The translations under genes were made by a program, and so were the position numbers. The notes below the pieces were generated by a model. It saw only the letters and a list, made by a program, of their open reading frames with translations, searched no databases and was not told the DNA's origin. A stretch of 64,000 bases of DNA from Bradyrhizobium sp. 200 (GTDB taxonomy: Bacteria; Pseudomonadota; Alphaproteobacteria; Rhizobiales; Xanthobacteraceae): NCBI RefSeq assembly GCF_023100945.1, contig NZ_CP064689.1, forward strand, positions 3,330,001-3,394,000, in the 5' to 3' direction. How positions within the stretch are numbered: position 1 is the stretch's first letter; each line of letters starts with the position of its first letter. Positions 1 to 64,000 of the stretch are shown here, piece after piece.

Positions 1-197
1 GCTACCGCGCAGTGCTTGATCTCTGGATCGATTCCGCAAAGACGATCGAGCGAACGGAACTATTTCGGTCGACAGGCGATCGTGACCGCGACGCGGCGGT
101 TGCAGCGGCGCTGCGCGGGGTGACGGTCAGCCGGCCGACGCCAGCAAACACGCCGCAGCCGGTCCGCGTTGTCATCGTCGTAAGATCGCTACAATGA
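1..197 (+). CDS. STN/TonB-C-like secreted protein, C-terminal part (5' end outside window)
   Basis: Only the last 64 or so codons are present; the frame is already open at base 3 and ends with TGA at 195-197. The residues closely match the C-terminal half of the complete protein at 14901-15581: both share a LxLWI segment, a TGD/NGD turn, an AAALRGV/AAALRGVS motif and a PQPxxxxIxxR ending. That paralogue has an STN domain followed by a TonB-C-like domain, so the missing 5' part of this gene probably encodes an STN domain. The stop overlaps the ATG of the following tonB-like gene (ATGA), which indicates translational coupling. The paralogy is visible in the sequence; the STN domain itself is inferred. 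Confidence 0.7.
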   Translation, partial: YRAVLDLWIDSAKTIERTELFRSTGDRDRDAAVAAALRGVTVSRPTPANTPQPVRVVIVVRSLQ

Positions 198-928
198 ACT
201 TCGACGAGAATCAGAGACGAAATCAAAAGGGTGCGGCATCGTTGCTGCCGAGCACATCGCCGCCCCATGAGGACGAGCCCGGAACGTGGTCGTCGGGAGA
301 AATCTTGCGGCTTTTCACCGTGCCTGCGTTAGCAACCGTGCTGCTCGTCGGTGGCGTATACTGGATCAGGCTGCAAACGCCGTCAGGCTCGATGGGCCAG
401 CAGCAAGCCTCCGTCGTGCAGGTTCATCTGCTTCCGCGCCCTGATGCTGCGCCGATCGTCACGGCTTCGACGTCGCATTCGAGCGCACAAGACGTCACCA
501 GCCGTACCGACACATCCTCGAAGGAGCCGAGTCCATCGACCTCCGATGAGACGGTTCCTGTTCCGAGAGCTTTTTCGCCCGCAGAGGCGCCGCCATCGAA
601 CGTTCTGTCGGCGCCATCGGCGGTGAGCGGGCCCGCGGACAGCGCCGCCGTGAAATTCCAGCAGGCGCTGCTGCGGCACGTCGCGCAATATCAGCATTAC
701 CCGAACGCAGCCCGTGCTCTGCGTCTGCAGGGAAAGGTCGATACGCAGTTCTCGATGAGCCGCGACGGCAAGCTTCTCGGCGTCTGGGTCAGAACGAGTT
801 CTGGCCAGACCTTGCTCGACAAGGAGGCGATGGAGACGATTCGACGGGCGCAGCCACTGCCGCCGATACCTCCCGAATTGCCCGACCGTCTGAACATTCA
901 CGTGCAACTGGTGTTCGATCCGTCCTGA
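194..928 (+). CDS. TonB-family energy transducer (first copy)
   Basis: The 244-residue protein has the TonB layout: a short cytoplasmic N-terminus, one membrane anchor at about residues 40-60, a periplasmic linker rich in Ser, Thr and Pro, and a C-terminal TonB domain from about residue 155 to the end. The domain includes a YPNAARALRLQGKV-like start, an SRDGKLLGVWV strand and a LPPIPPEL segment typical of the family. It would couple inner-membrane proton-motive force to an outer-membrane partner. Its start overlaps the stop of the STN-like gene, and an ECF sigma gene follows after 170 bp. A second, more classical TonB is encoded at 8032-8796, so this copy may serve signalling rather than the main motor; that is inference. 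Confidence 0.85.
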   Translation: MNFDENQRRNQKGAASLLPSTSPPHEDEPGTWSSGEILRLFTVPALATVLLVGGVYWIRLQTPSGSMGQQQASVVQVHLLPRPDAAPIVTASTSHSSAQDVTSRTDTSSKEPSPSTSDETVPVPRAFSPAEAPPSNVLSAPSAVSGPADSAAVKFQQALLRHVAQYQHYPNAARALRLQGKVDTQFSMSRDGKLLGVWVRTSSGQTLLDKEAMETIRRAQPLPPIPPELPDRLNIHVQLVFDPS

Positions 929-1098
929 CCAACTCTGGGTAAGGGAGTTGAATAGGTCTGTTGGTGAGATCACCGTTGATTACGCGAACTGGTGCCTGAT
1001 GCTCCCTCGTAGGTGGTATTTCTTCCCGTCATAAATGTGTAGTTCAGCGCCGGTACGACCTGCTGATCGTCGGGGGGCGAGCGGAACGATGGTAATGT

Positions 1099-1659
1099 GT
1101 GTGGGGCCTGCGCAACGTGGCTGACAGCAATCGAATTCGGCTGCGCGGACAGTTGGTCGAAAATTACGACGGGCTGATCAGGAAGCTGACGCGTCGCCTG
1201 GGATCGTCGGATTTTGCCCACGACGCCCTGCACGAGACATTTTTGCGGCTGGATCGCGTGACCGACGCGGTGCCGGTTCGCAGCCCGACCGACTACATAT
1301 TCCGCACCGCCATCAATATCGCGAAGGACCGGCAAAAGGCCCAGAACTATCGCGTGAGTTCGTCGGAGATCGATGGGCTCCTGGACGTTTGCGACGAAGA
1401 ACCCGATCCGGCGAGAATAGTCGAAGCGCGATCGGAGATTGAAGCCTTCAAGCGTGCACTGGCTGAATTGCCGCCGCGGCCGCGCGAAGTGCTCCGCAGC
1501 ATCTCCATCGAAGGCCAGTCAGCGCGCGAGGTTGCGGCGCGACTTCAGGTGAGTATCCGCACCGTCGAGAGCGATCTGAAGTTGGCCCTTGGCCATTGCG
1601 CCGACAGCCTTGATCACACCTTGCAGCGCCGCCTCGGCGGCCCGCGCCCCCGATCATGA
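1099..1659 (+). CDS. ECF sigma factor, FecI-like (first cassette)
   Basis: A 186-residue sigma-70-family ECF protein. Region 2 covers roughly residues 20-90 (DALHETFLRLDR, then SPTDYIFRTAINIAKDR) and region 4 roughly 120-170 (ALAELPPRPREVL, then a helix-turn-helix containing AREVAARLQVSIRTVESDL). Together with fecR at 2083 it forms a FecI/FecR-type signalling pair. The listed start is a GTG. Alignment with the paralogue at 15602 (NSSNR against ADSNR near the N-terminus) makes the GTG at 1117 an equally good or better start. The target promoters are not known; candidates are the matching motifs upstream of tpsB and tpsA. Confidence 0.9.
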   Translation: MWGLRNVADSNRIRLRGQLVENYDGLIRKLTRRLGSSDFAHDALHETFLRLDRVTDAVPVRSPTDYIFRTAINIAKDRQKAQNYRVSSSEIDGLLDVCDEEPDPARIVEARSEIEAFKRALAELPPRPREVLRSISIEGQSAREVAARLQVSIRTVESDLKLALGHCADSLDHTLQRRLGGPRPRS

Positions 1660-1947
1660 CCGACGGGCGCTGAAACGCCGCAATCGATGCACGTCCTGGA
1701 CGAGCCGGGGAGGCATTGGACCATAAGCGGCGAGTAAATTTGAGTGACGCGTTGTTTCGTTGCGGTTTTTCTTCGGGATAGCCGCTGCCCAGTCGTCTAT
1801 CGAGTAGATGCCATGTAACGGCACCGCGGCGGCAAGCTGGATGGGAGGTTCCGAAGGAATGACGCGGGCCGTTGAAGCGAGGTCTGTTGCCGCCAGCGCA
1901 GGGGCGTGGATCGTCGCTTCCTGTTCAGTGAGCGTATCGTGGGGCAA
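1654..1947 (-). CDS. Small hypothetical protein, antisense-oriented between sigma and fecR
   Basis: A 97-residue open frame on the opposite strand fills most of the 423 bp gap between the sigma gene and fecR and overlaps the sigma stop by 6 bp. The C-terminal half has a composition that looks protein-like (GIYSIDDWAAAIPKK, then AAYGPMPPRL), while the N-terminal half is rich in Ala and Pro. I recognise no domain, membrane segment or signal peptide. It interrupts an otherwise co-directional block. It may be a real small gene, a remnant, or a chance frame in GC-rich DNA. Confidence 0.35.
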   Translation of the reverse strand: MPHDTLTEQEATIHAPALAATDLASTARVIPSEPPIQLAAAVPLHGIYSIDDWAAAIPKKNRNETTRHSNLLAAYGPMPPRLVQDVHRLRRFSARRS

Positions 1948-2082
1948 CCGATCGTCCGATCGTCGAAGCGCGCATCAAGGTGCTCGAAATTGACAGGAAT
2001 TGGCTATATATCGAGGTCGGACGGCATTGGCCCCATCAATTAAGCACATTGGCTTGCGAGCGCGGCAGATGGACGATAAATC

Positions 2083-3069
2083 GTGACCGCGGCGAGCGAT
2101 ACATCCGAACGCGATGCGCTCTTGGACGAGGCCCTCGACTGGGTGGTCCGGCTCAAAACGGGTGCGCCGACCAGAGCTGACATCGATGCGTTGCAGCGCT
2201 GGCGTCAGCAAAGTCCGGCCCACGAGGAGGCTTTCAAGAAGGCTGCGCGGCTCTTCCGCCATGCAGGTATTGCAGCGCGCGAACTGGACGATCGGCCCGA
2301 TGCCATAGGCGCGGTGCTGGCCCCGCAACGGCTGCCGTCCAGAATTATGGCCCGCCGCGCCTTTTTGGGCGGTGCGATCGCTGCGGCTTGCGCGGGCTAT
2401 GTGGTTGTCCGTCCGCCGCTTGGCCTCTGGCCGTCGCTGCAGGAGCTATCGGCGGATTATCGCACCGGCAAGGGCGAGCAGCGCAAGATCGCGGTCACAC
2501 CGGATGTATCGCTGGAGCTGAACACCCAGACCAGCATCGCATTGCGTTCAGCGTCCGATGAAACGCAGATCGAGTTGATTTCCGGCGAAGCCTCGGTGGC
2601 TGCGATGCGAACTTCGCCGAAGCCATTCGTCATGCTGGCTGCGAACGGACGCATCACCGCAAAACAGGCGGATTTCGTGGCGCGTTGCCTTGACGGCATG
2701 GTCCGGGTGACCTGTCTGAACGGAAGTGTGGACGTCGCCCAGGGCGGCCGCGTGGTGCAGCTTGGCCAGGCAGAGCAGGTCTCCTATTCGCCCGGCGGAA
2801 TAGAAGTCTCGGTCCCGGTCGATCCGGCGCAGGTGACGGCCTGGCAGAGCGGGCTATTGATTTTTCGCGACCAGACGCTTGCCGACGTGGTGGATGAGGT
2901 CAATCGCTATCGATCCGGCAAGATCATCATTACGAATGCGGATCTGAAGCAACGGGTCGTCAACGGCACGTTTCAGATCAACAAGCTCGGCGACTTCGTT
3001 CTCCAGGTTCAGCAATTGTTCGGCGCCCAGGCGCGCTCGCTCCCGGGCGGGGTCGTATTGCTCGGCTGA
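2083..3069 (+). CDS. FecR-family anti-sigma factor (tpsB side)
   Basis: A 328-residue FecR-type protein that should hold the upstream ECF sigma factor inactive and receive a periplasmic signal. Residues 12-65 form the cytoplasmic DUF4880-like part (ALDWVVRLKTG, then ALQRWRQQSPAHEEAF). The membrane segment at about 90-110 starts with a twin-arginine motif, RRAFLGG (R91, R92). The periplasmic part carries the family's PLGLWPSLxELSADYRT region, and the last 70 residues resemble an STN/DUF4974 fold. GTG is the only sensible start. The tpsB gene follows after 241 bp. The protein is closely paralogous to the FecR at 16168, including an identical ending LPGG-VVLLG/IVLLG pattern. Confidence 0.92.
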   Translation: MTAASDTSERDALLDEALDWVVRLKTGAPTRADIDALQRWRQQSPAHEEAFKKAARLFRHAGIAARELDDRPDAIGAVLAPQRLPSRIMARRAFLGGAIAAACAGYVVVRPPLGLWPSLQELSADYRTGKGEQRKIAVTPDVSLELNTQTSIALRSASDETQIELISGEASVAAMRTSPKPFVMLAANGRITAKQADFVARCLDGMVRVTCLNGSVDVAQGGRVVQLGQAEQVSYSPGGIEVSVPVDPAQVTAWQSGLLIFRDQTLADVVDEVNRYRSGKIIITNADLKQRVVNGTFQINKLGDFVLQVQQLFGAQARSLPGGVVLLG

Positions 3070-3167
3070 TCCACTGAGCTGCAGCTTGCAATCTCTATTT
3101 CGCTCGTCCGTTCATCTTGGTCGCATTGAGCTTGCGACCTGTCGCGAATCAATGCGCGCCAAAGCCG

Positions 3168-3199
3168 TTTGCAAAAGTCGTTAATTTTTCTCCGGAGCG
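3168..3199 (+). promoter_or_regulatory. Candidate ECF-dependent promoter motif upstream of tpsB
   Basis: The segment has GCAAAAG, then TC, then a run of T and a CGG, about 140 bp before the tpsB start. A similar arrangement (GCAAAAGGTC, T-run, CGG) lies 118 bp before the preferred tpsA start at 17242-17274. Each follows a fecR gene. The shared spacing and sequence suggest a promoter or operator read by one of the two ECF sigma factors. There is no experimental support and the match is short. Confidence 0.35.
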
Positions 3200-3310
3200 C
3201 CGCAAAGTTTTGCGGGTTAGCCATCGGCCAGTCGTCTTTAGAGCGAGGGGGCGTGATCGCGGCGTGCAGGCGCGGTCGCGATACTCGTTTGAGGAGGCGA
3301 GCGGGCATCC

Positions 3311-5059
3311 GTGCAAAGTTGTATTGATGAAGAGCTGCGCCGGCATATGTCGGCGGGAAGGGCGTTGTTTTGCCTGGCGGCAGGCGCGATGACCCTGGCA
3401 GGCGGGCTGGTCGCTGCCGATCCGGCTTGCGCGGCCAAGGCTGCGTCGTCCGGACGTGCGCCGGGTGCAACCAGTGCATCGTCATCGACGCTTGAGCAGG
3501 CTCCGCCGCAAAAGCCGGCTGCGGTCGCACAGCGTTTCGATATCGACGACTTTGCCGTTCAGGGCGCCGAAACGCTCCCGCAGATCGAAATCGAGGAAGC
3601 GATCTATCCGTTCCTCGGACCCAACAAGACCGCCGACGATGTCGAAAAGGCGCGGGCGGCGCTCGAGAAGGCCTATCACGACAAGGGCTATCAGACGGTC
3701 AGCGTCTCCGTTCCGCAGCAGAACGCGCTCTCCAGGATGATCACCCTCAAAGTGACCGAATTGAAGGTCGGGCGGCTTCGGGTCAAGAACTCGCGCTACT
3801 TCGACCTCGCCAAGATAACCAACAAGGCGGGCTCTCTTAAGGAGGGCACCGTCCCGAACTTCGGCGAAGTCACCAAGGACATCGTCGCACTGAACCAGTG
3901 GCCCGACCGGCGTGTGACGCCCGCGCTGCGGGCCGGCGTGACGCCGGGCACCGTCGATGTCGATCTGAATGTCGAAGACAAAGTGCCGGTGCATGCGAGC
4001 GTCGAGCTGAACAACCGCCAGTCTCCGAACACCACGGCGCTGCGCGTCAGCAGCACGGTGCATTACGACAACCTCTGGCAACTCGGCCACTCCCTGAGCT
4101 TCACCTACCAGGTGGCGCCGCAGCGTCCCGGCGACGCCGAAGTGTTTTCCGGCTCTTACCTTGCCCGGCTGCAGGACGTCGATTGGCTGAGCGTGCTGGT
4201 CTATGCGGTGAAATCGAGCAGCGATGTCGCGACGGTAGGCGGCACCAACGTGATCGGGCCTGGAGAGATTCTCGGCAGCCGCGCCGTGATAACCCTGCCG
4301 GCGCGAGAAAGCCTGTTCCACACTCTTTCGGTCGGCGTCGATTACAAGCACTTCGACCAGACCGTGAAGCTCGGTGGCGACGGATTTTCCTCGCCGGTCA
4401 CGTATTACCCGGTGGTTGCGAGTTACGGCGCGACGTTCCAAACCGAGAAATTTACGACGCAGCTCAACGCCGCGGTCACCTATAATCTGCGACCGTTGAG
4501 CGATGACTGGGTGGCGTTCGACAACAAGCGCTATTACGCCTCGCCGAGCTTCACCCACTTCAACGTCGACGTATCGCACACCCACGAATTGCCTGAGGGC
4601 TTCCAGCTCTACGGCAAGATCCAGGGGCAGGTTGCCGACGGGCCGTTGGTATCGAGCGAGCAGTTCAGCGCCGGCGGCCTCGATACCGTGCGCGGCTATT
4701 TGGAGTCCGAGACGCTTGGCGACAACGGCGTCGTCGGCAACCTCGAACTGCGCAGCCCCAACGTCGGCGATCTCTTGCAGAAGCAGATGACGGACGAAAC
4801 CGGCAAAGGCCAGGCCCGCTTCACCATCTTCAACGACTGGCGCTTCTTCGGGTTTGCCGATGCCGGCACGGTCACCGTCCTGCATCCGCTGCCGGACCAG
4901 CAATCGAAGTTCGACGTGTGGAGCTACGGCGTCGGCGCACGCTTCAAGATGTTCAACTATCTCAACGGCACGCTCGTCTATTCCGTGCCGATGGTGAGCC
5001 AAGCCTACACCGAGGCGCAAAATCCGCGCGTGAATTTTCGAATCTGGGGTGAATTCTGA
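3311..5059 (+). CDS. Two-partner secretion outer-membrane transporter TpsB (ShlB/FhaC family)
   Basis: A 582-residue protein that should secrete the giant TpsA exoprotein across the outer membrane. From the GTG start there is a signal region to about residue 42, a low-complexity stretch, a first POTRA domain at about 78-152 (FAVQGAETLPQIEIEEAI), a second at about 153-230, then a 16-strand-type barrel to the C-terminal Phe. The family's VRGY motif of the L6 loop is present at residues 460-463, following SAGGLDT. A GAGGAGG site at 3291-3297 precedes the GTG; an ATG at 3347 is an alternative start that still keeps a signal peptide. The stop overlaps the next gene by one base. Its TpsA lies 12 kb downstream, which is unusually far. 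Confidence 0.93.
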   Translation: MQSCIDEELRRHMSAGRALFCLAAGAMTLAGGLVAADPACAAKAASSGRAPGATSASSSTLEQAPPQKPAAVAQRFDIDDFAVQGAETLPQIEIEEAIYPFLGPNKTADDVEKARAALEKAYHDKGYQTVSVSVPQQNALSRMITLKVTELKVGRLRVKNSRYFDLAKITNKAGSLKEGTVPNFGEVTKDIVALNQWPDRRVTPALRAGVTPGTVDVDLNVEDKVPVHASVELNNRQSPNTTALRVSSTVHYDNLWQLGHSLSFTYQVAPQRPGDAEVFSGSYLARLQDVDWLSVLVYAVKSSSDVATVGGTNVIGPGEILGSRAVITLPARESLFHTLSVGVDYKHFDQTVKLGGDGFSSPVTYYPVVASYGATFQTEKFTTQLNAAVTYNLRPLSDDWVAFDNKRYYASPSFTHFNVDVSHTHELPEGFQLYGKIQGQVADGPLVSSEQFSAGGLDTVRGYLESETLGDNGVVGNLELRSPNVGDLLQKQMTDETGKGQARFTIFNDWRFFGFADAGTVTVLHPLPDQQSKFDVWSYGVGARFKMFNYLNGTLVYSVPMVSQAYTEAQNPRVNFRIWGEF

Positions 5060-7083
5060 TGATCAGGGGATGGGACCAACGAGGCTGCGCGGGTTGGCGG
5101 ACGGGCACGAAAATATTGGCGCGCCTGCTGCTCGCGCTCGCCGCAGTGCTGACGCTATCGCCGTCGCCGGCCAAAGCGTGGTGGAACGACGAATGGCAAT
5201 TGCGCAAGAAGATCACCATCGACGCCAGTGCGTCCGGCGCCAACATCACCGATCCGATCGGTACCGCGCCGGTTCTTGTTCGGCTGCATGTCGGGAATTT
5301 CCGTTTTAGCCAGGCCAAGGATGACGGCAGCGATCTGCGCTTCGTCGCCGGCGACGACAAGACGCCGCTAAAGCATCACATCGAGAAATACGACTCGCTG
5401 CTCGGCGAGGCCCTGGTCTGGGTCGCCGTGCCGAACCTGCAGCCCGGTGCTAAGGCCGACATCTGGCTTTACTCGGGCAATAAGAAAGCGGTCGCGACCA
5501 GCGACTCTAAAGGCACCTACGATCCCGATACGCAACTGGTCTATCATTTCAACGAGCGTGGGACGCCGGCACTGGACTCGTCCGTCTGGGCCAACAATGC
5601 GCAGACCGTCGGCCAGCCGGCGGACGGCTCCCTGATCGGAACGGGCCTGCGCCTGGATGGCCGCACGCTGTTGACTCTGCCGGCATCGCCATCGCTCGCC
5701 TTGAGCGACAACGCCGCGTTCACTTGGTCAGCCTGGATCAAGCCCAGCGCCATGCAACCCAACGCGGCCCTGTACAGCCGCCGCGATGGCGCCAACGGTC
5801 TCGTCATCGGACTGGATAACGGCATTCTCTTCGCCGAGGTCACCAATGCAGGGACCGTGCAGCGCAGCGCTGCCGGGGCACCGGTCGCGCCGGGCGGCTG
5901 GCATCATGTCGCTGTGGTGGCGAACAGCGGTCAGATCACACTCTATCTCGACGGCGGGCCTTACACGTCGCTCGGTGCGACGTTGCCGGCGCTCAACGCG
6001 ATTGCGCTGGTCGGGGGTGATACGGCGACATCAGGTGCCGCTGCGGCCGCTCCCGCGGCGGCGCCGTCCGCGGCCGAACAGACTCCAGCCCCGTCTGTGT
6101 CGGCTGCGGATGGCGGCACGGCGCCGGATGCCGCTGCCCCTGCGTCCGAGGCGGCGCCGGTCCCAGCTCCCGTCGCTGCGATGGCCGGCTTCGTCGGCGA
6201 CATCGACGAATTGCAGATCGCGAAGATTGCCCGCCCCGCCGGCTTCATCAAGTTTGCCGCGATCGGGCAGGGACCGGAGCAGGCCAAGCTCGTCGCTTTC
6301 AGTCTGGATGAAGAAACCGGAAGCTGGCTCTCGGGCTATTTCGCGGTGATCCTGAAATCGGTGACGCTCGACGGCTGGATCGTCATCGGCATCCTGGTGA
6401 TCATGGCCGCTGTCAGTTGGGTCGTGATGTACGATCGCGCCTCCTATCTGAACAAGCAGGCCAAGGCCAATGCTCACTTCATGAAGAGCTTTCGCGAGAT
6501 CGCGTCCGATCTCACGATGCTCGACAGTGGCGATCCGGAAGATATCGCAAGCCTGGGCGGCCGCATGAACGAGTCCGATGCCAAGATCATGCGAGCGTCG
6601 TCCTTGTACCGGATCTATCACCTCGGAGCCTCGGAAATCCGCCACCGCTTCGCCGGGAACGGCAAGCGCCTGCCGGTTCTCTCTGCCACATCGATCGCGG
6701 CGATCCGCGCGGCGCTCGACAGCGGTTATGTCAAGGAGATCCAGCGGCTCAACCGGTTGATGGTGGTGTTGACCATCGCGATTTCCGGTGGGCCCTTCCT
6801 CGGACTGCTCGGCACCGTGGTCGGCGTCATGATCACGTTTGCAGCCATCGCGGCGAGCGGAGACGTCAATGTGAACGCCATCGCGCCAGGTATAGCGGCG
6901 GCCCTGGTCGCAACCGTCGCTGGTCTTGGCGTCGCGATCCCGGCGTTGTTCGGCTACAACTACCTGATCTCCCGCATCAAGGACCTGACCAATGACATGC
7001 AGGTCTTCATCGACGAGTTCGTGACGAAGATGGCCGAGTTCTACTCGGCCGACCGGATCGAACACCGCGTCGCCGCGGAGTAA
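5059..7083 (+). CDS. DUF2341 / LamG-like / ExbB (MotA-TolQ-ExbB) fusion protein
   Basis: A 674-residue fusion. Residues 1-40 form a signal sequence ending in KAWWNDEW. A DUF2341 domain follows to about 170, then a concanavalin/LamG-like domain at about 175-400 (YHFNERG, FTWSAWIKPS, GGWHHVAVV, GDIDELQIAK). A 50-residue Ala/Pro-rich loop at 324-373 interrupts the LamG domain. The C-terminal part is an ExbB proton channel with membrane segments at about 438-459, 568-598 and 609-635, including GLLGTVVGVMITF. This is the stator-like subunit of a Ton motor carrying large periplasmic, probably glycan-binding, domains. The start overlaps the tpsB stop (TGATG) and exbD follows after 5 bp, so the three are probably co-translated. 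Confidence 0.92.
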   Translation: MIRGWDQRGCAGWRTGTKILARLLLALAAVLTLSPSPAKAWWNDEWQLRKKITIDASASGANITDPIGTAPVLVRLHVGNFRFSQAKDDGSDLRFVAGDDKTPLKHHIEKYDSLLGEALVWVAVPNLQPGAKADIWLYSGNKKAVATSDSKGTYDPDTQLVYHFNERGTPALDSSVWANNAQTVGQPADGSLIGTGLRLDGRTLLTLPASPSLALSDNAAFTWSAWIKPSAMQPNAALYSRRDGANGLVIGLDNGILFAEVTNAGTVQRSAAGAPVAPGGWHHVAVVANSGQITLYLDGGPYTSLGATLPALNAIALVGGDTATSGAAAAAPAAAPSAAEQTPAPSVSAADGGTAPDAAAPASEAAPVPAPVAAMAGFVGDIDELQIAKIARPAGFIKFAAIGQGPEQAKLVAFSLDEETGSWLSGYFAVILKSVTLDGWIVIGILVIMAAVSWVVMYDRASYLNKQAKANAHFMKSFREIASDLTMLDSGDPEDIASLGGRMNESDAKIMRASSLYRIYHLGASEIRHRFAGNGKRLPVLSATSIAAIRAALDSGYVKEIQRLNRLMVVLTIAISGGPFLGLLGTVVGVMITFAAIAASGDVNVNAIAPGIAAALVATVAGLGVAIPALFGYNYLISRIKDLTNDMQVFIDEFVTKMAEFYSADRIEHRVAAE

Positions 7084-7088
7084 CGGCG

Positions 7089-7493
7089 ATGCAGCTCCAG
7101 GACAGCGGCAAACCCTACGACGACATCAACATCACGCCGATGTTGGATCTCGCTTACGTGTTGCTGGTGATTTTCATCATCATGACGACGGCGACCGTGC
7201 AGGGCCAGAAGGTCAATCTGCCGAAGGCATCGGCGGCGCCGAGCCTTGCGACGCAGACGACCAAGGCGATCACGGTCGCCAATGACGGCAAGATCTTTCT
7301 CGACACCATACCGGTCACGCTGCCCGAGCTCGAACAGCGCCTGGTGCAGCAGAAGGCGTTGACGCCGGAATTTCCGGTGGTGCTGCGTGGCGATGCGCAG
7401 GCCCAGTACCAGAGCGTTATGGACGTGCTCGATCTCCTGGGGCGCGTGGGCCTGACGCAGGTTGGTCTCGCCACCAAGCCGCTTGTGAAGTGA
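7089..7493 (+). CDS. exbD: ExbD/TolR-family biopolymer transport protein
   Basis: A 134-residue ExbD. After a short cytoplasmic N-terminus (DDINITPMLD) comes a single membrane helix at about residues 19-36 with the family's essential Asp at position 20. A periplasmic domain follows with the usual QKVNLPKA entry and a TQVGLATKP ending. It should form the Ton motor with the ExbB-domain protein directly upstream and the TonB at 8032. The stop overlaps the GTG of the next gene. Confidence 0.95.
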   Translation: MQLQDSGKPYDDINITPMLDLAYVLLVIFIIMTTATVQGQKVNLPKASAAPSLATQTTKAITVANDGKIFLDTIPVTLPELEQRLVQQKALTPEFPVVLRGDAQAQYQSVMDVLDLLGRVGLTQVGLATKPLVK

Positions 7494-8035
7494 GCGATCT
7501 GATGCACATCGCCATGAACATGCGTGACGCCGCCAGGAATGGCATCAGATGGCTGTGGTCCTGGCTGCACGATGCGTCATGGACGATTGGCCGGTATACC
7601 AACGAAAATCAGGTCTGTTCGGACGAGGTGATCTCGCGGGCGGCCACCGCCAAGAACGATCTGCAACCTGTCTCGCCGGTCGCCGGGCGCGATCATGCCG
7701 CGCAAAGCGGCATCCTGCTGCAGTTTCCGGTTCGCGGCGAGGCGCTGCTGGTCAAGCTCGCGGACCTCCTGCGAAGCCGCATTGCCGATCGTGGGCTTGA
7801 GCGCGATCCGCTGCTCCTGCTGATCTCGCGATGCCCGGGATCGCGACTGTCGATCGATCGGTCCGCCTATGTCGAATTCCTGGCTGACCGATGCGTGTAT
7901 CACGTGGCGATCGAAGCGCAGCCCGATACGAGGGTTACCGTGGAAACGGCGGATTTCGACACCGTCGTGAAATTCGTCGTGCAGTACGTAGCTGGACGCC
8001 TCTCAGAGAAGGTGCTCCTGGAGGCCGCGTCATGA
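7490..8035 (+). CDS. Hypothetical protein in the exbD-tonB operon
   Basis: A 181-residue protein that I do not recognise. It begins with a GTG overlapping the exbD stop; an ATG at 7502 is an alternative. The N-terminal 30 residues contain an amphipathic Trp-rich stretch (WLWSWLHDASW). The remainder is soluble, with a predicted alpha/beta composition (LLQFPVRGEALLVKLADLL, LLLLISRCPGSRLSIDRSAYVEF). No signal peptide or clear membrane helix is visible. Its stop overlaps the start of tonB, so it is translated between the exbD and tonB products and may be an accessory of that complex. Confidence 0.8.
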   Translation: MSDLMHIAMNMRDAARNGIRWLWSWLHDASWTIGRYTNENQVCSDEVISRAATAKNDLQPVSPVAGRDHAAQSGILLQFPVRGEALLVKLADLLRSRIADRGLERDPLLLLISRCPGSRLSIDRSAYVEFLADRCVYHVAIEAQPDTRVTVETADFDTVVKFVVQYVAGRLSEKVLLEAAS

Positions 8036-8796
8036 ACGTTCCAATGAACGGTCAGGATTCCTCCTCAGCGCGCAATGCAAAAGGGCGCAGCTCTACCGCA
8101 TATCGTCCGGTCGGCAGACACACTGCGTTGCTTCGTTACGGCGCAACGCTTTTGGGCATGATGGGATTCGTCGGTGTCGCGGTGTTCTTCCTCCGCGGTG
8201 ACGATCTGCCGCCACCGCGGCTGGTGCGCGAGCTGACCGTCGTCAACATCGTGCCGCCACCTCCGCCTCCGCCGCCGCCACCTCAGCCGATGCCCGAGCA
8301 GAAGATGATCGAGCAGCCGAAGATGGCCGAGCCGGAATTCAAGGAGGAGAAGCCGGTCGACAAGCCCAAGGACGAGCCGGTCAAGGACGCCAAGAACGAT
8401 GAACCGCCGGGGCCGTTGTCGCTCGATGCGAAGGCGGTCGGTCCTGGCGATCTCTTCAATCTCGGCAGCAAGGTGGGTGGAAATCCCTACGGCGGCGGCG
8501 GCGGTGGCGGCGGCAGCAGATGGGGGTGGTACAGCACGATCGTGACGGACCAGGCTACGGCTGCGCTGCGCGCTAATCCAAAGACCCGGAATATGGCGAC
8601 GCAAATCCAGGTCCGGTTGTGGGCCGACGCGTCGGGACGCGTCACCCGGGTAATGATCTCGCCGTCGACCGGCGATGCTGAATTGGACGCCATTATCCGC
8701 GACGAAGTGCTCGGCAGGCTGATGCTGCGCGAGCCGCCGCCCAAAGACATGCCGATGCCGGTGGTCACGCGAGTGACCGCGCGACGGCCAAGCTGA
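8032..8796 (+). CDS. tonB: TonB energy transducer (second copy)
   Basis: A 254-residue TonB. It has a cytoplasmic N-terminus, a membrane anchor at about 34-55, and an uninterrupted ten-proline run at 75-84. A Pro/Glu/Lys linker follows (PVDKPKDEPVKD), then a Gly-rich stretch, and a C-terminal TonB domain from about 160 (IQVRLWADASGRVTRVMIS). ATG at 8032 overlaps the upstream stop (ATGA) and is chosen over an in-frame GTG-type extension that would run through the upstream gene. It sits directly behind exbB, exbD and a small gene, so it is the dedicated transducer of this motor. The outer-membrane partner is not obvious because no TonB-dependent receptor lies nearby. Confidence 0.92.
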   Translation: MNVPMNGQDSSSARNAKGRSSTAYRPVGRHTALLRYGATLLGMMGFVGVAVFFLRGDDLPPPRLVRELTVVNIVPPPPPPPPPPQPMPEQKMIEQPKMAEPEFKEEKPVDKPKDEPVKDAKNDEPPGPLSLDAKAVGPGDLFNLGSKVGGNPYGGGGGGGGSRWGWYSTIVTDQATAALRANPKTRNMATQIQVRLWADASGRVTRVMISPSTGDAELDAIIRDEVLGRLMLREPPPKDMPMPVVTRVTARRPS

Positions 8797-8850
8797 AGCG
8801 TTTGTAGCGATTTCGTTGAGTGAAGAGACTGATAGAGGACTGGGGAATCC

Positions 8851-10692
8851 ATGTTTGAGAAGAAATCCGACGTACGGCGGCGCTTGATGCCGCTAGCCGT
8901 ATCGCTGTGCGCGCTCACCTGCGGCGGCCAGGCGTTTGGCCAGACCGCATCGGATGACGGGCGGGGGTCGGCAAGAAAGCCCGATGCAAAGCGGCCCACG
9001 GTGTTGCAGACGAAACCGTCGTCGCCCAGCGCCACGATCAATCTCGTGAACCTGCTGGTGAAGGAGGGCGTGCTGAAGGAAGAGCAGGCGCAGGCGCTGA
9101 TCAAGCAGGCGGATGACGAGGCCTATGTCGCGCGCGAAGCGGCGAGGGGCGCAAGCACCAGGGCTGACGAAGCAGCGAAAGCGGCGAATGCTGCGACGGC
9201 GGCAGCCTCGCCGCCCGGCGCGCGGCACGTGACCTACGTTCCCGAGATTGTCAAACGGCAGTTACGTGAAGAGATTAAGCGGGAGGTCATGGACAAGGCA
9301 CATAAGGAAAACTGGGCCTCGCCGGGTGCCTACCCGGAATGGGCGCAGCGTATCCGGTTCTACGGCGACCTGCGTGCGCGCTACGAAGGCCAATTCTTTC
9401 CCACTGGAAACGGACCTTTGCAGAATTTCAATGCCACCAACACCGGCTCGCCGTTCCTTGACGACATTCTCAATCCCTATCTCCCTCCGAGTTACAATAC
9501 GACACAGAACCGCGAAAGATTTCGCTTCCGAGCTCGCCTTGGCCTCGATGCCGACCTGTTCAACGGATTTAGCACCGGCTTGCGCATCGCGACCGGCGAT
9601 AACAACTCGCCCGTTTCTACCAACCAGACGTTCGGAGCGAGCGGCGGCAACTTCTCCAAATACTCGCTCTGGCTCGATCGCGCCTACCTGAAGTACCAGG
9701 CGTGGAACAACGATGTGGCGGTTTCCGTCGGCCGCTTCGATAATCCGTTCTGGTCGCCGACCGATCTCGTCTGGCACAAGGATCTCGGGTTCGATGGTGC
9801 CGCCTTGCAGGCCAAGTACGAGATCGCGCAAGGCATTACGCCATTCGCCGTGGCCGGCGCGTTCCCGATCTACAACACCGACTTGAATGCCGGGATCAAT
9901 CTTGACACCAACTTCAGTGGAGTGCCGACCAAGTTCGCCAGCGACGACAAGTGGCTGTTCGGCGGACAAGCCGGCTTTGCGGCGAGATTCGCCCCCGAAT
10001 CGAGTTTCCGATTTGCGGTCGCATATTACGATTTCACTAATGTGCAGAGTCGGCTCTCAAGCGAATGCATAGTCACCAGCGCCAGTGACATCTGCGATAC
10101 CGATATGCGTCGGCCGTCGTTTGCGCAGAAGGGCAACACCTACATGACGTTGCGAAACATTCCGATGTTCGTCGGTACTACGCAGCTTTCGCCGTATCAA
10201 TACTACGGCCTGGTCAGCCAGTACCGGCCGGTGGTTGCCGGCGCGCAGCTCGATCTCGGTCATTTCCATCCGGTGCACATCGTGCTCGACGGCGAGTATG
10301 TGTGGAACAGCGCGTTCGACCGCGGCCTGATGAACGCATTCGCGGTAAACAACCGCGGGCCGGACGTCGCCACCAATGTGCCCGGCCCCTACAACGGCGG
10401 TAATCAGGGCTGGCTCGCCCGCATCACCGTCGGTGACAAGGTGGTCAAGCGTCTCTGGGATTGGAACGTGCACGCCGGCTACAAATATCTGGAATCGGAT
10501 GCGACCGTCGACGCCTTCGTCGATTCCGACTTTGGGCTCGGCGGCACCAATCTCAAGGGCTACTTCGTCGGCGGTAATGTAGGGCTCAGCGAGAACGTGT
10601 GGGCCAGCCTGCGCTGGATGAGCGCCAACAACATTGCAGGCGTGCCGTACGCCGTCGATGTCCTGCAAGTCGACCTGAACGCGAAGTTCTGA
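8851..10692 (+). CDS. Porin_5-type outer-membrane porin
   Basis: A 613-residue outer-membrane protein. It has a signal peptide to about residue 30, a helical periplasmic region at about 45-110 (NLVNLLVKEGVLKEEQAQALIKQADDEA) that resembles the SLH-like or coiled-coil anchor of this porin family, and a beta-barrel from about 165 ending in Phe (LNAKF). WAQRIRFYGDLRARYEG marks the first strand, and RFRFRARLGLDADL follows. It lacks a TonB box and plug domain, so it is not a TonB-dependent receptor. The helical segment may bind peptidoglycan or other periplasmic parts. The downstream gene begins 2 bp after its stop. Confidence 0.88.
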   Translation: MFEKKSDVRRRLMPLAVSLCALTCGGQAFGQTASDDGRGSARKPDAKRPTVLQTKPSSPSATINLVNLLVKEGVLKEEQAQALIKQADDEAYVAREAARGASTRADEAAKAANAATAAASPPGARHVTYVPEIVKRQLREEIKREVMDKAHKENWASPGAYPEWAQRIRFYGDLRARYEGQFFPTGNGPLQNFNATNTGSPFLDDILNPYLPPSYNTTQNRERFRFRARLGLDADLFNGFSTGLRIATGDNNSPVSTNQTFGASGGNFSKYSLWLDRAYLKYQAWNNDVAVSVGRFDNPFWSPTDLVWHKDLGFDGAALQAKYEIAQGITPFAVAGAFPIYNTDLNAGINLDTNFSGVPTKFASDDKWLFGGQAGFAARFAPESSFRFAVAYYDFTNVQSRLSSECIVTSASDICDTDMRRPSFAQKGNTYMTLRNIPMFVGTTQLSPYQYYGLVSQYRPVVAGAQLDLGHFHPVHIVLDGEYVWNSAFDRGLMNAFAVNNRGPDVATNVPGPYNGGNQGWLARITVGDKVVKRLWDWNVHAGYKYLESDATVDAFVDSDFGLGGTNLKGYFVGGNVGLSENVWASLRWMSANNIAGVPYAVDVLQVDLNAKF

Positions 10693-10694
10693 TC

Positions 10695-11291
10695 ATGCAG
10701 ACCCGCATCCCACGTCTTGTGCTACTTCTCGCCGCAGCCGTGTTCTGTGGCGAGGCTCGCGCCGATACCGAGCACGATCGCCTGCGCGAGGCGTTGCGCA
10801 GCGCCACTATGCAGACCAGGCTTCTGGAAGACCAGCGCGCTGCGTCGCAGGCGAAACTCGCCGAAGCTGAGAAGGAAAAGGCCGCCCTGAAGGCGCAGGT
10901 CGATGCCGCCAAGGCGGAAACCCGCAAGCTCGAGAAGCAGCATCGCGAGGCGGTCGATGAATTCAACCAGCGCCTCACCGAGCGCGACGAGACGCTGGAG
11001 AAATGGAAGTCAGCTTACGAGGAGGCTGCCAACGTTGCGCGTGCCAAGGATGCCGAGCGGGCTAAGTTCGAAGGCGAGGCAACGGCGTACAAGGCCAGCA
11101 CCAAGAGCTGCCAGGCCAAGAACGTGCAGCTCATCAGCGAGGGCAAGGAAATTCTGAACCGATACAAGAAACTGACGTTGGGCGGCGCGCTCGTCGCGAC
11201 CGAGCCGCTGACCGGCGTTGGCCGCGTCGACGCGCAGAACTTCGTCCAGGACTCCACCGACAAGCTCCTAGATCAGAAAGCGACACCATGA
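10695..11291 (+). CDS. Periplasmic coiled-coil protein
   Basis: A 198-residue protein with a signal peptide cleaved after about residue 23 (GEARAD). A long, highly charged coiled coil follows to about residue 125 (repeated Lys/Glu/Ala heptads such as AEAEKEKAALKAQVDAAKA). The C-terminal 70 residues contain a single Cys and an EILNRYKKLTLGGALVA segment. The ATG sits 2 bp after the porin stop, and the 3' end overlaps the PpiC start. It resembles generic envelope spacer or YbgF-like proteins only in layout. No enzymatic motif is visible. Confidence 0.8.
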   Translation: MQTRIPRLVLLLAAAVFCGEARADTEHDRLREALRSATMQTRLLEDQRAASQAKLAEAEKEKAALKAQVDAAKAETRKLEKQHREAVDEFNQRLTERDETLEKWKSAYEEAANVARAKDAERAKFEGEATAYKASTKSCQAKNVQLISEGKEILNRYKKLTLGGALVATEPLTGVGRVDAQNFVQDSTDKLLDQKATP

Positions 11292-12340
11292 GCATTCCCT
11301 GCGTTTTCAGAACGTTGCAATCGGGCGTCATTGCAGCCGCTGCTATCCTGTCGCTGCCATATGGGGCACTCGCGCAGACGGCGCCGGCGCCCGCGCCTCA
11401 GCGTACGGCTACGGTGCCAGCCACGGCCAAGCCGAAGTCGGCACCTCTGGCGGCGGTGCCCCAGGGATCGGCCGGCCAGACCACTGCGACGCAACAAGTT
11501 GCCGCTGCCAAGGCCTCGGGCGGTGACGATATCGTTGCGCGGGTTGGCAATGCCAACATCTCGGCCGAAGAACTGCGTGCCTATGTGGGCGCGCTTGGGG
11601 TGCGGGAGAAGGCGGCGCTCGCGAAGGATCCCGCACTGCTCAGCCAGACCGTGCGCATGCTGCTGGCCAACCGGGTGGTGCTGCAGGAGCTGACCGCCAA
11701 AAAATGGGATCAGCGACCCACTATCGCGGCCCAGCTTGATCGCGTGCGGGAAAACGCCCTGGTCGAGCTCTACCTGCAATCGGTTTCGACGCCGGCGGAT
11801 AATTATCCGGGCGAGGAAGATCTGCAGAAGGTCTATGAGGCGAACCGCAGCGCGCTGCTGGTGCCGCGCCAGTTCCAGCTCGCGCAGATCTTTGTTGCTG
11901 CATCGAAGGACGTCGACAAGGCGGCGGAGGACAATGCGAAAAAGAAGCTGGATGACATTCAGGCCAAGCTGAAGGCGCCGAATGCCGATTTCATCGCGAT
12001 CGCGCGCGCCGAGGGGGAGGCAAAGGACGGTGGCGATCTCGGCTGGCTGGCGGAGAACCAGATCCGGCCGGAGATCAGGACGCAGGTCATCGGGTTGGTC
12101 AAGAATGGCGTATCCGATCCCATCCGTCTCGAAGACGGCTGGCACATCCTCAAACTGCTCGACACCAAGGCGGCCTATACCCGCACGCTTCCGGAGGTGC
12201 GCGAGCAGCTTGTCCAGCAGATGCGCAGCGAGCGCGCCGCGATGATGCGGCGCGCCTATCTGGCGGAACGGCTCAAGGAGCATCCGCCCATCCTCAACGA
12301 GCTCGCGCTTTCGAATCTGCTCGACGGCGTCCGGAAATAA
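11288..12340 (+). CDS. Parvulin-type peptidyl-prolyl cis-trans isomerase (PpiC/SurA-like)
   Basis: A 350-residue periplasmic foldase. It has a signal peptide to about residue 30 (YGALAQ), a Pro/Ala-rich linker, and an N-terminal chaperone-like helical region at about 80-185. The parvulin domain lies at about 190-300 (FQLAQIFVA, DFIAIARAEGEAKDGGDLGWL, VSDPIRLEDGWHILKLLD), with a C-terminal helix rich in Arg. It should help fold outer-membrane or exported proteins; the TpsB barrel, the porin and the enormous TpsA are obvious local clients, although that is inference. The start overlaps the upstream stop. Confidence 0.92.
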   Translation: MSIPCVFRTLQSGVIAAAAILSLPYGALAQTAPAPAPQRTATVPATAKPKSAPLAAVPQGSAGQTTATQQVAAAKASGGDDIVARVGNANISAEELRAYVGALGVREKAALAKDPALLSQTVRMLLANRVVLQELTAKKWDQRPTIAAQLDRVRENALVELYLQSVSTPADNYPGEEDLQKVYEANRSALLVPRQFQLAQIFVAASKDVDKAAEDNAKKKLDDIQAKLKAPNADFIAIARAEGEAKDGGDLGWLAENQIRPEIRTQVIGLVKNGVSDPIRLEDGWHILKLLDTKAAYTRTLPEVREQLVQQMRSERAAMMRRAYLAERLKEHPPILNELALSNLLDGVRK

Positions 12341-12357
12341 CTCACGCGGAGAATGAA

Positions 12358-12879
12358 ATGTCTGACGTCAGCATCACCAAACTCACTCTCGATGGTCTTC
12401 GCGAAAGTCTTCAACAGGTAGGCTATCGCGTGGAGACGGCGACGGATCCGGTTGCCGGGCTCCCGTACCTGCGGTCGGCAACCGGTGGACTTGCCTTTGA
12501 TATCCGTCCGGGAAACCAGCTTTCCGACGCGGACGGAAGCTTCGTCGATGCCGCATTCACGGCCATCCTTCAGGTTCAGGGCGAGCTTCCGCTCGATCTG
12601 GTCAATCGCTGGAATGCGACGCGGCGGTTCGGACGCCTGCAACTCAGCCAGCCGTTTCTCGTCTTCTGTCTTGATGTTTCGGTGGCGGGCGGAGTGATGC
12701 CGGACTACCTCCGCGCCCAGATCGAAATCTGGGATCGCCTGGTGCAGGAGCTGATTGCATATCTGCGGGACGAGCTACGTCAGTTGTCCGCGAAGAACGG
12801 TTCAGCCTCGTCACACGTGTCGCAGACATCCGGGCGCCAGAGCGCGACTGAGGTCGATGCGCCGACCACGGTGCAGTAG
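12358..12879 (+). CDS. YbjN-like domain protein
   Basis: A 173-residue cytoplasmic protein with the YbjN/T3SS-chaperone-like fold signature: LDGLRESLQQVGYRV at the start, then LVNRWNATRRFGRLQL and a GGVMPDYLRAQIEIWDRLVQEL helix. YbjN-like proteins are small regulatory or chaperone-like proteins without known enzymatic activity. The last 30 residues are low-complexity Ser/Thr. No signal peptide is present. It lies in the same co-directional run, 17 bp after ppiC and 5 bp before the next start, so it may be a cytoplasmic accessory of the secretion locus. Confidence 0.75.
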   Translation: MSDVSITKLTLDGLRESLQQVGYRVETATDPVAGLPYLRSATGGLAFDIRPGNQLSDADGSFVDAAFTAILQVQGELPLDLVNRWNATRRFGRLQLSQPFLVFCLDVSVAGGVMPDYLRAQIEIWDRLVQELIAYLRDELRQLSAKNGSASSHVSQTSGRQSATEVDAPTTVQ

Positions 12880-12884
12880 CGCGC

Positions 12885-13448
12885 GTGGCTCAACGCAAGA
12901 GATATGGGGCGGCACTTTCCATGCAGTCTGAACGTAGCGTGCCGGCGCCGACAGCCGGCGCCGTTGGCAAGCGCAAAGGCCGTGTAGCGTGGTGGAGGAA
13001 GATCTTCCGTCCCGTTGCGGCGATGGCGGGTTTGATCGCCGCCGGAGTAGAGGCGAAGGCGGCACCTGTCGCCGCGGAGAGCGGTGAATACCGGTCTGCA
13101 ACAGCGGTCCCGGAAGCGTGGCAGGCGTTCGCAAGGCAATTGCAGCAAAATTTCGAACGGCAGCTCGCCGGCGACAGCGACGGAGCACGCCGTATCCAGG
13201 ACTATCTGATGCGCCGCGGCGGAGCGGCCGATGCACCAGCTTTGAAGTTGGCGCTTCGTGCCTGGGTTCTGGCCGACGGCAGAGTCAGTCGCATCGAAGT
13301 CGACGGGATGGATGATGCCGGGATGCGCGTCGAACTGCGCGCGTTGCTGATGGCTGGTGGCGTCGGCGCACCGCCGCCGGAAATGCTTCAACCCCTGCGC
13401 CTGCGTCTTTCGCTTCGTACGAAAGACCGGTCACGGGAGGGGAAGTAG
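12885..13448 (+). CDS. Membrane-anchored TonB-C-like protein
   Basis: A 187-residue protein with a basic N-terminus, one hydrophobic segment at about residues 43-60 and a periplasmic domain that resembles a TonB C-terminal or TolA-like fold. That domain reads QLQQNFERQLAG, then LKLALRAWVLADGRVSRIEVDG and LRLRLSLRTK near the end. The pattern is similar to, but shorter than, the TonB proteins at 194 and 8032. GTG at 12885 is used; ATG at 12921 is possible. It could be a third, divergent transducer or a periplasmic adaptor. The family assignment is tentative. Confidence 0.65.
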   Translation: MAQRKRYGAALSMQSERSVPAPTAGAVGKRKGRVAWWRKIFRPVAAMAGLIAAGVEAKAAPVAAESGEYRSATAVPEAWQAFARQLQQNFERQLAGDSDGARRIQDYLMRRGGAADAPALKLALRAWVLADGRVSRIEVDGMDDAGMRVELRALLMAGGVGAPPPEMLQPLRLRLSLRTKDRSREGK

Positions 13449-13451
13449 CGG

Positions 13452-14264
13452 ATGACGGGCGGCATGCAACCTCGATCGCCCTACACGGCGCGCACTTGGC
13501 CACTAGCATCGGCCGTTGTCGCGCTGGGGTTGCTCGTCATGGCCTCGCCAAGGTTTGCGAATGCGGACACCGTTTCTGCAGCCACCTCGTTTGACGATCG
13601 TTTTGCCGCCGTCGAATCGCCGGATCAGTTGCCGCGGTCGCGATCGACGCCTGCGACAGAGCCGCCGAAGGATATTGCCGGCGATATCGCAAAGCCCAGG
13701 GTGCCGTCGAGCGTGTCCGACGGGCGTGCGCGCTATCGCGCCTTGATCGAAAGGGAAGCCACGCAGGCTGGCCTGCCGCCGGAAATCGCCGAGGCGGTGA
13801 TGGCGGTGGAAAGCGGATACAATCCCGATGCCGTCGGCGGCGTCGGCGAAATCGGCTTGATGCAGATATTGCCGTCGACGGCGGCGATGCTCGGCTTCAG
13901 GGGTTCGCTCGCCGAGCTTGCAGTGCCCGAGACCAATATTCGATACGGCGTGACCTATCTTGCGAAGGCGTGGCGTCTGGCCGGCGGTGATCTTTGCACG
14001 GCCGCCATGAAATATCGGGCGGGGCATGGCGAGACCCGGTTTTCCGTTCTCTCCGTCAACTATTGTCACGCAGTGCGCGCAAAGCTGGCCGCGCGCGGCT
14101 TTCGCGTGACGGGGAGCGTTCCCGTCGCAATGTTCGGAGAGCCGGCCCGGGGCGGGGGCTGCGGTCGCAAATGCCTGGGCGTTTCGCACATAGGTTCCGT
14201 GAATATCGCAGCACTCAACACGCGGCTCAGTGCGCTCGTCGTGCAGGCGCGGGCAGGGCGGTAG
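13452..14264 (+). CDS. Lytic transglycosylase (SLT family)
   Basis: A 270-residue exported murein hydrolase. After a signal peptide ending near residue 38 and a low-complexity stretch, the SLT domain spans about 92-215. The catalytic Glu is residue 120 in AVESGYNPDAVGG, followed by the family's GEIGLMQILPSTA and AALKYRAGHGE-like (AAMKYRAGHGE) motifs. It would cleave peptidoglycan glycan strands, probably to make room for an envelope-spanning machine; such enzymes commonly accompany secretion systems. The start lies 3 bp after the upstream stop. A C-terminal Cys-containing tail (GGGCGRKCLG) is an addition of unknown role. Confidence 0.92.
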   Translation: MTGGMQPRSPYTARTWPLASAVVALGLLVMASPRFANADTVSAATSFDDRFAAVESPDQLPRSRSTPATEPPKDIAGDIAKPRVPSSVSDGRARYRALIEREATQAGLPPEIAEAVMAVESGYNPDAVGGVGEIGLMQILPSTAAMLGFRGSLAELAVPETNIRYGVTYLAKAWRLAGGDLCTAAMKYRAGHGETRFSVLSVNYCHAVRAKLAARGFRVTGSVPVAMFGEPARGGGCGRKCLGVSHIGSVNIAALNTRLSALVVQARAGR

Positions 14265-14276
14265 GGGGCGATCTCA

Positions 14277-14729
14277 ATGCGGCTGATCATGCTTTCGCTT
14301 GTTGCCGCGGTGGGTCTTATCTCGCCAGGGCTGGCCGAAGAGCGCGTCACGGTGCTTCCGGAAATCGTCATTGGCGGTGGCGCAGCGAATGCACCGGTCA
14401 AACCCGAAGGACGCGTCACGGAGCGTCCGGAAGTCGTCATTGGTGGCGGTGCAGGGAATGCGCCGGTCAAGCCCGAAAGATGCGTCGAAGTCGAAATCGG
14501 ATCAAGCAGGGCGATGGATTGTCTCAACCAGAAACTCAAGCGGGAGGTGGATCGCGTCAATCCGGTCATGAACCTTCCGCCGATCGATGCCCGCTCGCCG
14601 GACATCAAGACAGGCGTCGTGAGCATCCCGGCCGTTCAGCAACAATACGGTCGGAATTTTGGTGTTTCGGTTGTTCCTTACCGGCCCGCGCCGCCGGTGT
14701 TCAGCGCGCCGGGGGGACTGCATCGATAG
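14277..14729 (+). CDS. Small secreted protein with an internal tandem repeat
   Basis: A 150-residue protein with a signal peptide of about 19 residues. Two consecutive 23-residue units follow, sharing the core VIGGGAxNAPVKPE. After them come a pair of Cys residues (ERCVEV and MDCLNQ), a KREVDRVNP helix and a Pro-rich tail. I do not recognise the family. The repeat suggests a recent in-frame duplication or a length-variable spacer. The gene lies 12 bp after the transglycosylase and is the last gene before a 171 bp gap that precedes the second regulatory cassette. Confidence 0.75.
   Translation: MRLIMLSLVAAVGLISPGLAEERVTVLPEIVIGGGAANAPVKPEGRVTERPEVVIGGGAGNAPVKPERCVEVEIGSSRAMDCLNQKLKREVDRVNPVMNLPPIDARSPDIKTGVVSIPAVQQQYGRNFGVSVVPYRPAPPVFSAPGGLHR
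14343..14480 (+). repeat. Two 69-bp in-frame tandem repeat units
   Basis: Units at 14343-14411 and 14412-14480 both begin CGCGTCACGG and encode 23 residues each with the shared core VIGGGAxNAPVKPE. They differ at scattered positions, so the duplication is not very recent. Confidence 0.85.
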
Positions 14730-14900
14730 GAAGACCGATCCTCGATCCCATCGTCGGGCAATTTTCACAAGCAAGTCGTCATCATCGGAGCACACGGCGA
14801 TTCACTTGCTCGATTTCGGCGTGACACGCGAATGTAACACACGCTCCGTAAGGTTCTCAGCCGGACCATGATCGTCGTCTTGTTAATGTAAGGATGCGCA

Positions 14901-15581
14901 GTGATACCGGATGCGCTAATGGCCGCGCAAAGCCGGAGCGTTCGGTTATGCCGTGCGTTGCTAGTTGGAGTCGGACTGGCGCTGCCGGGTCACGATGCGG
15001 CTTCGCAGACACGAAGTCCGATCCGGTTCGCGATTGCCGCCCAGCCGCTTGCGGCCGCGCTCGATACCTACAGCGTCGTATCCGGCGTCGAACTTTACTA
15101 CGATGGCGAGCTGGCCGTTGGGCGGCGTTCCCACGCCGTTGAGGGGCGATTTGTACCTGATCTCGCACTGCGGGAGTTGCTGATCGGCAGCGGTCTCGTT
15201 GCACGAGCGACCGGTCCCAACAGCTTTACCATCACACCTGGTCCTTCACGCCTGGCCAGTGCAAGCCATCAGTCGTACTTTGCGGCGATCCAGGCGCGGG
15301 TGTCGCAGGTATTGTGCGCGCATGCCGAAACCCAACCAGGCAGCACTGATCTTCTGCTTCAGTTGTGGATAGCGTCCACAGGAACGGTACAGCGCACACA
15401 ATTGCTCGATGCGCCCAACGGTGACATGCGCGAGAATGCATTTGCCGCGGCGTTGCGCGGGGTATCCATTGGCGCTGCGCTCCCCGCGGAGCTGCCGCAA
15501 CCCATCACAATCGCGATTTTCGCGCGGACCAACGGGGAGCCGACCGGCTGTGGCGGTGTTACGACAACGGCAGCGCGTTAG
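14901..15581 (+). CDS. Secreted STN-domain + TonB-C-like protein (tpsA side)
   Basis: A 226-residue exported protein with a signal peptide to about residue 36. An STN domain at about 40-112 follows (IRFAIAAQPLAAALDTYSVVSG, LALRELLIGSGL, NSFTI). A TonB-C-like domain at about 125-215 comes next (LLLQLWIASTGTVQRTQLL, AAALRGVS, PQPITIAIF). STN domains normally form the signalling N-terminus of TonB-dependent receptors and contact FecR; here the domain stands alone without plug or barrel. The protein precedes a sigma/FecR pair, which strongly suggests a signal-relay role. The paralogue at the left window edge precedes the other sigma/FecR pair. The start codon is GTG. Confidence 0.85.
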   Translation: MIPDALMAAQSRSVRLCRALLVGVGLALPGHDAASQTRSPIRFAIAAQPLAAALDTYSVVSGVELYYDGELAVGRRSHAVEGRFVPDLALRELLIGSGLVARATGPNSFTITPGPSRLASASHQSYFAAIQARVSQVLCAHAETQPGSTDLLLQLWIASTGTVQRTQLLDAPNGDMRENAFAAALRGVSIGAALPAELPQPITIAIFARTNGEPTGCGGVTTTAAR

Positions 15582-15601
15582 ATGCACTGGATGCGTCGCC
15601 C

Positions 15602-16168
15602 ATGAACAGTTCGAATCGCGACACGCTGCGACGGTTCTTTTTGCTCGGCTATGACGAACTGCGGGCGCGATTGACGCGGCGCTTTGGATCTGTCGAGCTT
15701 GCCAGCGATGTGCTGCATGAGACCTGGCTGCGGCTTGAGAACGCAGCTCCAGCCGACGTCGTTCGCAGTCCAAGGAATTATCTGCTGCAAATGGCGGCGA
15801 ATGTCGCCTTGAAGCGTCTGAGAGCAGAGAATAGTTTTGTCACGCTCACGGATGCCAAGATGGCGATTGGCATCATCGACGATATGCCTGATCCCGAGTG
15901 CTCCGCGATGGCGCGTTCCGAGGTCGCAGCGCTTGCAAGGGCATTGTCGGAGTTGACGCCGCGCCGCCGCGATATCCTGCTGGCATCGCGCCTCGAGGGT
16001 GTTCAGCTTTGGGCGATAGCCGAGCGTCTCGGCGTTTCGCAGCGTCTTGTCGAGATTGAACTCAAACACGCGCTCGCCCACTGCGCGTTGCGTGTTGGAC
16101 GAAATGTCACAAAAAGATTCGGTCCCAGGCCGCCGAAAGGATCTCAGACCGACGGGGATCCCGACTGA
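15602..16168 (+). CDS. ECF sigma factor, FecI-like (second cassette)
   Basis: A 188-residue ECF sigma factor paralogous to the one at 1099. Region 2 is at about 20-85 (LASDVLHETWLRLEN, SPRNYLLQMAANVALKR) and region 4 at about 115-165 (LTPRRRDILLASRLEG, IAERLGVSQRLVEIEL). Its stop overlaps the fecR start by one base (TGATG), implying stoichiometric translation with its anti-sigma factor. It should direct transcription of tpsA or of the whole envelope block; this is inferred from position. Confidence 0.92.
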   Translation: MNSSNRDTLRRFFLLGYDELRARLTRRFGSVELASDVLHETWLRLENAAPADVVRSPRNYLLQMAANVALKRLRAENSFVTLTDAKMAIGIIDDMPDPECSAMARSEVAALARALSELTPRRRDILLASRLEGVQLWAIAERLGVSQRLVEIELKHALAHCALRVGRNVTKRFGPRPPKGSQTDGDPD

Positions 16169-17187
16169 TGTGTTCTGCAAGACCCGGTCCTGGCGACATT
16201 GGATATGCGATGGCCGGAGATATTCCCGAACATCCAGTGGTTTTCCTGACAAGGATTGACCGTGAGGCCCACGATTGGGTGGTGCGTTTCGCTGTCGGCA
16301 ATGCCAGCCCGGCCGATCTTGATGCTTTCAAGGTATGGTCGGGGCAGGCCGGCTCTGTCGAGGCGTTCGCGCGTGCCTGCCGGCTCTGGGAGGCTGTCGG
16401 ACCGGCAGCCGAGCATATGGCCGGTGCCGATGCTCCCGAACAGAAAGTACATATTGGGCGTCGCGCGTTTATGGCCGGCGCGCTTGCTGCGTCCGCGGCC
16501 GCTACGGCTTACGTTGGCGCACGGTCGCCGCTCGGTCTTTGGCCGTCATTGTCCGAGCTTGCGGCCGATTATCGGACCGCACCCGGCGAGCAGCGCAGGA
16601 TCGTGCTTGCCGGAGGTCCGTCGATAGAGCTGAATACCCGCACGAGCATCGCCCTCAAAACCTCGTCTGATGGCGGCGCAGAACGTATAGAGCTGTTTGG
16701 CGGCGAAGCGGCCATCGTTACGCGTGCCGAATTGCGTCGCGCCGTCGAGGTGATCGCTGGAGATGGCCGCGTCACTGCAACCGATGCTGCCTTCAATATG
16801 CGCTATGAACGCGACACCGTTTGCACGACATGCGTCGCGGGGGCGGTCGAGGTTGCCGTCGGGAAGCGCTCAGTCAGTCTTCGTCCCGGCACGCAGGTCA
16901 TATATTCCGGCAGCGGGCTGGGTGCAGCTACGGCGGTGGATGTTGGTGTCGTAACCGCCTGGAAAGACGGCGTTCTGGTATTTCGGTCGACGCCGCTCGC
17001 GGATGCCGTCGCGGAAATCAACCGCTATCGGTCCGGTCGGATCATCGTGACCAATGCCGCGCTCGGGCGTCGGTTGTTCAATGCGCGATTCCCGATTGCA
17101 AACGTCGATGGTGTTGTTGCCCAGATCCAGCAGGTTTTCGGTGCATCCGTCACAGCTCTGCCCGGCGGTATCGTGCTGCTGGGCTGA
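16168..17187 (+). CDS. FecR-family anti-sigma factor (tpsA side)
   Basis: A 339-residue FecR protein, closely similar to the one at 2083. Its cytoplasmic domain at about 28-80 has DREAHDWVVRFAVG and FARACRLWEAVG. A twin-arginine membrane segment begins at GRRAFMAG (R98, R99). The PLGLWPSL motif follows at about 121, and a C-terminal STN-like domain ends in LPGGIVLLG. It should sense a periplasmic partner, likely the STN protein at 14901, and control the overlapping sigma factor. An in-frame ATG at 16210 is an alternative start that would remove 14 residues lacking similarity to the paralogue. The tpsA gene follows. Confidence 0.92.
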   Translation: MCSARPGPGDIGYAMAGDIPEHPVVFLTRIDREAHDWVVRFAVGNASPADLDAFKVWSGQAGSVEAFARACRLWEAVGPAAEHMAGADAPEQKVHIGRRAFMAGALAASAAATAYVGARSPLGLWPSLSELAADYRTAPGEQRRIVLAGGPSIELNTRTSIALKTSSDGGAERIELFGGEAAIVTRAELRRAVEVIAGDGRVTATDAAFNMRYERDTVCTTCVAGAVEVAVGKRSVSLRPGTQVIYSGSGLGAATAVDVGVVTAWKDGVLVFRSTPLADAVAEINRYRSGRIIVTNAALGRRLFNARFPIANVDGVVAQIQQVFGASVTALPGGIVLLG

Positions 17188-17241
17188 TCGGGGCGTGGCA
17201 AGTCGATATGCGAAATAGGGAAAGTAAGTGAGCGGGCTGAA

Positions 17242-17274
17242 TCTGCAAAAGGTCAGGATTTTTTTCGGTGCCGG
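17242..17274 (+). promoter_or_regulatory. Candidate ECF-dependent promoter motif upstream of tpsA
   Basis: GCAAAAGGTC followed by a seven-T run and CGG lies 118 bp before the ATG preferred for tpsA. It matches the element at 3168-3199 before tpsB. If it is a promoter, translation from the GTG at 17228 is excluded, which supports the ATG at 17363. The match is short and untested. Confidence 0.35.
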
Positions 17275-17362
17275 CCTTCGAGAGGGATCTAAACAGAAGT
17301 CGCGGCACCAGAACGGTGATTGCGATTGCTGCCATCCCTTCGTCCCCGCGCGAGAGTCCCTG

Positions 17363-20300
17363 ATGCCCCACAACCCGTCTTCCGCCCGCACTCGCTTGTT
17401 CCTGCATCGGGCCTTGCTCGCGAGTGTCAGCATGGCGGCGCTGTTGGCCAGTCCGCAGGCTTGCGCGCGCCCGTTGGGTGGAAATACGCCGATGCCATCG
17501 CAGGCAACGCAATCGGCGTCGCAAGACGCCTCGCGAGCCGCGCAGCAGGCAGCTAATTCGCTCAAGCGGGCCACGCAGTCCATTCAGGCCATGCAGGCGG
17601 CGCAGCAGGCTGCCCGTAATCTCGCTCGGACCGCGCCGAGCACCGTGCAAAACGGCTTGCGGTCGGGTGGTCTGGTGGTGATGCCGGGCGCGACGCCAGG
17701 CACGACCGACGGCGGTGCAGGATTATGGCAGGGCGCCAATCTGCCGACCGAGGTGCAGAGTGGCGGCCGCACGAAAGTCACGGTCAGGCAGAACGAGCAG
17801 AAGGCTATACTGACCTGGAAGGAGTTCAACGTCAGCCGCGAGACGGATCTTTATTTCGACCAGCGCGCCGGCGGGGCTGATGCCAAAAACTGGATCGCGT
17901 TGAACCGCGTGACGAATCCTGGCGCCGCACCGAGCCAGATCCTCGGCTCCATCAAGGCCGAGGGACAGGTCTACGTGATCAACCAGAATGGCATCATTTT
18001 CGGCGGCGCGAGCCAGATCAACGTCAACACCTTGGTCGCCTCATCGCTCAGCCTGTCGAACCAGCAGTTCCTTGCCGGGATCAATACGTCCATCGTTGTC
18101 AGCAATGGGCTCGCCGGCTACATGCATCTGCCGCAGTTCGGCGATTACAATCCGAACCTTCCCGATACGACCAAATCCGCCGATCCGGCCAACCCGGTAG
18201 GCCAGCCGGCGCCTTTCATGCCGGCCAACGCGCCGGGTGACGTCGTCGTTAAAGCCGGCGCCGAGATTGCGGCGGCGAGCGGCGGCAAGGTGATGCTGTT
18301 CGCGCCCAAGGTCATCAATAGCGGGCAGGTCAGCGCACAGGACGGCCAGGTGATCATGGCCGCCGGCGAGCAGATCTATCTGAGAACCAACATAAGCACC
18401 CAGTCCGATGTCCCGGCCGCCGTGCGCGGTCTTGACGTCGCCGTCACGGGGCTGATGCCATGGCTGTTCAACTACGATCATTTGAGGGGAGCGCTCTCGG
18501 GTCTGCCGCTCAACAACCCGAACAATCCGCCGCTCTACTCGGAGTCGCCCTATGGCCAGAGCCTCCGCGACATCATCCTTCCCCTGATGGAGGCGCGCGC
18601 GGCGGCGGTCGGCTACCAGGTCGTGAATAACGGCATCGTCGAGGCCAATCACGGCAACATCACCGTGATGGCGCGCGGCATCGTCCAGAATGGCCTGCTC
18701 TCGGCCTCGACGGCGCTCAACAACCGCGACGGCTCCATCCGGCTGCTCGCCTACAGCAACGGCATGATGGCCTCGAGTGGGAGCACCGATCCGGCGTTTC
18801 TGTATTGGCAGACCGGCAGTTTACACTTGATGCCCGGAAGCGTCACATCGGCCATGCCGGACCTCTCGGACGCGAGCGAAATCGAGCTGTCGGCGCTTTC
18901 CACGCGTTACAAGCCGGGCCGCGTCGAACTGCGTGGCAATCTCATCGACATCCAATCGCAGGCCAACGTCATCGTTCCCGCCGGTACAATCAGTGTGGTC
19001 GCGAGCAGTGCGGCGCAATTGGCCGATGAGCCCGTCAGCGGTGAAACGCCGGTTCGTGATGGCAGCCGGATCCATATCGGCGAGGAGGCTTATCTCAGCG
19101 TCGCCGGCTTGAAGGACATCGCGATCGCAATGGATCGCAACTTCGTCGAGGCCGAGTTGCGCATCAATGAATTGCGTGACTCGGTCCTTTATCGCGACTC
19201 GTGGCTGCGCGGTCAGAAGATCGTGGTCGACCGGCGCGAAAGCGGTACTTTCACCGATGGTCCCATGGCTGGCGTAAGCTGGGGAGGTGCTGCGGGCTCA
19301 TGGGTCGGAACGCCGCTGGCGGATGTGTCGGCTTGGATCGGCGTAGGCAAGACCGATTTGGGCGAATTGTCGACGGTCGGCGGTTCGATCTTCATCTCGT
19401 CGTCTGGCTCCATCGTCACACGGACCGGTTCTATCCTCGATGTGTCGGGCGGGTCGGTGCGTTACGCAGATGGCTGGGTCAAAACCACCAAACTGCTCGG
19501 GGCCGATGGCCGGGTCTACGACATCGGAGACGCCAGACCCGATCAGGCCTATGTGGCTTTCGCCGGCGGCTTCACCCGCTCGCACGACCGCTGGGGCATC
19601 ACGGAAACCTGGACGAGCCGGCTCGGCAAGACGGGCGCTCGCTACGAGCGCGGTTACACGGAGGGCCGCGATGCCGGCTCGATTCAGCTCTACGCCGCTG
19701 AAGGCGTTGTGCTTGAAGGCAGCTACTGGGGCGGGGTTGTCGTCGGCGAGCGCCAGGCCGCCGCGGCCAAATACGCCAAGGCGGGCTCGCTGACCTTCGG
19801 CGGCAAGGACGACAGCGACAGGCTGTGGCTGCTCGACAAGCTCATCATCACCGGCAATCCAGTCATGTTGCCGAAGGATTTCACCGCGACGACGGCGCTC
19901 GACGCGTCCTGGTATTCTCCCCCTCCGAACGCGAGTTACCTTCCGGAGCGCACCACTTATCTCGACCCCGGCGTGTTGGCTGCATCCGAGCTAGGCAAGA
20001 TCGAGCTTTATGTCTCCGACGATTTCACTCTCACGCAGGGTACGACCCTCAATCTGACGCCGCGCAGCACGTTCTCGGTGCTTGCCAATTCAGTCGACAG
20101 TTACAGGCAGAACTTCCGCATCGATGGCACGATCCGCACAGCCGGCGGGACGGTCAATCTGCTCCACGCGGAGAGCGTGAAATTCGGCACCACCGGAGCC
20201 ATTGACGTCAGCGGCGATTGGGTCAACGAACTGACCAACGGCATGGCCGCGCTCGCGCCGCAGGTCGATGGCGGCACCATCACGCTCATGAACGCGCAGT

Positions 20301-23300
20301 TCGATGTGGGCGCCGTGCTCGATGTCTCGGGCGGCGGTTGGCTGAAGAATCGGAGCGGCAAGCTGCAGACGCAAGCCGGCGACGGCGGCACGATCCAACT
20401 CAACACGATCGATATGGCTGAATTCGCCAAGGCTGACCTGCGCGGCTATTCGGCCGGCTCCGGCGGCTCCCTGGCGTTTTCGACGACCGGGAATCTCCAG
20501 ATCGGGGGCGATGTGCCGGCGGCGGCCGACACCTTCCGTCTGCCCGAGACGCTGTTCACCGAGCGCGGTTTCAGTTCCCTGCAGATCGGGGCGGGCGGCA
20601 GCATTATCGTTCCGGCAGGGGTCACAGTCTCTCAACTCGCACGCAGTGTGGACCTGACGGACGCCGCCGCCCGCTTCGGCTCGGGCACGAAGCTCGCCGA
20701 CATGAAGCTCGCCGACATGGGGCCGCTCGTGGTCCTGCCACTCCCGCAGCGCGTAAATCTCAAGCCGACATCGCTCTCGCTCGCCGGCAACAATATTTCG
20801 ATCGGTGCCGGGGCCATTGTCCAGACCGATATCGGCGGCCGCATCACTTTGGCGGCGTCGACCAACGTTGGCGGCGCGACCGAGATCTCGGGCAGGCTTC
20901 AGGCGCTCGCTGGGACGATCAACGTTTCAGCAGGAACCGTTGCGGTCACCGCTACCGGCGCACTCGTCGCAAATGGCGTGCCGGTTATCCAGACGGGTGC
21001 CTTCGGACTGCGCGAGGGTGTCGTGCTCGGCGGCGGCTCGGTGACGCTCACATCAACAACTCTCGCGTTGCAAGCGGGCTCGCTGATAGATGTTTCCGGC
21101 GCCAGCGGCGAGATCGACCTACCGCTTTCCGGCGCGCTCGGATCGCATTCCACCGCGACGGTCGCGCTCGCCAGCAATGGCGGCAGCATCTCGGTGTCAG
21201 GGCAGGGCCTGATGGAGGGAACATGGCGCGGCCATGCCGGAGGTAGCGGCGCACGCGGCGGTGCCCTAACGCTGTCCTCGGGAACGCTGTCGGCGTCCTT
21301 GATTGTGTCCGACACGGCGGCGGCGCAGCCTGGATTGGTCGTGCGTCCGTCACTTCTCCAATCTGCGGGCTTCGCTGACCTCACTCTCTCTTCCTCCTCG
21401 ACAATACGATTGGAGAGCGTGGACCTCACGGTCGGAGGCTCGATCTCGATCGTCGGTGCGCTGGTCAACGGCAACGGCACCAGTTCACGCTTGTCGGCTC
21501 CATACATTTCGTGGCGCGGTGTGTCATCGAGCGGCCCGACGCGCGCGGGCACGCTAACGCTCGCCGCCTCGCTCATCGACATCAACAGCGCATCCGTTCG
21601 CGGCTTCGAACAGTCGGTGCTGGAGGCATCCGACATCCGGCTCACGCCGCTCCGGCTCGGCCTCGGGGCATCGCTCGACGTCGACGGCACGTTGGTGTTG
21701 AAGGCCGGGCAGGTCTATCCGACGTCGCAGACCAGCGCGACGATCAGAGCCTCCGACAAGATCGTTGTCCAGCAGAACGGCGAGGCCGGTCTCGCCTTGT
21801 CGGTCGGCGGCTCCTTGACACTCGAGGCGCCGGTGATCGAGCAGGGCGGCACATTGCGCGCTCCCTTGGGTCAGATCACACTGAAGGCCAGCCAGCGGCT
21901 GACGCTTGGCTCCGGCAGCGTCACCTCGGTGAGCGGCGACGGTCTCATCCTGCCCTACGGCAATCTTAGCAATAACGAGAGCTGGACCATCGTGACGTCG
22001 GAACTGGGGCAGCCGGTGACCATTGCCAGCTTGCCGGAAAAGCGTATCACGCTCGATGCCCCGAGTGTCGATCTCGCAGCCGGATCGGTGGTCGACATAC
22101 GCGGCGGCGGCGATCTGTATGCGTGGGAGCACGTGCCCGGGCCGGGCGGCTCACACAACGTGCTGTCGAGGCCGGGCCTCTATGCAATTGTACCGGCGCT
22201 GAACAATACAATCGGCGTGCCGGATGCGACGCTGCGCAGTGGCGATCGTATCTGGCTCGATGGCGGCAGTGGGCTGGCGGCGGGCTGGTACACGCTGTTG
22301 CCGGCACATTACGCGCTGCGGCCGGGCGCTTTCGCCATCCAGGTCGTTGGCGGCTCGCAAGGCGCCGCAGTGTCGAAATCCACGATTCTGACCGATGGCA
22401 GCAGGATCGTCTCCGGCTATCGCGCCAACAGTCTCGACGGCAGCCGCGACCAGTTATTGTCCTCATGGCGTGTGATGTCGGGCGAGGTGCTTCGCAAGTA
22501 CAGCGAATATAACGAGGCTTTCGCCAGCACGTTCTTCGCCTCCGACGCCTTCAAGCTGACTCAGTATCGGCTCACCGGCCACAATATCGTCACCCCGCGC
22601 CTGCCGATCGATGGCGGCTCGGTGGTGTTCAAGGCGACGCAAGATTTGATCTTGAACGGCCAGCTACGCTCGCAGGCCGCAGCCGGCGGGCGCGGCGGCC
22701 TTGTCGATATTGCCGCACAGAAGATCGCGATTCTGGGCACAGGGCAGGACGCCGGCGCGCTGCGTGCCGACGGCTATCTGGTTATCGATGCGGTCAATCT
22801 GTCCGGCTTTGGCGCGGGCAGCCTGCTCGTCGGCGGCGTCCGCAGCGGTGACACCGGCGGCCTGCGAGTGGATGTGACAGCCGACAATATTATTGTGCGC
22901 AATGGCAGCAGCTCGGCGTTGACGGGATCGGAAATCATCCTGGCCGCAAGCGAGATGATCGACGTCGGCGCCGGCAGCGTCATCGCCGCGCGCGGCGAGG
23001 CGCCGACCGGCGCGGGCGATCTCGTAATGGCGCCGCAGGTGCCGCAATCCATCAACAATAATGGCACGCCCAACAATTCGAGCGATGACTTCGTGGTGCC
23101 GGCACGGGACTGGGGCGCCCTGATCCGCGTCTCCAATGGCGATGCCGTGCGGGTCCGCCGCACCAACGTCGACACTACCGTCGGCGGGCAGGTCACCATC
23201 GGCGCCGGCGCCGTGATCGACGGCGGCAAGGCTTTGCTGATCGATGCCACCAGGAGCACCGCCGTCACCCAGGCGACACTGTCGGGCGCGGCGCTGTCGC

Positions 23301-26300
23301 TGGCTTCGGGCCGCATCGGATTCGGCGGCGGCAGCGGCTTGGTGATCGATGCCGCAGCACTGGCCGCGCTCGCCAGCACGCAGCATCTGACCTTGCGCAG
23401 CTATTCCAGCATCGACTTCCATCGCGGCATCGATTTGTCCGGCCTCAACGCGGTGACGTTCGATGCGGCAGTGCTGGCTGGCTACGGCAGCAATCCGATT
23501 ACCGTCGTCGGCAACCGGCTCGTCCTGGAGAATACGGCTGCCGCGTTCAGCGAGCCGGCCGGAGCCGGTCACAGTACCCTGAGTCTCACGGCAGCGGAAT
23601 TGGCCTTTGGCGAGGGTGCGAAAGCGCTGCGCGGCTTCGACACTGTCATGCTGACAGGCACGACGCGCATCGTTGGCGAGGGCAACGGTCGGCTCGATGC
23701 GGGAGCAGCGACGCTGACCTTCTCGACGCCGGTGCTCACTGGCCGCGGCGGCGCCAGTCAATCTGTGACGACGACCGGTGCGATCGCGGTTGCGGCGAGC
23801 GGTTCCACCGGGCCGCGCGATCTCGACAGCCTCGGCGCGCGCTGGAGCTTGACCGGCCGCTCCGTCGCCTTTGACGGTCGCATTGATGCGCTTGGCGGCG
23901 CGGTGGACCTTGCCTCCACCAATGGTGACGTCATTCTCGCGGGGGGCTCGCTTATCGATGTCGGCGGTTTCGGCAAGCAATTCTTCGATGTCGCTGAATA
24001 TGCCGATGCCGGGCGCATTTCGCTGAGCGCGGTCGGTGGTTCGGTGCTGCTCAATGCGGGCGCGACGCTCGATCTCGGCTCGGCGCGCGACGCAGACGGG
24101 CGTGCGGTTGGCGGTGGGGCGGGTACGCTCGCGCTCGCATCGGACGGCAGCCAGGTGGTTCTGGATGGCACGATCAAGGCAACGGCCGCCGCCGGCCAGC
24201 GCGGCGCGTCTTTCTCGCTCGACATAGCCACGTTGCCGAATTTTGCCGCGCTCAGTCAGCGCCTGAACGAGTCAGGCTTCTCTAAATCACGCGCCTTCCG
24301 CGTGCGCTCCGGCGACGTGACCGTCGATGGCACCACCCTGGCCGAGGAGTTCTCGCTTTCCGCCGACCAGGGCATTGTCACTGTTGCCGGCACGATCGAC
24401 GCGCGTGCGCGCTATGGGGGCGTGATCGCGATCTACGGCGGCCAGGGCCTCGTTATGACAAGCGCCGCGCTGCGGGCCGGCGCGACCGATACGGTGGATC
24501 ATCTTGGCTCCGGCCGGGTGACGCTCGGCATTTCCGGCGGAACACTGAATATCCAGGGCGGTTTGATCGACGTCGCGGGCGGCGAGGGTGGCAAGGTCAC
24601 CTTGCGCGCGCCGGTGATCGAGCAGCCGGGCGCCGACACCGTCAACGTCTCCTTCACAGGCGCGATCGCTGGCGCGCGCGAGATCGTACTCGAGGGCTAC
24701 AAGCGCTTCGATCTCGCTCAGTTCGCGGGCAATTCCAACTATGTCGGTGTCACCATCAACGGCAGCGGTCAGGCCGAGCTTGATCTTGCCGCCACGGCCA
24801 CGGGCAAGCTGAACGTCCTGGCGGACTACGGCGCCGGCACGCTGGTGGAGTTCGTGCGCGACTTCGACATCTCGGCTGCCTACGGCGCACTCAGCGGCTT
24901 GGCGGGGCAGGCCAATTTCCATGCCCGCGCTGGCATGGAATTGAATCACACCGGCGACATCGTGTTGAAGTCGAACTGGAACCTGGGTGCGGGCGTTGTC
25001 GACCAAGCTGGCGCGATCGCTGCTGGCGCGATGGCCATCGATCCGATCCTCAACAAGCCGTACGTGGTGGCAGGCCGCCAGGGCGATCTGTTGGCCAATC
25101 ACACCACGATGATCTACCGCACCGGCGGCAGCATCTTCGGCGAACCGGGCGTGCTGACTTTGCGCGCCGGCGGCAATCTCGTCCTCAATGGCAGCATCAG
25201 CGACGGTTTCTTCAATTTCGCCGATCCGCTCGATGCCGACTACGTGGCGAAGGCCAATTCCTACATTGCCGACTACAAGCTGCTGCTCAACGGCGGCTTC
25301 AACAGCGGCGGCGGCACCACGGCCCTAACAGGTTGGAGCGCTTACACCAGCACGACAGCTTTGCCGACCCGCTATCTGGGTTTGAGCTTCGGTTCGACAC
25401 AGACCACTTTTATCCCGACTGTCTTGCAGGATATTCGCGCCTCGTCGCTGCACGTGCCCTATAGCGCCGCTGCCAATTCACCGGTTGCCCAGGGAACGAT
25501 GACGGGCGGGGCGGGAGACGCCGAGAAGTACGCGGACCTGTTCCCGGGCGTTAGCCAGGGCGGCGGTCAGACGGTTGCGCCGGCCTCGTGGTCCTACACA
25601 CTGGTCGCCGGCGCGACGGCACCCGATCAGGCTGCCGATCCTCTGCAGCGCATGGCCGGCACGTCCGGCAGCATCCTGCTGCAGGAACAGCCGAGCTTTA
25701 CCTACACAGCGAATCCCGCCCAGCAGACTCGTAGCTCGGTGGTGATCGATCTCAATACCGGCTTCAGCACCTCGTCGGCGCCGAATACGAACTCGGGCAC
25801 AACCACTCCGGAAAACTGGTTGACCCCGATCACGAGCTATAGCGGGGTAAACGACAATGCGACTGCGGTCGTCGCGGTCGGCAGGCTCGATGCGTTCCCA
25901 GCGCGCGCGCTGTTTGACCAGCTCTTCGCCGAGTTTATCGCCGAGAAATCACTGGTGCGGAATTCGACGGACCCGGCGAAGGGCTACAAGATCATCGAAT
26001 CTTCGTCGAGCGGCTACAACTTCGTCATGTCGGTGGCGAACTTCAAGTTATTCTATAATGAGAAGATCGTTCCCAATCTGACCGCCATCCTCGCCACGTA
26101 CACGCTGCCGACGCCGCCTGTCCCGCCGGTCCAGATGACCGCCAGCGCTGCCACCATGGTGCGCACAGGAACGGGCGACATCAACATAGCGGCAAGCGGC
26201 GATATCCAATTGAAGGGCGGCGCGTCGATCTACACCGCCGGCCGACGCGATCTTGCGGTCCTCAACGATTTCACGACCGCGCCGGCAAGCGCTGCCTATG

Positions 26301-29113
26301 GCGTGGGCGGAGGCCATCTGCGCATTGCGCTCGATGGCAACATCGATGTTACCCTGCCGACGGATCGCTCGCAGATGCAGCACTACACCGAGTGGCTGAA
26401 GCGGCAGGGAGCGGTCGATACGCCCTCCTATCTGTTCACGCCGGTTTGGCAGAGTGGCAGACCGGATCGTCCCGCGGAACAGAGCTCCTGGTGGATCGAT
26501 TACACCAATTTCCAGCGCGGTGTCGGCGCCCTCGGCGGCGGTAATGTGGGCATCAGCGCCGGCGGAGATCTCAACAACCTGACGGTTGCGGTGCCGACCA
26601 ACGGCCGCGTGCGCGGTGGACGCACCGCCACCGAACAGAAGATCCTCGAGCTGCGCAACGGTGGCGCCATGACGGTGGAGGCCGGCGGCGCTGTGCGCGC
26701 CGGCTACTATTACATCGGGCGCGGTGCCGGCACGATCGAGGCCGGCGAATTCGCGGTCGGACGCGAAGTCAAGGTGACGAGCGGCGCGCAGGTGACGACC
26801 TATCCGATCGCACCGATCGTCTCGCTCGGCGATGCCACGCTGGACGTGCGCACCGCCGGTGATTTGCGGCTGCAGACGTTCCTCGATCCGCTGATGGTCG
26901 GCAGGGGCGAGACCTACGAATTCAGCTTCATGAGCGGTCAGACCGACCGCACGGCGCTCAGTCTCACCTCGACCGGCGGCGAAGTCACTCTGGTGGGCCA
27001 GACAACCTATCTCTCGAAGGACGCGGATTCTACCAGCTCTGCAGCTCTGGCCACCTTGAACGTCTTCGCCGGCAACATCTATCCGTCGAAGCTGCGCATC
27101 GCTGCGTTGAACGGCTCGGTGATCAACGCGGCGCAGTACAACACAACGACGGGCTCGGTGCCGACGCTTTACACGCTGCCGGGCAGCAGCCCGGAACTGC
27201 GGATTATCGCCGCGGACGACGTTCTTGTTGGCTCGATCCTCATGAGCCGCGCCACGCCCGCGATGATCCCTTCGCCGTTCGAGCCGGTTGCCGGAAATGT
27301 CCTCGTTCGCGTCAACCTCAGCGGGATGCATGGCGTTTTGACGAATCCCATCGGAGGGGCGCCTTCCACATCACACGCTCTGCACCTCTATAATCTGGGC
27401 AATCCGGCGCATCTGCCGAACGAGAACGACTACGAACCCAGCCGCATCTATGCCTTAAATGGCTCGATCATCGGCACCACCTATCCCTCGGGCGTCTCGA
27501 TCGTTACCGCCGGCGTCATGGCGAACGAGCAGACCTGGTTCCGCGCCGGCACCGACATCCGCAACATCAATTATAATTTGCGCAACATCCATCCAACCGA
27601 CGTATCGCTCGTCGAGGCCGGTAACGACATCGTCGGGGGGCCGATCTATGGTTCGATTTACGTGCAAGGGCCCGGTGCCGTTGCGGTGAGCGCCGGCCGC
27701 GACGTCTATGCGCCCGAATTGCATATCATGACGGTTGGCAATCGCGCCTACGATACGAACAACCGGCCAGTCAATTTCTCGCAGATCTTCGGTCTGCCAG
27801 ATGAGAGCGCCGCCATCACTGTGATGGCGGGTTTGAAAGGCAACCAGCCGTCCTATGACGCGTTTCTGGCGGCCTATCTCGATCCGTCGAACGTCGCGGC
27901 GATGCCGGACTATCTGAAGACAACCCTGGCGGACGGCACGATCGTGCCAATCTACTTCACCGACGCTTACGAACTCCGCAAGTCCGGACAGTCGCATAAA
28001 ATCCGCTCTGGTCTTGTCTCCTTCGTGAAAGACGTGACGGGCGAGACCCTGACGCTGCAGGATGCCTGGGCCAGGTTCCAGAGCCTGCCAATGCTGACCC
28101 GTGAACGCTTCGCACGGCAGGTCTACATGCAGGAATTGCGCGAAGCCGGCAAGGATCAAAGCGAGGCGGGCACCGACGGTCTGCCGCGCAACGGCGGTTA
28201 CAATCGCGGTTACACGGCGATCCAGACGTTGTTCCCCGGCAATGACTGGAAGGGTGATGTTGCGATCGGCAACGCCCTGTTCCGCACCATGGCGGGTGGC
28301 AATGTTGAAGTGCTCACCCCCGGCGGTGGCTTGCAGGTGGCGGCGTTGGGCAAGAACGCCCCGTCGGGTTACGGCCTGGTGACGTTGGGCTATGGCGACA
28401 TCAATATCTTCGCCCGTAACAATGTCGTTGTGAACCGCTCGCGCATTCTCACCTTTGGCGGTGGCGACGAGATCATCTGGTCAACGGTGGGTGATATCGA
28501 CGCCGGCCGCGGCGCCAAGACCGCCCGCGTGCCGTCGGCGCCTGAGGTCCAGACGGATATCGACGCGGTGACGCGCATTCTGGAGAAGGCCGACATTTCC
28601 GGCAGTGGCATCGGCACCATCGTTGGCTTCACCGGCGTGGAGGAGGGCGACGTCCATCTGATCGCGCCGCAGGGCACAGTCAATGCCGGCGACGCCGGCG
28701 TGCGGGTTAGCGGCAATCTCAATATTGCGGCCCTCTTCGTGCTGAATGCGAACAATTTCCAGGTCTCAGGTGAAGTCAAAGGTTTGCCGGCGAAAGAGAG
28801 TTCGGCGTCTCCCTTGAAGCTCGAGGGCGGCGACACCAGCCAGAGGGCGGCTACCGACGCGGCGAAGGATGTAACGCAATCCGGTGCAGGCCAGCAGCCC
28901 TCCGTCATCATCGTCGAGGTGCTCGGCTTCGGCGGCGGCGGTGGCGACGCTCCGGTCAATCAAGACGAGCAGCAGGAGCGGCGAGGCGGTGTGAATGAGC
29001 AAGGGACTCAAAATCCGGACAGCGCCTACCAGGTTTTAGGCGCGGGCCAAATGACGGCGGAAGAGGCCAGGCAGGTGATAGCCGAGCGCCGTCGTGTCTC
29101 CGGACGGCGATGA
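17363..29113 (+). CDS. Giant two-partner secretion exoprotein TpsA (filamentous haemagglutinin family, DUF3739)
   Basis: A 3,916-residue secreted adhesin-like protein. From the ATG at 17363 there is a signal peptide to about residue 36 and a Gln/Ala-rich coiled segment at 45-100. The haemagglutination-activity (TPS) domain lies at about 120-250, with the NQNGIIFG motif starting at residue 207. Thousands of residues of Gly/Ala/Ser/Thr-rich beta-helix repeats follow. A C-terminal DUF3739-type region at about 3632-3809 contains SRILTFGGGDEIIWS, GDIDAGRGAKTA and APQGTVNAGDAGV. The tail is Gln/Gly-rich with a GGGGG run. An upstream in-frame GTG at 17228 would add 45 residues of atypical, Cys-rich sequence. 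The gene is uninterrupted over 11.7 kb, so it is under selection. Export is expected through the TpsB at 3311. Confidence 0.93.
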   Translation: MPHNPSSARTRLFLHRALLASVSMAALLASPQACARPLGGNTPMPSQATQSASQDASRAAQQAANSLKRATQSIQAMQAAQQAARNLARTAPSTVQNGLRSGGLVVMPGATPGTTDGGAGLWQGANLPTEVQSGGRTKVTVRQNEQKAILTWKEFNVSRETDLYFDQRAGGADAKNWIALNRVTNPGAAPSQILGSIKAEGQVYVINQNGIIFGGASQINVNTLVASSLSLSNQQFLAGINTSIVVSNGLAGYMHLPQFGDYNPNLPDTTKSADPANPVGQPAPFMPANAPGDVVVKAGAEIAAASGGKVMLFAPKVINSGQVSAQDGQVIMAAGEQIYLRTNISTQSDVPAAVRGLDVAVTGLMPWLFNYDHLRGALSGLPLNNPNNPPLYSESPYGQSLRDIILPLMEARAAAVGYQVVNNGIVEANHGNITVMARGIVQNGLLSASTALNNRDGSIRLLAYSNGMMASSGSTDPAFLYWQTGSLHLMPGSVTSAMPDLSDASEIELSALSTRYKPGRVELRGNLIDIQSQANVIVPAGTISVVASSAAQLADEPVSGETPVRDGSRIHIGEEAYLSVAGLKDIAIAMDRNFVEAELRINELRDSVLYRDSWLRGQKIVVDRRESGTFTDGPMAGVSWGGAAGSWVGTPLADVSAWIGVGKTDLGELSTVGGSIFISSSGSIVTRTGSILDVSGGSVRYADGWVKTTKLLGADGRVYDIGDARPDQAYVAFAGGFTRSHDRWGITETWTSRLGKTGARYERGYTEGRDAGSIQLYAAEGVVLEGSYWGGVVVGERQAAAAKYAKAGSLTFGGKDDSDRLWLLDKLIITGNPVMLPKDFTATTALDASWYSPPPNASYLPERTTYLDPGVLAASELGKIELYVSDDFTLTQGTTLNLTPRSTFSVLANSVDSYRQNFRIDGTIRTAGGTVNLLHAESVKFGTTGAIDVSGDWVNELTNGMAALAPQVDGGTITLMNAQFDVGAVLDVSGGGWLKNRSGKLQTQAGDGGTIQLNTIDMAEFAKADLRGYSAGSGGSLAFSTTGNLQIGGDVPAAADTFRLPETLFTERGFSSLQIGAGGSIIVPAGVTVSQLARSVDLTDAAARFGSGTKLADMKLADMGPLVVLPLPQRVNLKPTSLSLAGNNISIGAGAIVQTDIGGRITLAASTNVGGATEISGRLQALAGTINVSAGTVAVTATGALVANGVPVIQTGAFGLREGVVLGGGSVTLTSTTLALQAGSLIDVSGASGEIDLPLSGALGSHSTATVALASNGGSISVSGQGLMEGTWRGHAGGSGARGGALTLSSGTLSASLIVSDTAAAQPGLVVRPSLLQSAGFADLTLSSSSTIRLESVDLTVGGSISIVGALVNGNGTSSRLSAPYISWRGVSSSGPTRAGTLTLAASLIDINSASVRGFEQSVLEASDIRLTPLRLGLGASLDVDGTLVLKAGQVYPTSQTSATIRASDKIVVQQNGEAGLALSVGGSLTLEAPVIEQGGTLRAPLGQITLKASQRLTLGSGSVTSVSGDGLILPYGNLSNNESWTIVTSELGQPVTIASLPEKRITLDAPSVDLAAGSVVDIRGGGDLYAWEHVPGPGGSHNVLSRPGLYAIVPALNNTIGVPDATLRSGDRIWLDGGSGLAAGWYTLLPAHYALRPGAFAIQVVGGSQGAAVSKSTILTDGSRIVSGYRANSLDGSRDQLLSSWRVMSGEVLRKYSEYNEAFASTFFASDAFKLTQYRLTGHNIVTPRLPIDGGSVVFKATQDLILNGQLRSQAAAGGRGGLVDIAAQKIAILGTGQDAGALRADGYLVIDAVNLSGFGAGSLLVGGVRSGDTGGLRVDVTADNIIVRNGSSSALTGSEIILAASEMIDVGAGSVIAARGEAPTGAGDLVMAPQVPQSINNNGTPNNSSDDFVVPARDWGALIRVSNGDAVRVRRTNVDTTVGGQVTIGAGAVIDGGKALLIDATRSTAVTQATLSGAALSLASGRIGFGGGSGLVIDAAALAALASTQHLTLRSYSSIDFHRGIDLSGLNAVTFDAAVLAGYGSNPITVVGNRLVLENTAAAFSEPAGAGHSTLSLTAAELAFGEGAKALRGFDTVMLTGTTRIVGEGNGRLDAGAATLTFSTPVLTGRGGASQSVTTTGAIAVAASGSTGPRDLDSLGARWSLTGRSVAFDGRIDALGGAVDLASTNGDVILAGGSLIDVGGFGKQFFDVAEYADAGRISLSAVGGSVLLNAGATLDLGSARDADGRAVGGGAGTLALASDGSQVVLDGTIKATAAAGQRGASFSLDIATLPNFAALSQRLNESGFSKSRAFRVRSGDVTVDGTTLAEEFSLSADQGIVTVAGTIDARARYGGVIAIYGGQGLVMTSAALRAGATDTVDHLGSGRVTLGISGGTLNIQGGLIDVAGGEGGKVTLRAPVIEQPGADTVNVSFTGAIAGAREIVLEGYKRFDLAQFAGNSNYVGVTINGSGQAELDLAATATGKLNVLADYGAGTLVEFVRDFDISAAYGALSGLAGQANFHARAGMELNHTGDIVLKSNWNLGAGVVDQAGAIAAGAMAIDPILNKPYVVAGRQGDLLANHTTMIYRTGGSIFGEPGVLTLRAGGNLVLNGSISDGFFNFADPLDADYVAKANSYIADYKLLLNGGFNSGGGTTALTGWSAYTSTTALPTRYLGLSFGSTQTTFIPTVLQDIRASSLHVPYSAAANSPVAQGTMTGGAGDAEKYADLFPGVSQGGGQTVAPASWSYTLVAGATAPDQAADPLQRMAGTSGSILLQEQPSFTYTANPAQQTRSSVVIDLNTGFSTSSAPNTNSGTTTPENWLTPITSYSGVNDNATAVVAVGRLDAFPARALFDQLFAEFIAEKSLVRNSTDPAKGYKIIESSSSGYNFVMSVANFKLFYNEKIVPNLTAILATYTLPTPPVPPVQMTASAATMVRTGTGDINIAASGDIQLKGGASIYTAGRRDLAVLNDFTTAPASAAYGVGGGHLRIALDGNIDVTLPTDRSQMQHYTEWLKRQGAVDTPSYLFTPVWQSGRPDRPAEQSSWWIDYTNFQRGVGALGGGNVGISAGGDLNNLTVAVPTNGRVRGGRTATEQKILELRNGGAMTVEAGGAVRAGYYYIGRGAGTIEAGEFAVGREVKVTSGAQVTTYPIAPIVSLGDATLDVRTAGDLRLQTFLDPLMVGRGETYEFSFMSGQTDRTALSLTSTGGEVTLVGQTTYLSKDADSTSSAALATLNVFAGNIYPSKLRIAALNGSVINAAQYNTTTGSVPTLYTLPGSSPELRIIAADDVLVGSILMSRATPAMIPSPFEPVAGNVLVRVNLSGMHGVLTNPIGGAPSTSHALHLYNLGNPAHLPNENDYEPSRIYALNGSIIGTTYPSGVSIVTAGVMANEQTWFRAGTDIRNINYNLRNIHPTDVSLVEAGNDIVGGPIYGSIYVQGPGAVAVSAGRDVYAPELHIMTVGNRAYDTNNRPVNFSQIFGLPDESAAITVMAGLKGNQPSYDAFLAAYLDPSNVAAMPDYLKTTLADGTIVPIYFTDAYELRKSGQSHKIRSGLVSFVKDVTGETLTLQDAWARFQSLPMLTRERFARQVYMQELREAGKDQSEAGTDGLPRNGGYNRGYTAIQTLFPGNDWKGDVAIGNALFRTMAGGNVEVLTPGGGLQVAALGKNAPSGYGLVTLGYGDINIFARNNVVVNRSRILTFGGGDEIIWSTVGDIDAGRGAKTARVPSAPEVQTDIDAVTRILEKADISGSGIGTIVGFTGVEEGDVHLIAPQGTVNAGDAGVRVSGNLNIAALFVLNANNFQVSGEVKGLPAKESSASPLKLEGGDTSQRAATDAAKDVTQSGAGQQPSVIIVEVLGFGGGGGDAPVNQDEQQERRGGVNEQGTQNPDSAYQVLGAGQMTAEEARQVIAERRRVSGRR

Positions 29114-29709
29114 GGCGCGAAAGATGTTCACTACGTTCGGGACGCAGGGGACTGTCCGTTCAGGATATTTTCAAGGAAATGGTCGCCGATGAAGCGCGCA
29201 ATGATTTGATATTCGATGATGTCTTGCGTGCGTTGGAAGCGGGCCGTTTACCCGTCGTGATAACCGAGCGTACTGCTCATTTGGAGATCATCGCAAAGCG
29301 TCTTGAGCGGTTCGCAAAGCATGTGATCGTATTGCGCGGTGGACAAAGCGAGAAGCAGCGCCGCGACAACGCCGCGCGGCTCGCGGCAATTCCCCACGCC
29401 GAGGAACGTGTCATAGTCGCGACCGGACGCTACCTGGGCGAGGGTTTCGATGATTCCCGCCTCGATACCCTTTTTCTTACCATGCCGATTGCTTGGAAAG
29501 GCACGCTTGCTCAGTATGCCGGCCGCTTGCATCGTCTCAACGACGCCAAGCGCGAGGTGATCATATATGATTATGCCGACATGAGAGTGCCGGTTCTGGC
29601 CCGAATGGCTGCGAAACGCCGTGTTGGCTATCAGGCGATAGGTTACAAGGTGTTGGGTACTCCCGATTTGTTTTCCGGTCAGGCGGTCACACCGAACGAA
29701 CCCATATAA
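29110..29709 (+). pseudogene. C-terminal helicase fragment, TOTE conflict-system-like
   Basis: A 199-residue frame whose start overlaps the tpsA stop (ATGA). From about residue 25 it matches the C-terminal lobe of a superfamily 2 helicase. It has a VVITERTAHLEIIAKRL segment, a motif V-like VATGRYLGEGFDD, and motif VI in QYAGRLHRL, then YDYADMRVPVLARM and GYQAIGYKVL. The Walker A and DEAD-box motifs of the N-terminal lobe are absent, so it cannot be a working helicase alone. The ending resembles helicases joined to TOTE conflict-system primases, as I recall that family. The first 25 residues do not fit and were probably joined by rearrangement. I call it a remnant, though the frame itself is intact. 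Confidence 0.65.
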
Positions 29710-29841
29710 GCTACGCGCGGGTTGCTGATCGATCAGCCGTCCGCGTCACGGCGGTCCCGTTTCCAATTCAAATTCGGCGAACTGGCGTAGTTGAACGCGG
29801 CCAAAGCATACGCCGAGGCGTGGTACTGCGTGGGCATTTTT

Positions 29842-29860
29842 GGTACTGCCGTGCAGTACC
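29842..29860. promoter_or_regulatory. Perfect inverted repeat, candidate operator
   Basis: GGTACTGC and GCAGTACC are exact reverse complements separated by CGT. The left arm is also repeated directly at 29821-29829 (TGGTACTGC), 20 bp away, which is two helical turns. No T-run follows, so a terminator is unlikely. Confidence 0.45.
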
Positions 29861-30083
29861 CGGCAAAGTTGAAATAAGCGCAAATGGGCGAGCGATCTGA
29901 TCAAGCCGTTGAAAAGAAAGGAAAATGCTTTAGCTCTGGCGCTTCAGATTGTCCGCTGGACCAAAATCGATTGGACGGACAAAGGGTAATTAGGTGAAAT
30001 GAAAACAATATGTTAGGCCAGTTCTTTTCCGTGGCACCCATGATGGATTGGAGCGAGAGTTTAAGATTTTCAGATAGTTGGAA

Positions 30084-30130
30084 GGCGACGTGTGCACGAT
30101 GCGTGCACCGGGAGAAGAAAATCTAGAGAC
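30084..30130. repeat. Left copy of a 45-48 bp direct repeat flanking the catabolic region
   Basis: The segment shares GTGTGCA, GATG, GTGCACCGGGAGA and AGAAAATCTAG in the same order with 47752-47799, with small gaps. It contains a perfect 7-bp inverted repeat, GTGCACG and CGTGCAC around ATG (30092-30108). Both copies lie just beyond the 3' end of a minus-strand gene. Confidence 0.7.
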
Positions 30131-30197
30131 AACCAACGTGAGCCGCCTCGAAGTTGAGCCTGGTGGACTTTGCGGCCATGGGTTGATTGTTTCGAGG

Positions 30198-31622
30198 TTA
30201 GGTGGGTCGCGTTAGTCGCGGGCGGCGGGCGAACAGCGAAGCGTCACGCGCCAGATGTTGGCCGGCTCCCTTGCGGCCAACCAGGTTGCCATCGGCGACC
30301 ACGGCTTCACCGCGTACCAGCGTGGTCACTGGCCAACCGGTGACCCGGAAGCCCTCATAGGGCGTGTAGTCAGGACCATGATGCAGGATATCCTGGCTGA
30401 TCGTAACCTCGCGCGCGGGATCCCAGATCGCAATGTCTGCATCCGAGCCGATCGCGATCGTGCCCTTTCGCGGATAGAGACCATAGGTCTTGGCATGGTT
30501 GGTCGCCGAGAGCGCAACGAACCGGTTCAGATCGATTCGTCTCTTGACCACGCCTTCCGAAAACAGAATCGGCAGCCGCGTCTCGACGCCGGGAATGCCG
30601 TTCGGCACCCAGCGAAAGCTGGTACGGCCTTTCGGGGCGAGCTTTCCGGTTGTGTCGTAACGGAACGCGCAATGATCGGAGGAGAAAACGCTGAAGGTTC
30701 CTTGCTGCAATCCTTCCCAGCAGGCGACCTGGCTTGGGAGATCGCGTGGCGGTGGGCTGCAGACGTATTTGGTGCCCTCCATGTTGAGCCCTTCCATGTC
30801 CTTCTCGGTCAAGACGAGATATTGCGGGCAGGTTTCGCCAAACACCTTGAGGCCGCGCTGCTGCGCGCGGCGGATTTCCTCCATCGCCTGACGGTTGGAT
30901 ACGTGGACGATCATCACCGGGACGTCGATCAACTCGGCGAGGGCGATGGCGCGGTGGGTGGCTTCTCGTTCGACGGCAATTGGCCGAGATGTACCGTGGA
31001 AATGCGGTGCGGTATGACCAGCTTGCTCGAGGCGATCCGTGAGGAAGCGGATGGCATCGAAATTCTCGGCGTGGACCATGACCAGCGCGCCGGTCTCGCG
31101 CGCGACCGACATCACCTCCAGGATCTGGCGGTCGCTGAGCGCCAGGTCTTCATAGGTCATGAACACCTTGAACGAGGTGTAGCCGTCCTTGATCAGTGCC
31201 GGGAGCTCCTGACCGAGAACCTGCTCGGTCGGGTCTGATATGATCAGGTGGAAACTGACGTCGATGTAGCAGTTGCCATCGGCTTTGGCGTGATAATCCT
31301 GCACCGCCTGACGCAGGCTGTGTCCGCGTTCTTGCAAGCAGAACGGCAGCACCGTGGTGTTGCCGCCGAAGGCGGCGGCACGCGTGCCGCTCTCGAAATC
31401 ATCGGCCATCACGATGCCTGGCCCGCTCGGCTGGGAAAGATGGACGTGGCTGTCGATGCCGCCGGGCAGGACCAGCCGGCCGGTGGCATCGATGGTCTGT
31501 CCGGCGGCGCCGAGATCGTGCCCGAGTGCGGTGATCCGTCCACCCGCTATCCCGACGTCGCAGGCGAAGGTGTCCGACGCCGTTGCTACCGTACCGCCAC
31601 GGATGATGGTGTCGAATGTCAT
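30198..31622 (-). CDS. Dihydropyrimidinase/hydantoinase-family amidohydrolase
   Basis: A 474-residue cyclic amidohydrolase that opens cyclic ureides or imides such as hydantoins or dihydropyrimidines. All binuclear-metal residues of the family are visible: the HVH pair at H59 and H61 in GGIDSHVHLSQ, the carboxylated Lys at 152 in TSFKVFMTY, H184 in VHAEN, H240 in VHVSN, and Asp316 in SSDHC. Its length is normal. It is the last gene of a leftward run that starts with the LacI regulator, 75 bp after the binding-protein gene. The exact substrate cannot be read from sequence; the neighbours suggest the ring-opened acid enters a CoA-linked pathway. Confidence 0.92.
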   Translation of the reverse strand: MTFDTIIRGGTVATASDTFACDVGIAGGRITALGHDLGAAGQTIDATGRLVLPGGIDSHVHLSQPSGPGIVMADDFESGTRAAAFGGNTTVLPFCLQERGHSLRQAVQDYHAKADGNCYIDVSFHLIISDPTEQVLGQELPALIKDGYTSFKVFMTYEDLALSDRQILEVMSVARETGALVMVHAENFDAIRFLTDRLEQAGHTAPHFHGTSRPIAVEREATHRAIALAELIDVPVMIVHVSNRQAMEEIRRAQQRGLKVFGETCPQYLVLTEKDMEGLNMEGTKYVCSPPPRDLPSQVACWEGLQQGTFSVFSSDHCAFRYDTTGKLAPKGRTSFRWVPNGIPGVETRLPILFSEGVVKRRIDLNRFVALSATNHAKTYGLYPRKGTIAIGSDADIAIWDPAREVTISQDILHHGPDYTPYEGFRVTGWPVTTLVRGEAVVADGNLVGRKGAGQHLARDASLFARRPRLTRPT

Positions 31623-31697
31623 GTCGCACTCCCGTCCGATCGCTCTGCGGGTCAGTCGCCGATGAAGCGTTGCTGTACTTCGCAGCAGCGCTCGCCC

Positions 31698-32534
31698 TCA
31701 GTTGGTGGGACCGTCGCCGCGGATGGCGAAGGTGGTGGTCTTCAGCTTGGTCATGCCAAACTTGTCGAACAGCTTGTCATAGGTGCCGTCGGCACGGATC
31801 GCCGTCAGCGCATTCGCCATCGCCTGCGCCAGCAGCTTGTCGCGGAAGGCGAAGGTGATTTCGGTGCCGGCGATGTCCCTGACCCAGATCTTTGCGATCC
31901 CGCGCTGCTCGAGCGAGTTGGCGGTTTCGTTGATGTTGAGTGCCGCCTCAAGCTGTCCGGCGCGCAAGGCGGCCGAGGTCGCGGTGACGGTCGTGAAGGT
32001 GCGGAGCTCGATCTCTTTAAGGCCTTTCGCCACCATCGCGGCGTTGAACTCGCGGGCCTTGCGCTCGGTGTAGGTCGCCGACTCGACGCCGACGACCCGG
32101 CCGGCGAGATCTTCGAACTTTTCCAGCCTCAGACTGGAGGAGGGATCGGTATAAATGCTGATCGCCTGCAGCGCGTAGGGCACGAGGTACAACATCTTCG
32201 AGCGCTCCTCGGTCCAGAACAGGCCGGTGTTGATGGTATCGAAGCGGCCGGAGCGCAAAGCCGGGATCATCGGCGGAAAATCCATCCGCAAAAACACCGG
32301 CTCGATGCAGATGCGCTTGGCGATCTCGCGGGCGAGCTCGACATTGAGCCCCTGCAGCTCACCCTTGTCATCGACGAATTGCTGCGGCGGCAGGGTCGGG
32401 TTGATCGACATCTGCCATTTGCCGGCTTCGATCAGGCTCGATGCCGGCACTTTCGACGTGCAGCTCTGGGCGTGAGCTGCGGTGGCGAGACCGACCAGCA
32501 CGATGAGGGCGGGGAAGGCCTTGAGAAATCGCAT
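31698..32534 (-). CDS. Amino-acid-type ABC transporter substrate-binding protein
   Basis: A 278-residue periplasmic binding protein (SBP family 3) with a signal peptide ending at AAHAQ near residue 23. Typical features are the PPQQFVDDKGELQGLNVELAREIAKR lobe start (read as PPQQFVDDKG then LQGLNVELA), MDFPPMIPALRSGRFDTI, and a C-terminal DGTYDKLFDKFG. It is clearly paralogous to the binding protein at 44212, sharing FWTEERSK and VPYA.QAIS motifs. No permease or ATPase lies in this operon, so it may use the transporter encoded at 45066-46665. A strong Shine-Dalgarno-like GGAG is present upstream. Confidence 0.9.
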   Translation of the reverse strand: MRFLKAFPALIVLVGLATAAHAQSCTSKVPASSLIEAGKWQMSINPTLPPQQFVDDKGELQGLNVELAREIAKRICIEPVFLRMDFPPMIPALRSGRFDTINTGLFWTEERSKMLYLVPYALQAISIYTDPSSSLRLEKFEDLAGRVVGVESATYTERKAREFNAAMVAKGLKEIELRTFTTVTATSAALRAGQLEAALNINETANSLEQRGIAKIWVRDIAGTEITFAFRDKLLAQAMANALTAIRADGTYDKLFDKFGMTKLKTTTFAIRGDGPTN

Positions 32535-32604
32535 GATGTGAACTCCCGTGAAGGTGAAAAAGTGAGGAGGCGTTCTCCGGATCCGGCGTTTTTTTGTTGC
32601 CTTG

Positions 32605-33105
32605 TCATGTCGCGTCCCGCGTGTCGAATTGCTGATCCGGCTGGCGGGTGAGGATCAGCGATGTATGACGCGCTTCCGTCACCACTTCATCGCGCTGGTT
32701 GATCAGGACGAGCGCCTCGATGACGATGCCGCGCGTGGGATTGCGGGTCAGGCGCTTCTCCACGAAACGGAAGCGCACGCGCAAGCGGTCGCCGACGACG
32801 ACCGGACCCTTGAAACGCACCTCGTCCCAGCCGAGCGAGGCGACGGAGGTCTCCTCATAGAGTTTTAGCTCCGACTTCAGACCTTCCATCAGGGAAAGGC
32901 CGTACAGTCCATGCGCTATCACTGCCGGGAAGCCGCGCGACTTCGCGTAAGTGGCGTCGATATGCAGCGGGTGATGGTCGCGCGTGATATCGGCGAAAGC
33001 CGCGATATCGGCCGGCGTCACCGCGTGCGCCGCGCTCTCGAACTGCGTGCCGAGCTCGATATCCTCGTAGCGGAGATTGATCGGCGCGGTAGTTGTGGTG
33101 CCCAT
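32605..33105 (-). CDS. MaoC-family hotdog dehydratase
   Basis: A 166-residue hotdog-fold protein of the MaoC (R)-specific enoyl-CoA hydratase family. The hydratase signature is seen as ADITRDHHPLHIDATYAKSRGF followed by VIAHGLYGLSL, with the Asp/His pair of the active site. It would hydrate an enoyl-CoA intermediate. ATG at 33105 is chosen because it lies 10 bp after the upstream CoA-transferase stop; a longer frame would overlap that gene. It belongs to the leftward catabolic operon. Confidence 0.88.
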   Translation of the reverse strand: MGTTTTAPINLRYEDIELGTQFESAAHAVTPADIAAFADITRDHHPLHIDATYAKSRGFPAVIAHGLYGLSLMEGLKSELKLYEETSVASLGWDEVRFKGPVVVGDRLRVRFRFVEKRLTRNPTRGIVIEALVLINQRDEVVTEARHTSLILTRQPDQQFDTRDAT

Positions 33106-33115
33106 GGGTGTGTCC

Positions 33116-34699
33116 TCAGGCGACCTTGCGCTTGCGTGCCGGCAGCTCGACAAAGCTCTGGCCGATTCCCATCGGCCCCGGCCGGAAGATGCGTGGGTCC
33201 ATATCCCGGAGGTTGGGGCTGATGCGCGGTCGAAAACCCATATGCGCCAGCACGTCCTGCTCGAGACGCACGCCCGGGGCGATTTCGGTCAAGGTGAGGC
33301 CGCCACTCTCCAGCTGGAACACGGCGCGTTCGGTGACGTAGGAGACTTCCTGGCCGCGTTGCGCGGCAAGCGCCGCACTAAAGCTGATCTGGCCGACCTC
33401 AGGCACAAATTTGCGGAAGGCGCCGTCGCGGCGGATCGCCAGCCGCCCGTTCTCGATGCCGATGTCGAGTTTTCCGGCAGTCATGGTACCGCTGAAGATC
33501 AACCGCTTGGCGTTCTGGGTGATGTCGATGAAGCCGCCTGAGCCGTCGCGACGGTCGCCGAAGCGGGTGACGTTGACATTGCCGGTTACGTCCACCTCCG
33601 CAAACGAGAGGAAGGCGCAAGACAGCCCGCCGCCGTCGTAGAAATCGAACTGGTAGGCCTGATCGAGGATGGCGCGCGGATTGATCGCGGTGCCGAACTC
33701 GCGCGCATGGCCCGGCACGCCGCCGACCACGCCGGATTCGACCGTCAGCGTGATCAGGTCCGCGATGCCTTCCTCGGCGGCGACATTGGGGATCATCGCG
33801 GAGATGCCGACGCCGAGATTGACGACGTCGCGCGGACGCAGCTCGAAGGTGGCGCGGCGGGCGATCACCCGCCGTTCGGTAAGCGGGTCGGGCGCGATCA
33901 TCACAACGGGCACGCGGGTCTCCCCGCAGCGGGCGGGATCGTAGACGGTGCCGTAGGTCTGCATCTGGTCGGGTTCGAGCACCACATGGTCGATCAGGAA
34001 GCCCGGGATCTTGACCATCTGCGGATGGATCGAGCCGCGCTTGACGATCCGTTTCACCTGGCAGATCACGGTGCCGCCGGCGTTGTGCACGGCCTGCGCG
34101 ATCGACAGATCCTCGCGCGTGGTGCCCTCGTGCTCCATGCTGATATAGCCGTCTTCGTCCGCCGAGGTGCCGCGGATGATGGCGAAATCCGGCGGCGTCG
34201 GCGCGCGGTAGAGCAGCCATGATTGTCCGTGCAGCTCGACGAGGTCGACCAGCGGCTGGGAGGTGCGTGCATTCATGCGGCCGCCGTCCTGGCGCGGGTC
34301 CATGTAGGTGTCAAGGCCGACATGGGTGAGGACGCCGGGATGCTTTGCGGCCATGGCGCGGCAGAGCTGGCTCATCACCCCCTGCGGAAAGTTGTAAGCG
34401 TCGATCAACTCGTCGCGCACCAGCCGCATGAACGGTACCTGCAGCCCGAAATTGCCGCCGACCACCCGCGCGATCAGGCCTTCGTGGGCCAGATGGCACA
34501 AGCCCTTCTCGGTCACGGCGCCGACGCCGGTGATGTTGATCAGCGTCAAGCCGTGCGGCCCTCCGCCGCCGAGAAAGCGCTGCTCCAGCGCATCGAGGAC
34601 GGCTTCCGCCACGCCGGTGCCGCCATTGCCGCCGACGATCAGCGTATCGGCGTCGCGGACCAGGCTGGCGGCTTCTGTCGCAGTGATGATGCTCAGCAC
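33116..34699 (-). CDS. Acyl-CoA:acetate-type CoA-transferase (family I)
   Basis: A 527-residue fused alpha-beta CoA-transferase of the YdiF/propionate CoA-transferase type. The N-terminal half has DADTLIVGGNGGTG and the C-terminal half the catalytic Glu in TLTVESGVVGG, followed by GGGLSCAFLSFAEVDVTGNVN. It transfers CoA between an acyl-CoA and a free acid, activating a substrate without ATP. The start is a GTG at 34699 with TTGGAG upstream; the frame extends further but would overlap the acyl-CoA dehydrogenase. It is co-directional with an acyl-CoA dehydrogenase and MaoC protein, forming a beta-oxidation-like set. Confidence 0.9.
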   Translation of the reverse strand: MLSIITATEAASLVRDADTLIVGGNGGTGVAEAVLDALEQRFLGGGGPHGLTLINITGVGAVTEKGLCHLAHEGLIARVVGGNFGLQVPFMRLVRDELIDAYNFPQGVMSQLCRAMAAKHPGVLTHVGLDTYMDPRQDGGRMNARTSQPLVDLVELHGQSWLLYRAPTPPDFAIIRGTSADEDGYISMEHEGTTREDLSIAQAVHNAGGTVICQVKRIVKRGSIHPQMVKIPGFLIDHVVLEPDQMQTYGTVYDPARCGETRVPVVMIAPDPLTERRVIARRATFELRPRDVVNLGVGISAMIPNVAAEEGIADLITLTVESGVVGGVPGHAREFGTAINPRAILDQAYQFDFYDGGGLSCAFLSFAEVDVTGNVNVTRFGDRRDGSGGFIDITQNAKRLIFSGTMTAGKLDIGIENGRLAIRRDGAFRKFVPEVGQISFSAALAAQRGQEVSYVTERAVFQLESGGLTLTEIAPGVRLEQDVLAHMGFRPRISPNLRDMDPRIFRPGPMGIGQSFVELPARKRKVA

Positions 34700-34715
34700 G
34701 GTTGCACGCTCCAAT

Positions 34716-35858
34716 TCATGCGGCTTCTTTCTCGACCTGGCGGGCGATGATGAGGCGCTGGATCTGGTTGGTGCCCTCATAGATCTGGGCGAGGCGCACG
34801 TCGCGAAACAGCCGCTCGATACGGTATTCGCGCGAATAGCCGTTGCCGCCATGGATCTGCAGGGCGTTGGAGACGTGCTTCATCGCCATGTCGGTGGTAA
34901 ACAGTTTTGCCTGGGCTGCTTCCTTGGCGATCGGCTCGCCGGCATCATGCAGGCGCGCGGCGTGGTGGATCAGAAGGCGCGCGGCGGCAATGTCGGTTGC
35001 CATGTCGGCCAGCATGAACTGCACCGCCTGGAAACCGATGATCGGCTGGCCGAACTGCTTGCGGTCTTTTGCGTAAGCGGTGGCATCCTCGAATGCGGCC
35101 TGCGCCATTCCGAGCGCCATCGATGCCATCATCAGCCGGCTGAAATTGAAATTGCTCATGGCCATCTTGAAGGCCTGGTTCTCGGGCCCCATCAGGCTGT
35201 CGGCCGTCAGTCGCACGCCGGAGAAGGTGATCTGGCAATCTTCCAGGCCGTGCATGCCCAGAAGCTCTTCGTTCTTGCCGCGCGCGATGCCCGGCGTCGT
35301 GGCGTCGACGAGCAGGCAGGAGATGGCGCGGTGCCCGGCCTCAGTGCCGGTGCGCGCGAACACCATGATGCGGTCGGCGACGCCGCCGAGCGTCACCCAG
35401 GCCTTGGTGCCGTTGAGCACAAAGCCATTGCCGTCGCGCACGGCGGTCGTCCTGATGCCGGCGACGTCCGAACCATGGTCGGGCTCGGAAACGGCGGTGG
35501 CAGGAACGATCGCGCCGTTCAAAATCTGCGGGATCAGCGCCTTGTGGGCCTCGGTGCCATGCTGGTCGAAGAACAGCACCGCCTCGACGGGAATAGCGAA
35601 GGCGTTGGCTACCGCTCCCGAACAGCGTGCCAGCTCTTCCATGGTGATGCAGGCCGCGATCGCGTCGAGCCCCGCGCCGCCCGCGCGTTCGGGCAGGCAG
35701 ATGCCGAACAGGCCGAGGTCGGCCATGCCCTTGTAGAGCGAACGGTCGAAGCGGTCTTCGCGATCGATCGCGGCCGCGCGCGGCAGGATCTCGGCTTGCG
35801 CGAACCGCCGCGTCGTGTCTCGCAACGCCTTCTGGTCCTGGGTGTAGAAACGGTCCAT
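34716..35858 (-). CDS. Acyl-CoA dehydrogenase (left operon)
   Basis: A 380-residue FAD-dependent acyl-CoA dehydrogenase. It has the flavin-binding AVSEPDHGSDVAGI segment and LNGTKAWVTLGG. FGQPIIGFQAVQFMLADM belongs to the C-terminal helical domain, and the QIYEGTNQIQRLIIAR ending contains the likely catalytic Glu at residue 361. It would introduce a double bond into an acyl-CoA, which the neighbouring MaoC protein can hydrate. Downstream spacing to the CoA-transferase is 16 bp. The acyl chain specificity is not evident. Confidence 0.93.
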   Translation of the reverse strand: MDRFYTQDQKALRDTTRRFAQAEILPRAAAIDREDRFDRSLYKGMADLGLFGICLPERAGGAGLDAIAACITMEELARCSGAVANAFAIPVEAVLFFDQHGTEAHKALIPQILNGAIVPATAVSEPDHGSDVAGIRTTAVRDGNGFVLNGTKAWVTLGGVADRIMVFARTGTEAGHRAISCLLVDATTPGIARGKNEELLGMHGLEDCQITFSGVRLTADSLMGPENQAFKMAMSNFNFSRLMMASMALGMAQAAFEDATAYAKDRKQFGQPIIGFQAVQFMLADMATDIAAARLLIHHAARLHDAGEPIAKEAAQAKLFTTDMAMKHVSNALQIHGGNGYSREYRIERLFRDVRLAQIYEGTNQIQRLIIARQVEKEAA

Positions 35859-35873
35859 GGCGTGCTGCTCCCT

Positions 35874-36242
35874 TCAGTCGCTGGCGAGCTTGGAATCGTG
35901 GGCGACTTCGTTCTTCTCCCGGTCGAGGAAGTAGGTGGCGACGTCGGTACCGGGAACGCCATAGGCGGTGCAGACGCTTCGCGTCAGCGCAGCCGCGGCG
36001 GTGCGGCGCTCGGCCTCGGTGCGACGGAACGCGTGCACCTTGAGCAGGATGCGCTGGCCGACGCCATCCGATCCCATCTCGCCGGCATGGGCGTAATCGC
36101 CAGCAGCGATCGGCAGGAAATAGAGCGTGATCGTCTCCGCGCCGACGCCGAAGGTCGTCATCAGCCCGTCAGTGATCGATCTCGCCAACGCAGCCTTGTT
36201 CTGGGGCGGGGCAGGCGGCGCAAGAATTTCGACATAGGGCAT
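35874..36242 (-). CDS. Tautomerase-superfamily protein
   Basis: A 122-residue protein that begins MPYVEIL, so removal of Met would expose the catalytic N-terminal Pro of the 4-oxalocrotonate tautomerase superfamily. The sequence looks like two beta-alpha-beta halves (PYVEI to about 60, then RILLKVHAFRR onward), as in larger members of the superfamily. It could interconvert keto and enol forms of a ring-cleavage or dehydrogenation product. It lies between the LacI regulator (3 bp) and acyl-CoA dehydrogenase (15 bp), so it is co-transcribed with them. Confidence 0.8.
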   Translation of the reverse strand: MPYVEILAPPAPPQNKAALARSITDGLMTTFGVGAETITLYFLPIAAGDYAHAGEMGSDGVGQRILLKVHAFRRTEAERRTAAAALTRSVCTAYGVPGTDVATYFLDREKNEVAHDSKLASD

Positions 36243-36245
36243 CGG

Positions 36246-37304
36246 TCAGGCCTCGGAAACGGAAGATCTGGACACGGAAGACTTGGTTGCGGATGGGTCG
36301 AACGGACGGCAGGAATCGCGTTTCACCAGCCGGGCGCCGACGCGATATTCACGCACACCGTCGGTGCCGTTCTCCTTGGCGTCCATGCGATGCAGCAGGC
36401 GATCGACGGCGAGATTGGCAAGGTCGCGCGCGCCGTTGTCGACGATGCTGATGGCGGGGCGGTGCCATTCGAACCAGGGCGAATGCTCGTAACAGAGCAA
36501 GGAGAGATCATCGGGAATCGACAGGCCGCGTTCCGCCGTCACGCGTAGCACGCCGAGCGTTGCTTCATGGTTGGCGACGAAGATCGCGCTGGGCGGTTGG
36601 GCGAGATCCAACAGCTTGCGACAGGAGGCCGCGCCGGTCTCCGGCTCGTAATGGCCGGCGTGGATCAACGTGTCGTCCAATGGAATCGACGCCTCGCGCA
36701 AGGCGCGGACATAACCCGACAGTCGCTCGCGTCCCGACGTCGTATCCGAGCGGCCGACGATGAGGCCGACCCGCCGGTGCCCGAGTCCAACCAGATAGCG
36801 CGCGCCGACATAGGCGCCTTCCGCATCGTCGGCGAGCACGGTTTCGAGGTCGGTCGCGTCGTCACGGCGCACCAGGCAGACGATCGGGATGTCATTGGCG
36901 AGCGCTTTCAGCGCGGCGCCGTTCTTGCCCGTGGGCACGACGATCAAGCCGTCGACGCGGTGGTCGGCAAGCGTGGTCAGCGTGTCGCTCTCCTGTTGCG
37001 GATCATCTCCGTCGATGCACAGCAGCATCTGATAGCCGAGCGCCTTCAGCCGCGCCTGCACCACCTCGGCCATCACGTGAAACGACGCGTTGGTGAGATT
37101 GTGGACCAAAAGGCCGACCAGTCGCGATTGCCCGGTCTTGAGCCCGCGCGCAATCGGGTTCGGCCGGTAGCCGAGCTCGCGGGCAATGCGCATCAGGCGC
37201 TGCTGCGTCCGCTCGCTCGTCAGGCCGCTGCCGCCCAGCGCGCGCGAAGCCGTGCTGACCGAAACGCGGGCCGCGTGTGCCACATCTTTGAGCGTGACGC
37301 TCAT
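36246..37304 (-). CDS. LacI-family transcriptional regulator
   Basis: A 352-residue repressor. The helix-turn-helix and hinge are at residues 3-60 (VTLKDVAHAARVSVSTASRAL, then ARELGYRPNPIARGL), followed by the periplasmic-binding-protein-like effector domain (LLVHNLTNASFHVMAEVV, VDGLIVVPTG, LSLLCYEH). ATG at 37304 is fixed by the HTH; the open frame continues far upstream without meaning. It is the first gene of the leftward catabolic operon and is divergent from the DapA-family gene at 37485. A perfect CG-centred palindrome of LacI-operator type lies between them, consistent with control of both directions. Confidence 0.93.
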   Translation of the reverse strand: MSVTLKDVAHAARVSVSTASRALGGSGLTSERTQQRLMRIARELGYRPNPIARGLKTGQSRLVGLLVHNLTNASFHVMAEVVQARLKALGYQMLLCIDGDDPQQESDTLTTLADHRVDGLIVVPTGKNGAALKALANDIPIVCLVRRDDATDLETVLADDAEGAYVGARYLVGLGHRRVGLIVGRSDTTSGRERLSGYVRALREASIPLDDTLIHAGHYEPETGAASCRKLLDLAQPPSAIFVANHEATLGVLRVTAERGLSIPDDLSLLCYEHSPWFEWHRPAISIVDNGARDLANLAVDRLLHRMDAKENGTDGVREYRVGARLVKRDSCRPFDPSATKSSVSRSSVSEA

Positions 37305-37321
37305 CAATCTCGCCGTTAGAA

Positions 37322-37335
37322 TGGAAACGATTGCA
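37322..37335. promoter_or_regulatory. Second, imperfect LacI-type operator
   Basis: TGGAAACGATTGCA matches the palindrome at 37409-37422 except for two positions and keeps the central CG. It lies 18 bp before the LacI start codon, a position suited to autorepression. Confidence 0.5.
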
Positions 37336-37408
37336 AGGACAATATTGGTCGGAACTGCGGTGTACAAGCCTAATTTTGGGTCATTGTTGCTTAAAGCAGC
37401 ATCAGTTA

Positions 37409-37422
37409 TGCAATCGATTGCA
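37409..37422. promoter_or_regulatory. Perfect LacI-type operator
   Basis: TGCAATCGATTGCA is a perfect 14-bp palindrome with the central CG typical of LacI/GalR-family operators. It sits in the 180 bp between the divergent LacI and DapA-family genes, 63 bp before the latter's start. Its centre is 87 bp from that of the imperfect copy, so looping between the two is possible. Confidence 0.65.
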
Positions 37423-37484
37423 GTACCTTCGCGATCGTGGCGGAGTCGTTGTTCGCGTTCGCCTGACCATGTGGAAGGCCGGCC

Positions 37485-38411
37485 ATGAAGATGTTTCGCG
37501 GTACCTACACCGTCATGATCACGCCGTTCACGCCAGCCGGCGACGTTGACGTGGAGGCGTTGCGCGGTTTCGTCGATTGGCAGATCGGGCAGAGGATTCA
37601 CGGATTGATTCCGCTTGGCTCGACCGGCGAATTCCTGTCCCTCGACGACGACGAGAAGGCGCTGGTGGCCGAGACGGTCATTGCCCAAGCGGCGGGGCGC
37701 GTGCCGGTGCTGATCGGGACTGGTGCGGAGGATACGCGGGAGGTGGTCCGCCTCAGCCGTCGTGCCGAAAGTTTGGGCGCCGACGGTGTGATGATCATCC
37801 CGCCATTTTATTCGACGCCGACCGACGATGAGATCGTCCACCACTACAAGACGGTGGCAGATGCGATCTCGCTGCCGATCATGGTCTACAACAACCCCGC
37901 GACTGCCAATGTCGATCTTAAGCCGCCGCTGGTGGCGCGCCTCGCCGAGATCGACAACTGCCTCTACATCAAGGAGTCGACGCTCGATGTGACGCGCGTG
38001 CGCGATATTATCCGTCACTGTGGCGACCGGATGACCGTGTTCGGCGGCATTTTGGGGTTTGAATCGTTCATCGAAGGCGCGCAGGGCTGGGTGGCGGTTG
38101 CCTCCAACGTTGCGCCGCACGCCATGGCGCGCATCTTCAGCCTCGTCGCTGATGAAGGTGCGATCGATACAGCGCGAAAGCTCTATCTCGACTATCTGCC
38201 GCTGATCGAATTCGTCGGCGGCCAGGCTTACGTCGCCGGCACCAAAGCGCTGCTCAGCCACATGGGCTTTGCCGCAGGCTTGCCGCGTCCGCCGCGATTG
38301 CCTTTGCCGCCATTACAGGATGCCGCTGCGTGTGCTCTGGTGGCGAAATTCGGTCTGGTATGGCCGGGCACGGTCGCTGCATCAAGGCAGGTAGCTGGAA
38401 GCGCGTCATGA
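37485..38411 (+). CDS. DapA-family aldolase/lyase (first paralogue)
   Basis: A 308-residue member of the dihydrodipicolinate synthase/N-acetylneuraminate lyase family. Canonical features are present: PLGSTGEFLSL (the GTTGE-type pyruvate-binding loop), the catalytic Tyr in VYNNPATAN, and the Schiff-base Lys in YIKEST. It should condense or cleave a 2-oxo acid such as pyruvate. It is not likely to be the housekeeping dapA, because it is divergent from a LacI catabolic operon and two more paralogues occur downstream. Its stop lies 5 bp from the convergent LysR stop. Confidence 0.9.
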   Translation: MKMFRGTYTVMITPFTPAGDVDVEALRGFVDWQIGQRIHGLIPLGSTGEFLSLDDDEKALVAETVIAQAAGRVPVLIGTGAEDTREVVRLSRRAESLGADGVMIIPPFYSTPTDDEIVHHYKTVADAISLPIMVYNNPATANVDLKPPLVARLAEIDNCLYIKESTLDVTRVRDIIRHCGDRMTVFGGILGFESFIEGAQGWVAVASNVAPHAMARIFSLVADEGAIDTARKLYLDYLPLIEFVGGQAYVAGTKALLSHMGFAAGLPRPPRLPLPPLQDAAACALVAKFGLVWPGTVAASRQVAGSAS

Positions 38412-38416
38412 TCGTA

Positions 38417-39319
38417 TCAGCTTCTCGCAGGCGCAATTCGGGTGGCGATTTCCTCGCGCGCGTGCTTGATCAGCGCTTGCATCAGCCGCTGCTGCAGGCG
38501 GTCCGCAGCGACAATGGCAGACACCGTGATCTGGGTTTTAGGCTTGAACGGAACACTCTTCAGCCGGCTGTAGCGCTTCGAGGAGGCGGTCAGCTCATCC
38601 ATGATCGTGACCCCCAATCCCTCCTCGACGAAATGTCCGGCGACGTTCATGAAACGCACATCGATCGTGGGCGCGTAGTCGACGGCGCTGCGCCGGAAGG
38701 CCTCCTGTACGAGATTGCTGATCCGGCTGCTGGTGCGGGCGTTGATGAGCGGCGTATCGCGCAGATCCGTCGGCGTCACGAAGCTCAGCTGCGTGAGGGG
38801 GCTGTCGGTGTGGCAGGCGCAGACCATGTCGAGTTGCGCCAGCGGCAGATATTTCAGGGTCTGGCGGGGATGCGGCTCCATGGCGAAGCCGATGTCGACG
38901 ATGCCGGTCTCGACATATTCCAGCAAGTTGTCGAGCCGCAGCGTTTCGAGCGAGATCTCGACGCCGTCGTGAGCCCGGCTGAACCGCGCAATGACTTGCG
39001 GCAGCAGCGATTCCGAGAGCTCCGAAGTAGCGACGATCCGCATGCGTCCTTTGCGGCCCGTCCGCAGATCTGCGGCAGTTTGGCTGATCAGGTCCTGCAT
39101 CAGAAACAGCGGCTCGGCTTCGGCGAGCAGGATCTGCGCTTCCTGAGTGGGGATCAGGCGTTTGTTGGCGCGATCGAACAGCAGGAAGCCGAGCGCCGAC
39201 TCTGCGTTCTTGATGGCGTTGCTGACGGCGGGTTGCGACATGCCGAGATCGCGCGCGGCTCCGACGGTGGAGCGCGTTCGCATCACGGCCCGCAGGATTT
39301 CAAGCTGCCGAAGGTTCAT
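38417..39319 (-). CDS. LysR-family transcriptional regulator
   Basis: A 300-residue LysR regulator. The winged helix-turn-helix occupies about residues 1-60 (LRQLEILRAVMRTRSTVGAA, MSQPAVSNAIKNAE, LLFDRANKRLIPT), and the effector domain starts near residue 90 (GRMRIVATSELSESLLP). It is divergent from the rightward catabolic operon beginning at 39540 and would be expected to activate it. A near-perfect AT-rich palindrome lies 58 bp upstream of its own start. Confidence 0.93.
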   Translation of the reverse strand: MNLRQLEILRAVMRTRSTVGAARDLGMSQPAVSNAIKNAESALGFLLFDRANKRLIPTQEAQILLAEAEPLFLMQDLISQTAADLRTGRKGRMRIVATSELSESLLPQVIARFSRAHDGVEISLETLRLDNLLEYVETGIVDIGFAMEPHPRQTLKYLPLAQLDMVCACHTDSPLTQLSFVTPTDLRDTPLINARTSSRISNLVQEAFRRSAVDYAPTIDVRFMNVAGHFVEEGLGVTIMDELTASSKRYSRLKSVPFKPKTQITVSAIVAADRLQQRLMQALIKHAREEIATRIAPARS

Positions 39320-39376
39320 CTGTCGACCTCATCACCTGGGTCGCTGGCGCATCGTTTCGCCAGCGATCGTCGGGGA

Positions 39377-39396
39377 GATAATAGAATTCAATTATC
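39377..39396. promoter_or_regulatory. Near-perfect palindrome, candidate LysR binding site
   Basis: GATAAT and ATTATC flank a central GAATTC, giving a 20-bp palindrome with a single mismatched pair. It lies in the 220 bp between the LysR gene and the CoA-transferase gene and is more AT-rich than its surroundings, as LysR boxes usually are. Confidence 0.5.
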
Positions 39397-39539
39397 AACC
39401 AGGCCGTCAAAATAATAGATGCCGATATTGTTCGATGACAAATCACGGGATTTAACTGGTGCTGAAGAAATCGCCGGAAGGAAGGAGTGCCTGTGAAACA
39501 GTCATTGAGTTCCGTTCGGCAGAGCAACGGTGCGATGTC

Positions 39540-40730
39540 ATGAACCTGCTGAACGGCGTCAAAATTCTGAGCTTCAACCACTATCTGGCGGGCCCACTGG
39601 CGGCGCAGACGCTTGCCGATCTCGGCGCCGACGTGATCGCCGTCGAGCCGATCGAGGGGGCGTTTCAGCGCAACTGGGCGGTCGCAAATCATTTCGTCGC
39701 AGGCGACAGCGTCAATCACCTCGCGACCGGACGCAACAAGCGCAGCCTTGCGGTCGATCTCAAGAATCCCGACGGAATAGCGCTGGTGAAGAAACTTGCC
39801 GCGACCGCCGATGTGGTGATGGAGAATTTTCGGCCGGGCACCATGGCCAAGCTCGGTCTCGGCTATGACACGCTCAAACAGATCAATCCGGGCCTGATCT
39901 ATGCGGCGGCGACAGGGTTCGGATCCGACGGTCCCTACAAGGATCGTCCGGGGCAGGACCTGCTGTTGCAGGCGTTGTCCGGACTTGCGATGCGGACCGG
40001 GCGCGCCGACGGCGAGCCGACGGCGGTCGGCGCCGTGATCGTCGATCAACATGCGGCGTCGCTCTATGCGATGAGCATTCTCGCCGCATTGTTTGCCAGA
40101 ACGAAAACCGGCGCGGGCCAATTGGTCGAGGTCAATCTCTACCAGGCCGCCCTCGACCTGCAGGTTGAACCGCTGACGGCATGGCTGAATGGTGCGCCGT
40201 CGCCGACGTCGCGCGGGCCGTCAGGTATCGCGGCGTGGTTCAGCCCCGGGCCTTACGGCATTCACGCGACTGCCGACGGCTTTCTGGCGATCTCGATGGC
40301 GTCGCCCAAGGCGCTGGCCGGAGCTCTCGATTGCGACGAACTGAAGCAGTTCGGCGAGGCCGACAGTTTTTCGCGGCGCGAGGAGATCACGCGGCTCGTG
40401 GCCGGGCGATTGAAGCAAAGGCTAAATTCGGAATGGCTTGCCGTTCTCGAGGCCGCGCGCATCTGGCATGCGCCGGTGCAGGATTATTCGGATCTTCAGG
40501 CCGATCCCCAGCTCAAACATCTCGGCAGTTTCAAGACCATCGACGGCGCGCATGGCGCGCCCGTGACGATGGTCATGCACCCCGCTCGTTACGACGGGCG
40601 CTCTCCGGAGATCCGGCTCCCGCCGCAACCGCTGGGCGCGCAGACGCGGGATATTTTGGAAGAAGCCGGATACGGCGCCGCCGACATCGCGGCGATGATC
40701 GAGACCAGGGCGATTGGCGTTCCGCAATGA
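39540..40730 (+). CDS. Family III (CaiB/BaiF) CoA-transferase
   Basis: A 396-residue formyl-CoA-transferase-type enzyme. The N-terminal VKILSFNHYLAGPLAAQTLADLGADV and NKRSLAVDLKNPDG motifs are typical, and the catalytic Asp is residue 169 in IVDQHAASLYAM. It activates a carboxylic acid by CoA exchange. ATG at 39540 fits the family N-terminus; an upstream in-frame extension of 27 codons lacks family similarity. It is the first gene of the LysR-linked rightward operon. Confidence 0.93.
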   Translation: MNLLNGVKILSFNHYLAGPLAAQTLADLGADVIAVEPIEGAFQRNWAVANHFVAGDSVNHLATGRNKRSLAVDLKNPDGIALVKKLAATADVVMENFRPGTMAKLGLGYDTLKQINPGLIYAAATGFGSDGPYKDRPGQDLLLQALSGLAMRTGRADGEPTAVGAVIVDQHAASLYAMSILAALFARTKTGAGQLVEVNLYQAALDLQVEPLTAWLNGAPSPTSRGPSGIAAWFSPGPYGIHATADGFLAISMASPKALAGALDCDELKQFGEADSFSRREEITRLVAGRLKQRLNSEWLAVLEAARIWHAPVQDYSDLQADPQLKHLGSFKTIDGAHGAPVTMVMHPARYDGRSPEIRLPPQPLGAQTRDILEEAGYGAADIAAMIETRAIGVPQ

Positions 40731-40790
40731 CAGCGCCGATCAACATCCGCGGTCTTACGTGCGACTACCGGCTCGAATTGGAATAGAGAG

Positions 40791-41954
40791 ATGATCGATT
40801 TTTCACTGCCCGATGATACCCGCCTTCTGGTCGACACCGTCCGTCGCTTCGTCGAAACGGAAATGCATCCACTCGAGGACGAGGTGGAGCGCACGGCGAC
40901 CGTGCCCCCCCAAGCGCTGAAGGTCACCAAAGCCAAGGCACAGGAGCTCGGCCTGTACGCCATGAACATGCCGGCCACCGTCGGTGGCGGCGGACTTTCC
41001 TGTGTCGAGCACTGTTTGGTCGAGGAGGAATTCGGAAAGACGTCGGACGCGCTGATTCGCCGCGTGTTCGGCCAAGTCTATCCGATGCTGATGGCGTGCA
41101 AGGGCGAGCAGATCGAAAAGTATCTTTTGCCGACGGTGAAGGGTGACAAGATCTGCGCCATGGCGATCACCGAGCCTGGCGCGGGTTCCGACGCTGCCGC
41201 GATCAGCACCACCGCTCATCGCGACGGCGATTCGTGGGTCCTGAACGGGACCAAGCATTTCATCAGCGACGGCGACATCGCCGACTACGTGATCCTCATG
41301 GCGCTGACGGACAAGGAGAAGCGCGCCCGCGGCGGCATCACGCTGTTTCTGGTCGATCGCGGCACGCCGGGTTTTGCCGTCGCCCGCACCCAGCCGATGA
41401 TGGGCCACCGCGGCTACGGGCATGCCGAGCTGACTTTTGACCAATGCCGTATCCCGGCGGACGCCATTCTCGGGGAGGTCGGTTCCGGCTTCAAGCTGAT
41501 CATGCAGAGCGTGCTGCAGATCCGCTTGGCGCATATCGGAGCCCGCGCCGTCGGCATGGCGCAGCGCGCCCTCGACATGATGCGCAAGCATGCCGCCGAG
41601 CGGCGCCAGTTCGGCCAGTCGATCGGCGATTTCCAGATGGTGCAGAAACTGATCGCCGATTCCGCCACCGAGATCTTCGGCGTCAAGATGATGGTGATGA
41701 ACGCCGCCTGGGAAATCGACCGGGGATTGGAGCCGCGCGACAAGGTGTCGATGATCAAGGTCGCGGCGTCCGAGATGCAGGGTCGTGTCGTCGACCGTGC
41801 CATCCAGGTGTTCGGCGGAATGGGATTCAGCAAGGATCTGCCGCTGGAGCGAATGTACCGCGATGCCCGCGTCACCCGCATCTATGACGGCACCTCCGAA
41901 ATCCACCGCATGCTGGTCGCGCGCAGCACCATCAAGAACGGCCTGCAACTCTAG
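40791..41954 (+). CDS. Acyl-CoA dehydrogenase (right operon)
   Basis: A 387-residue acyl-CoA dehydrogenase with AITEPGAGSDAAAIS (flavin and substrate region), LNGTKHFISDGDIADYV, FGQSIGDFQMVQKLIAD and a C-terminal IYDGTSEIHRMLVAR. The last motif has Asp where the left-operon paralogue has Glu, a known variation among subfamilies. It would oxidise the acyl-CoA produced by the upstream family III CoA-transferase. The next gene starts 10 bp downstream. Confidence 0.93.
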   Translation: MIDFSLPDDTRLLVDTVRRFVETEMHPLEDEVERTATVPPQALKVTKAKAQELGLYAMNMPATVGGGGLSCVEHCLVEEEFGKTSDALIRRVFGQVYPMLMACKGEQIEKYLLPTVKGDKICAMAITEPGAGSDAAAISTTAHRDGDSWVLNGTKHFISDGDIADYVILMALTDKEKRARGGITLFLVDRGTPGFAVARTQPMMGHRGYGHAELTFDQCRIPADAILGEVGSGFKLIMQSVLQIRLAHIGARAVGMAQRALDMMRKHAAERRQFGQSIGDFQMVQKLIADSATEIFGVKMMVMNAAWEIDRGLEPRDKVSMIKVAASEMQGRVVDRAIQVFGGMGFSKDLPLERMYRDARVTRIYDGTSEIHRMLVARSTIKNGLQL

Positions 41955-41964
41955 GAAGCCTTCG

Positions 41965-42381
41965 ATGAATCTTTCGCATACATCCCTGAAGGCCGGCTCG
42001 GCATTTTCGTTTCGCAAGACGATGACGGTGGCCGAACAGGCCATGTTCACCGGCATCAGCGGAAATCTCGGAGCTCTCTATGTCGACGCAGTCCGCGCCA
42101 AAAAGGCCGGCGCGGCCAATATGGTCGCGTTCGAGCTTGCCGTCGGCGGTCTCGCGACCACGTGCCTCAGCCAGCTCGGCGGTCCGACCCGTCGGATCGG
42201 CAGCATTGCGCTGAATTTCGCCGCGCCTGTTATCGTTGGCGATTCCGTCGAGGCCAAAGCTGAAATCGTTTCGGTTGATGGCGATAACGCTGTCTGCCGC
42301 ATTACCTGCACGCTTGTGGTATCAGGCGAAACGATTGTGGAGGGTACTGCAAAACTCGTTCCGTTCGAGTGGCAGCGTTGA
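41965..42381 (+). CDS. Hotdog-fold (MaoC/thioesterase-like) protein
   Basis: A 138-residue hotdog-fold protein. The N-terminal half reads FRKTMTVAEQAMFTGISGN, similar to MaoC-type hydratases, followed by IGSIALNFAAPVIVGDSVEA, the standard central strand of hotdog proteins. A clear MaoC Asp-x-x-x-x-His pair is not obvious, so a thioesterase or a partner subunit of the next protein is possible. ATG at 41965 is selected by spacing; the frame extends back into the dehydrogenase. It probably pairs with the MaoC protein 3 bp downstream. Confidence 0.8.
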   Translation: MNLSHTSLKAGSAFSFRKTMTVAEQAMFTGISGNLGALYVDAVRAKKAGAANMVAFELAVGGLATTCLSQLGGPTRRIGSIALNFAAPVIVGDSVEAKAEIVSVDGDNAVCRITCTLVVSGETIVEGTAKLVPFEWQR

Positions 42382-42384
42382 GCC

Positions 42385-42816
42385 ATGTACGAGCCAAAAT
42401 CATTCGACGACCTCAAAGTTGGTGACAGGGTCAGTCTTGGCAAGACCATCACCGAAGCCGACGGCGCGCTCTATATCGCCGCGACTGGCGATTTCGGCCC
42501 CGTTCACGTCGACGAGGCCTATGCCAGCGCCACGCGCTTTGGCCGGAGGCTCGCGCCCGGCATCATGGTCGCCGGCCTCTGCACCAGCATCCTCACCAGC
42601 GAACTGGTCGGAACGATCGGCGTGTCGGTGGAAGATCGCTTCTGGTTCACTGGCCCGGTGTTCTATGGCGACACCATCACCTTCGATGTCTGGATTGCCG
42701 AGCAGCACGATGAGACCCGTATCATCGTGTGGGAGGCGAGTGCCCGGAACGAGGAGGGCCTCGAAGTGCTGAAGGCGCGGGCGAGCCTGAAATTTCCACG
42801 GCGCAAACCGTCATGA
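42385..42816 (+). CDS. MaoC-family (R)-enoyl-CoA hydratase-like protein
   Basis: A 143-residue MaoC-type hotdog protein. It has DLKVGDRVSLGKTITEADGALY, then ATGDFGPVHVDEAYASATRFG with the Asp and His of the hydratase motif, then APGIMVAGLCTSIL. It should hydrate the enoyl-CoA formed by the dehydrogenase at 40791. Its stop overlaps the ATG of the following DapA-family gene (ATGA). Confidence 0.88.
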   Translation: MYEPKSFDDLKVGDRVSLGKTITEADGALYIAATGDFGPVHVDEAYASATRFGRRLAPGIMVAGLCTSILTSELVGTIGVSVEDRFWFTGPVFYGDTITFDVWIAEQHDETRIIVWEASARNEEGLEVLKARASLKFPRRKPS

Positions 42817-43766
42817 GCGAAGCGATGAAGAAACCCGATCTGCGCGGCGTCACCGTCGCCACCGTGCTGCCGTTCAGGGACGATCTGGCGATTGACTGGG
42901 ATGGCTATGCGCGCCTGCTCGATTATTGCGCCTGTCCTGACGGCATCGCGGCCGTCTTCGTCAACGGACATGCGGGCGAGGGCGGCTCGTTGTCGGACGA
43001 AGAGCGTCAGATGGTCATCACGCGGTCGCGGGGCCATATCGGCAAGAAGCCGCTGCTTGCCGGCATCATCGCGCACTCGACCGCCGAGGCCATCAGGCAG
43101 GCCCGGCTCGCCGAGGCCGGCGGAGCGGATTGCGCGGTCCTGTTTCCGCCCGCGCCCCTCGGCGGCGGCGCATCGGCCACGCCGCGCGCGCCGGTTGCCT
43201 TTGCGCGGGCGGTCAGTGAGGCGATAGGAATCCCGGTGTCGATCTTCCAGTATCCGGTGGCGTCCGGCTTCGGCTACTCGCCGCAGACGCTTGCGGAAAT
43301 GGCGGCCATCGATCGCGTCATCGCGATCAAGGAAGGCAGCGACACGATGCTCGCCTATGACGAGAACCGGCGGGCCGTGAAACAGGCTGATCCTGATGTC
43401 GCGTTCCTGCCGTCGAATTACAACTGGTTCTTGGCCCAGCTCGCCATTGGCGGCGACGGCATCTTGTCCGGACTCGTTAGTTTAGCCCCGCATCTGTTTG
43501 TCGAACTCTGGCAGGCGTCCCTCGCCGACGACCTCAAGGCGATGCGCGCCGTGAACGAGCGGCTCTATCCGATCGTCAAGGCGATTTATGGCCCGGCTCC
43601 GATCGTCGACATGCACACGCGCATGAAGGTCGGTCTCAAGGCGCTGGGGCTGATCCGCAATGCAGACCCACGGCCGCCGCTGCTGCCGGTGCTGCCCGAA
43701 CACTGTGACGCCATTGCAACGACGGTCGGCACGGCGCGCCGCGCCGGCGATATTCGTCTGGCTTGA
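42813..43766 (+). CDS. Divergent DapA-family protein (second paralogue)
   Basis: A 317-residue DapA-superfamily protein with the Schiff-base Lys in IAIKEGSDTM. Two canonical features differ: the GTTGE loop is NGHAGE, and the residue aligned with the catalytic Tyr appears to be Phe (VSIFQYP instead of xxVYNNP). It therefore probably performs a different retro-aldol, hydrolytic or decarboxylating reaction rather than dihydrodipicolinate synthesis. The third paralogue at 46725 shares NGHAGE. ATG at 42813 overlaps the preceding stop. Confidence 0.88.
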   Translation: MSEAMKKPDLRGVTVATVLPFRDDLAIDWDGYARLLDYCACPDGIAAVFVNGHAGEGGSLSDEERQMVITRSRGHIGKKPLLAGIIAHSTAEAIRQARLAEAGGADCAVLFPPAPLGGGASATPRAPVAFARAVSEAIGIPVSIFQYPVASGFGYSPQTLAEMAAIDRVIAIKEGSDTMLAYDENRRAVKQADPDVAFLPSNYNWFLAQLAIGGDGILSGLVSLAPHLFVELWQASLADDLKAMRAVNERLYPIVKAIYGPAPIVDMHTRMKVGLKALGLIRNADPRPPLLPVLPEHCDAIATTVGTARRAGDIRLA

Positions 43767-43776
43767 GGGCGCAGTG

Positions 43777-44094
43777 ATGTCCGATGAGGCCTTCATCCAT
43801 ATCGTCAGGGTCGATATCGATCCGGCATATGAGGCCGCGTTCAACGCCTGGTACGAGGACACGCATTTTCCCGATCTGCTTGCCTGCCCCGGCTGGCTCT
43901 CGGCGCGACGGTTCGTCGCGATAGACGACGGCCCGAGATACGCGGCCATGTATGAAGTCGCCGGCCAGTGGGCGTTCGAAACGCCGGAATTTCGGCAGGT
44001 CAAGGGCTTCGGTCTGTTCGAGCCCTACGTGAAGAATTTTACGCGCATCCAGCTGAAGCCGGTTTTGGGATCGCATGGTTCGAATTTGCCGTGA
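43777..44094 (+). CDS. EthD-like dimeric alpha/beta-barrel protein
   Basis: A 105-residue small protein with the layout of EthD/ABM-type ferredoxin-like dimers: IHIVRVDIDPAYEAAFNAWY, DTHFPDLLACPGWLSARRF and a YEVAGQWAFETPEF segment. Such proteins are often accessory enzymes or isomerases in catabolic operons. ATG at 43777 has a GAGGGC upstream and lies 10 bp after the DapA-like stop. The specific function is unknown. Confidence 0.75.
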   Translation: MSDEAFIHIVRVDIDPAYEAAFNAWYEDTHFPDLLACPGWLSARRFVAIDDGPRYAAMYEVAGQWAFETPEFRQVKGFGLFEPYVKNFTRIQLKPVLGSHGSNLP

Positions 44095-44211
44095 TGGGCG
44101 CCTTCGCGAGTTCGCGATGAGCGTACATCCAAGAAACGACGCCGGGTGGAGAAAGCCGAAGGAGAGGCCAAGTAGCCGCATCGATCATCAGATGATTTAC
44201 GGAGGTACGAC

Positions 44212-45048
44212 ATGTTCTCGAAACTGCTCCGCACAGGTGCCGTCGCCACGCTGATCTTCTCTTCTGCCGCGGCGCATGCCGCGTGCACACCGGCCATCAG
44301 CGACGAAAACCTGATCGCACCAGGGAAATTGCAGTTGTCCATCAATCCGACGAACCCGCCGCAACAGTTCGTCGACAAGGACGGTCAGCTGCAAGGGCTC
44401 AACGTCGAACTCGCCCAGGAACTCAGCAAGCGGCTCTGTCTTCAGGTCGATCTGATCCGGATGGATTTTCCGGCGATGATTCCGGCGATGAACGCGGCCC
44501 GTATCGACGGAATTGATACCGGCATGTTCTGGACCGAGGAGCGCTCGAAGCTGATGTACATGGTGCCCTACGCAACGCAGGCGATCTCCGTGGTCGTTGC
44601 TCCCGACAGCGGCACGAAAATTGCTACCGAACAGGATCTGATCGGAAAGTCATCCGCCGTCGAGGTCAGCAGCTATCAGATGAACTGGCTCAAGAAGCTA
44701 AGCGACGCCAGCGTCGCAAAGGGCGGTACGGCGGTCGAGATGCGTACGTTTCCTACAGCCACCAACGTCGTCAGCGCGCTTCTCGCCAGGCAGGTGGACA
44801 ACGCGCTGTTGGTCGACAGCGTCGCTCGCGATCTCGTTAGCCGCGGTCGCGTCACGGAAGTCTTGAGCGGGCTCGGCATGGCCCGTACTGCGCTTGCCTT
44901 TCGCAACAAGACGGCGGCCAATGCCGTCGTCAACGTGCTGAACGCCATGCGTAGCGACGGCAGCTATCAGGCGCTGTTCGACAAGTTCGGTCTGACCAGC
45001 CTGCCGGTCGAGCAGCCGTTTGCAATCGTCGGCCCCGGTCCGGCCTGA
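44212..45048 (+). CDS. Amino-acid-type ABC transporter substrate-binding protein (right operon)
   Basis: A 278-residue SBP family 3 protein with a signal peptide ending near AAHA at residue 22. It aligns along its whole length with the binding protein at 31698 (INPTNPPQQFVDKDG, MDFPAMIPAM, GMFWTEERSK, DGSYQALFDKFGL). GGAGG precedes the ATG by 8 bp. Its permease and ATPase follow immediately, forming a complete importer for an amino-acid-like or acidic substrate of the pathway. Confidence 0.93.
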   Translation: MFSKLLRTGAVATLIFSSAAAHAACTPAISDENLIAPGKLQLSINPTNPPQQFVDKDGQLQGLNVELAQELSKRLCLQVDLIRMDFPAMIPAMNAARIDGIDTGMFWTEERSKLMYMVPYATQAISVVVAPDSGTKIATEQDLIGKSSAVEVSSYQMNWLKKLSDASVAKGGTAVEMRTFPTATNVVSALLARQVDNALLVDSVARDLVSRGRVTEVLSGLGMARTALAFRNKTAANAVVNVLNAMRSDGSYQALFDKFGLTSLPVEQPFAIVGPGPA

Positions 45049-45065
45049 CATAGGGAGGCGAGCCA

Positions 45066-45797
45066 ATGTCCCATTTCAATCTGGCAGCCAGTGTGGACTA
45101 CTTCTTCAACTACTTCCTGATGAAAGGCGTGCTCGTCACCATTGGTCTGACGGCTGCGGGGGTTGTTGGCGGGCTCATCCTCGGGATGGGCATCGCGCTG
45201 ATGCGCATGTCACCCAATGCGGTGCTCAGCGGCGTCGCCCGGTTCTACATCTGGTTCTTTCGAGGCACGCCGCTGTTGATTCAACTGGTGGTCATCTACA
45301 GCGGCCTGCCGCAGCTGGGAATCAAGTTTGACGTGATCACGTGTGCCCTGGTCGGATTGATCCTCAATGAAGCCGCTTATCTTGCCGAGATCGTGCGCAG
45401 CGGTTTCATGGCGGTGTCGCCCGGGCAGCGGGAAGCCGCGTGGGCCTTGAGTCTGCCGAGATCGGTGACGTTCCGGCGCATCATGCTTCCGCAAGCCTTT
45501 CGCCTGATGATCCCGCCGCTCGGCAACTCCATCAATTCGCTGCTGAAGGCGACATCGCTTGCGTCGGTCATTTCCGTCGAGGAAATCATGCGCCGGAGCG
45601 ACATGCTGATGCAGGAGCATTTTCAGATCCTCGAAGTCTATGCGGCTGCCACCGCCTATTATCTGATCCTCACCTCGGTTTGGGATGCGGTCCAGCGTCG
45701 CCTGGAAAAACACTTCAGCCGTTCGACGACGGCAAAATCACCGAGAGCCGTCGCGAAGGCGCCAACGCCGCAAACCGGCCTTGAGGCCAGAGCTTGA
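45066..45797 (+). CDS. Amino-acid-type ABC transporter permease
   Basis: A 243-residue HisMQ-type permease with about five membrane helices. It has [16 protein letters not shown] near the first periplasmic loop and the EAA-type cytoplasmic loop ([37 protein letters not shown]). It is the only permease in the importer, so it probably forms a homodimer. It lies 17 bp after the binding-protein gene. The C-terminal 30 residues are a charged tail ([14 protein letters not shown]). Confidence 0.93.
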
Positions 45798-45885
45798 GAC
45801 CGCCGGGCAGGAATTCTTGTTGCCAAGAACCGATTCGCGACCGCGAGCAGCAGCTCCGGTTCGCGCACCACTGAGGAGTGCATCG

Positions 45886-46665
45886 ATGGCAATCGACATT
45901 GACGGTGAAGCGGGGCGGCCGCGCATGCGCGAGGTGCCGGCGGTTCGGATGGAAGCGGTCTACAAATATTACGGCGAATTTACAGCCTTGAACGAGATCG
46001 ATCTCAAGGTGGAGAGAGGCGAGAGGATCGTCGTCTGCGGCCCGTCGGGTTCGGGGAAGTCGACGCTGATCCGCTGCATCAACCATATCGAAAAGCACGA
46101 TCAGGGGCTGATCTACGTCAACGGCACCGAGCTCGATCATCAGCGCAAGAACATCGACGCCATCCGCCGGGACACCGGCATGGTGTTCCAGAGTTTCAAC
46201 CTGTTTCCGCACATGACGACTCTGGAGAACTGTATCCTGGCGCCGATGACGGTGAACGGCATGACGAAAGCGGAGGCCAAGGATCTCGCCATGCATTTTT
46301 TGACCAAGGTCCGCATTCCGGATCAGGCCGACAAGTTTCCTGGCCAGCTCTCGGGTGGACAGCAGCAGCGCGTCGCCATTGCGCGCGCGCTTTGCCTGCG
46401 GCCAAAGATCATGCTGTTCGACGAGCCGACCTCGGCACTCGATCCGGAGATGGTCAAGGAAGTGTTGGAGACGATGAAGAAGCTGGCGGAAGAGGGCATG
46501 ACCATGCTCTGCGTCACCCACGAGATGGGTTTTGCCCGCGAGGTCGCGGACCGTATCGTGTTCATGAACGAGGGAAAAATCGTCGAACAGGCGGCTCCCG
46601 AAGAGTTCTTCAATCATCCGAGATCCGAGCGGGCAAGGGCGTTCCTCGACCAGATCATTCATTAG
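45886..46665 (+). CDS. Amino-acid-type ABC transporter ATP-binding protein
   Basis: A 259-residue GlnQ-type ATPase with all expected motifs: Walker [10 protein letters not shown] at 52-60, Q-loop [12 protein letters not shown], signature LSGGQQQR, Walker [13 protein letters not shown] and H-loop [11 protein letters not shown] at 45886 is preceded by GAGG; a longer in-frame reading starts inside the permease and has no family similarity. It energises the adjacent permease and perhaps also uptake via the orphan binding protein at 31698. Confidence 0.95.
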
Positions 46666-46724
46666 ATCATCGCTCGCCAGCAAGGCAGATTGGCATCGAG
46701 GAGACGGAGGCATTCGGCGAGGCC

Positions 46725-47675
46725 ATGACGACCCGATCATTCAACGATCGCCTGCGCGGCATTCATGCAGCGACGATCGTGCCGATGAACTCCGATTTCT
46801 CGATCGATGAGCGCGCGCTGGCGACACATTTATCGCAGGTCGTATCCGTGCCCGGGATCAACGGGTTGCTTGTCAATGGCCATGCCGGCGAGAACTTCAT
46901 GCTGTCGCTCGCCGAGAAGCTGCGCATTGTGGAGATAGCGCGCGAGCATTCGCCCAGGGACTGCCTGATCGTCTCCGGCGTCAATCACGAGGCCAGCCTG
47001 GAGGCGGCGCGTGAAGCGGCCGCGCTCGAGAAGGTCGGCGCGGATGGGTTATTGGTGTTTCCTCCAAACAGCTGGGCGCTCGCGCATGCCGGCACCTGCG
47101 TCATCGAGCATCACCAACGCATACGGGATGTGACATCCGTGCCGCTGATGCTCTATGGCGCGCCCGTGAGCGCGGGGGCCATGGCCTATTCGCAGCCGGT
47201 TTTGCAGCAGCTGGTGGCGGATCGCCGCTTCGTCGCGATCAAGGAGGGTAGCTGGGAAGTATCAGCCTATGAGCAGAATCTGCGGCTGATCCGCAGGCTC
47301 CGCCCTGACTTCGCCGTGCTGAGTTCGGGAGATGAACATCTCCTGACGAGCTACATTATCGGAAGTGGGGGCAGTCAGGTGAGCTTGGCGGCTGTCGTCC
47401 CCGAGCTTGTGGTCAGCCTCTGGAAGGCGGCCGAGGCTGGGAATTGGGCGCAGGCGCGAGTCATGCACGAGAAGCTTTATCCGCTGGCCGTTGCGATCTA
47501 TCGCGATGCGCCGCCGGGGCGCGCGACGGCGCGCCTCAAGGCATGTCTGAAGCTTCTCGGGCGGCTTTCGAGCGACGCGTTGCGTCCGCCACATCTGCCG
47601 GTGAGCTCGACCGAACTGCAAGCACTTGATCTGGCGCTGCACATGGCCGGCGCTCTTGAGGTTCGTTCTGGATGA
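46725..47675 (+). CDS. Divergent DapA-family protein (third paralogue)
   Basis: A 316-residue DapA-superfamily protein. The Schiff-base Lys is in VAIKEGSWEV and the catalytic Tyr is kept in LMLYGAPVSAG, but the GTTGE loop is replaced by NGHAGE, as in the paralogue at 42813. The two NGHAGE proteins form one subfamily distinct from the first paralogue at 37485. ATG at 46725 is chosen by family length; GGAGACGGAGG lies upstream. It ends the rightward operon. Confidence 0.88.
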   Translation: MTTRSFNDRLRGIHAATIVPMNSDFSIDERALATHLSQVVSVPGINGLLVNGHAGENFMLSLAEKLRIVEIAREHSPRDCLIVSGVNHEASLEAAREAAALEKVGADGLLVFPPNSWALAHAGTCVIEHHQRIRDVTSVPLMLYGAPVSAGAMAYSQPVLQQLVADRRFVAIKEGSWEVSAYEQNLRLIRRLRPDFAVLSSGDEHLLTSYIIGSGGSQVSLAAVVPELVVSLWKAAEAGNWAQARVMHEKLYPLAVAIYRDAPPGRATARLKACLKLLGRLSSDALRPPHLPVSSTELQALDLALHMAGALEVRSG

Positions 47676-47751
47676 TGCTGGCCGGAGCTGGCTTAAACTT
47701 CCTCATGATGGGTTGAAACGAGAGGTCAATTCTTTCAATCACTTAGTATCC

Positions 47752-47799
47752 GGCGTGTGCAGGATGTGTGCACCGGGAGATCAAAGAAAATCTAGCGAC
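47752..47799. repeat. Right copy of the 45-48 bp direct repeat
   Basis: The segment matches 30084-30130 in the same orientation, with a 3-bp and a 4-bp gap. The inverted repeat is weaker here (GTGCA and TGCAC). Its right end includes the TAG stop of the acetamidase gene read on the minus strand. Confidence 0.7.
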
Positions 47800-48757
47800 T
47801 GACTGCTCTTGAACTAGCGGGTAGACGCGATTTCGGTATGACGCAATGGATGCCCTTGTTGCCGTCAACCATTTGGGTGACTCTCAGGTCAGCTGCAATC
47901 GAGCAGAGCGTGTAAGCATCCTGGGCGCTGAGTCCCGTATGGTCCCTGATCAACACGATCATGTCGCGCAAGGCTGCTTTCGCAGCGTCGTCGAGATCCT
48001 CGTCGAACCCCATTGTAATCCAATCCGCAGACGTTTCGGCACGGGGCGACTTCAGCTGGAGATCACGGCGGATGTGGAACTCGAACGTTCCTGTCAGGGC
48101 GGCCTCGATGGCGGTGAGGCAGACCTCTCCGTCGCCTTGAAGAGCATGACCGTCGCCCGCGGAAAACAGCGCACCGGTTACGAAGATCGGAAAGTAGACG
48201 GTGCTGCCAACGCCGAGTTCCTTGTTGTCCATGTTTCCGCCGAATGCCCGCGGCTCCTTGGAGGAGAGTCTTCCCCAACTCGCCGGTGGCGCCACGCCGA
48301 AATTGCCGAAGAAGGGGCTGAGCGGCAGTTCCTGGCCCCACGGTAATCGGGCGACGTTGCGCGCGCAGTCGAGCGGGATGTGGATGCGGCGAAATTCGGG
48401 AAAATCCTCCGGTAAGGTGCCGAGCATCGGGACCTGCAAATTCCAGCCCCAATCGGCGCGCAACTGGATGTCCAGAACGCGCACCTCGAGCACATCGCCG
48501 GGCTCGGCACCCTCTATGTGAATTGGTCCTGTCAGAAGATGCGGGCCCGGCCCCCGAAATGTGCTCTTCAGTACTTCCCTGTGTCCGGGAACGACGCTGA
48601 AGCCGAGCGAAGGGTCGGGAATATCGTCGGGCTCGCCGGAAAGGGTCTCAATGGTGACGCGATCCCCGGAAGCAATCCGGAGAACCGGCTTCAATCGCCC
48701 GTCCCAAAGTCCCCACTGCACGTTGCCTAGCGTCGATGCCAAATGATGATCCATCAT
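47792..48757 (-). CDS. Acetamidase/formamidase-family hydrolase
   Basis: A 321-residue protein of the FmdA/AmdA family, which hydrolyses small amides to acid and ammonia. Family features include PGDVLEVRVLDIQ, WGQELPLSPFFGNFGVAPP, FGGNMDNKELGVGSTVYFP and SAGDGHALQGDGEVCLTAIE. It is the last gene of the leftward transporter operon, 6 bp after the permease, so the importer may bring in an amide or an amide-bearing polyol-like compound. Its stop lies within the direct repeat at 47752. Confidence 0.92.
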   Translation of the reverse strand: MMDHHLASTLGNVQWGLWDGRLKPVLRIASGDRVTIETLSGEPDDIPDPSLGFSVVPGHREVLKSTFRGPGPHLLTGPIHIEGAEPGDVLEVRVLDIQLRADWGWNLQVPMLGTLPEDFPEFRRIHIPLDCARNVARLPWGQELPLSPFFGNFGVAPPASWGRLSSKEPRAFGGNMDNKELGVGSTVYFPIFVTGALFSAGDGHALQGDGEVCLTAIEAALTGTFEFHIRRDLQLKSPRAETSADWITMGFDEDLDDAAKAALRDMIVLIRDHTGLSAQDAYTLCSIAADLRVTQMVDGNKGIHCVIPKSRLPASSRAVSR

Positions 48758-48763
48758 TGTTCC

Positions 48764-49603
48764 TCAACCCTTGACTGCGCCAAGCGTCAGCCCGCGCACA
48801 ATGTGCCGCTGCAGCACGAACACGACGGCGAGGACCGGCAATAGAGCCGTCATGCCGACGACCGCCATTTCACCCCAGCGCACGCCCTGACTTGTGATCA
48901 ATTTGGGGATCGACACCGGCAGCGTCTGCACGGCCTTGCCGCCCAGCATGAAGGCGAACAGAAACTCATTCCATGCGAAGATGAAGCAAAGCACGGCGGT
49001 CGCGACGATGCCGCTGCGCAGCAAGGGAAATACGATCCGCCGGAAAATCTGGACGCGCGACCATCCCTCGAGGGTCGCAGCTTCCTCCAGTTCGACAGGA
49101 AGATCGCGACAGAAGCTGCGCAGCACCCAGACATAGAACGACAGATTGAACGTCATGTAGGCCAGTGTAAGCCCGATGAAGGTATCGAGCAGTCCAAGGC
49201 GGGCGAAGATCAGATAAAAGGGAATGACGAGGCAGACCGGAGGCGCCATCCGGGTTGCCAGAATGAACAGAAACAGGTCATCCTTCAATTTCATCTCGAA
49301 GCGCGCGAACGCGTAAGCCGCGGGCGTGCCTATGATCACGACGAACGCGGTCGAGACGAGACAGAGACCGAACGAAGTCAGCAAGCTCCAGTGAAAGCCT
49401 TGCGCGAGCACGTATTTGAAATGCTCAAGCGTTGGCGCAAACAGCCATACGGTAGGCCGCGCGAACATCGCATCGTTCGGCTTCACCATCATCGACGCCA
49501 TCCAGAAGATCGGGAACAGCACCACGGCGGCGTAGGCGATCGCAATCGAGGTCCAGAGCATGGCTCTGGGATTTTCAGCGCTGTCGGGAGTTTCGGCCAT
49601 CAT
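48764..49603 (-). CDS. ABC transporter permease, MalG/UgpE-like
   Basis: A 279-residue carbohydrate-type permease with about six membrane helices. The EAA loop is visible as ELEEAATLEGWSRVQIFRRIVFPLL (read as ELEEAATLEG then IFRRIVFPLL), and FAWNEFLFAFMLGG is typical of the MalG side. The tandem ATGs at 49603 and 49600 are both possible starts; a much longer open frame upstream only overlaps the other permease. It pairs with the MalF-like permease 5 bp upstream. Confidence 0.92.
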   Translation of the reverse strand: MMAETPDSAENPRAMLWTSIAIAYAAVVLFPIFWMASMMVKPNDAMFARPTVWLFAPTLEHFKYVLAQGFHWSLLTSFGLCLVSTAFVVIIGTPAAYAFARFEMKLKDDLFLFILATRMAPPVCLVIPFYLIFARLGLLDTFIGLTLAYMTFNLSFYVWVLRSFCRDLPVELEEAATLEGWSRVQIFRRIVFPLLRSGIVATAVLCFIFAWNEFLFAFMLGGKAVQTLPVSIPKLITSQGVRWGEMAVVGMTALLPVLAVVFVLQRHIVRGLTLGAVKG

Positions 49604-49608
49604 GCTCC

Positions 49609-50592
49609 TCAGAAAGCGTTCAGTCGCTTTTTCGCGACCTGATAGAAAATGTTGCAGAACACGAAGAACGCAATCCAAACCAGTACCGCGAGCGCTGAGG
49701 CTTCCCCGATGTTCCAGAATTCGAAAGTCATCTTGTTGGCGAGAATGCTCGGCGTCTCGGTTGAAATGCCGGGCCCACCTCCAGTCAGAATGTAGACGGT
49801 ATCGAACACCTTGAAGGCGTCGATCAGGCGCAACAATCCAATGACCACCAAAAGCGGGGCGAGCATGGGCAGCGTGATGTGAAAGAAGACCTGCACGCCA
49901 TTGGCGCCGTCCACCGCTGCGGCGCGATAGGGTCCAAGCGGCAATGCCTGCAGCCCGGCGAAAAACGCAAGCATCATGAACGGAGTCCACTGCCAGATGT
50001 CGACAAAGACCAGTGCGTAAAGCGCGAGACCGGGCGAGGCGAAGGCAGAGGTTTGGCCGATCAGGTGAAATCGCTCCAGCACATTGTAGGAGATAAGGCC
50101 CCACGATCCCGCCAACATGATCTTCCACAACAGCCCGACGACAATCGGCGCCATCATGGTGGGCATGAAAAGGAGCGGGATCAGGATCGATCGCCCCTTT
50201 ACGTGCTGGTTGAGCACCAATGCCCCGACGAGGCCGAGCATGAATTCGATGGGGACGGCAATGCCAACAAAGACCAGTGCCACGCCGATCGAATTCCAGA
50301 AGCGGGTATCGCTCAGCAAGTGAAGATAGTTGTCAAAGCCGATGAAATCGGTGACACGTCCGAACTTTGCTGCATGGAAACTCAGATAAACCGTGTAGAT
50401 GAACGGAACCAGCGACACCAGGGTCAGCGTGATCATCGTCGGCGCAATCAGCAGATACGGATACCAGAAGCGCTCGCGGGACGCTCTGGCGGCATTCGCC
50501 GGCATGGCTTCGGTGATGCTCGTCAACGCGATTCTCCGGCTGCGAGGTCCACGGCCGGAGACGACATGATGCGCCTCCGGCTCGCTGTTCAT
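49609..50592 (-). CDS. ABC transporter permease, MalF/UgpA-like
   Basis: A 327-residue permease with an extended cytoplasmic N-terminus of about 45 residues, then six membrane helices beginning WYPYLLIAPTMITLTLVSLVPF. The EAA-like loop is PLGPYRAAAVDGANGVQVFFHITLP, read as RAAAVDGANG then FFHITLPML. TGGGPGISTET is a family landmark near the last helix. It follows the binding-protein gene by 41 bp and is co-directional with the second permease. Confidence 0.92.
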   Translation of the reverse strand: MNSEPEAHHVVSGRGPRSRRIALTSITEAMPANAARASRERFWYPYLLIAPTMITLTLVSLVPFIYTVYLSFHAAKFGRVTDFIGFDNYLHLLSDTRFWNSIGVALVFVGIAVPIEFMLGLVGALVLNQHVKGRSILIPLLFMPTMMAPIVVGLLWKIMLAGSWGLISYNVLERFHLIGQTSAFASPGLALYALVFVDIWQWTPFMMLAFFAGLQALPLGPYRAAAVDGANGVQVFFHITLPMLAPLLVVIGLLRLIDAFKVFDTVYILTGGGPGISTETPSILANKMTFEFWNIGEASALAVLVWIAFFVFCNIFYQVAKKRLNAF

Positions 50593-50633
50593 TCAAACTG
50601 TAAGTTCCGGCACGTAACTCGCGAACAGGTGCG

Positions 50634-52046
50634 CTACAGCAGACAGCTCGTGCAGAGCTTCAGCATCTCCGCCTGTCCCTTCTTGGCGGCATCCGCGGGA
50701 CTGATTTTACCGAGGCCGACCTCCTGGGCGATGCTGCTCAGCATGTCGTAGAGCTCGTAGTATTTCGGCATCTTCGGTTTGGCGGATGAAATTTCGAGCG
50801 TCGATTCCATCGCCGCGAACAGCGTCTTGTTCGGATTGTCTTTGATGGCTGGCAGCGCCCACGAGCTTGACCGGATCGGGACGCCGCCCTGGCCGAGTTC
50901 GATCAGCTTGTCCTGCTGCTTCTTGTCGGCGAGCCATTCCAGAAACAGGAAAGTCGGCTCCGCATTCTTGCTGGCGGCGCTGATCACGGTGACCGAAGGC
51001 TCGGCCTCGGCGCTGCGGACGGTGCTGCCCGCCTTCACGGGCACTGGCGCATAGACGAATTTGCCGGCGAAAGGCGAAACGCCGGGTTTGTCGACGCCCA
51101 GTACAAAATCGGACCAGGCAATGGTCTGCGCGGCGATGCCGTTGCCCATCACGGTCGGTACGTCGACCAGCGAATACTCGGCGATGCCGGGCGGTGCGAA
51201 TTTCCAAAGCTGTGCCCACATACCCAGCGCGGCGACGTTCTCCGGCGTGTCGAAGTTCGGCTTGCCGGCGGCGTCGACAATATCGCCGCCGTAATTTTTC
51301 ATGAAGTTGTTCCACAGCACGCCAAAGGTCGAGCCGCCCTTGATACCTTCGAGCACGATGCCGTAGAAATCGCTTGCGAGCGGTTTGCCCGCGAGCTTCT
51401 CGCCTTTTTTGCGGGTGAAGAACTCGGCAATGTCGCGCATCTGCTCAATGGTCTTGGCAGGGGCGAGGTCATAACCATACTTGGCCTTGAACGCGGTCTG
51501 TTCTTCCAGATCGCTCAGCAGGTCGCCGCGGGCCCAGTAGACCTGATTATAGTTCCAGTTGATGAAAGCGTACTGCTTGTCCTTGGCGAAGGCCGCGGTC
51601 TTGTACGGCCGCTGGATGAAGTCGGCGGTGGCTAGATTCGGATCGGCCAGTTTGGGATTCTTCACAAGGTCGTCGATCGGGCGAATCACGCCGGCCGAGA
51701 GCATTGGTCCGAGCTGGAAGCCATGCATCATTACCGCGTCATAGTAGCCACGGCCCGACAGCATATCGGCTTGGCCTTTGTTAATAACCTCAAAATGATT
51801 GAGCAGTTCCCATTCGACCTTGATGCCGGTCTCCTTCTCGAATTCGGGAACGATCTTCGACAACGCCTCCTGCAGCGGCGTGATCTCGTCGAGCACGCGA
51901 ATGGTGGTGCCCTTGTAGGGCTTCGCCGCTTCCGCATAAAAACTCCCGCTTTGGGCCCGGACCAGTGAGCCAGAGAATGTGGTCGCCGCGATCAACGTGG
52001 CCGAGGCCGCAAAGCCGGCGCCGAGATACCAGGTCATGCTTCTCAT
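50634..52046 (-). CDS. ABC transporter extracellular solute-binding protein (family 1)
   Basis: A 470-residue carbohydrate-type binding protein with a signal peptide ending near residue 31 (LVRAQS). The mature part starts with TTIRVLDEITPLQEAL and contains EFEKETGIKVEWELLNH, a common motif of family 1 binding proteins, and FLEWLADKKQQDKL. The C-terminus ends in an unusual Cys pair (KLCTSCLL). The substrate is probably a sugar, polyol or related compound. It lies between the ATPase pair and the permeases in the leftward operon. Confidence 0.92.
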   Translation of the reverse strand: MRSMTWYLGAGFAASATLIAATTFSGSLVRAQSGSFYAEAAKPYKGTTIRVLDEITPLQEALSKIVPEFEKETGIKVEWELLNHFEVINKGQADMLSGRGYYDAVMMHGFQLGPMLSAGVIRPIDDLVKNPKLADPNLATADFIQRPYKTAAFAKDKQYAFINWNYNQVYWARGDLLSDLEEQTAFKAKYGYDLAPAKTIEQMRDIAEFFTRKKGEKLAGKPLASDFYGIVLEGIKGGSTFGVLWNNFMKNYGGDIVDAAGKPNFDTPENVAALGMWAQLWKFAPPGIAEYSLVDVPTVMGNGIAAQTIAWSDFVLGVDKPGVSPFAGKFVYAPVPVKAGSTVRSAEAEPSVTVISAASKNAEPTFLFLEWLADKKQQDKLIELGQGGVPIRSSSWALPAIKDNPNKTLFAAMESTLEISSAKPKMPKYYELYDMLSSIAQEVGLGKISPADAAKKGQAEMLKLCTSCLL

Positions 52047-52062
52047 CGCTTTTTCCTCTCGG

Positions 52063-53247
52063 TTACAGTTCAGTTTGATTGGATGGGTGCGCCAACGTCG
52101 CGCCCGTGACGCCGTCGAACAAGGTCATCGCGTCGTCTGGAAACACGATGCCGACCGTTTTGCCGACGCTACCTGCGCCGTTTGCGGTGGCCATTGTCGC
52201 CTTCACCTTCACGAGCAGGCCGCCCATATCGACCGTGACGATGGCGTGCTTTCCGAACGGCTCGTTCGAATAGATCTCCCCCGATATAGCGCCGGCCGTT
52301 TCGATGGCCGCGAGCCGCAGGCGGTTTGGTCGTACGCCCAGCGTAACATTCTCACTGCCCGCAAGAGCGGCGGCAGCCGCGAGCGGCGAGGGCAGGGCGA
52401 GGCTCATGCCGCGCCGCTGAAAGTACAGCACGCCGCTGTCGCGGAGAGCGCCGGGAATCAGGTTCATCGGGGGATCGCCGAACAGGCGTGCAACCTGGAC
52501 GCTCGCCGGTCGCAACCAGATATCTTCCGATGTTCCGACCTGCTCGACCCGTCCGCCATCGATCACGACAATGCGGTCGGCGACGGAGAGAGCCTCGGTT
52601 CCGTCAGGCGTTGACCAGATGACAGGTGCCGGCTGCGCAGTCAGCCGGCGGCGCAGTTCGCCACGTAATTTGTGGCGCAGCTTGGCGTCGAGGTGGGAGA
52701 TCGGTTCGTCCAGCAGGAAGAGCGCGGGTGTCTGCACCAGGGCGCGTGCCAATGCCGCCCGCTGCTTCTGTCCGCCCGAAAGTGCTCCCGGCAGCCGGCC
52801 GTCGAACTGACCGATTTCGAGCAGTTCGAGTGTCTCGTCGACGCGGCGATTGGCCGACACCAGATCCGTCTGACCGGTGGACCGGTTCGGCGCTTGCAAT
52901 GGTGAAAGCGCGTTCTGCCGGACTGTGAGGTGCGGATAGAGCGCGTAGGATTCAAACAGGAATGCGACACCGCGCAACCCAGCCGGTTTCCCGGCCAGGT
53001 CCTGCCCGCGCAGCAGCAGCGTGCCCGTATCGGGTCGCTCCAATCCTGCCAGGATACGACAAAAAGTCGTTTTCCCCGCGCCAGATGGTCCCGTGAGCGC
53101 TACCAACTCGCCTGGTGCGACATCGATGCCCATGTCCGTGAGCACCCGCGTATGAAAGCTCTTTGAAACGCCGCGCACGGTCAGGCCGGTGCCGACCGCG
53201 TCGGCCGTTGCGATCGCCGGTGACGCTGGTTTCACGCGCGCATTCAT
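52063..53247 (-). CDS. ABC ATPase with a degenerate H-loop (MalK/UgpC-like)
   Basis: A 394-residue MalK-type ATPase. Walker A GPSGAGKT is at 53-60, LSGGQKQR at about 156-163 and Walker B LFLLDEPISHLD at about 177. The switch His is missing: the H-loop region reads WSTPDGTEAL, with Pro at residue 214 where THD is expected. The Q-loop Gln is also Glu (LFESYALYPH, E99). A C-terminal TOBE-like domain is present (GVRPNRLRL). It probably forms an asymmetric heterodimer with the ATPase at 53244, in which this subunit supplies a non-catalytic site. Its start overlaps the neighbour's stop. Confidence 0.92.
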   Translation of the reverse strand: MNARVKPASPAIATADAVGTGLTVRGVSKSFHTRVLTDMGIDVAPGELVALTGPSGAGKTTFCRILAGLERPDTGTLLLRGQDLAGKPAGLRGVAFLFESYALYPHLTVRQNALSPLQAPNRSTGQTDLVSANRRVDETLELLEIGQFDGRLPGALSGGQKQRAALARALVQTPALFLLDEPISHLDAKLRHKLRGELRRRLTAQPAPVIWSTPDGTEALSVADRIVVIDGGRVEQVGTSEDIWLRPASVQVARLFGDPPMNLIPGALRDSGVLYFQRRGMSLALPSPLAAAAALAGSENVTLGVRPNRLRLAAIETAGAISGEIYSNEPFGKHAIVTVDMGGLLVKVKATMATANGAGSVGKTVGIVFPDDAMTLFDGVTGATLAHPSNQTEL

Positions 53248-54335
53248 GCCGCCACCGCGAGGTTGCGGCCGCTGCCGGTATCGAAGACCAGGACGCGATC
53301 CGGATCGATTCGCAGCCGGACGCTGTCGCCGGCGCGCCAGGACGACGGTCCGGCAGTCTCTGCAACGACGGTATCGGCTATGCCGTCTAGCCTGATCGTC
53401 AGAACGTCCGCATCGCCGCGGGGCTCACGATAGACCACCATACCTTTCGCACCGACGTCCTCCGTTGCCGGACGTAAACCGATGTGCTCCGGACGAATGC
53501 CGGCCGTAACGGCAGCGTCGCTGTGTTGCGCCAACTGACGCACGCGGCGTTTGTCGAGAACCGTCGACCAGCCGCGACCGACGAGTCTATCATCGGTCAA
53601 CTCCGCAGCGAGAAGATTCATCGGCGGCTCACCGATAAAATTGGCCACGAAAAGATTGGCCGGCCGTTCGTAGAGATCCTGTGGCGTACCCACCTGCTGC
53701 AGTTCGCCGGCGCTCATCACCGCGATACGGTCCGCCATAGCGGTCGCTTCGGTCTGATCGTGGGTAACCAGGATGGATGTAACTTGCCGCAGTTTTTGCA
53801 GCCGCTTGATCTCGGCGCGGAGCTGCACCTTCTGATCGGCATCCAGATGCGACAGCGGCTCATCAAACAGGATCACCTCGGGATCGCGCACCAGCGCACG
53901 TCCGATCGCAACGCGCTGTTGCGCTCCGCCGGATAGTCCCTTGACGTCGTGGTCGGCGTGTTGCCGCAGGCCCAGAAGCTGGAGGACCTCGCCGATCCGC
54001 TCGGCCGCCTTCTGGCCGGAAATGCCGCGCACCTTCAGGGGAAACGCAACATTCTCCCAGACGGTCATATGCGGATAAAGCGCGTAGTCCTCGAACACCA
54101 TGGCGATGTTGCGTTCGCCAGGCGCGAGCCGGGATACCGGGCGCTCGCCGAAATAGATCTCGCCGGACGTGACACGCTCGATACCCGCGGCCATTTTGAG
54201 CGTCGTGCTCTTGCCGCACCCCGATGGGCCCAGCAAGGCGAGCATCTCTCCGCTCCCGCAGGAAAGATCGAGAGACTTTACCGCATCGACATTGTCGTAA
54301 CGCTTAGAGACGGCGGCAAAGACGATGGATGACAT
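53244..54335 (-). CDS. ABC ATPase, canonical partner (MalK/UgpC-like)
   Basis: A 363-residue MalK-type ATPase. It has Walker A GPSGCGKST at about 36-44, LSGGAQQR at about 134-141, Walker B VILFDEPLSHLD and an intact H-loop His192 in LVTHDQTEAT. The Q-loop position holds Glu (VFEDYALYPH). A TOBE-like C-terminal domain follows from about 240 (GIRPEHIGLRP). ATG at 54335 gives the family N-terminus; an in-frame ATG at 54380 would place the palindrome inside the coding sequence and is less likely. It is the first gene of the leftward operon and overlaps the second ATPase by 4 bp. Confidence 0.93.
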   Translation of the reverse strand: MSSIVFAAVSKRYDNVDAVKSLDLSCGSGEMLALLGPSGCGKSTTLKMAAGIERVTSGEIYFGERPVSRLAPGERNIAMVFEDYALYPHMTVWENVAFPLKVRGISGQKAAERIGEVLQLLGLRQHADHDVKGLSGGAQQRVAIGRALVRDPEVILFDEPLSHLDADQKVQLRAEIKRLQKLRQVTSILVTHDQTEATAMADRIAVMSAGELQQVGTPQDLYERPANLFVANFIGEPPMNLLAAELTDDRLVGRGWSTVLDKRRVRQLAQHSDAAVTAGIRPEHIGLRPATEDVGAKGMVVYREPRGDADVLTIRLDGIADTVVAETAGPSSWRAGDSVRLRIDPDRVLVFDTGSGRNLAVAA

Positions 54336-54345
54336 GGGCACATCC

Positions 54346-54367
54346 AATACGAAGTACACTTCGTATT
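54346..54367. promoter_or_regulatory. Strong palindrome directly upstream of the ABC operon, candidate operator
   Basis: AATACGAAGT and ACTTCGTATT are exact reverse complements separated by two bases. The element ends 11 bp before the start codon of the first ATPase, so a bound repressor would block transcription or initiation. No regulator gene for this operon is in the immediate neighbourhood. Confidence 0.6.
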
Positions 54368-54722
54368 TTATCAGCAACAATCATGCCATGGCCGTCGCCA
54401 AGGTCCGCGCATTCTAAATGTGTCGCGACGCAGGGGCTGTCGCTTCATGACTTCCGGAGAATTGGCTGCGTTTTCAATGCAGGCCGCAGGCGGCTGCAGG
54501 CCAATCTCAGCGAACCATACGGTCATTGGCAGCGGCGCTCCGTCATGTCTGAATTATTGAAGGGGCGAGCCGATCAATGATTACAAATTATGCAAGGCAG
54601 CTAAAAAAGGCATCAGGCGGCGCTATCGTCGTATTCGACGAATAGGGCAGCGGTGCTGTCACGGTTGGCGTTGACTGCAACAATGCGGCGCGAAGCGACA
54701 CCTTTGCGCGCCAACCTGCGGT

Positions 54723-55082
54723 TACTACGGTTACATCGGCTATCATGGCTACGAAGGGATTGCGCTGGACCTGAACGAACGCGAGAGCCTGGTTCGCGAT
54801 CCTGACCCGCATCGGGCGATGATCCTGCGCAACCACGGGCTTTTCGCCGGCGGAAGAACAATTCCCGAAGCCTTCGATCACATTTATTTTCTGGAGCGCG
54901 CCTGTCAGGCTCAAATCGCCGCCCAAGGTGGCGGCGGCAAGTTGGTCCAGCCACCCGAGAGCGTGCGGCTGCGAACAGCAGCTCAGTTTCACGAATTCCC
55001 TGATGTGCCCTTCTATTGCGACCTTGCCTGGGAAGGCGCGCTCCGCGGTTTGCCCGCTGGACCGACGGCCCATTGCTGCTGA
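54723..55082 (+). pseudogene. Class II aldolase/adducin-family remnant (C-terminal part)
   Basis: The frame from 54723 reads GYIGYHGYEGIALDLNE, then MILRNHGLFAGG, then PEAFDHIYFLERACQAQI. This matches the C-terminal half of class II aldolase/adducin-family proteins, including the LRNHG metal-ligand region. The N-terminal part is missing; the same frame has a TGA at 54672 and unrelated sequence upstream. No start codon with a ribosome site fits the family. It is best read as a decayed gene, probably related in origin to the surrounding catabolic clusters. Confidence 0.75.
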
Positions 55083-55350
55083 CGATACGGACCGGGATAC
55101 GAGGCAGCTTCCATTTCGCAAAGCCAAAGTGGAATCACTTCAGACGGGGCAAGTCTCCAGTCCCTGCATGCGCAGAGAATGCCAGACGCGGCGCGCGTCC
55201 GATACTGAAATCCTATTCCGCACATCGCCCCAACTATGGAGTTTATTCTCGGACAAACTGTCTATCTTGACAGCGATCCGCAATCGAATTGCGCGGTGCT
55301 GCTGCTAGTTTCGTATCCAGGCAGAAATGTCGGGAAAGTGAGCAGCAGAA

Positions 55351-56070
55351 ATGCGGACGATTGGTTTGATTGGCGGAATGAGTTGGGAAAGTACTGCAGT
55401 GTATTACCGCCGGTTGAATGAACAGGTCCGCGATCGGTTGGGTGGTCTTCACTCCGCGGACATCCTGATGCGATCGGTCGACTTCGATGCGATCGTCGTC
55501 CTGCAGAAGCAGGGGCATTGGGATGAAGCGAGCCGAATTCTCGTGGGCATCGCGCGCAATCTGGAACATGGGGGTGCAGGCTGCGTGCTGATATGCACGA
55601 ATACGATGCATAAGCTGGCCGACGAAGTGCAACAGGCAGTGTCGATCCCGCTACTGCATATCGCCGACGTAACCGCCGCGGCCATCGATGCAGAGGGCCT
55701 GAAGCGCCCGCAGCTTCTCGCAACGCGTTACACGATGGAACAGGATTTTTACGTGGCGCGGCTGCGCGAGCGATTTGGGCTCGACCCGATCATTCCCGAT
55801 GCGGATGATCGCACCGTCATCCACGACATCATCTTCGACGAGCTATGTCAGGGCATCGTTCGCGACGAGTCGCGAAAACTCTATCTCGATATAATCGCGC
55901 GGGGAAAGGAGCAGGGTGCTGACAGCGTGATCCTTGGCTGCACCGAGATTTGCCTGCTGGTGGGTCCCGAACACGTCGATCTTCCAGTGTTCGACTCGAC
56001 GTTGCTGCATGCCGACGCTGCAATTGAGTTCTCTATGATGAACCAAACGCCACATCCACGCGCCGCCTGA
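55351..56070 (+). CDS. Aspartate/glutamate racemase-family protein
   Basis: A 239-residue protein of the aspartate/glutamate racemase superfamily. Both catalytic cysteines are present: C82 in ICTNTMHKL and C197 in ILGCTEICLL. The N-terminal IGLIGGMSWESTAVYYR is typical of the aspartate racemase/YgeA-like branch. It would racemise or epimerise an acidic amino acid or related compound. It starts a rightward series that ends in a peptide importer, which suggests use of unusual amino acids or peptides. AGCAGCAGAA precedes the ATG rather than a strong ribosome site. Confidence 0.92.
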   Translation: MRTIGLIGGMSWESTAVYYRRLNEQVRDRLGGLHSADILMRSVDFDAIVVLQKQGHWDEASRILVGIARNLEHGGAGCVLICTNTMHKLADEVQQAVSIPLLHIADVTAAAIDAEGLKRPQLLATRYTMEQDFYVARLRERFGLDPIIPDADDRTVIHDIIFDELCQGIVRDESRKLYLDIIARGKEQGADSVILGCTEICLLVGPEHVDLPVFDSTLLHADAAIEFSMMNQTPHPRAA

Positions 56071-56111
56071 GGTCATCACGAAAATGGCATCGATCGATAG
56101 GGTTTAAGGCT

Positions 56112-56972
56112 ATGAGTGATCTGGCTGCTCTTGCTTCATTTCGACCGGTTCTCGATCACGCCGTCATCAATGTGATGGGGAAGCTGGACGAGGCGGCCGA
56201 ACAATACACGCGCCTCGGTTTTCAGCTCACCGAGCGTGGCCATCACACTCTCGGCTCGAGCAACAATCTCGCGATCTTCGGTACGAACTATCTCGAGCTT
56301 CTCGGTTACCTGCCGGGACGTGAGACGATGCGCGCCGATCTGTGGGCGCATCCTGCCGGCCTGACCGGCCTTGTGTTCAAGTCGGTCGACGCTGACCTGG
56401 TCTATTCGACGTTGAAGAATCGCGGCGTTCCGGTGCAGGAGCCGATGAGCTTTGCGCGGCCGGTGGTGCTGCCGGGCGGTGCGCAGGACGCGCGGTTCAA
56501 GGTGGTCCGCGTCACCGGCGACGCCGTGCAAAACGGCCGCACCTTCTTCTGCCACCACGACACGCCCGAGTTGGTGTACCGGCCTGAATGGCGGATGCAT
56601 CCCAACGGCGTTACCGATATCGTCGAGTTCGTGATCGCTTCGCGTGATCCGGCAGGCACCGCCGCGGTTTACGACCGGATGTTTGGGCCCAACCTGCTGA
56701 CATCGATTCAGGGCGGCGTGTTCTTTCGAGCCGGCACCGCAAAGGTGCTGGTGCTGGAGCCTGCAGCGGTTGCAGAGCGCTACGCCGATGCCGCACTCGT
56801 CAGCGCGGACGGCTCCGATCGCATGGTCGCGCTCACCTTGAAGGTGGCTTCGCTGGCCATGCCGCGCACGCTGTTTGACGCGGCTGGCATTGCGTACAGG
56901 TCGTACGCAGGCGGCATCGTGGTGTCGCATGCGGACGCCGCCAATGTCGCGCTGGGGTTCACCGCGTCATGA
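56112..56972 (+). CDS. VOC/glyoxalase-like protein
   Basis: A 286-residue vicinal-oxygen-chelate-fold protein of the Glyoxalase_3 type. The first module starts LDHAVINVMGKLDEAAEQYTRLGF and is followed by NNLAIFGTNYLELLGYLPG; a second module begins near residue 165 (DIVEFVIASRDPAGTAAVYDRMFG). Members of this family are metal-dependent isomerases, lyases or dioxygenases, but the reaction cannot be predicted. Its stop overlaps the start of the DUF2817 gene (ATGA), so the two are co-translated. Confidence 0.85.
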   Translation: MSDLAALASFRPVLDHAVINVMGKLDEAAEQYTRLGFQLTERGHHTLGSSNNLAIFGTNYLELLGYLPGRETMRADLWAHPAGLTGLVFKSVDADLVYSTLKNRGVPVQEPMSFARPVVLPGGAQDARFKVVRVTGDAVQNGRTFFCHHDTPELVYRPEWRMHPNGVTDIVEFVIASRDPAGTAAVYDRMFGPNLLTSIQGGVFFRAGTAKVLVLEPAAVAERYADAALVSADGSDRMVALTLKVASLAMPRTLFDAAGIAYRSYAGGIVVSHADAANVALGFTAS

Positions 56973-57904
56973 TCAACGATTTTACGCAAAGCTTTGCGCT
57001 GGAGTATGCGGGTGCCCGGACCAAATTTCGGGCCACCGCGAGCGATCTCGGCGGCGTGCTGTCGGAGTATCGGCATCCGACGGCGACCGGACCAGACGGG
57101 CAGGGGCTGTTCATCGACGTGGCGCGGCTTGGTGATGTCGGCGCGCCGTTGCAACTGGTCGTGGTCAGCGGCACCCACGGACTTGAAGGCCTCAGCGGTT
57201 CGGCCGCCCGGATCGGCTGGATAAAAAGCGGCTTCGCCCACGGCTTGCCAAGCAACGTCTCGGTGCTGCTGGTGCATGCGCTCAATCCGTTTGGCTTCGC
57301 CCATAACACCCGGACTACCGAAAACAACGTCGATCTCAACCGCAATTTGTTCCCGCTGGGCACGAACTTCGGCGGTTCGCAGCGCGAGTGGTCCAATCTC
57401 GCGCTCGAAACCATTGTCGCCGATCATCTCGGCGCAGCCGAACGCATCGGCTTCATTGACTGGCACACTGGCATCGGCGGCTGGAGCGAATCCTTCTTCC
57501 TCTGTTTCAACGACGAAGGCGGTCCGTTGCATGACGAGGCCGTACGCTGGTGGGGACGCGATCGCATTATTGGCCAGAAGCCGCACAGCCTGGCTCGTCC
57601 CAATTATCAGGGGCAGGTGTTCCACGGCCTGACCAAATTTCTCGCGGGCCGGCCGATGGTCGGCGCAGTGATCGAATTCGGAACCCGCGGCATCAACGTC
57701 CACCGCGCGCTGCAGCTCGATCTCTGGCTCAAATTCAAGGCGGAGAAGGACAGCGAGCGGGTGCGCCTGCTGAAAGCCGATCTGCAGGACTGCTTCGTAC
57801 CGGTGTCGTCGCATTGGCGCGAAAGCACCACCGGGCAGGCGATCTCGATTACCCAACAGGCGGTGGAGGGGCTGGCGAGCTGGTCCCTTGCAGTCGCGGC
57901 TTAA
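56969..57904 (+). CDS. DUF2817 family, M14-like zinc carboxypeptidase-type protein
   Basis: A 311-residue DUF2817 protein related to M14 metallocarboxypeptidases. The first zinc-ligand motif is SGTHGLEG (HxxE), then NNVDLNRNLFP corresponds to the substrate-binding Asn-Arg region, and DWHTGIGG carries the third ligand His. AVIEFGTRG near residue 235 may supply the catalytic Glu. Such enzymes cleave terminal amino acids or deacylate amino-acid conjugates. The position beside a dipeptide importer fits peptide or N-acyl amino acid use. Start overlaps the VOC gene. Confidence 0.88.
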   Translation: MINDFTQSFALEYAGARTKFRATASDLGGVLSEYRHPTATGPDGQGLFIDVARLGDVGAPLQLVVVSGTHGLEGLSGSAARIGWIKSGFAHGLPSNVSVLLVHALNPFGFAHNTRTTENNVDLNRNLFPLGTNFGGSQREWSNLALETIVADHLGAAERIGFIDWHTGIGGWSESFFLCFNDEGGPLHDEAVRWWGRDRIIGQKPHSLARPNYQGQVFHGLTKFLAGRPMVGAVIEFGTRGINVHRALQLDLWLKFKAEKDSERVRLLKADLQDCFVPVSSHWRESTTGQAISITQQAVEGLASWSLAVAA

Positions 57905-57924
57905 CCTACGGAGCGAAACAGAAC

Positions 57925-58938
57925 ATGCGAGCATTGGTCCTTCACGAACATGGCGGCAACGAAAAACTGCAGTATGTCACCGATTATCCGACCCCGAAGG
58001 CGGGCGAAGGTGACGTTGTCGTGCGGGTCAAGGCTTCTTCGATCAACTATCACGACGTCTTCACCCGTCGCGGTATGCCCGGCATCAAGGTGCCCCTGCC
58101 GGTCATCATCGGGCTCGACGTTGTCGGCGAGATCGCGGAGATCGGCGGCGGCGTAAAGGGCTGGAAGATCGGCGACCGTGTTCTGATAGACCCGGTCAAT
58201 CGCGTCGAGGGCGGCTTGATGGGCGAGACCCAGGATGGTGGTCTTGCCGAATTCTGCCGCGCGAAGGCGCATCAACTGGTCAAGATACCCGACGCCGTCG
58301 GTTTCGAGCAGGCTGCAGCGCTGCCGGTCGCCTATGGCACGGCGATCCGCATGATGAATTCGATCGGAAAGATCAGGGTCGGTGAGAAAGTGCTGATCCT
58401 TGGCGCCAGCGGCGGCGTCGGCGTGTGCTGCGTGCAATTGGCCAAGCTGGCCGGCGCCTACGTCATCGCCTGCGCCGGCAGCGAGGAGAAGGGAAGGCGC
58501 CTCACCGAACTCGGCGCCGACGAGATCATTCTCTATACCCAGAGTGATTTCATGAAGACGGTGTACGAGCGCCACGGCAAGCCGCACCGTCGACGCTTCG
58601 TCGAGGGCGGCGGCGTCGACGTCGTCGTCAACTTCACCGGCGGCGACACCTGGGTGAAGTCGCTGCGCTGCCTGAAGCTCGGCGGCCGGCTGCTGACCTG
58701 CGGCGCTACCGCGGGTTATGCTCCCACCGAAGATTTGCGCTTCATCTGGACATTCGAGTTGCAGATCCTCGGCTCCAACGGCTGGGAGCGCGACGACATC
58801 GTCGAGCTGTTCGATCTCGTCGAGGCTGGCAAGCTTCAGGTGTTGATCGACAAGACCTACCCACTCGAGCAGGGGAGCGAGGCCGTACGCGTCATCGAGG
58901 ACCGTGCCGTGTTCGGCAAAGTCGTGGTGGCGCCGTGA
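57925..58938 (+). CDS. Zinc-independent MDR oxidoreductase (quinone-oxidoreductase-like)
   Basis: A 337-residue medium-chain dehydrogenase/reductase. The GroES-like N-terminal domain has VRVKASSINYHDVFTRRG, where the catalytic-zinc Cys of alcohol dehydrogenases is absent, and GLDVVGEIAEIG. The nucleotide-binding domain starts at LILGASGGVGVCCVQLAK (about 158-174). It probably reduces or oxidises an enoyl or carbonyl compound with NAD(P)H. ATG at 57925 has GGAG upstream; a longer in-frame reading only overlaps the previous gene. The stop overlaps the thioesterase start. Confidence 0.92.
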   Translation: MRALVLHEHGGNEKLQYVTDYPTPKAGEGDVVVRVKASSINYHDVFTRRGMPGIKVPLPVIIGLDVVGEIAEIGGGVKGWKIGDRVLIDPVNRVEGGLMGETQDGGLAEFCRAKAHQLVKIPDAVGFEQAAALPVAYGTAIRMMNSIGKIRVGEKVLILGASGGVGVCCVQLAKLAGAYVIACAGSEEKGRRLTELGADEIILYTQSDFMKTVYERHGKPHRRRFVEGGGVDVVVNFTGGDTWVKSLRCLKLGGRLLTCGATAGYAPTEDLRFIWTFELQILGSNGWERDDIVELFDLVEAGKLQVLIDKTYPLEQGSEAVRVIEDRAVFGKVVVAP

Positions 58939-59369
58939 GCGAGCCTGTCGTCACGCCGCTGAATGCGGCTGAAATTCAGAAGATGCTGGATGCTTCGCCG
59001 TTCAACCTGTTTCTCGGCCTCACTGTGGTGACGGCCGATCCGGTCAAGCAGGAAATCACCATGCGGTCGCCGATGCGCCCGGAATTCGAGCGCCGTCCGG
59101 GCTCGAAGCAGTGGCATGGCGGCGTCATCGCGTCGGTCATCGACACCGTCGGCGATTTTGCCGTCGGCATGATGGTCGGCCGCGGCCTGCCAACGGTGAA
59201 TTTTCGTGTCGACTATCTCAGGCCTGCGGTCGACACCGCGCTGGTCGCGGTGTCGCGGGTGCGCCGCGCGGGCAAGAGCGTCGGCGTCGCCGATGTCGAT
59301 GTGTTCGATGAAAAGGGCGCGCTGCTCGCGATCGGGCGCGGCACTTATTCGACGCTGGATACAAAATAA
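58935..59369 (+). CDS. PaaI-type hotdog thioesterase
   Basis: A 144-residue acyl-CoA thioesterase-like protein with the hotdog helix region WHGGVIASVIDTVGDFAVG, followed by TVNFRVDYLRPA and RAGKSVGVADVDVFD. The HGG motif contains the residues normally lining the thioester site. It may release free acids from CoA adducts of the local pathway. GTG at 58935 overlaps the oxidoreductase stop. The next gene, a binding protein, starts 68 bp later. Confidence 0.9.
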   Translation: MSEPVVTPLNAAEIQKMLDASPFNLFLGLTVVTADPVKQEITMRSPMRPEFERRPGSKQWHGGVIASVIDTVGDFAVGMMVGRGLPTVNFRVDYLRPAVDTALVAVSRVRRAGKSVGVADVDVFDEKGALLAIGRGTYSTLDTK

Positions 59370-59437
59370 CAGATCGCAGGGACGGGTGACGCCGCGACGA
59401 GGATCGGTTCGATGCATTGGTAACGAGGGGAAAAGCG

Positions 59438-61039
59438 ATGAGCAGGTTTTCGAGACGTGAGTTTCTGATGACGGCTGCGGGCGCCGCGCTCGCATCGCGC
59501 TTTGTCGGCTCCGCCGCAGCAGCGACGGGCCCGAAACCCGGAGGCACACTGACCGCCACCTGGGGCGGTTTCGAGCCGCAGGCGCTGTTCGTACCCGGCG
59601 GTGGCGGATCAAGCCCTTATTTTACGTCCACCAAGGTACACGAGCGGCTGCTGCGGCTGACCGTCGGTCTCAAATTCGAGCCGGTGCTGGCCCTCGACAT
59701 CAAACCTGCCGAGGACTTCCGCAGCTACACCATCAAGCTGCGCGACAAGGTCACCTGGCATGACGGCAAGCCGTTTACCGCGGACGACGTCGTGTTCTGC
59801 GCGATGGACTACTGGAAGCCGATCTCGGCCGGCGTATCGCTCAGTGCGCTGGAAAGCGCCGAGGCGGTCGATCCGCTGACCGTGGTGCTGAAGTTCAAGG
59901 CGCCGGTTCCCGAGTTCTTTCTGAAGTCGGTTCTGGCCGGCAAGTCGGGCCTGGTGATTCCAAAGCATATCTATGCTGGAAGCAATATCATCACCAATCC
60001 GATCAACAATACCCCGGTCGGCACCGGTCCATTCAAGGTCAAGGAGTGGGTCCGCGGCAGTCACGTCGAATATCTGCGCAACGACAGCTACTGGAATCCC
60101 GGATTGCCTTACCTTGATCGCCTGGTGATCCGCTGGTGGCGCGATCCGGCGTCGCGCTCGGCAGCGTTCGAGGCTGGCCAACTCGACATCGGAACATTTA
60201 ACCCGATCCCGATACCCGACATCGCGCGCCTCACCAAGGCTGGCAAAATCGTCGCCGAGACCAAGGGCTATTCCAACTCGGCCTGGGTTGCGACTGTCGA
60301 ATTCAACCAGCGGCGCGAGATTTTCAAGAAGCGGGAGGTGCGCCAGGCCCTGATGCATGCGATCGACCGGCAGTTCATTTCCGATACGATTTTCTTCGGC
60401 AGCGCTCGTCCCTCGACCGGTGCGGTTCACTCTTCCAATTCGATCTTCTTCACCAAGGAAGTCCAGGACTATCCGTTCGACGTCAAGAAGGCGGCAGCAC
60501 TACTCGATGCTGCGGGCTATCCGGTGAAGGGCGGCTCCCGATTCAAGCTAAGCCTGGTGTCGGCGGGCTGGTTCGAGGAGAACGTCAAGATGGGCCAGTA
60601 CGTCAAGCAGGCCTTCGAGGATCTCGACATCACCGTCGATCTTTCGGTTCCCGATCGGGCCACATCGCTCAAGCGCATCTACACCGACTACGACTATGAC
60701 GTTGCGATCTCCAACAATTCGGGCAGCATCGAATTGATTCCCAGCACGACGCAGTACTATACCACCGACGGCATCGTCAAAGGCGCCGCGTTCCGAAACG
60801 CCACCGGCTATTCCAACCCGAAGCTCGACGAGATCGTCGCCAAGATGACGGTCGAAACCGAGGAGCCGAAGCGCATCGCGCTGGCGAAGGATTTCGATCG
60901 TCTGGCCAGTATCGAGGCACCGATCCTGCCGATGGTGGATCTCGAGCCGGTGACGATTGCTCGCACCGATGTCCGTAATCACTCCACCACCGCGGACTTC
61001 ATGGGCGAGAGCTGGGCCGAAATCTGGCTCGATCGCTGA
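59438..61039 (+). CDS. Dipeptide/oligopeptide-type ABC transporter binding protein (Tat-exported)
   Basis: A 533-residue SBP family 5 protein. It begins MSRFSRREFLM, a clear twin-arginine signal, followed by a hydrophobic stretch and AAAATG at the cleavage site. Family motifs include FTADDVVFCAMDYW, GTGPFKVKEWVRGSHVEY and EVRQALMHAIDRQFI. ATG at 59438 places the twin arginines at residues 6-7; an upstream in-frame GTG-type start is less likely. It heads a full Dpp/Opp-type importer and lies downstream of the racemase and peptidase genes. Confidence 0.93.
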   Translation: MSRFSRREFLMTAAGAALASRFVGSAAAATGPKPGGTLTATWGGFEPQALFVPGGGGSSPYFTSTKVHERLLRLTVGLKFEPVLALDIKPAEDFRSYTIKLRDKVTWHDGKPFTADDVVFCAMDYWKPISAGVSLSALESAEAVDPLTVVLKFKAPVPEFFLKSVLAGKSGLVIPKHIYAGSNIITNPINNTPVGTGPFKVKEWVRGSHVEYLRNDSYWNPGLPYLDRLVIRWWRDPASRSAAFEAGQLDIGTFNPIPIPDIARLTKAGKIVAETKGYSNSAWVATVEFNQRREIFKKREVRQALMHAIDRQFISDTIFFGSARPSTGAVHSSNSIFFTKEVQDYPFDVKKAAALLDAAGYPVKGGSRFKLSLVSAGWFEENVKMGQYVKQAFEDLDITVDLSVPDRATSLKRIYTDYDYDVAISNNSGSIELIPSTTQYYTTDGIVKGAAFRNATGYSNPKLDEIVAKMTVETEEPKRIALAKDFDRLASIEAPILPMVDLEPVTIARTDVRNHSTTADFMGESWAEIWLDR

Positions 61040-61052
61040 GCGGAGGACAAAC

Positions 61053-62021
61053 GTGCGTCGTATCGTCGTCCGCCGGCTCGCCCAGATCATCCCGCTGATC
61101 TTCGCGGTGATCGTGCTCAACTTCGTTCTGATCCATCTCGCGCCCGGCAGCCTGTTCGACGTCATGACGTCGGAGCAGCAGGTCACCGATCCCGCGATGC
61201 TGGATCAGTTGCGCCATACCTACGGCGTCGATCAGCCAACTTGGCTGCAGCTCGCGAAGTATATCTGGGCGGTGATGAGGCTCGACCTGGGGTTTTCCTA
61301 CCGGCAGAATGCGCCGGTGCTTCACGTCATCATGGAGCAGCTGCCGGCCACCGCAATCCTGATGTTGGCTGCAACCACCATCGCTCTCCTGGTCGGCATA
61401 ACCGCAGGCGTGCTGGCTTCGGTCAAGGTGAACACCATCTGGGACAATCTGATCTCGTTTGGCGCGGTGTTCTTCTTCGCCGCGCCGAGTTTTTGGCTCG
61501 GCATCATGATGACGGTGCTGTTCGCGGTGAAGCTTGGCTGGTTTCCGGTCGGCGGCATGCGCACGATCGGCGCCGACCATGGCGCGTTCGCGGACGCGCT
61601 CGACGTGATGAATCACCTGGTGCTTCCCGCCACCGCGCTCGGCCTGTTCTATGCGGCCACCTATGCGCGGGTGATGCGGGCGTCGATGCTGGAGGTGTTT
61701 CGGCTTGACTTTGTTCGCACCGCGCGCGCCAAGGGCCTGTCTTCAAGCCGAGTTATCCTCGCGCATGTGATGCGCAACGCGTTGCTGCCGATCGTTACGC
61801 TGCTCGGCCTGCAACTCGGCACCATGCTCGGGGGCAGCGTTGTCATCGAGGCTGTTTTCAGTTGGCCCGGGATCGGAAGCCTGTTGTTTGACAGCGTGAT
61901 GAGCCGAAATTTCCCGATGGTACTCGGCGTTCTCGTGCTGGGCTCGCTGCTGGTGGCGGTCTGCAACGCAACGGTCGACCTGCTTTACATGCGGCTCGAT
62001 CCGCGCATTCGGGTGAGGTAA
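61053..62021 (+). CDS. Dipeptide/oligopeptide-type ABC permease (DppB-like)
   Basis: A 322-residue permease with the DppB/OppB layout: an N-terminal helix (LAQIIPLIFAVIVLNFVLIHLAPG), then GVDQPTWLQLAKYIWAVMRLDLGFSY, five more helices and the EAA-type loop VRTARAKGLSSSRVILAHVMRNALLP. It uses a GTG at 61053 with CGGAGGA seven to twelve bases upstream. It follows the binding protein by 13 bp and precedes the second permease by 3 bp. Confidence 0.94.
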   Translation: MRRIVVRRLAQIIPLIFAVIVLNFVLIHLAPGSLFDVMTSEQQVTDPAMLDQLRHTYGVDQPTWLQLAKYIWAVMRLDLGFSYRQNAPVLHVIMEQLPATAILMLAATTIALLVGITAGVLASVKVNTIWDNLISFGAVFFFAAPSFWLGIMMTVLFAVKLGWFPVGGMRTIGADHGAFADALDVMNHLVLPATALGLFYAATYARVMRASMLEVFRLDFVRTARAKGLSSSRVILAHVMRNALLPIVTLLGLQLGTMLGGSVVIEAVFSWPGIGSLLFDSVMSRNFPMVLGVLVLGSLLVAVCNATVDLLYMRLDPRIRVR

Positions 62022-62024
62022 CCG

Positions 62025-62870
62025 ATGCTCACCCTTGCCGTCGATTTCGTCCGCCGCTTTGTCCGCAATCGTGCGGCGCTGGTGGGATTCGTGCTGGTCA
62101 TCGCGGTGATCGGAATTGCGCTCTCGGCACCATGGCTGTTTCCGCGCAATCCATTGCGCATCGTCGGCCGCCCCGAGATCTGGCCGTTCACGACATCGCG
62201 CTTTCCGCTCGGAACCGACTCGCTTGGCCGCGATATCGCGGCGATGATCGCCCACGGCGCGCGGACGACGCTGCTGATCGGGCTTTGCGCCAGCCTGACC
62301 GCGACCATCATCGGTATCAGCATAGGTGCCATCGCGGCCTATTTCGGAGGCTGGGTCGATGAGTTGCTGATGCGGTTGACGGAATTGTTTCAGACGATTC
62401 CGAACCTGATCTTCGTGCTGACCATCGTCTCGATCCTCGGGCAGAAGATCGAATACGTTACCATCGCCGTAGGGATCGTGACCTGGACCCCGATCGCCAG
62501 ATTGACGCGCGCTGAATTTATGTCGTTGCGCGACCGCGAGTTTGTCCAGGCCTGTCGCTCCATGGGCATGGGCAATCTCCGCATCATGTTCGGCGAAATC
62601 CTGCCCAATGCGCTGCCGCCGGTCATCGTGCTGTCGTCGCTGGTGATCGCCGGCGCCGTGCTGTTCGAGTCGGCGGTCTCGTTTCTCGGTCTCGGCGATC
62701 CCAACGTCTCAAGCTGGGGTCGGCTGATCGGCGATGGCCGCACCCTGATCCGCAGTTCCTGGTACATCTGCGCCGTGCCGGGGGTGGCGATCATGCTCAC
62801 CGTGCTCGCGCTCAATCTGGTCGGTGATGGGCTCAACGACGCGCTCAATCCGAAGCTGCGGGATCGCTGA
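62025..62870 (+). CDS. Dipeptide/oligopeptide-type ABC permease (DppC-like)
   Basis: A 281-residue DppC/OppC-type permease. It starts with a basic segment and first helix ([22 protein letters not shown]), then [27 protein letters not shown], the typical DSLGRD motif, and an EAA-type loop ([28 protein letters not shown]). The last part has [16 protein letters not shown], a landmark of this family. It partners the DppB-like permease upstream; the first ATPase starts 1 bp after its stop. Confidence 0.94.
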
Positions 62871-62871
62871 C

Positions 62872-63900
62872 ATGGCAGCAGACCGTGTTTCCGAACCGAC
62901 GCCGATCCTCTCGATCGACAAGCTCGAGGTTTCGCTGTTCACGCGGCGCGGCGTGCTGCAGGCGGTCGATGGGCTGTCGCTGACGGTTGCTGCCGGCGAG
63001 ACGGTGGCGATCGTCGGCGAATCCGGATGTGGCAAGTCGCTCGCGGCATTGGCGGTGATGCGTCTGCTGCCGGAACCGCCTGCCAGGATCGTCGGCGGTG
63101 CCGTTCGCTTCATGGGCCGTGACCTCGCTTCCTTGTCTGACCGTGAGATGCAGCGGGTGCGGGGCAAGGACATCTCGATGATCTTCCAGGATCCGATGAC
63201 GTCGCTCAATCCCGTCGTTACCGTCGGCGATCAACTGATCGAGGCGATCCGGCGTCATACCGACGTCTCGCGCAAGGAAGCCGCTGACCGCGCGATCGAG
63301 CTTTTGCGGCAGGTGCGGATTCCCGACGCCGAGCGCCGGCTTGACGACTATCCGCATCAAATGTCCGGTGGCATGAGTCAGCGCGTGATGATCGCCATGG
63401 CGATCGCCTGTGGCCCGCAACTCCTGATCGCCGATGAGCCGACCACGGCGCTTGACGTCACGGTCCAGGCCCAGATTCTCGGTTTGCTGAAGGAACTGCA
63501 GACGGCCTCAGGGATGGGGTTGATCATCATTACCCATGATCTTGGGGTTGTCGCCGAGACTGCGGACCGCGTCGTGGTAATGTATGCTGGCCGCAAGGTC
63601 GAGGAGGCGCGCGTCGGAGCGCTATTCGAACGGCCGCTGCATCCCTATACGCGTGGCCTGCTCGGCGCGACACCGTCAGCCGTGCGCCGCCGCGGCGGAC
63701 GGCTTGTCGAAATCGCGGGCAGCGTGCCGGCGCTCTCTGATCTGCCGATCGGTTGCGCATTCCAGAACCGCTGCCCCGACGCATTCGATCGCTGCCATGC
63801 CGGACGTCCGGCCCTTGCATCGTTGCTGCCGCAGCAGTCCGCCGCCTGTTTCGGTGCCGAAGAGGAGCTGTCGCGTAATGTCGCTGCTGTCGGTACGTAG
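62872..63900 (+). CDS. Dipeptide/oligopeptide-type ABC ATPase (DppD-like)
   Basis: A 342-residue DppD/OppD-type ATPase. Motifs in order are Walker A GESGCGKS at about 47-54, Q-loop [13 protein letters not shown], signature MSGGMSQR, Walker [13 protein letters not shown] and the H-loop His in ITHDLGVV. The C-terminal oligopeptide-transporter extension contains [12 protein letters not shown] and four Cys-containing segments ([20 protein letters not shown]) that in the family often bind an iron-sulphur cluster. Its stop region overlaps the start of the next ATPase by 23 bp. Confidence 0.95.
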
Positions 63901-64000
63901 CCTCTGCGTCCAGTACCAGAGCGCGCGGGGTACCGTGCGCGCGGTCGATGACGTGAGCTTAGACCTCGAAGCCGGTGAAACGGTTGGGTTGGTCGGCGAA
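63878..64000 (+). CDS. Dipeptide/oligopeptide-type ABC ATPase (DppF-like), 5' end only
   Basis: The first 41 codons are present: [14 protein letters not shown], then [21 protein letters not shown], which is the N-terminus of an OppF/DppF-type ATPase just before Walker A. The ATG at 63878 overlaps the preceding ATPase gene. The frame is open to the window edge. Confidence 0.85.

Follow-up and report, generated by a model that had tools for sequence, protein, structure and literature searches.

Why should a two-partner secretion (TPS) locus carry a proton-driven motor, when textbooks present type V secretion as requiring no source of energy? The question is raised by a block of genes in the window, by which we mean the whole 64,000-nucleotide stretch of Bradyrhizobium sp. 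200 DNA that was analysed. The block starts ~650 bases beyond the left edge of the window, ends at base 29113, lies entirely on the plus strand and reads vreA1, tonB1, vreI1, vreR1, tpsB, an exbB fusion, exbD, a small gene, tonB2, porin_5, a coiled-coil gene, ppiC, ybjN, a gene with a TonB-like end, slt, a further small gene, vreA2, vreI2, vreR2 and tpsA. A reading made from the sequence alone had described a TPS locus with a Ton motor and two STN/sigma/FecR cassettes, ending in a giant TpsA. Pfam and NCBIfam profile matches confirm this description, and all the parts are on one strand. One entry in its gene list did not stand: the gene at 194..928, listed as an STN protein, encodes a TonB (TonB1; TonB_C E 1.7e-14, tonB_Cterm 1.9e-16), and the true STN gene of cassette 1 straddles the left edge of the window.

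The secretion pair consists of a PdtB-like TpsB with POTRA and an Omp85-type barrel (3311..5059; POTRA_2 and ShlB matches) and a PdtA-like TpsA (17228..29113) with a TPS domain (7.4e-19) and a C-terminal DUF3739 (8.3e-32). The tpsA frame has 3,961 codons and, by translation from its likely start (ATG 17363), yields a protein of ~3,916 amino acids. The host genome (9.49 Mb, one contig) contains one DUF3739 match and one TPS-domain match (E 0.001), both of which are the window TpsA, and five ExbD matches. The motor features present are an ExbB channel domain, an ExbD with its transmembrane Asp and a TonB C-terminal domain. ExbB (5059..7083) is fused to an N-terminal DUF2341 and a lectin-like LamG domain (MotA_ExbB 1.4e-27, DUF2341 5.9e-18, Laminin_G_3 6e-17, and a structural model), and ExbD (7089..7493; ExbD 1.6e-29) keeps the transmembrane Asp that at least 95% of 40 alignment rows share. 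AlphaFold models of TpsB and ExbB had middling confidence (mean pLDDT 66.9 and 65.9).

TonB2 (8032..8796) is TonB4-like, with a proline-rich spacer; it has no Pfam match and matches TIGR01352 weakly (19.5 bits vs the NCBIfam cut-off of 27.1), and comparison of the TonB1 and TonB2 profiles with hhalign gave 95.8%. The protein encoded at 12885..13448 also lacks a Pfam match, and its C-terminus gave 98.1% to TonB2, 97.3% to VreA and 6.4% to the TonB1 profile, with eight control pairs each at or below 1.0%. Five block proteins thus seem to carry TonB-like C-termini (VreA1, VreA2, TonB1, TonB2 and the 12885..13448 protein), that of VreA2 being known by alignment and that of the 12885..13448 protein by profile comparison only. 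A search of TpsB for a conserved TonB box found none, and the stretch before POTRA1 is unconserved.

Between exbD and tonB2 lies a gene for a small protein (7490..8035) that has no Pfam match and, as a query, finds some but not all loci within the same family. Downstream of tonB2 are genes for a Porin_5 outer-membrane protein (8851..10692; PF16930 E 3.8e-216) and a coiled-coil protein with a signal-like N-terminus (10695..11291), which by their places are PA0696-like and PA0697-like, respectively. These are followed by a PA0699-like PpiC-type peptidyl-prolyl isomerase (11288..12340; Rotamase 8.9e-16) and a PA0698-like YbjN-like protein (12358..12879; YbjN 2.7e-08). An SLT lytic transglycosylase (13452..14264; SLT 3.1e-20) and a small protein that has no Pfam match and recurs in relatives (14277..14729) separate the 12885..13448 gene from cassette 2.

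Both cassettes encode a VreA, built of an STN domain and a TonB/TolA-like domain without a barrel, with adjoining genes for an ECF sigma factor and a FecR-like protein. VreA1 (full gene L002:11352-12197; only its last bases, 1..197, in the window) scores slightly below the Pfam cut-off for STN (9.1e-06; 25.8 bits vs 28.4) and above the cut-off for TonB_2 (4.8e-05), and VreA2 (14901..15581) is also slightly below for STN (2e-05; 24.7 bits vs 28.4). VreA1 and VreA2 can nevertheless be aligned to one another and to 19 relatives. The sigma factors are VreI1 (1099..1659; Sigma70_r4_2 6.4e-12) and VreI2 (15602..16168; 1.7e-10), and the FecR-type anti-sigma factors are VreR1 (2083..3069; FecR 1.1e-13, DUF4880 4e-13) and VreR2 (16168..17187; FecR 2.4e-13). 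A TonB-dependent receptor with barrel and plug, as in classical FecA-type signalling, was not found among the Pfam matches of the block genes.

The 423-bp gap between vreI1 and vreR1 (1660-2082) has no long open frame and holds a promoter-like stretch resembling that of tpsB. These two possible ECF-type promoters, one in the gap (1765..1804, plus strand) and one that might serve the tpsB-motor operon (3204..3243, plus strand), are weak candidates. They share 27 of 40 bases, compared with a mean of 22.3 and a largest value of 24 in 30 base shuffles. A pattern derived from the two sites was found twice with up to three mismatches vs 2.1 expected, both occurrences having none. Upstream of the genes of relatives, CAGTCGTCT was found in 5/42 tpsB, 3/46 vreR and 0/18 tpsA stretches. 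The promoter-like motif shared upstream of vreR1 and tpsB is therefore a weak one and not general.

The block is almost certainly a PUMA3/Pdt-type locus, and the idea that its combination of genes is new was rejected, since the PUMA3/Pdt locus was already published for Pseudomonas aeruginosa in 2009. In the available text of that paper, Llamas et al. describe vreAIR, the TPS pair PA0690/PA0692, exbB2, exbD2, a tonB homologue and PA0696-PA0699 (PMC2729926). They also report the association in six further strains or species (P. fluorescens Pf5 and Pf01, P. entomophila, B. vietnamiensis, R. palustris and Janthinobacterium), describe a fourfold repetition of the cluster in R. palustris and Janthinobacterium, and leave the role of the motor open (PMC2729926). 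A 2020 paper still refers to exbB2-exbD2-tonB4 as a putative, uncharacterised TonB system in the part available (PMC7035377), and a 2016 paper shows that the two target promoters need both PhoB and the sigma factor under phosphate starvation (PMC4971064). Judged by title or the start of the abstract, none of the literature matches listed was on the motor's role. A paper by Faure et al. (2014) reportedly deals with PdtA-PdtB secretion.

The P. aeruginosa locus (vreAIR, pdtA, phdA-pdtB-exbB2-exbD2-tonB4-PA0696..PA0700), whose genes we compared through the available text of three papers (PMC2729926, PMC7035377, PMC4971064) and whose gene order was confirmed from the sequences of other Pseudomonas species, has in common with the window the TPS pair, ExbB, ExbD, TonB, a putative porin, YbjN, PpiC and VreA/VreI/VreR. 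The window differs in that a single block contains two cassettes, the extra TonB1, the further TonB-like protein and SLT; PpiC stands before YbjN, an order other than that in Pseudomonas, tpsA is at the end of the block, and no type II secretion gene is among the block's Pfam matches. The repeated clusters of R. palustris and Janthinobacterium, as Llamas et al. describe them (PMC2729926), resemble the window in having one cassette before tpsB-exbBD and others before tpsA, but the window genome differs from them in having a single DUF3739 match, compared with 17-20 in some relatives. Classical TPS systems (FhaC/FhaB, CdiB/CdiA) have in common with the window the TpsB fold and the TPS domain; the difference lies in the motor genes, which were absent from all 25 other TpsB stretches examined.

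We used the window TpsB to search whole genomes, its own included (E up to 1e-15, at most 3-4 candidates scored per genome), and found matches in 6/289 genomes of the class, 30/296 of the family and 33/398 of a phylum sample. We then scored the surroundings of each of the 67 remaining TpsB rows with the window proteins and with profiles built from these. By phmmer E values, 42 loci (41 genomes; E <1e-75) were assigned to the clade of the window TpsB and 25 loci (24 genomes; E >1e-49) served as controls. The 1e-75 cut was our choice, the gap between the groups runs from 2e-80 to 6e-49, and the tree agrees: all 43 motor-linked TpsBs, counting that of the window, form one clade with support 100/99, and several control rows are long branches. 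With each frame assigned to its best family alone, the 42 clade stretches contained ExbB in 41, ExbD in 39, TonB in 39, Porin_5 in 40, the coiled-coil protein in 37, PpiC in 31, YbjN in 26, SLT in 25 (three weak), sigma in 29, FecR in 29 and VreA in 22, or 21 because one match (L106) is a receptor-length frame; some of these stretches are incomplete, so that absence counts are upper bounds. In contrast, none of these eleven was present in the 25 control stretches, of which ten are shorter than 19 kb, even when the controls were rechecked with every match.

Two of the 42 loci, L098 and L099 (G904 and G598), were truncated in the stretches first taken, and longer sequence gave the order TpsB-TpsA-ExbB-ExbD-TonB-Porin_5. 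The sole unlinked clade genome is G823 (L107/L250), in which TpsB, Porin_5 and the coiled-coil gene are together and ExbB-ExbD-TonB are on another contig. Full-length DUF2341-ExbB was found in 30/296 family genomes, the same 30 that hold a clade TpsB, and in 42/42 clade genomes, the window's included. In the phylum sample it was found in 14/398 genomes, namely 13 with a clade TpsB and G838, where a 3,770-base contig starts inside ExbB and continues with ExbD, TonB and Porin_5. The TpsB-ExbB pair is patchy, occurring in 12 of the 47 family genera in the sample, and where it was found, both members were found. Fisher p values ignore kinship and were not used. One genome carries another full-length DUF2341-ExbB, a more distant one (E 5.9e-140), on a contig that does not hold its clade TpsB (G402:C30:32838-34565).

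From a scan with a TpsB alignment, the best 80 of at least 567 relatives were kept (78 Pseudomonas and two filed as Pantoea); P. aeruginosa itself is not among these 80. Among these best 80 of at least 567, ExbB and ExbD follow TpsB in 80/80 named loci, TonB, Porin_5 and the coiled-coil gene are present in 78/80 (both losses at contig ends), YbjN in 77/80 and PpiC in 76/80. The profile of the extra TonB1, the gene in the cassette before tpsB, matched 20/42 clade loci and 0/80 named loci (best 80 of at least 567). An association limited to one lineage's gene order was rejected, as it occurs in seven families of the phylum sample and in all 80 kept named loci. The same gene order is found again across Pseudomonadota, indicating that the locus is not a chance arrangement. 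The constant core is TpsB, DUF2341-LamG-ExbB, ExbD, TonB and Porin_5, to which the coiled-coil protein, PpiC and YbjN are usually added. A clade TpsB without Ton genes, sought as the case that would refute a tie between motor and secretion, was never found in the 42 genomes.

The exoprotein is also a regular companion of the motor. DUF3739 was present in 42/42 motor genomes, with 1-20 matches per genome (20 in G538, 17 in G486, 9 each in G477 and G341, 7 in G376), some of those in G477 and G717 being halves of one domain, and 18/42 carried more than one match. With the window TpsA C-terminus as query there was no match in the 25 control stretches, and a TpsA_C profile built from whole frames gave one weak control match (L109, 5e-10). 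A TPS-domain profile matched in 17/25 control stretches, where 12 of the 17 frames end inside the stretch and five overrun it.

Each of the 30 family genomes yielded only one clade TpsB. Counting every kind of POTRA_2 protein, there are three in G538 (an assembly 94% complete with 8% contamination) and four in G486. We examined 18 cargo loci, 15 of the 17 in G486 (L231-L245) and three of the 20 in G538 (L246-L248), which had been chosen for having VreA 13-15 kb before DUF3739 and hence test only the intervening content. All 18 read VreA-sigma-FecR-TpsA, and none held a TpsB or motor match. In such genomes all cargo TpsA proteins presumably use the one clade TpsB. The cargo modules are ~14 kb each, and some are in tandem (G486, G538).

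The best explanation overall, which we consider evenly balanced between right and wrong, is a PUMA3/Pdt-type locus in which the motor acts on the outer-membrane step of TpsA and each transcription unit has one cassette. ExbB-ExbD would use proton flow to move TonB, and TonB would act at the outer membrane, through TpsB or through the Porin_5 protein, on exporting, assembling or holding the giant DUF3739 TpsA. Each VreA-sigma-FecR cassette would switch on the adjoining transcription unit, cassette 1 the tpsB-motor operon and cassette 2 the tpsA gene. We infer the site and effect of the motor, as well as the pairing of sigma factors with promoters, and that the motor acts at the TpsA outer-membrane step, in export or in surface handling, is a tentative proposal with slightly less than an even chance of being correct. 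It is supported by the single clade, by the shared 30/296 family genomes of TpsB and ExbB, by ExbB near 41/42 clade vs 0/25 other TpsBs, by ExbB and ExbD in all 80 kept named loci, by the gene order in G904 and G598, by the motor genomes without a detected full-length VreA, by the kept Asp of ExbD, and by DUF3739 in all motor genomes and its absence from the controls as judged by the window C-terminus. Against it count the one weak control match of the TpsA_C profile and the five overrunning control frames, the lack of a visible TonB box in TpsB and the wild-type virulence in zebrafish embryos of a P. aeruginosa mutant in PA0695, the tonB homologue, reported in the available text of PMC2729926. 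The same holds for the view in a review, as far as its text is available, that type V secretion needs no gradient, and for the work it cites in which TpsA and the passengers of autotransporters were translocated into liposomes without external energy (PMC5422565). Porin_5 remaining with TpsB in G823 with the motor elsewhere also counts against the proposal, and because the motor is beside Porin_5 in most loci, it could serve Porin_5 instead.

In the strongest rival, TpsA at the surface might bind a nutrient, perhaps a glycan or phosphorus compound, whose import through Porin_5 would be driven by the Ton motor. HxuABC of Haemophilus influenzae, whose HxuA acts together with the TonB-dependent receptor HxuC to obtain haem, would be a model for such capture and uptake. 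It resembles the window in placing TPS beside a TonB-dependent process but differs in being a three-gene operon with a TonB-dependent receptor, according to the available text of PMC5422565. We regard this explanation as somewhat unlikely. Alternatively, the motor, transglycosylase, PpiC and coiled-coil protein might open up or restructure the wall, allowing passage or anchoring of very large exoproteins, TpsB itself being unpowered. Although the SLT and PpiC genes inside the block and the lectin-like domain of ExbB fit such remodelling, SLT is absent from the stretches of 80/80 named loci (best 80 of at least 567) and of 17/42 clade loci, and PpiC is missing from 11/42 and YbjN from 16/42 clade loci (upper bounds), and we consider it quite improbable.

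It is very improbable, in our view, that the motor serves cell-surface signalling, with TonB moving or sensing VreA and VreR releasing VreI in response. The make-up of VreA, an STN domain plus a TolA/TonB-like one, which Llamas et al. also describe (PMC2729926), and the TonB1 inside cassette 1 would suit such a role. So would the distribution of VreA: genome-wide, a match better than 1e-30, a cut set after viewing the matches and with up to 40 candidates scored per genome, was found in 32/42 motor genomes vs 0/24 genomes with other TpsBs, and in our sample VreA occurred only alongside motor-linked TPS. However, full-length VreA was not detected in 10/42 motor genomes (G557, G332, G362, G316, G469, G402, G823, G169, G904 and G598); individual rows are available for three of the ten, and in G332, G316 and G169 the best match falls in a receptor-length frame. 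VreA was present in the fetched stretch of only 1/80 named loci (best 80 of at least 567), a second match (L169) being a receptor-length frame, and deletion of vreA left the pdtA and phdA promoters unchanged under phosphate starvation in the part of the 2016 paper available (PMC4971064). The motor is thus a more constant partner of the clade TpsB than VreA is, and its presence in ten genomes without detected VreA indicates an association with secretion and not with VreA signalling. This pattern speaks against a motor existing solely for VreA signalling. The sequence-only reading, which had tied signalling as well as the motor to secretion, is thus partly supported: the tie with the motor stands, whereas for signalling the case that it had named as refuting was found in part, in the ten genomes with no detected full-length VreA and in the 13/42 clade stretches with no FecR gene.

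Beyond the association reported in 2009, what is new is the strictness of the link in two samples, the finding that the motor rather than VreA is the more constant partner, and the finding that one clade TpsB can share a genome with many cargo modules (up to ~20 DUF3739 genes). As none of 42 genomes was found to have the clade TpsB but lack a proton-driven motor for it, the no-energy rule of type V secretion becomes testable in a defined branch. Extending motor action on TpsA further, one TpsB-Ton hub might serve many DUF3739 exoproteins in a proton-powered branch of TPS. Each exoprotein would bring its own VreA as a TonB-like periplasmic adaptor, whose STN end would inform the cognate anti-sigma factor of the hub's state with respect to that cargo, with DUF3739 as the motor's handle. 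This is a speculative and unlikely extension.

Downstream of the block, a 199-amino-acid frame at 29110-29709 overlaps the tpsA stop and looks like a remnant (Helicase_C 8.5e-04, below the cut-off). Further on, 37485-47675 contains three DHDPS-family genes and genes for a CoA-transferase III, an acyl-CoA dehydrogenase, a solute-binding protein and a permease, all unrelated to the secretion locus.
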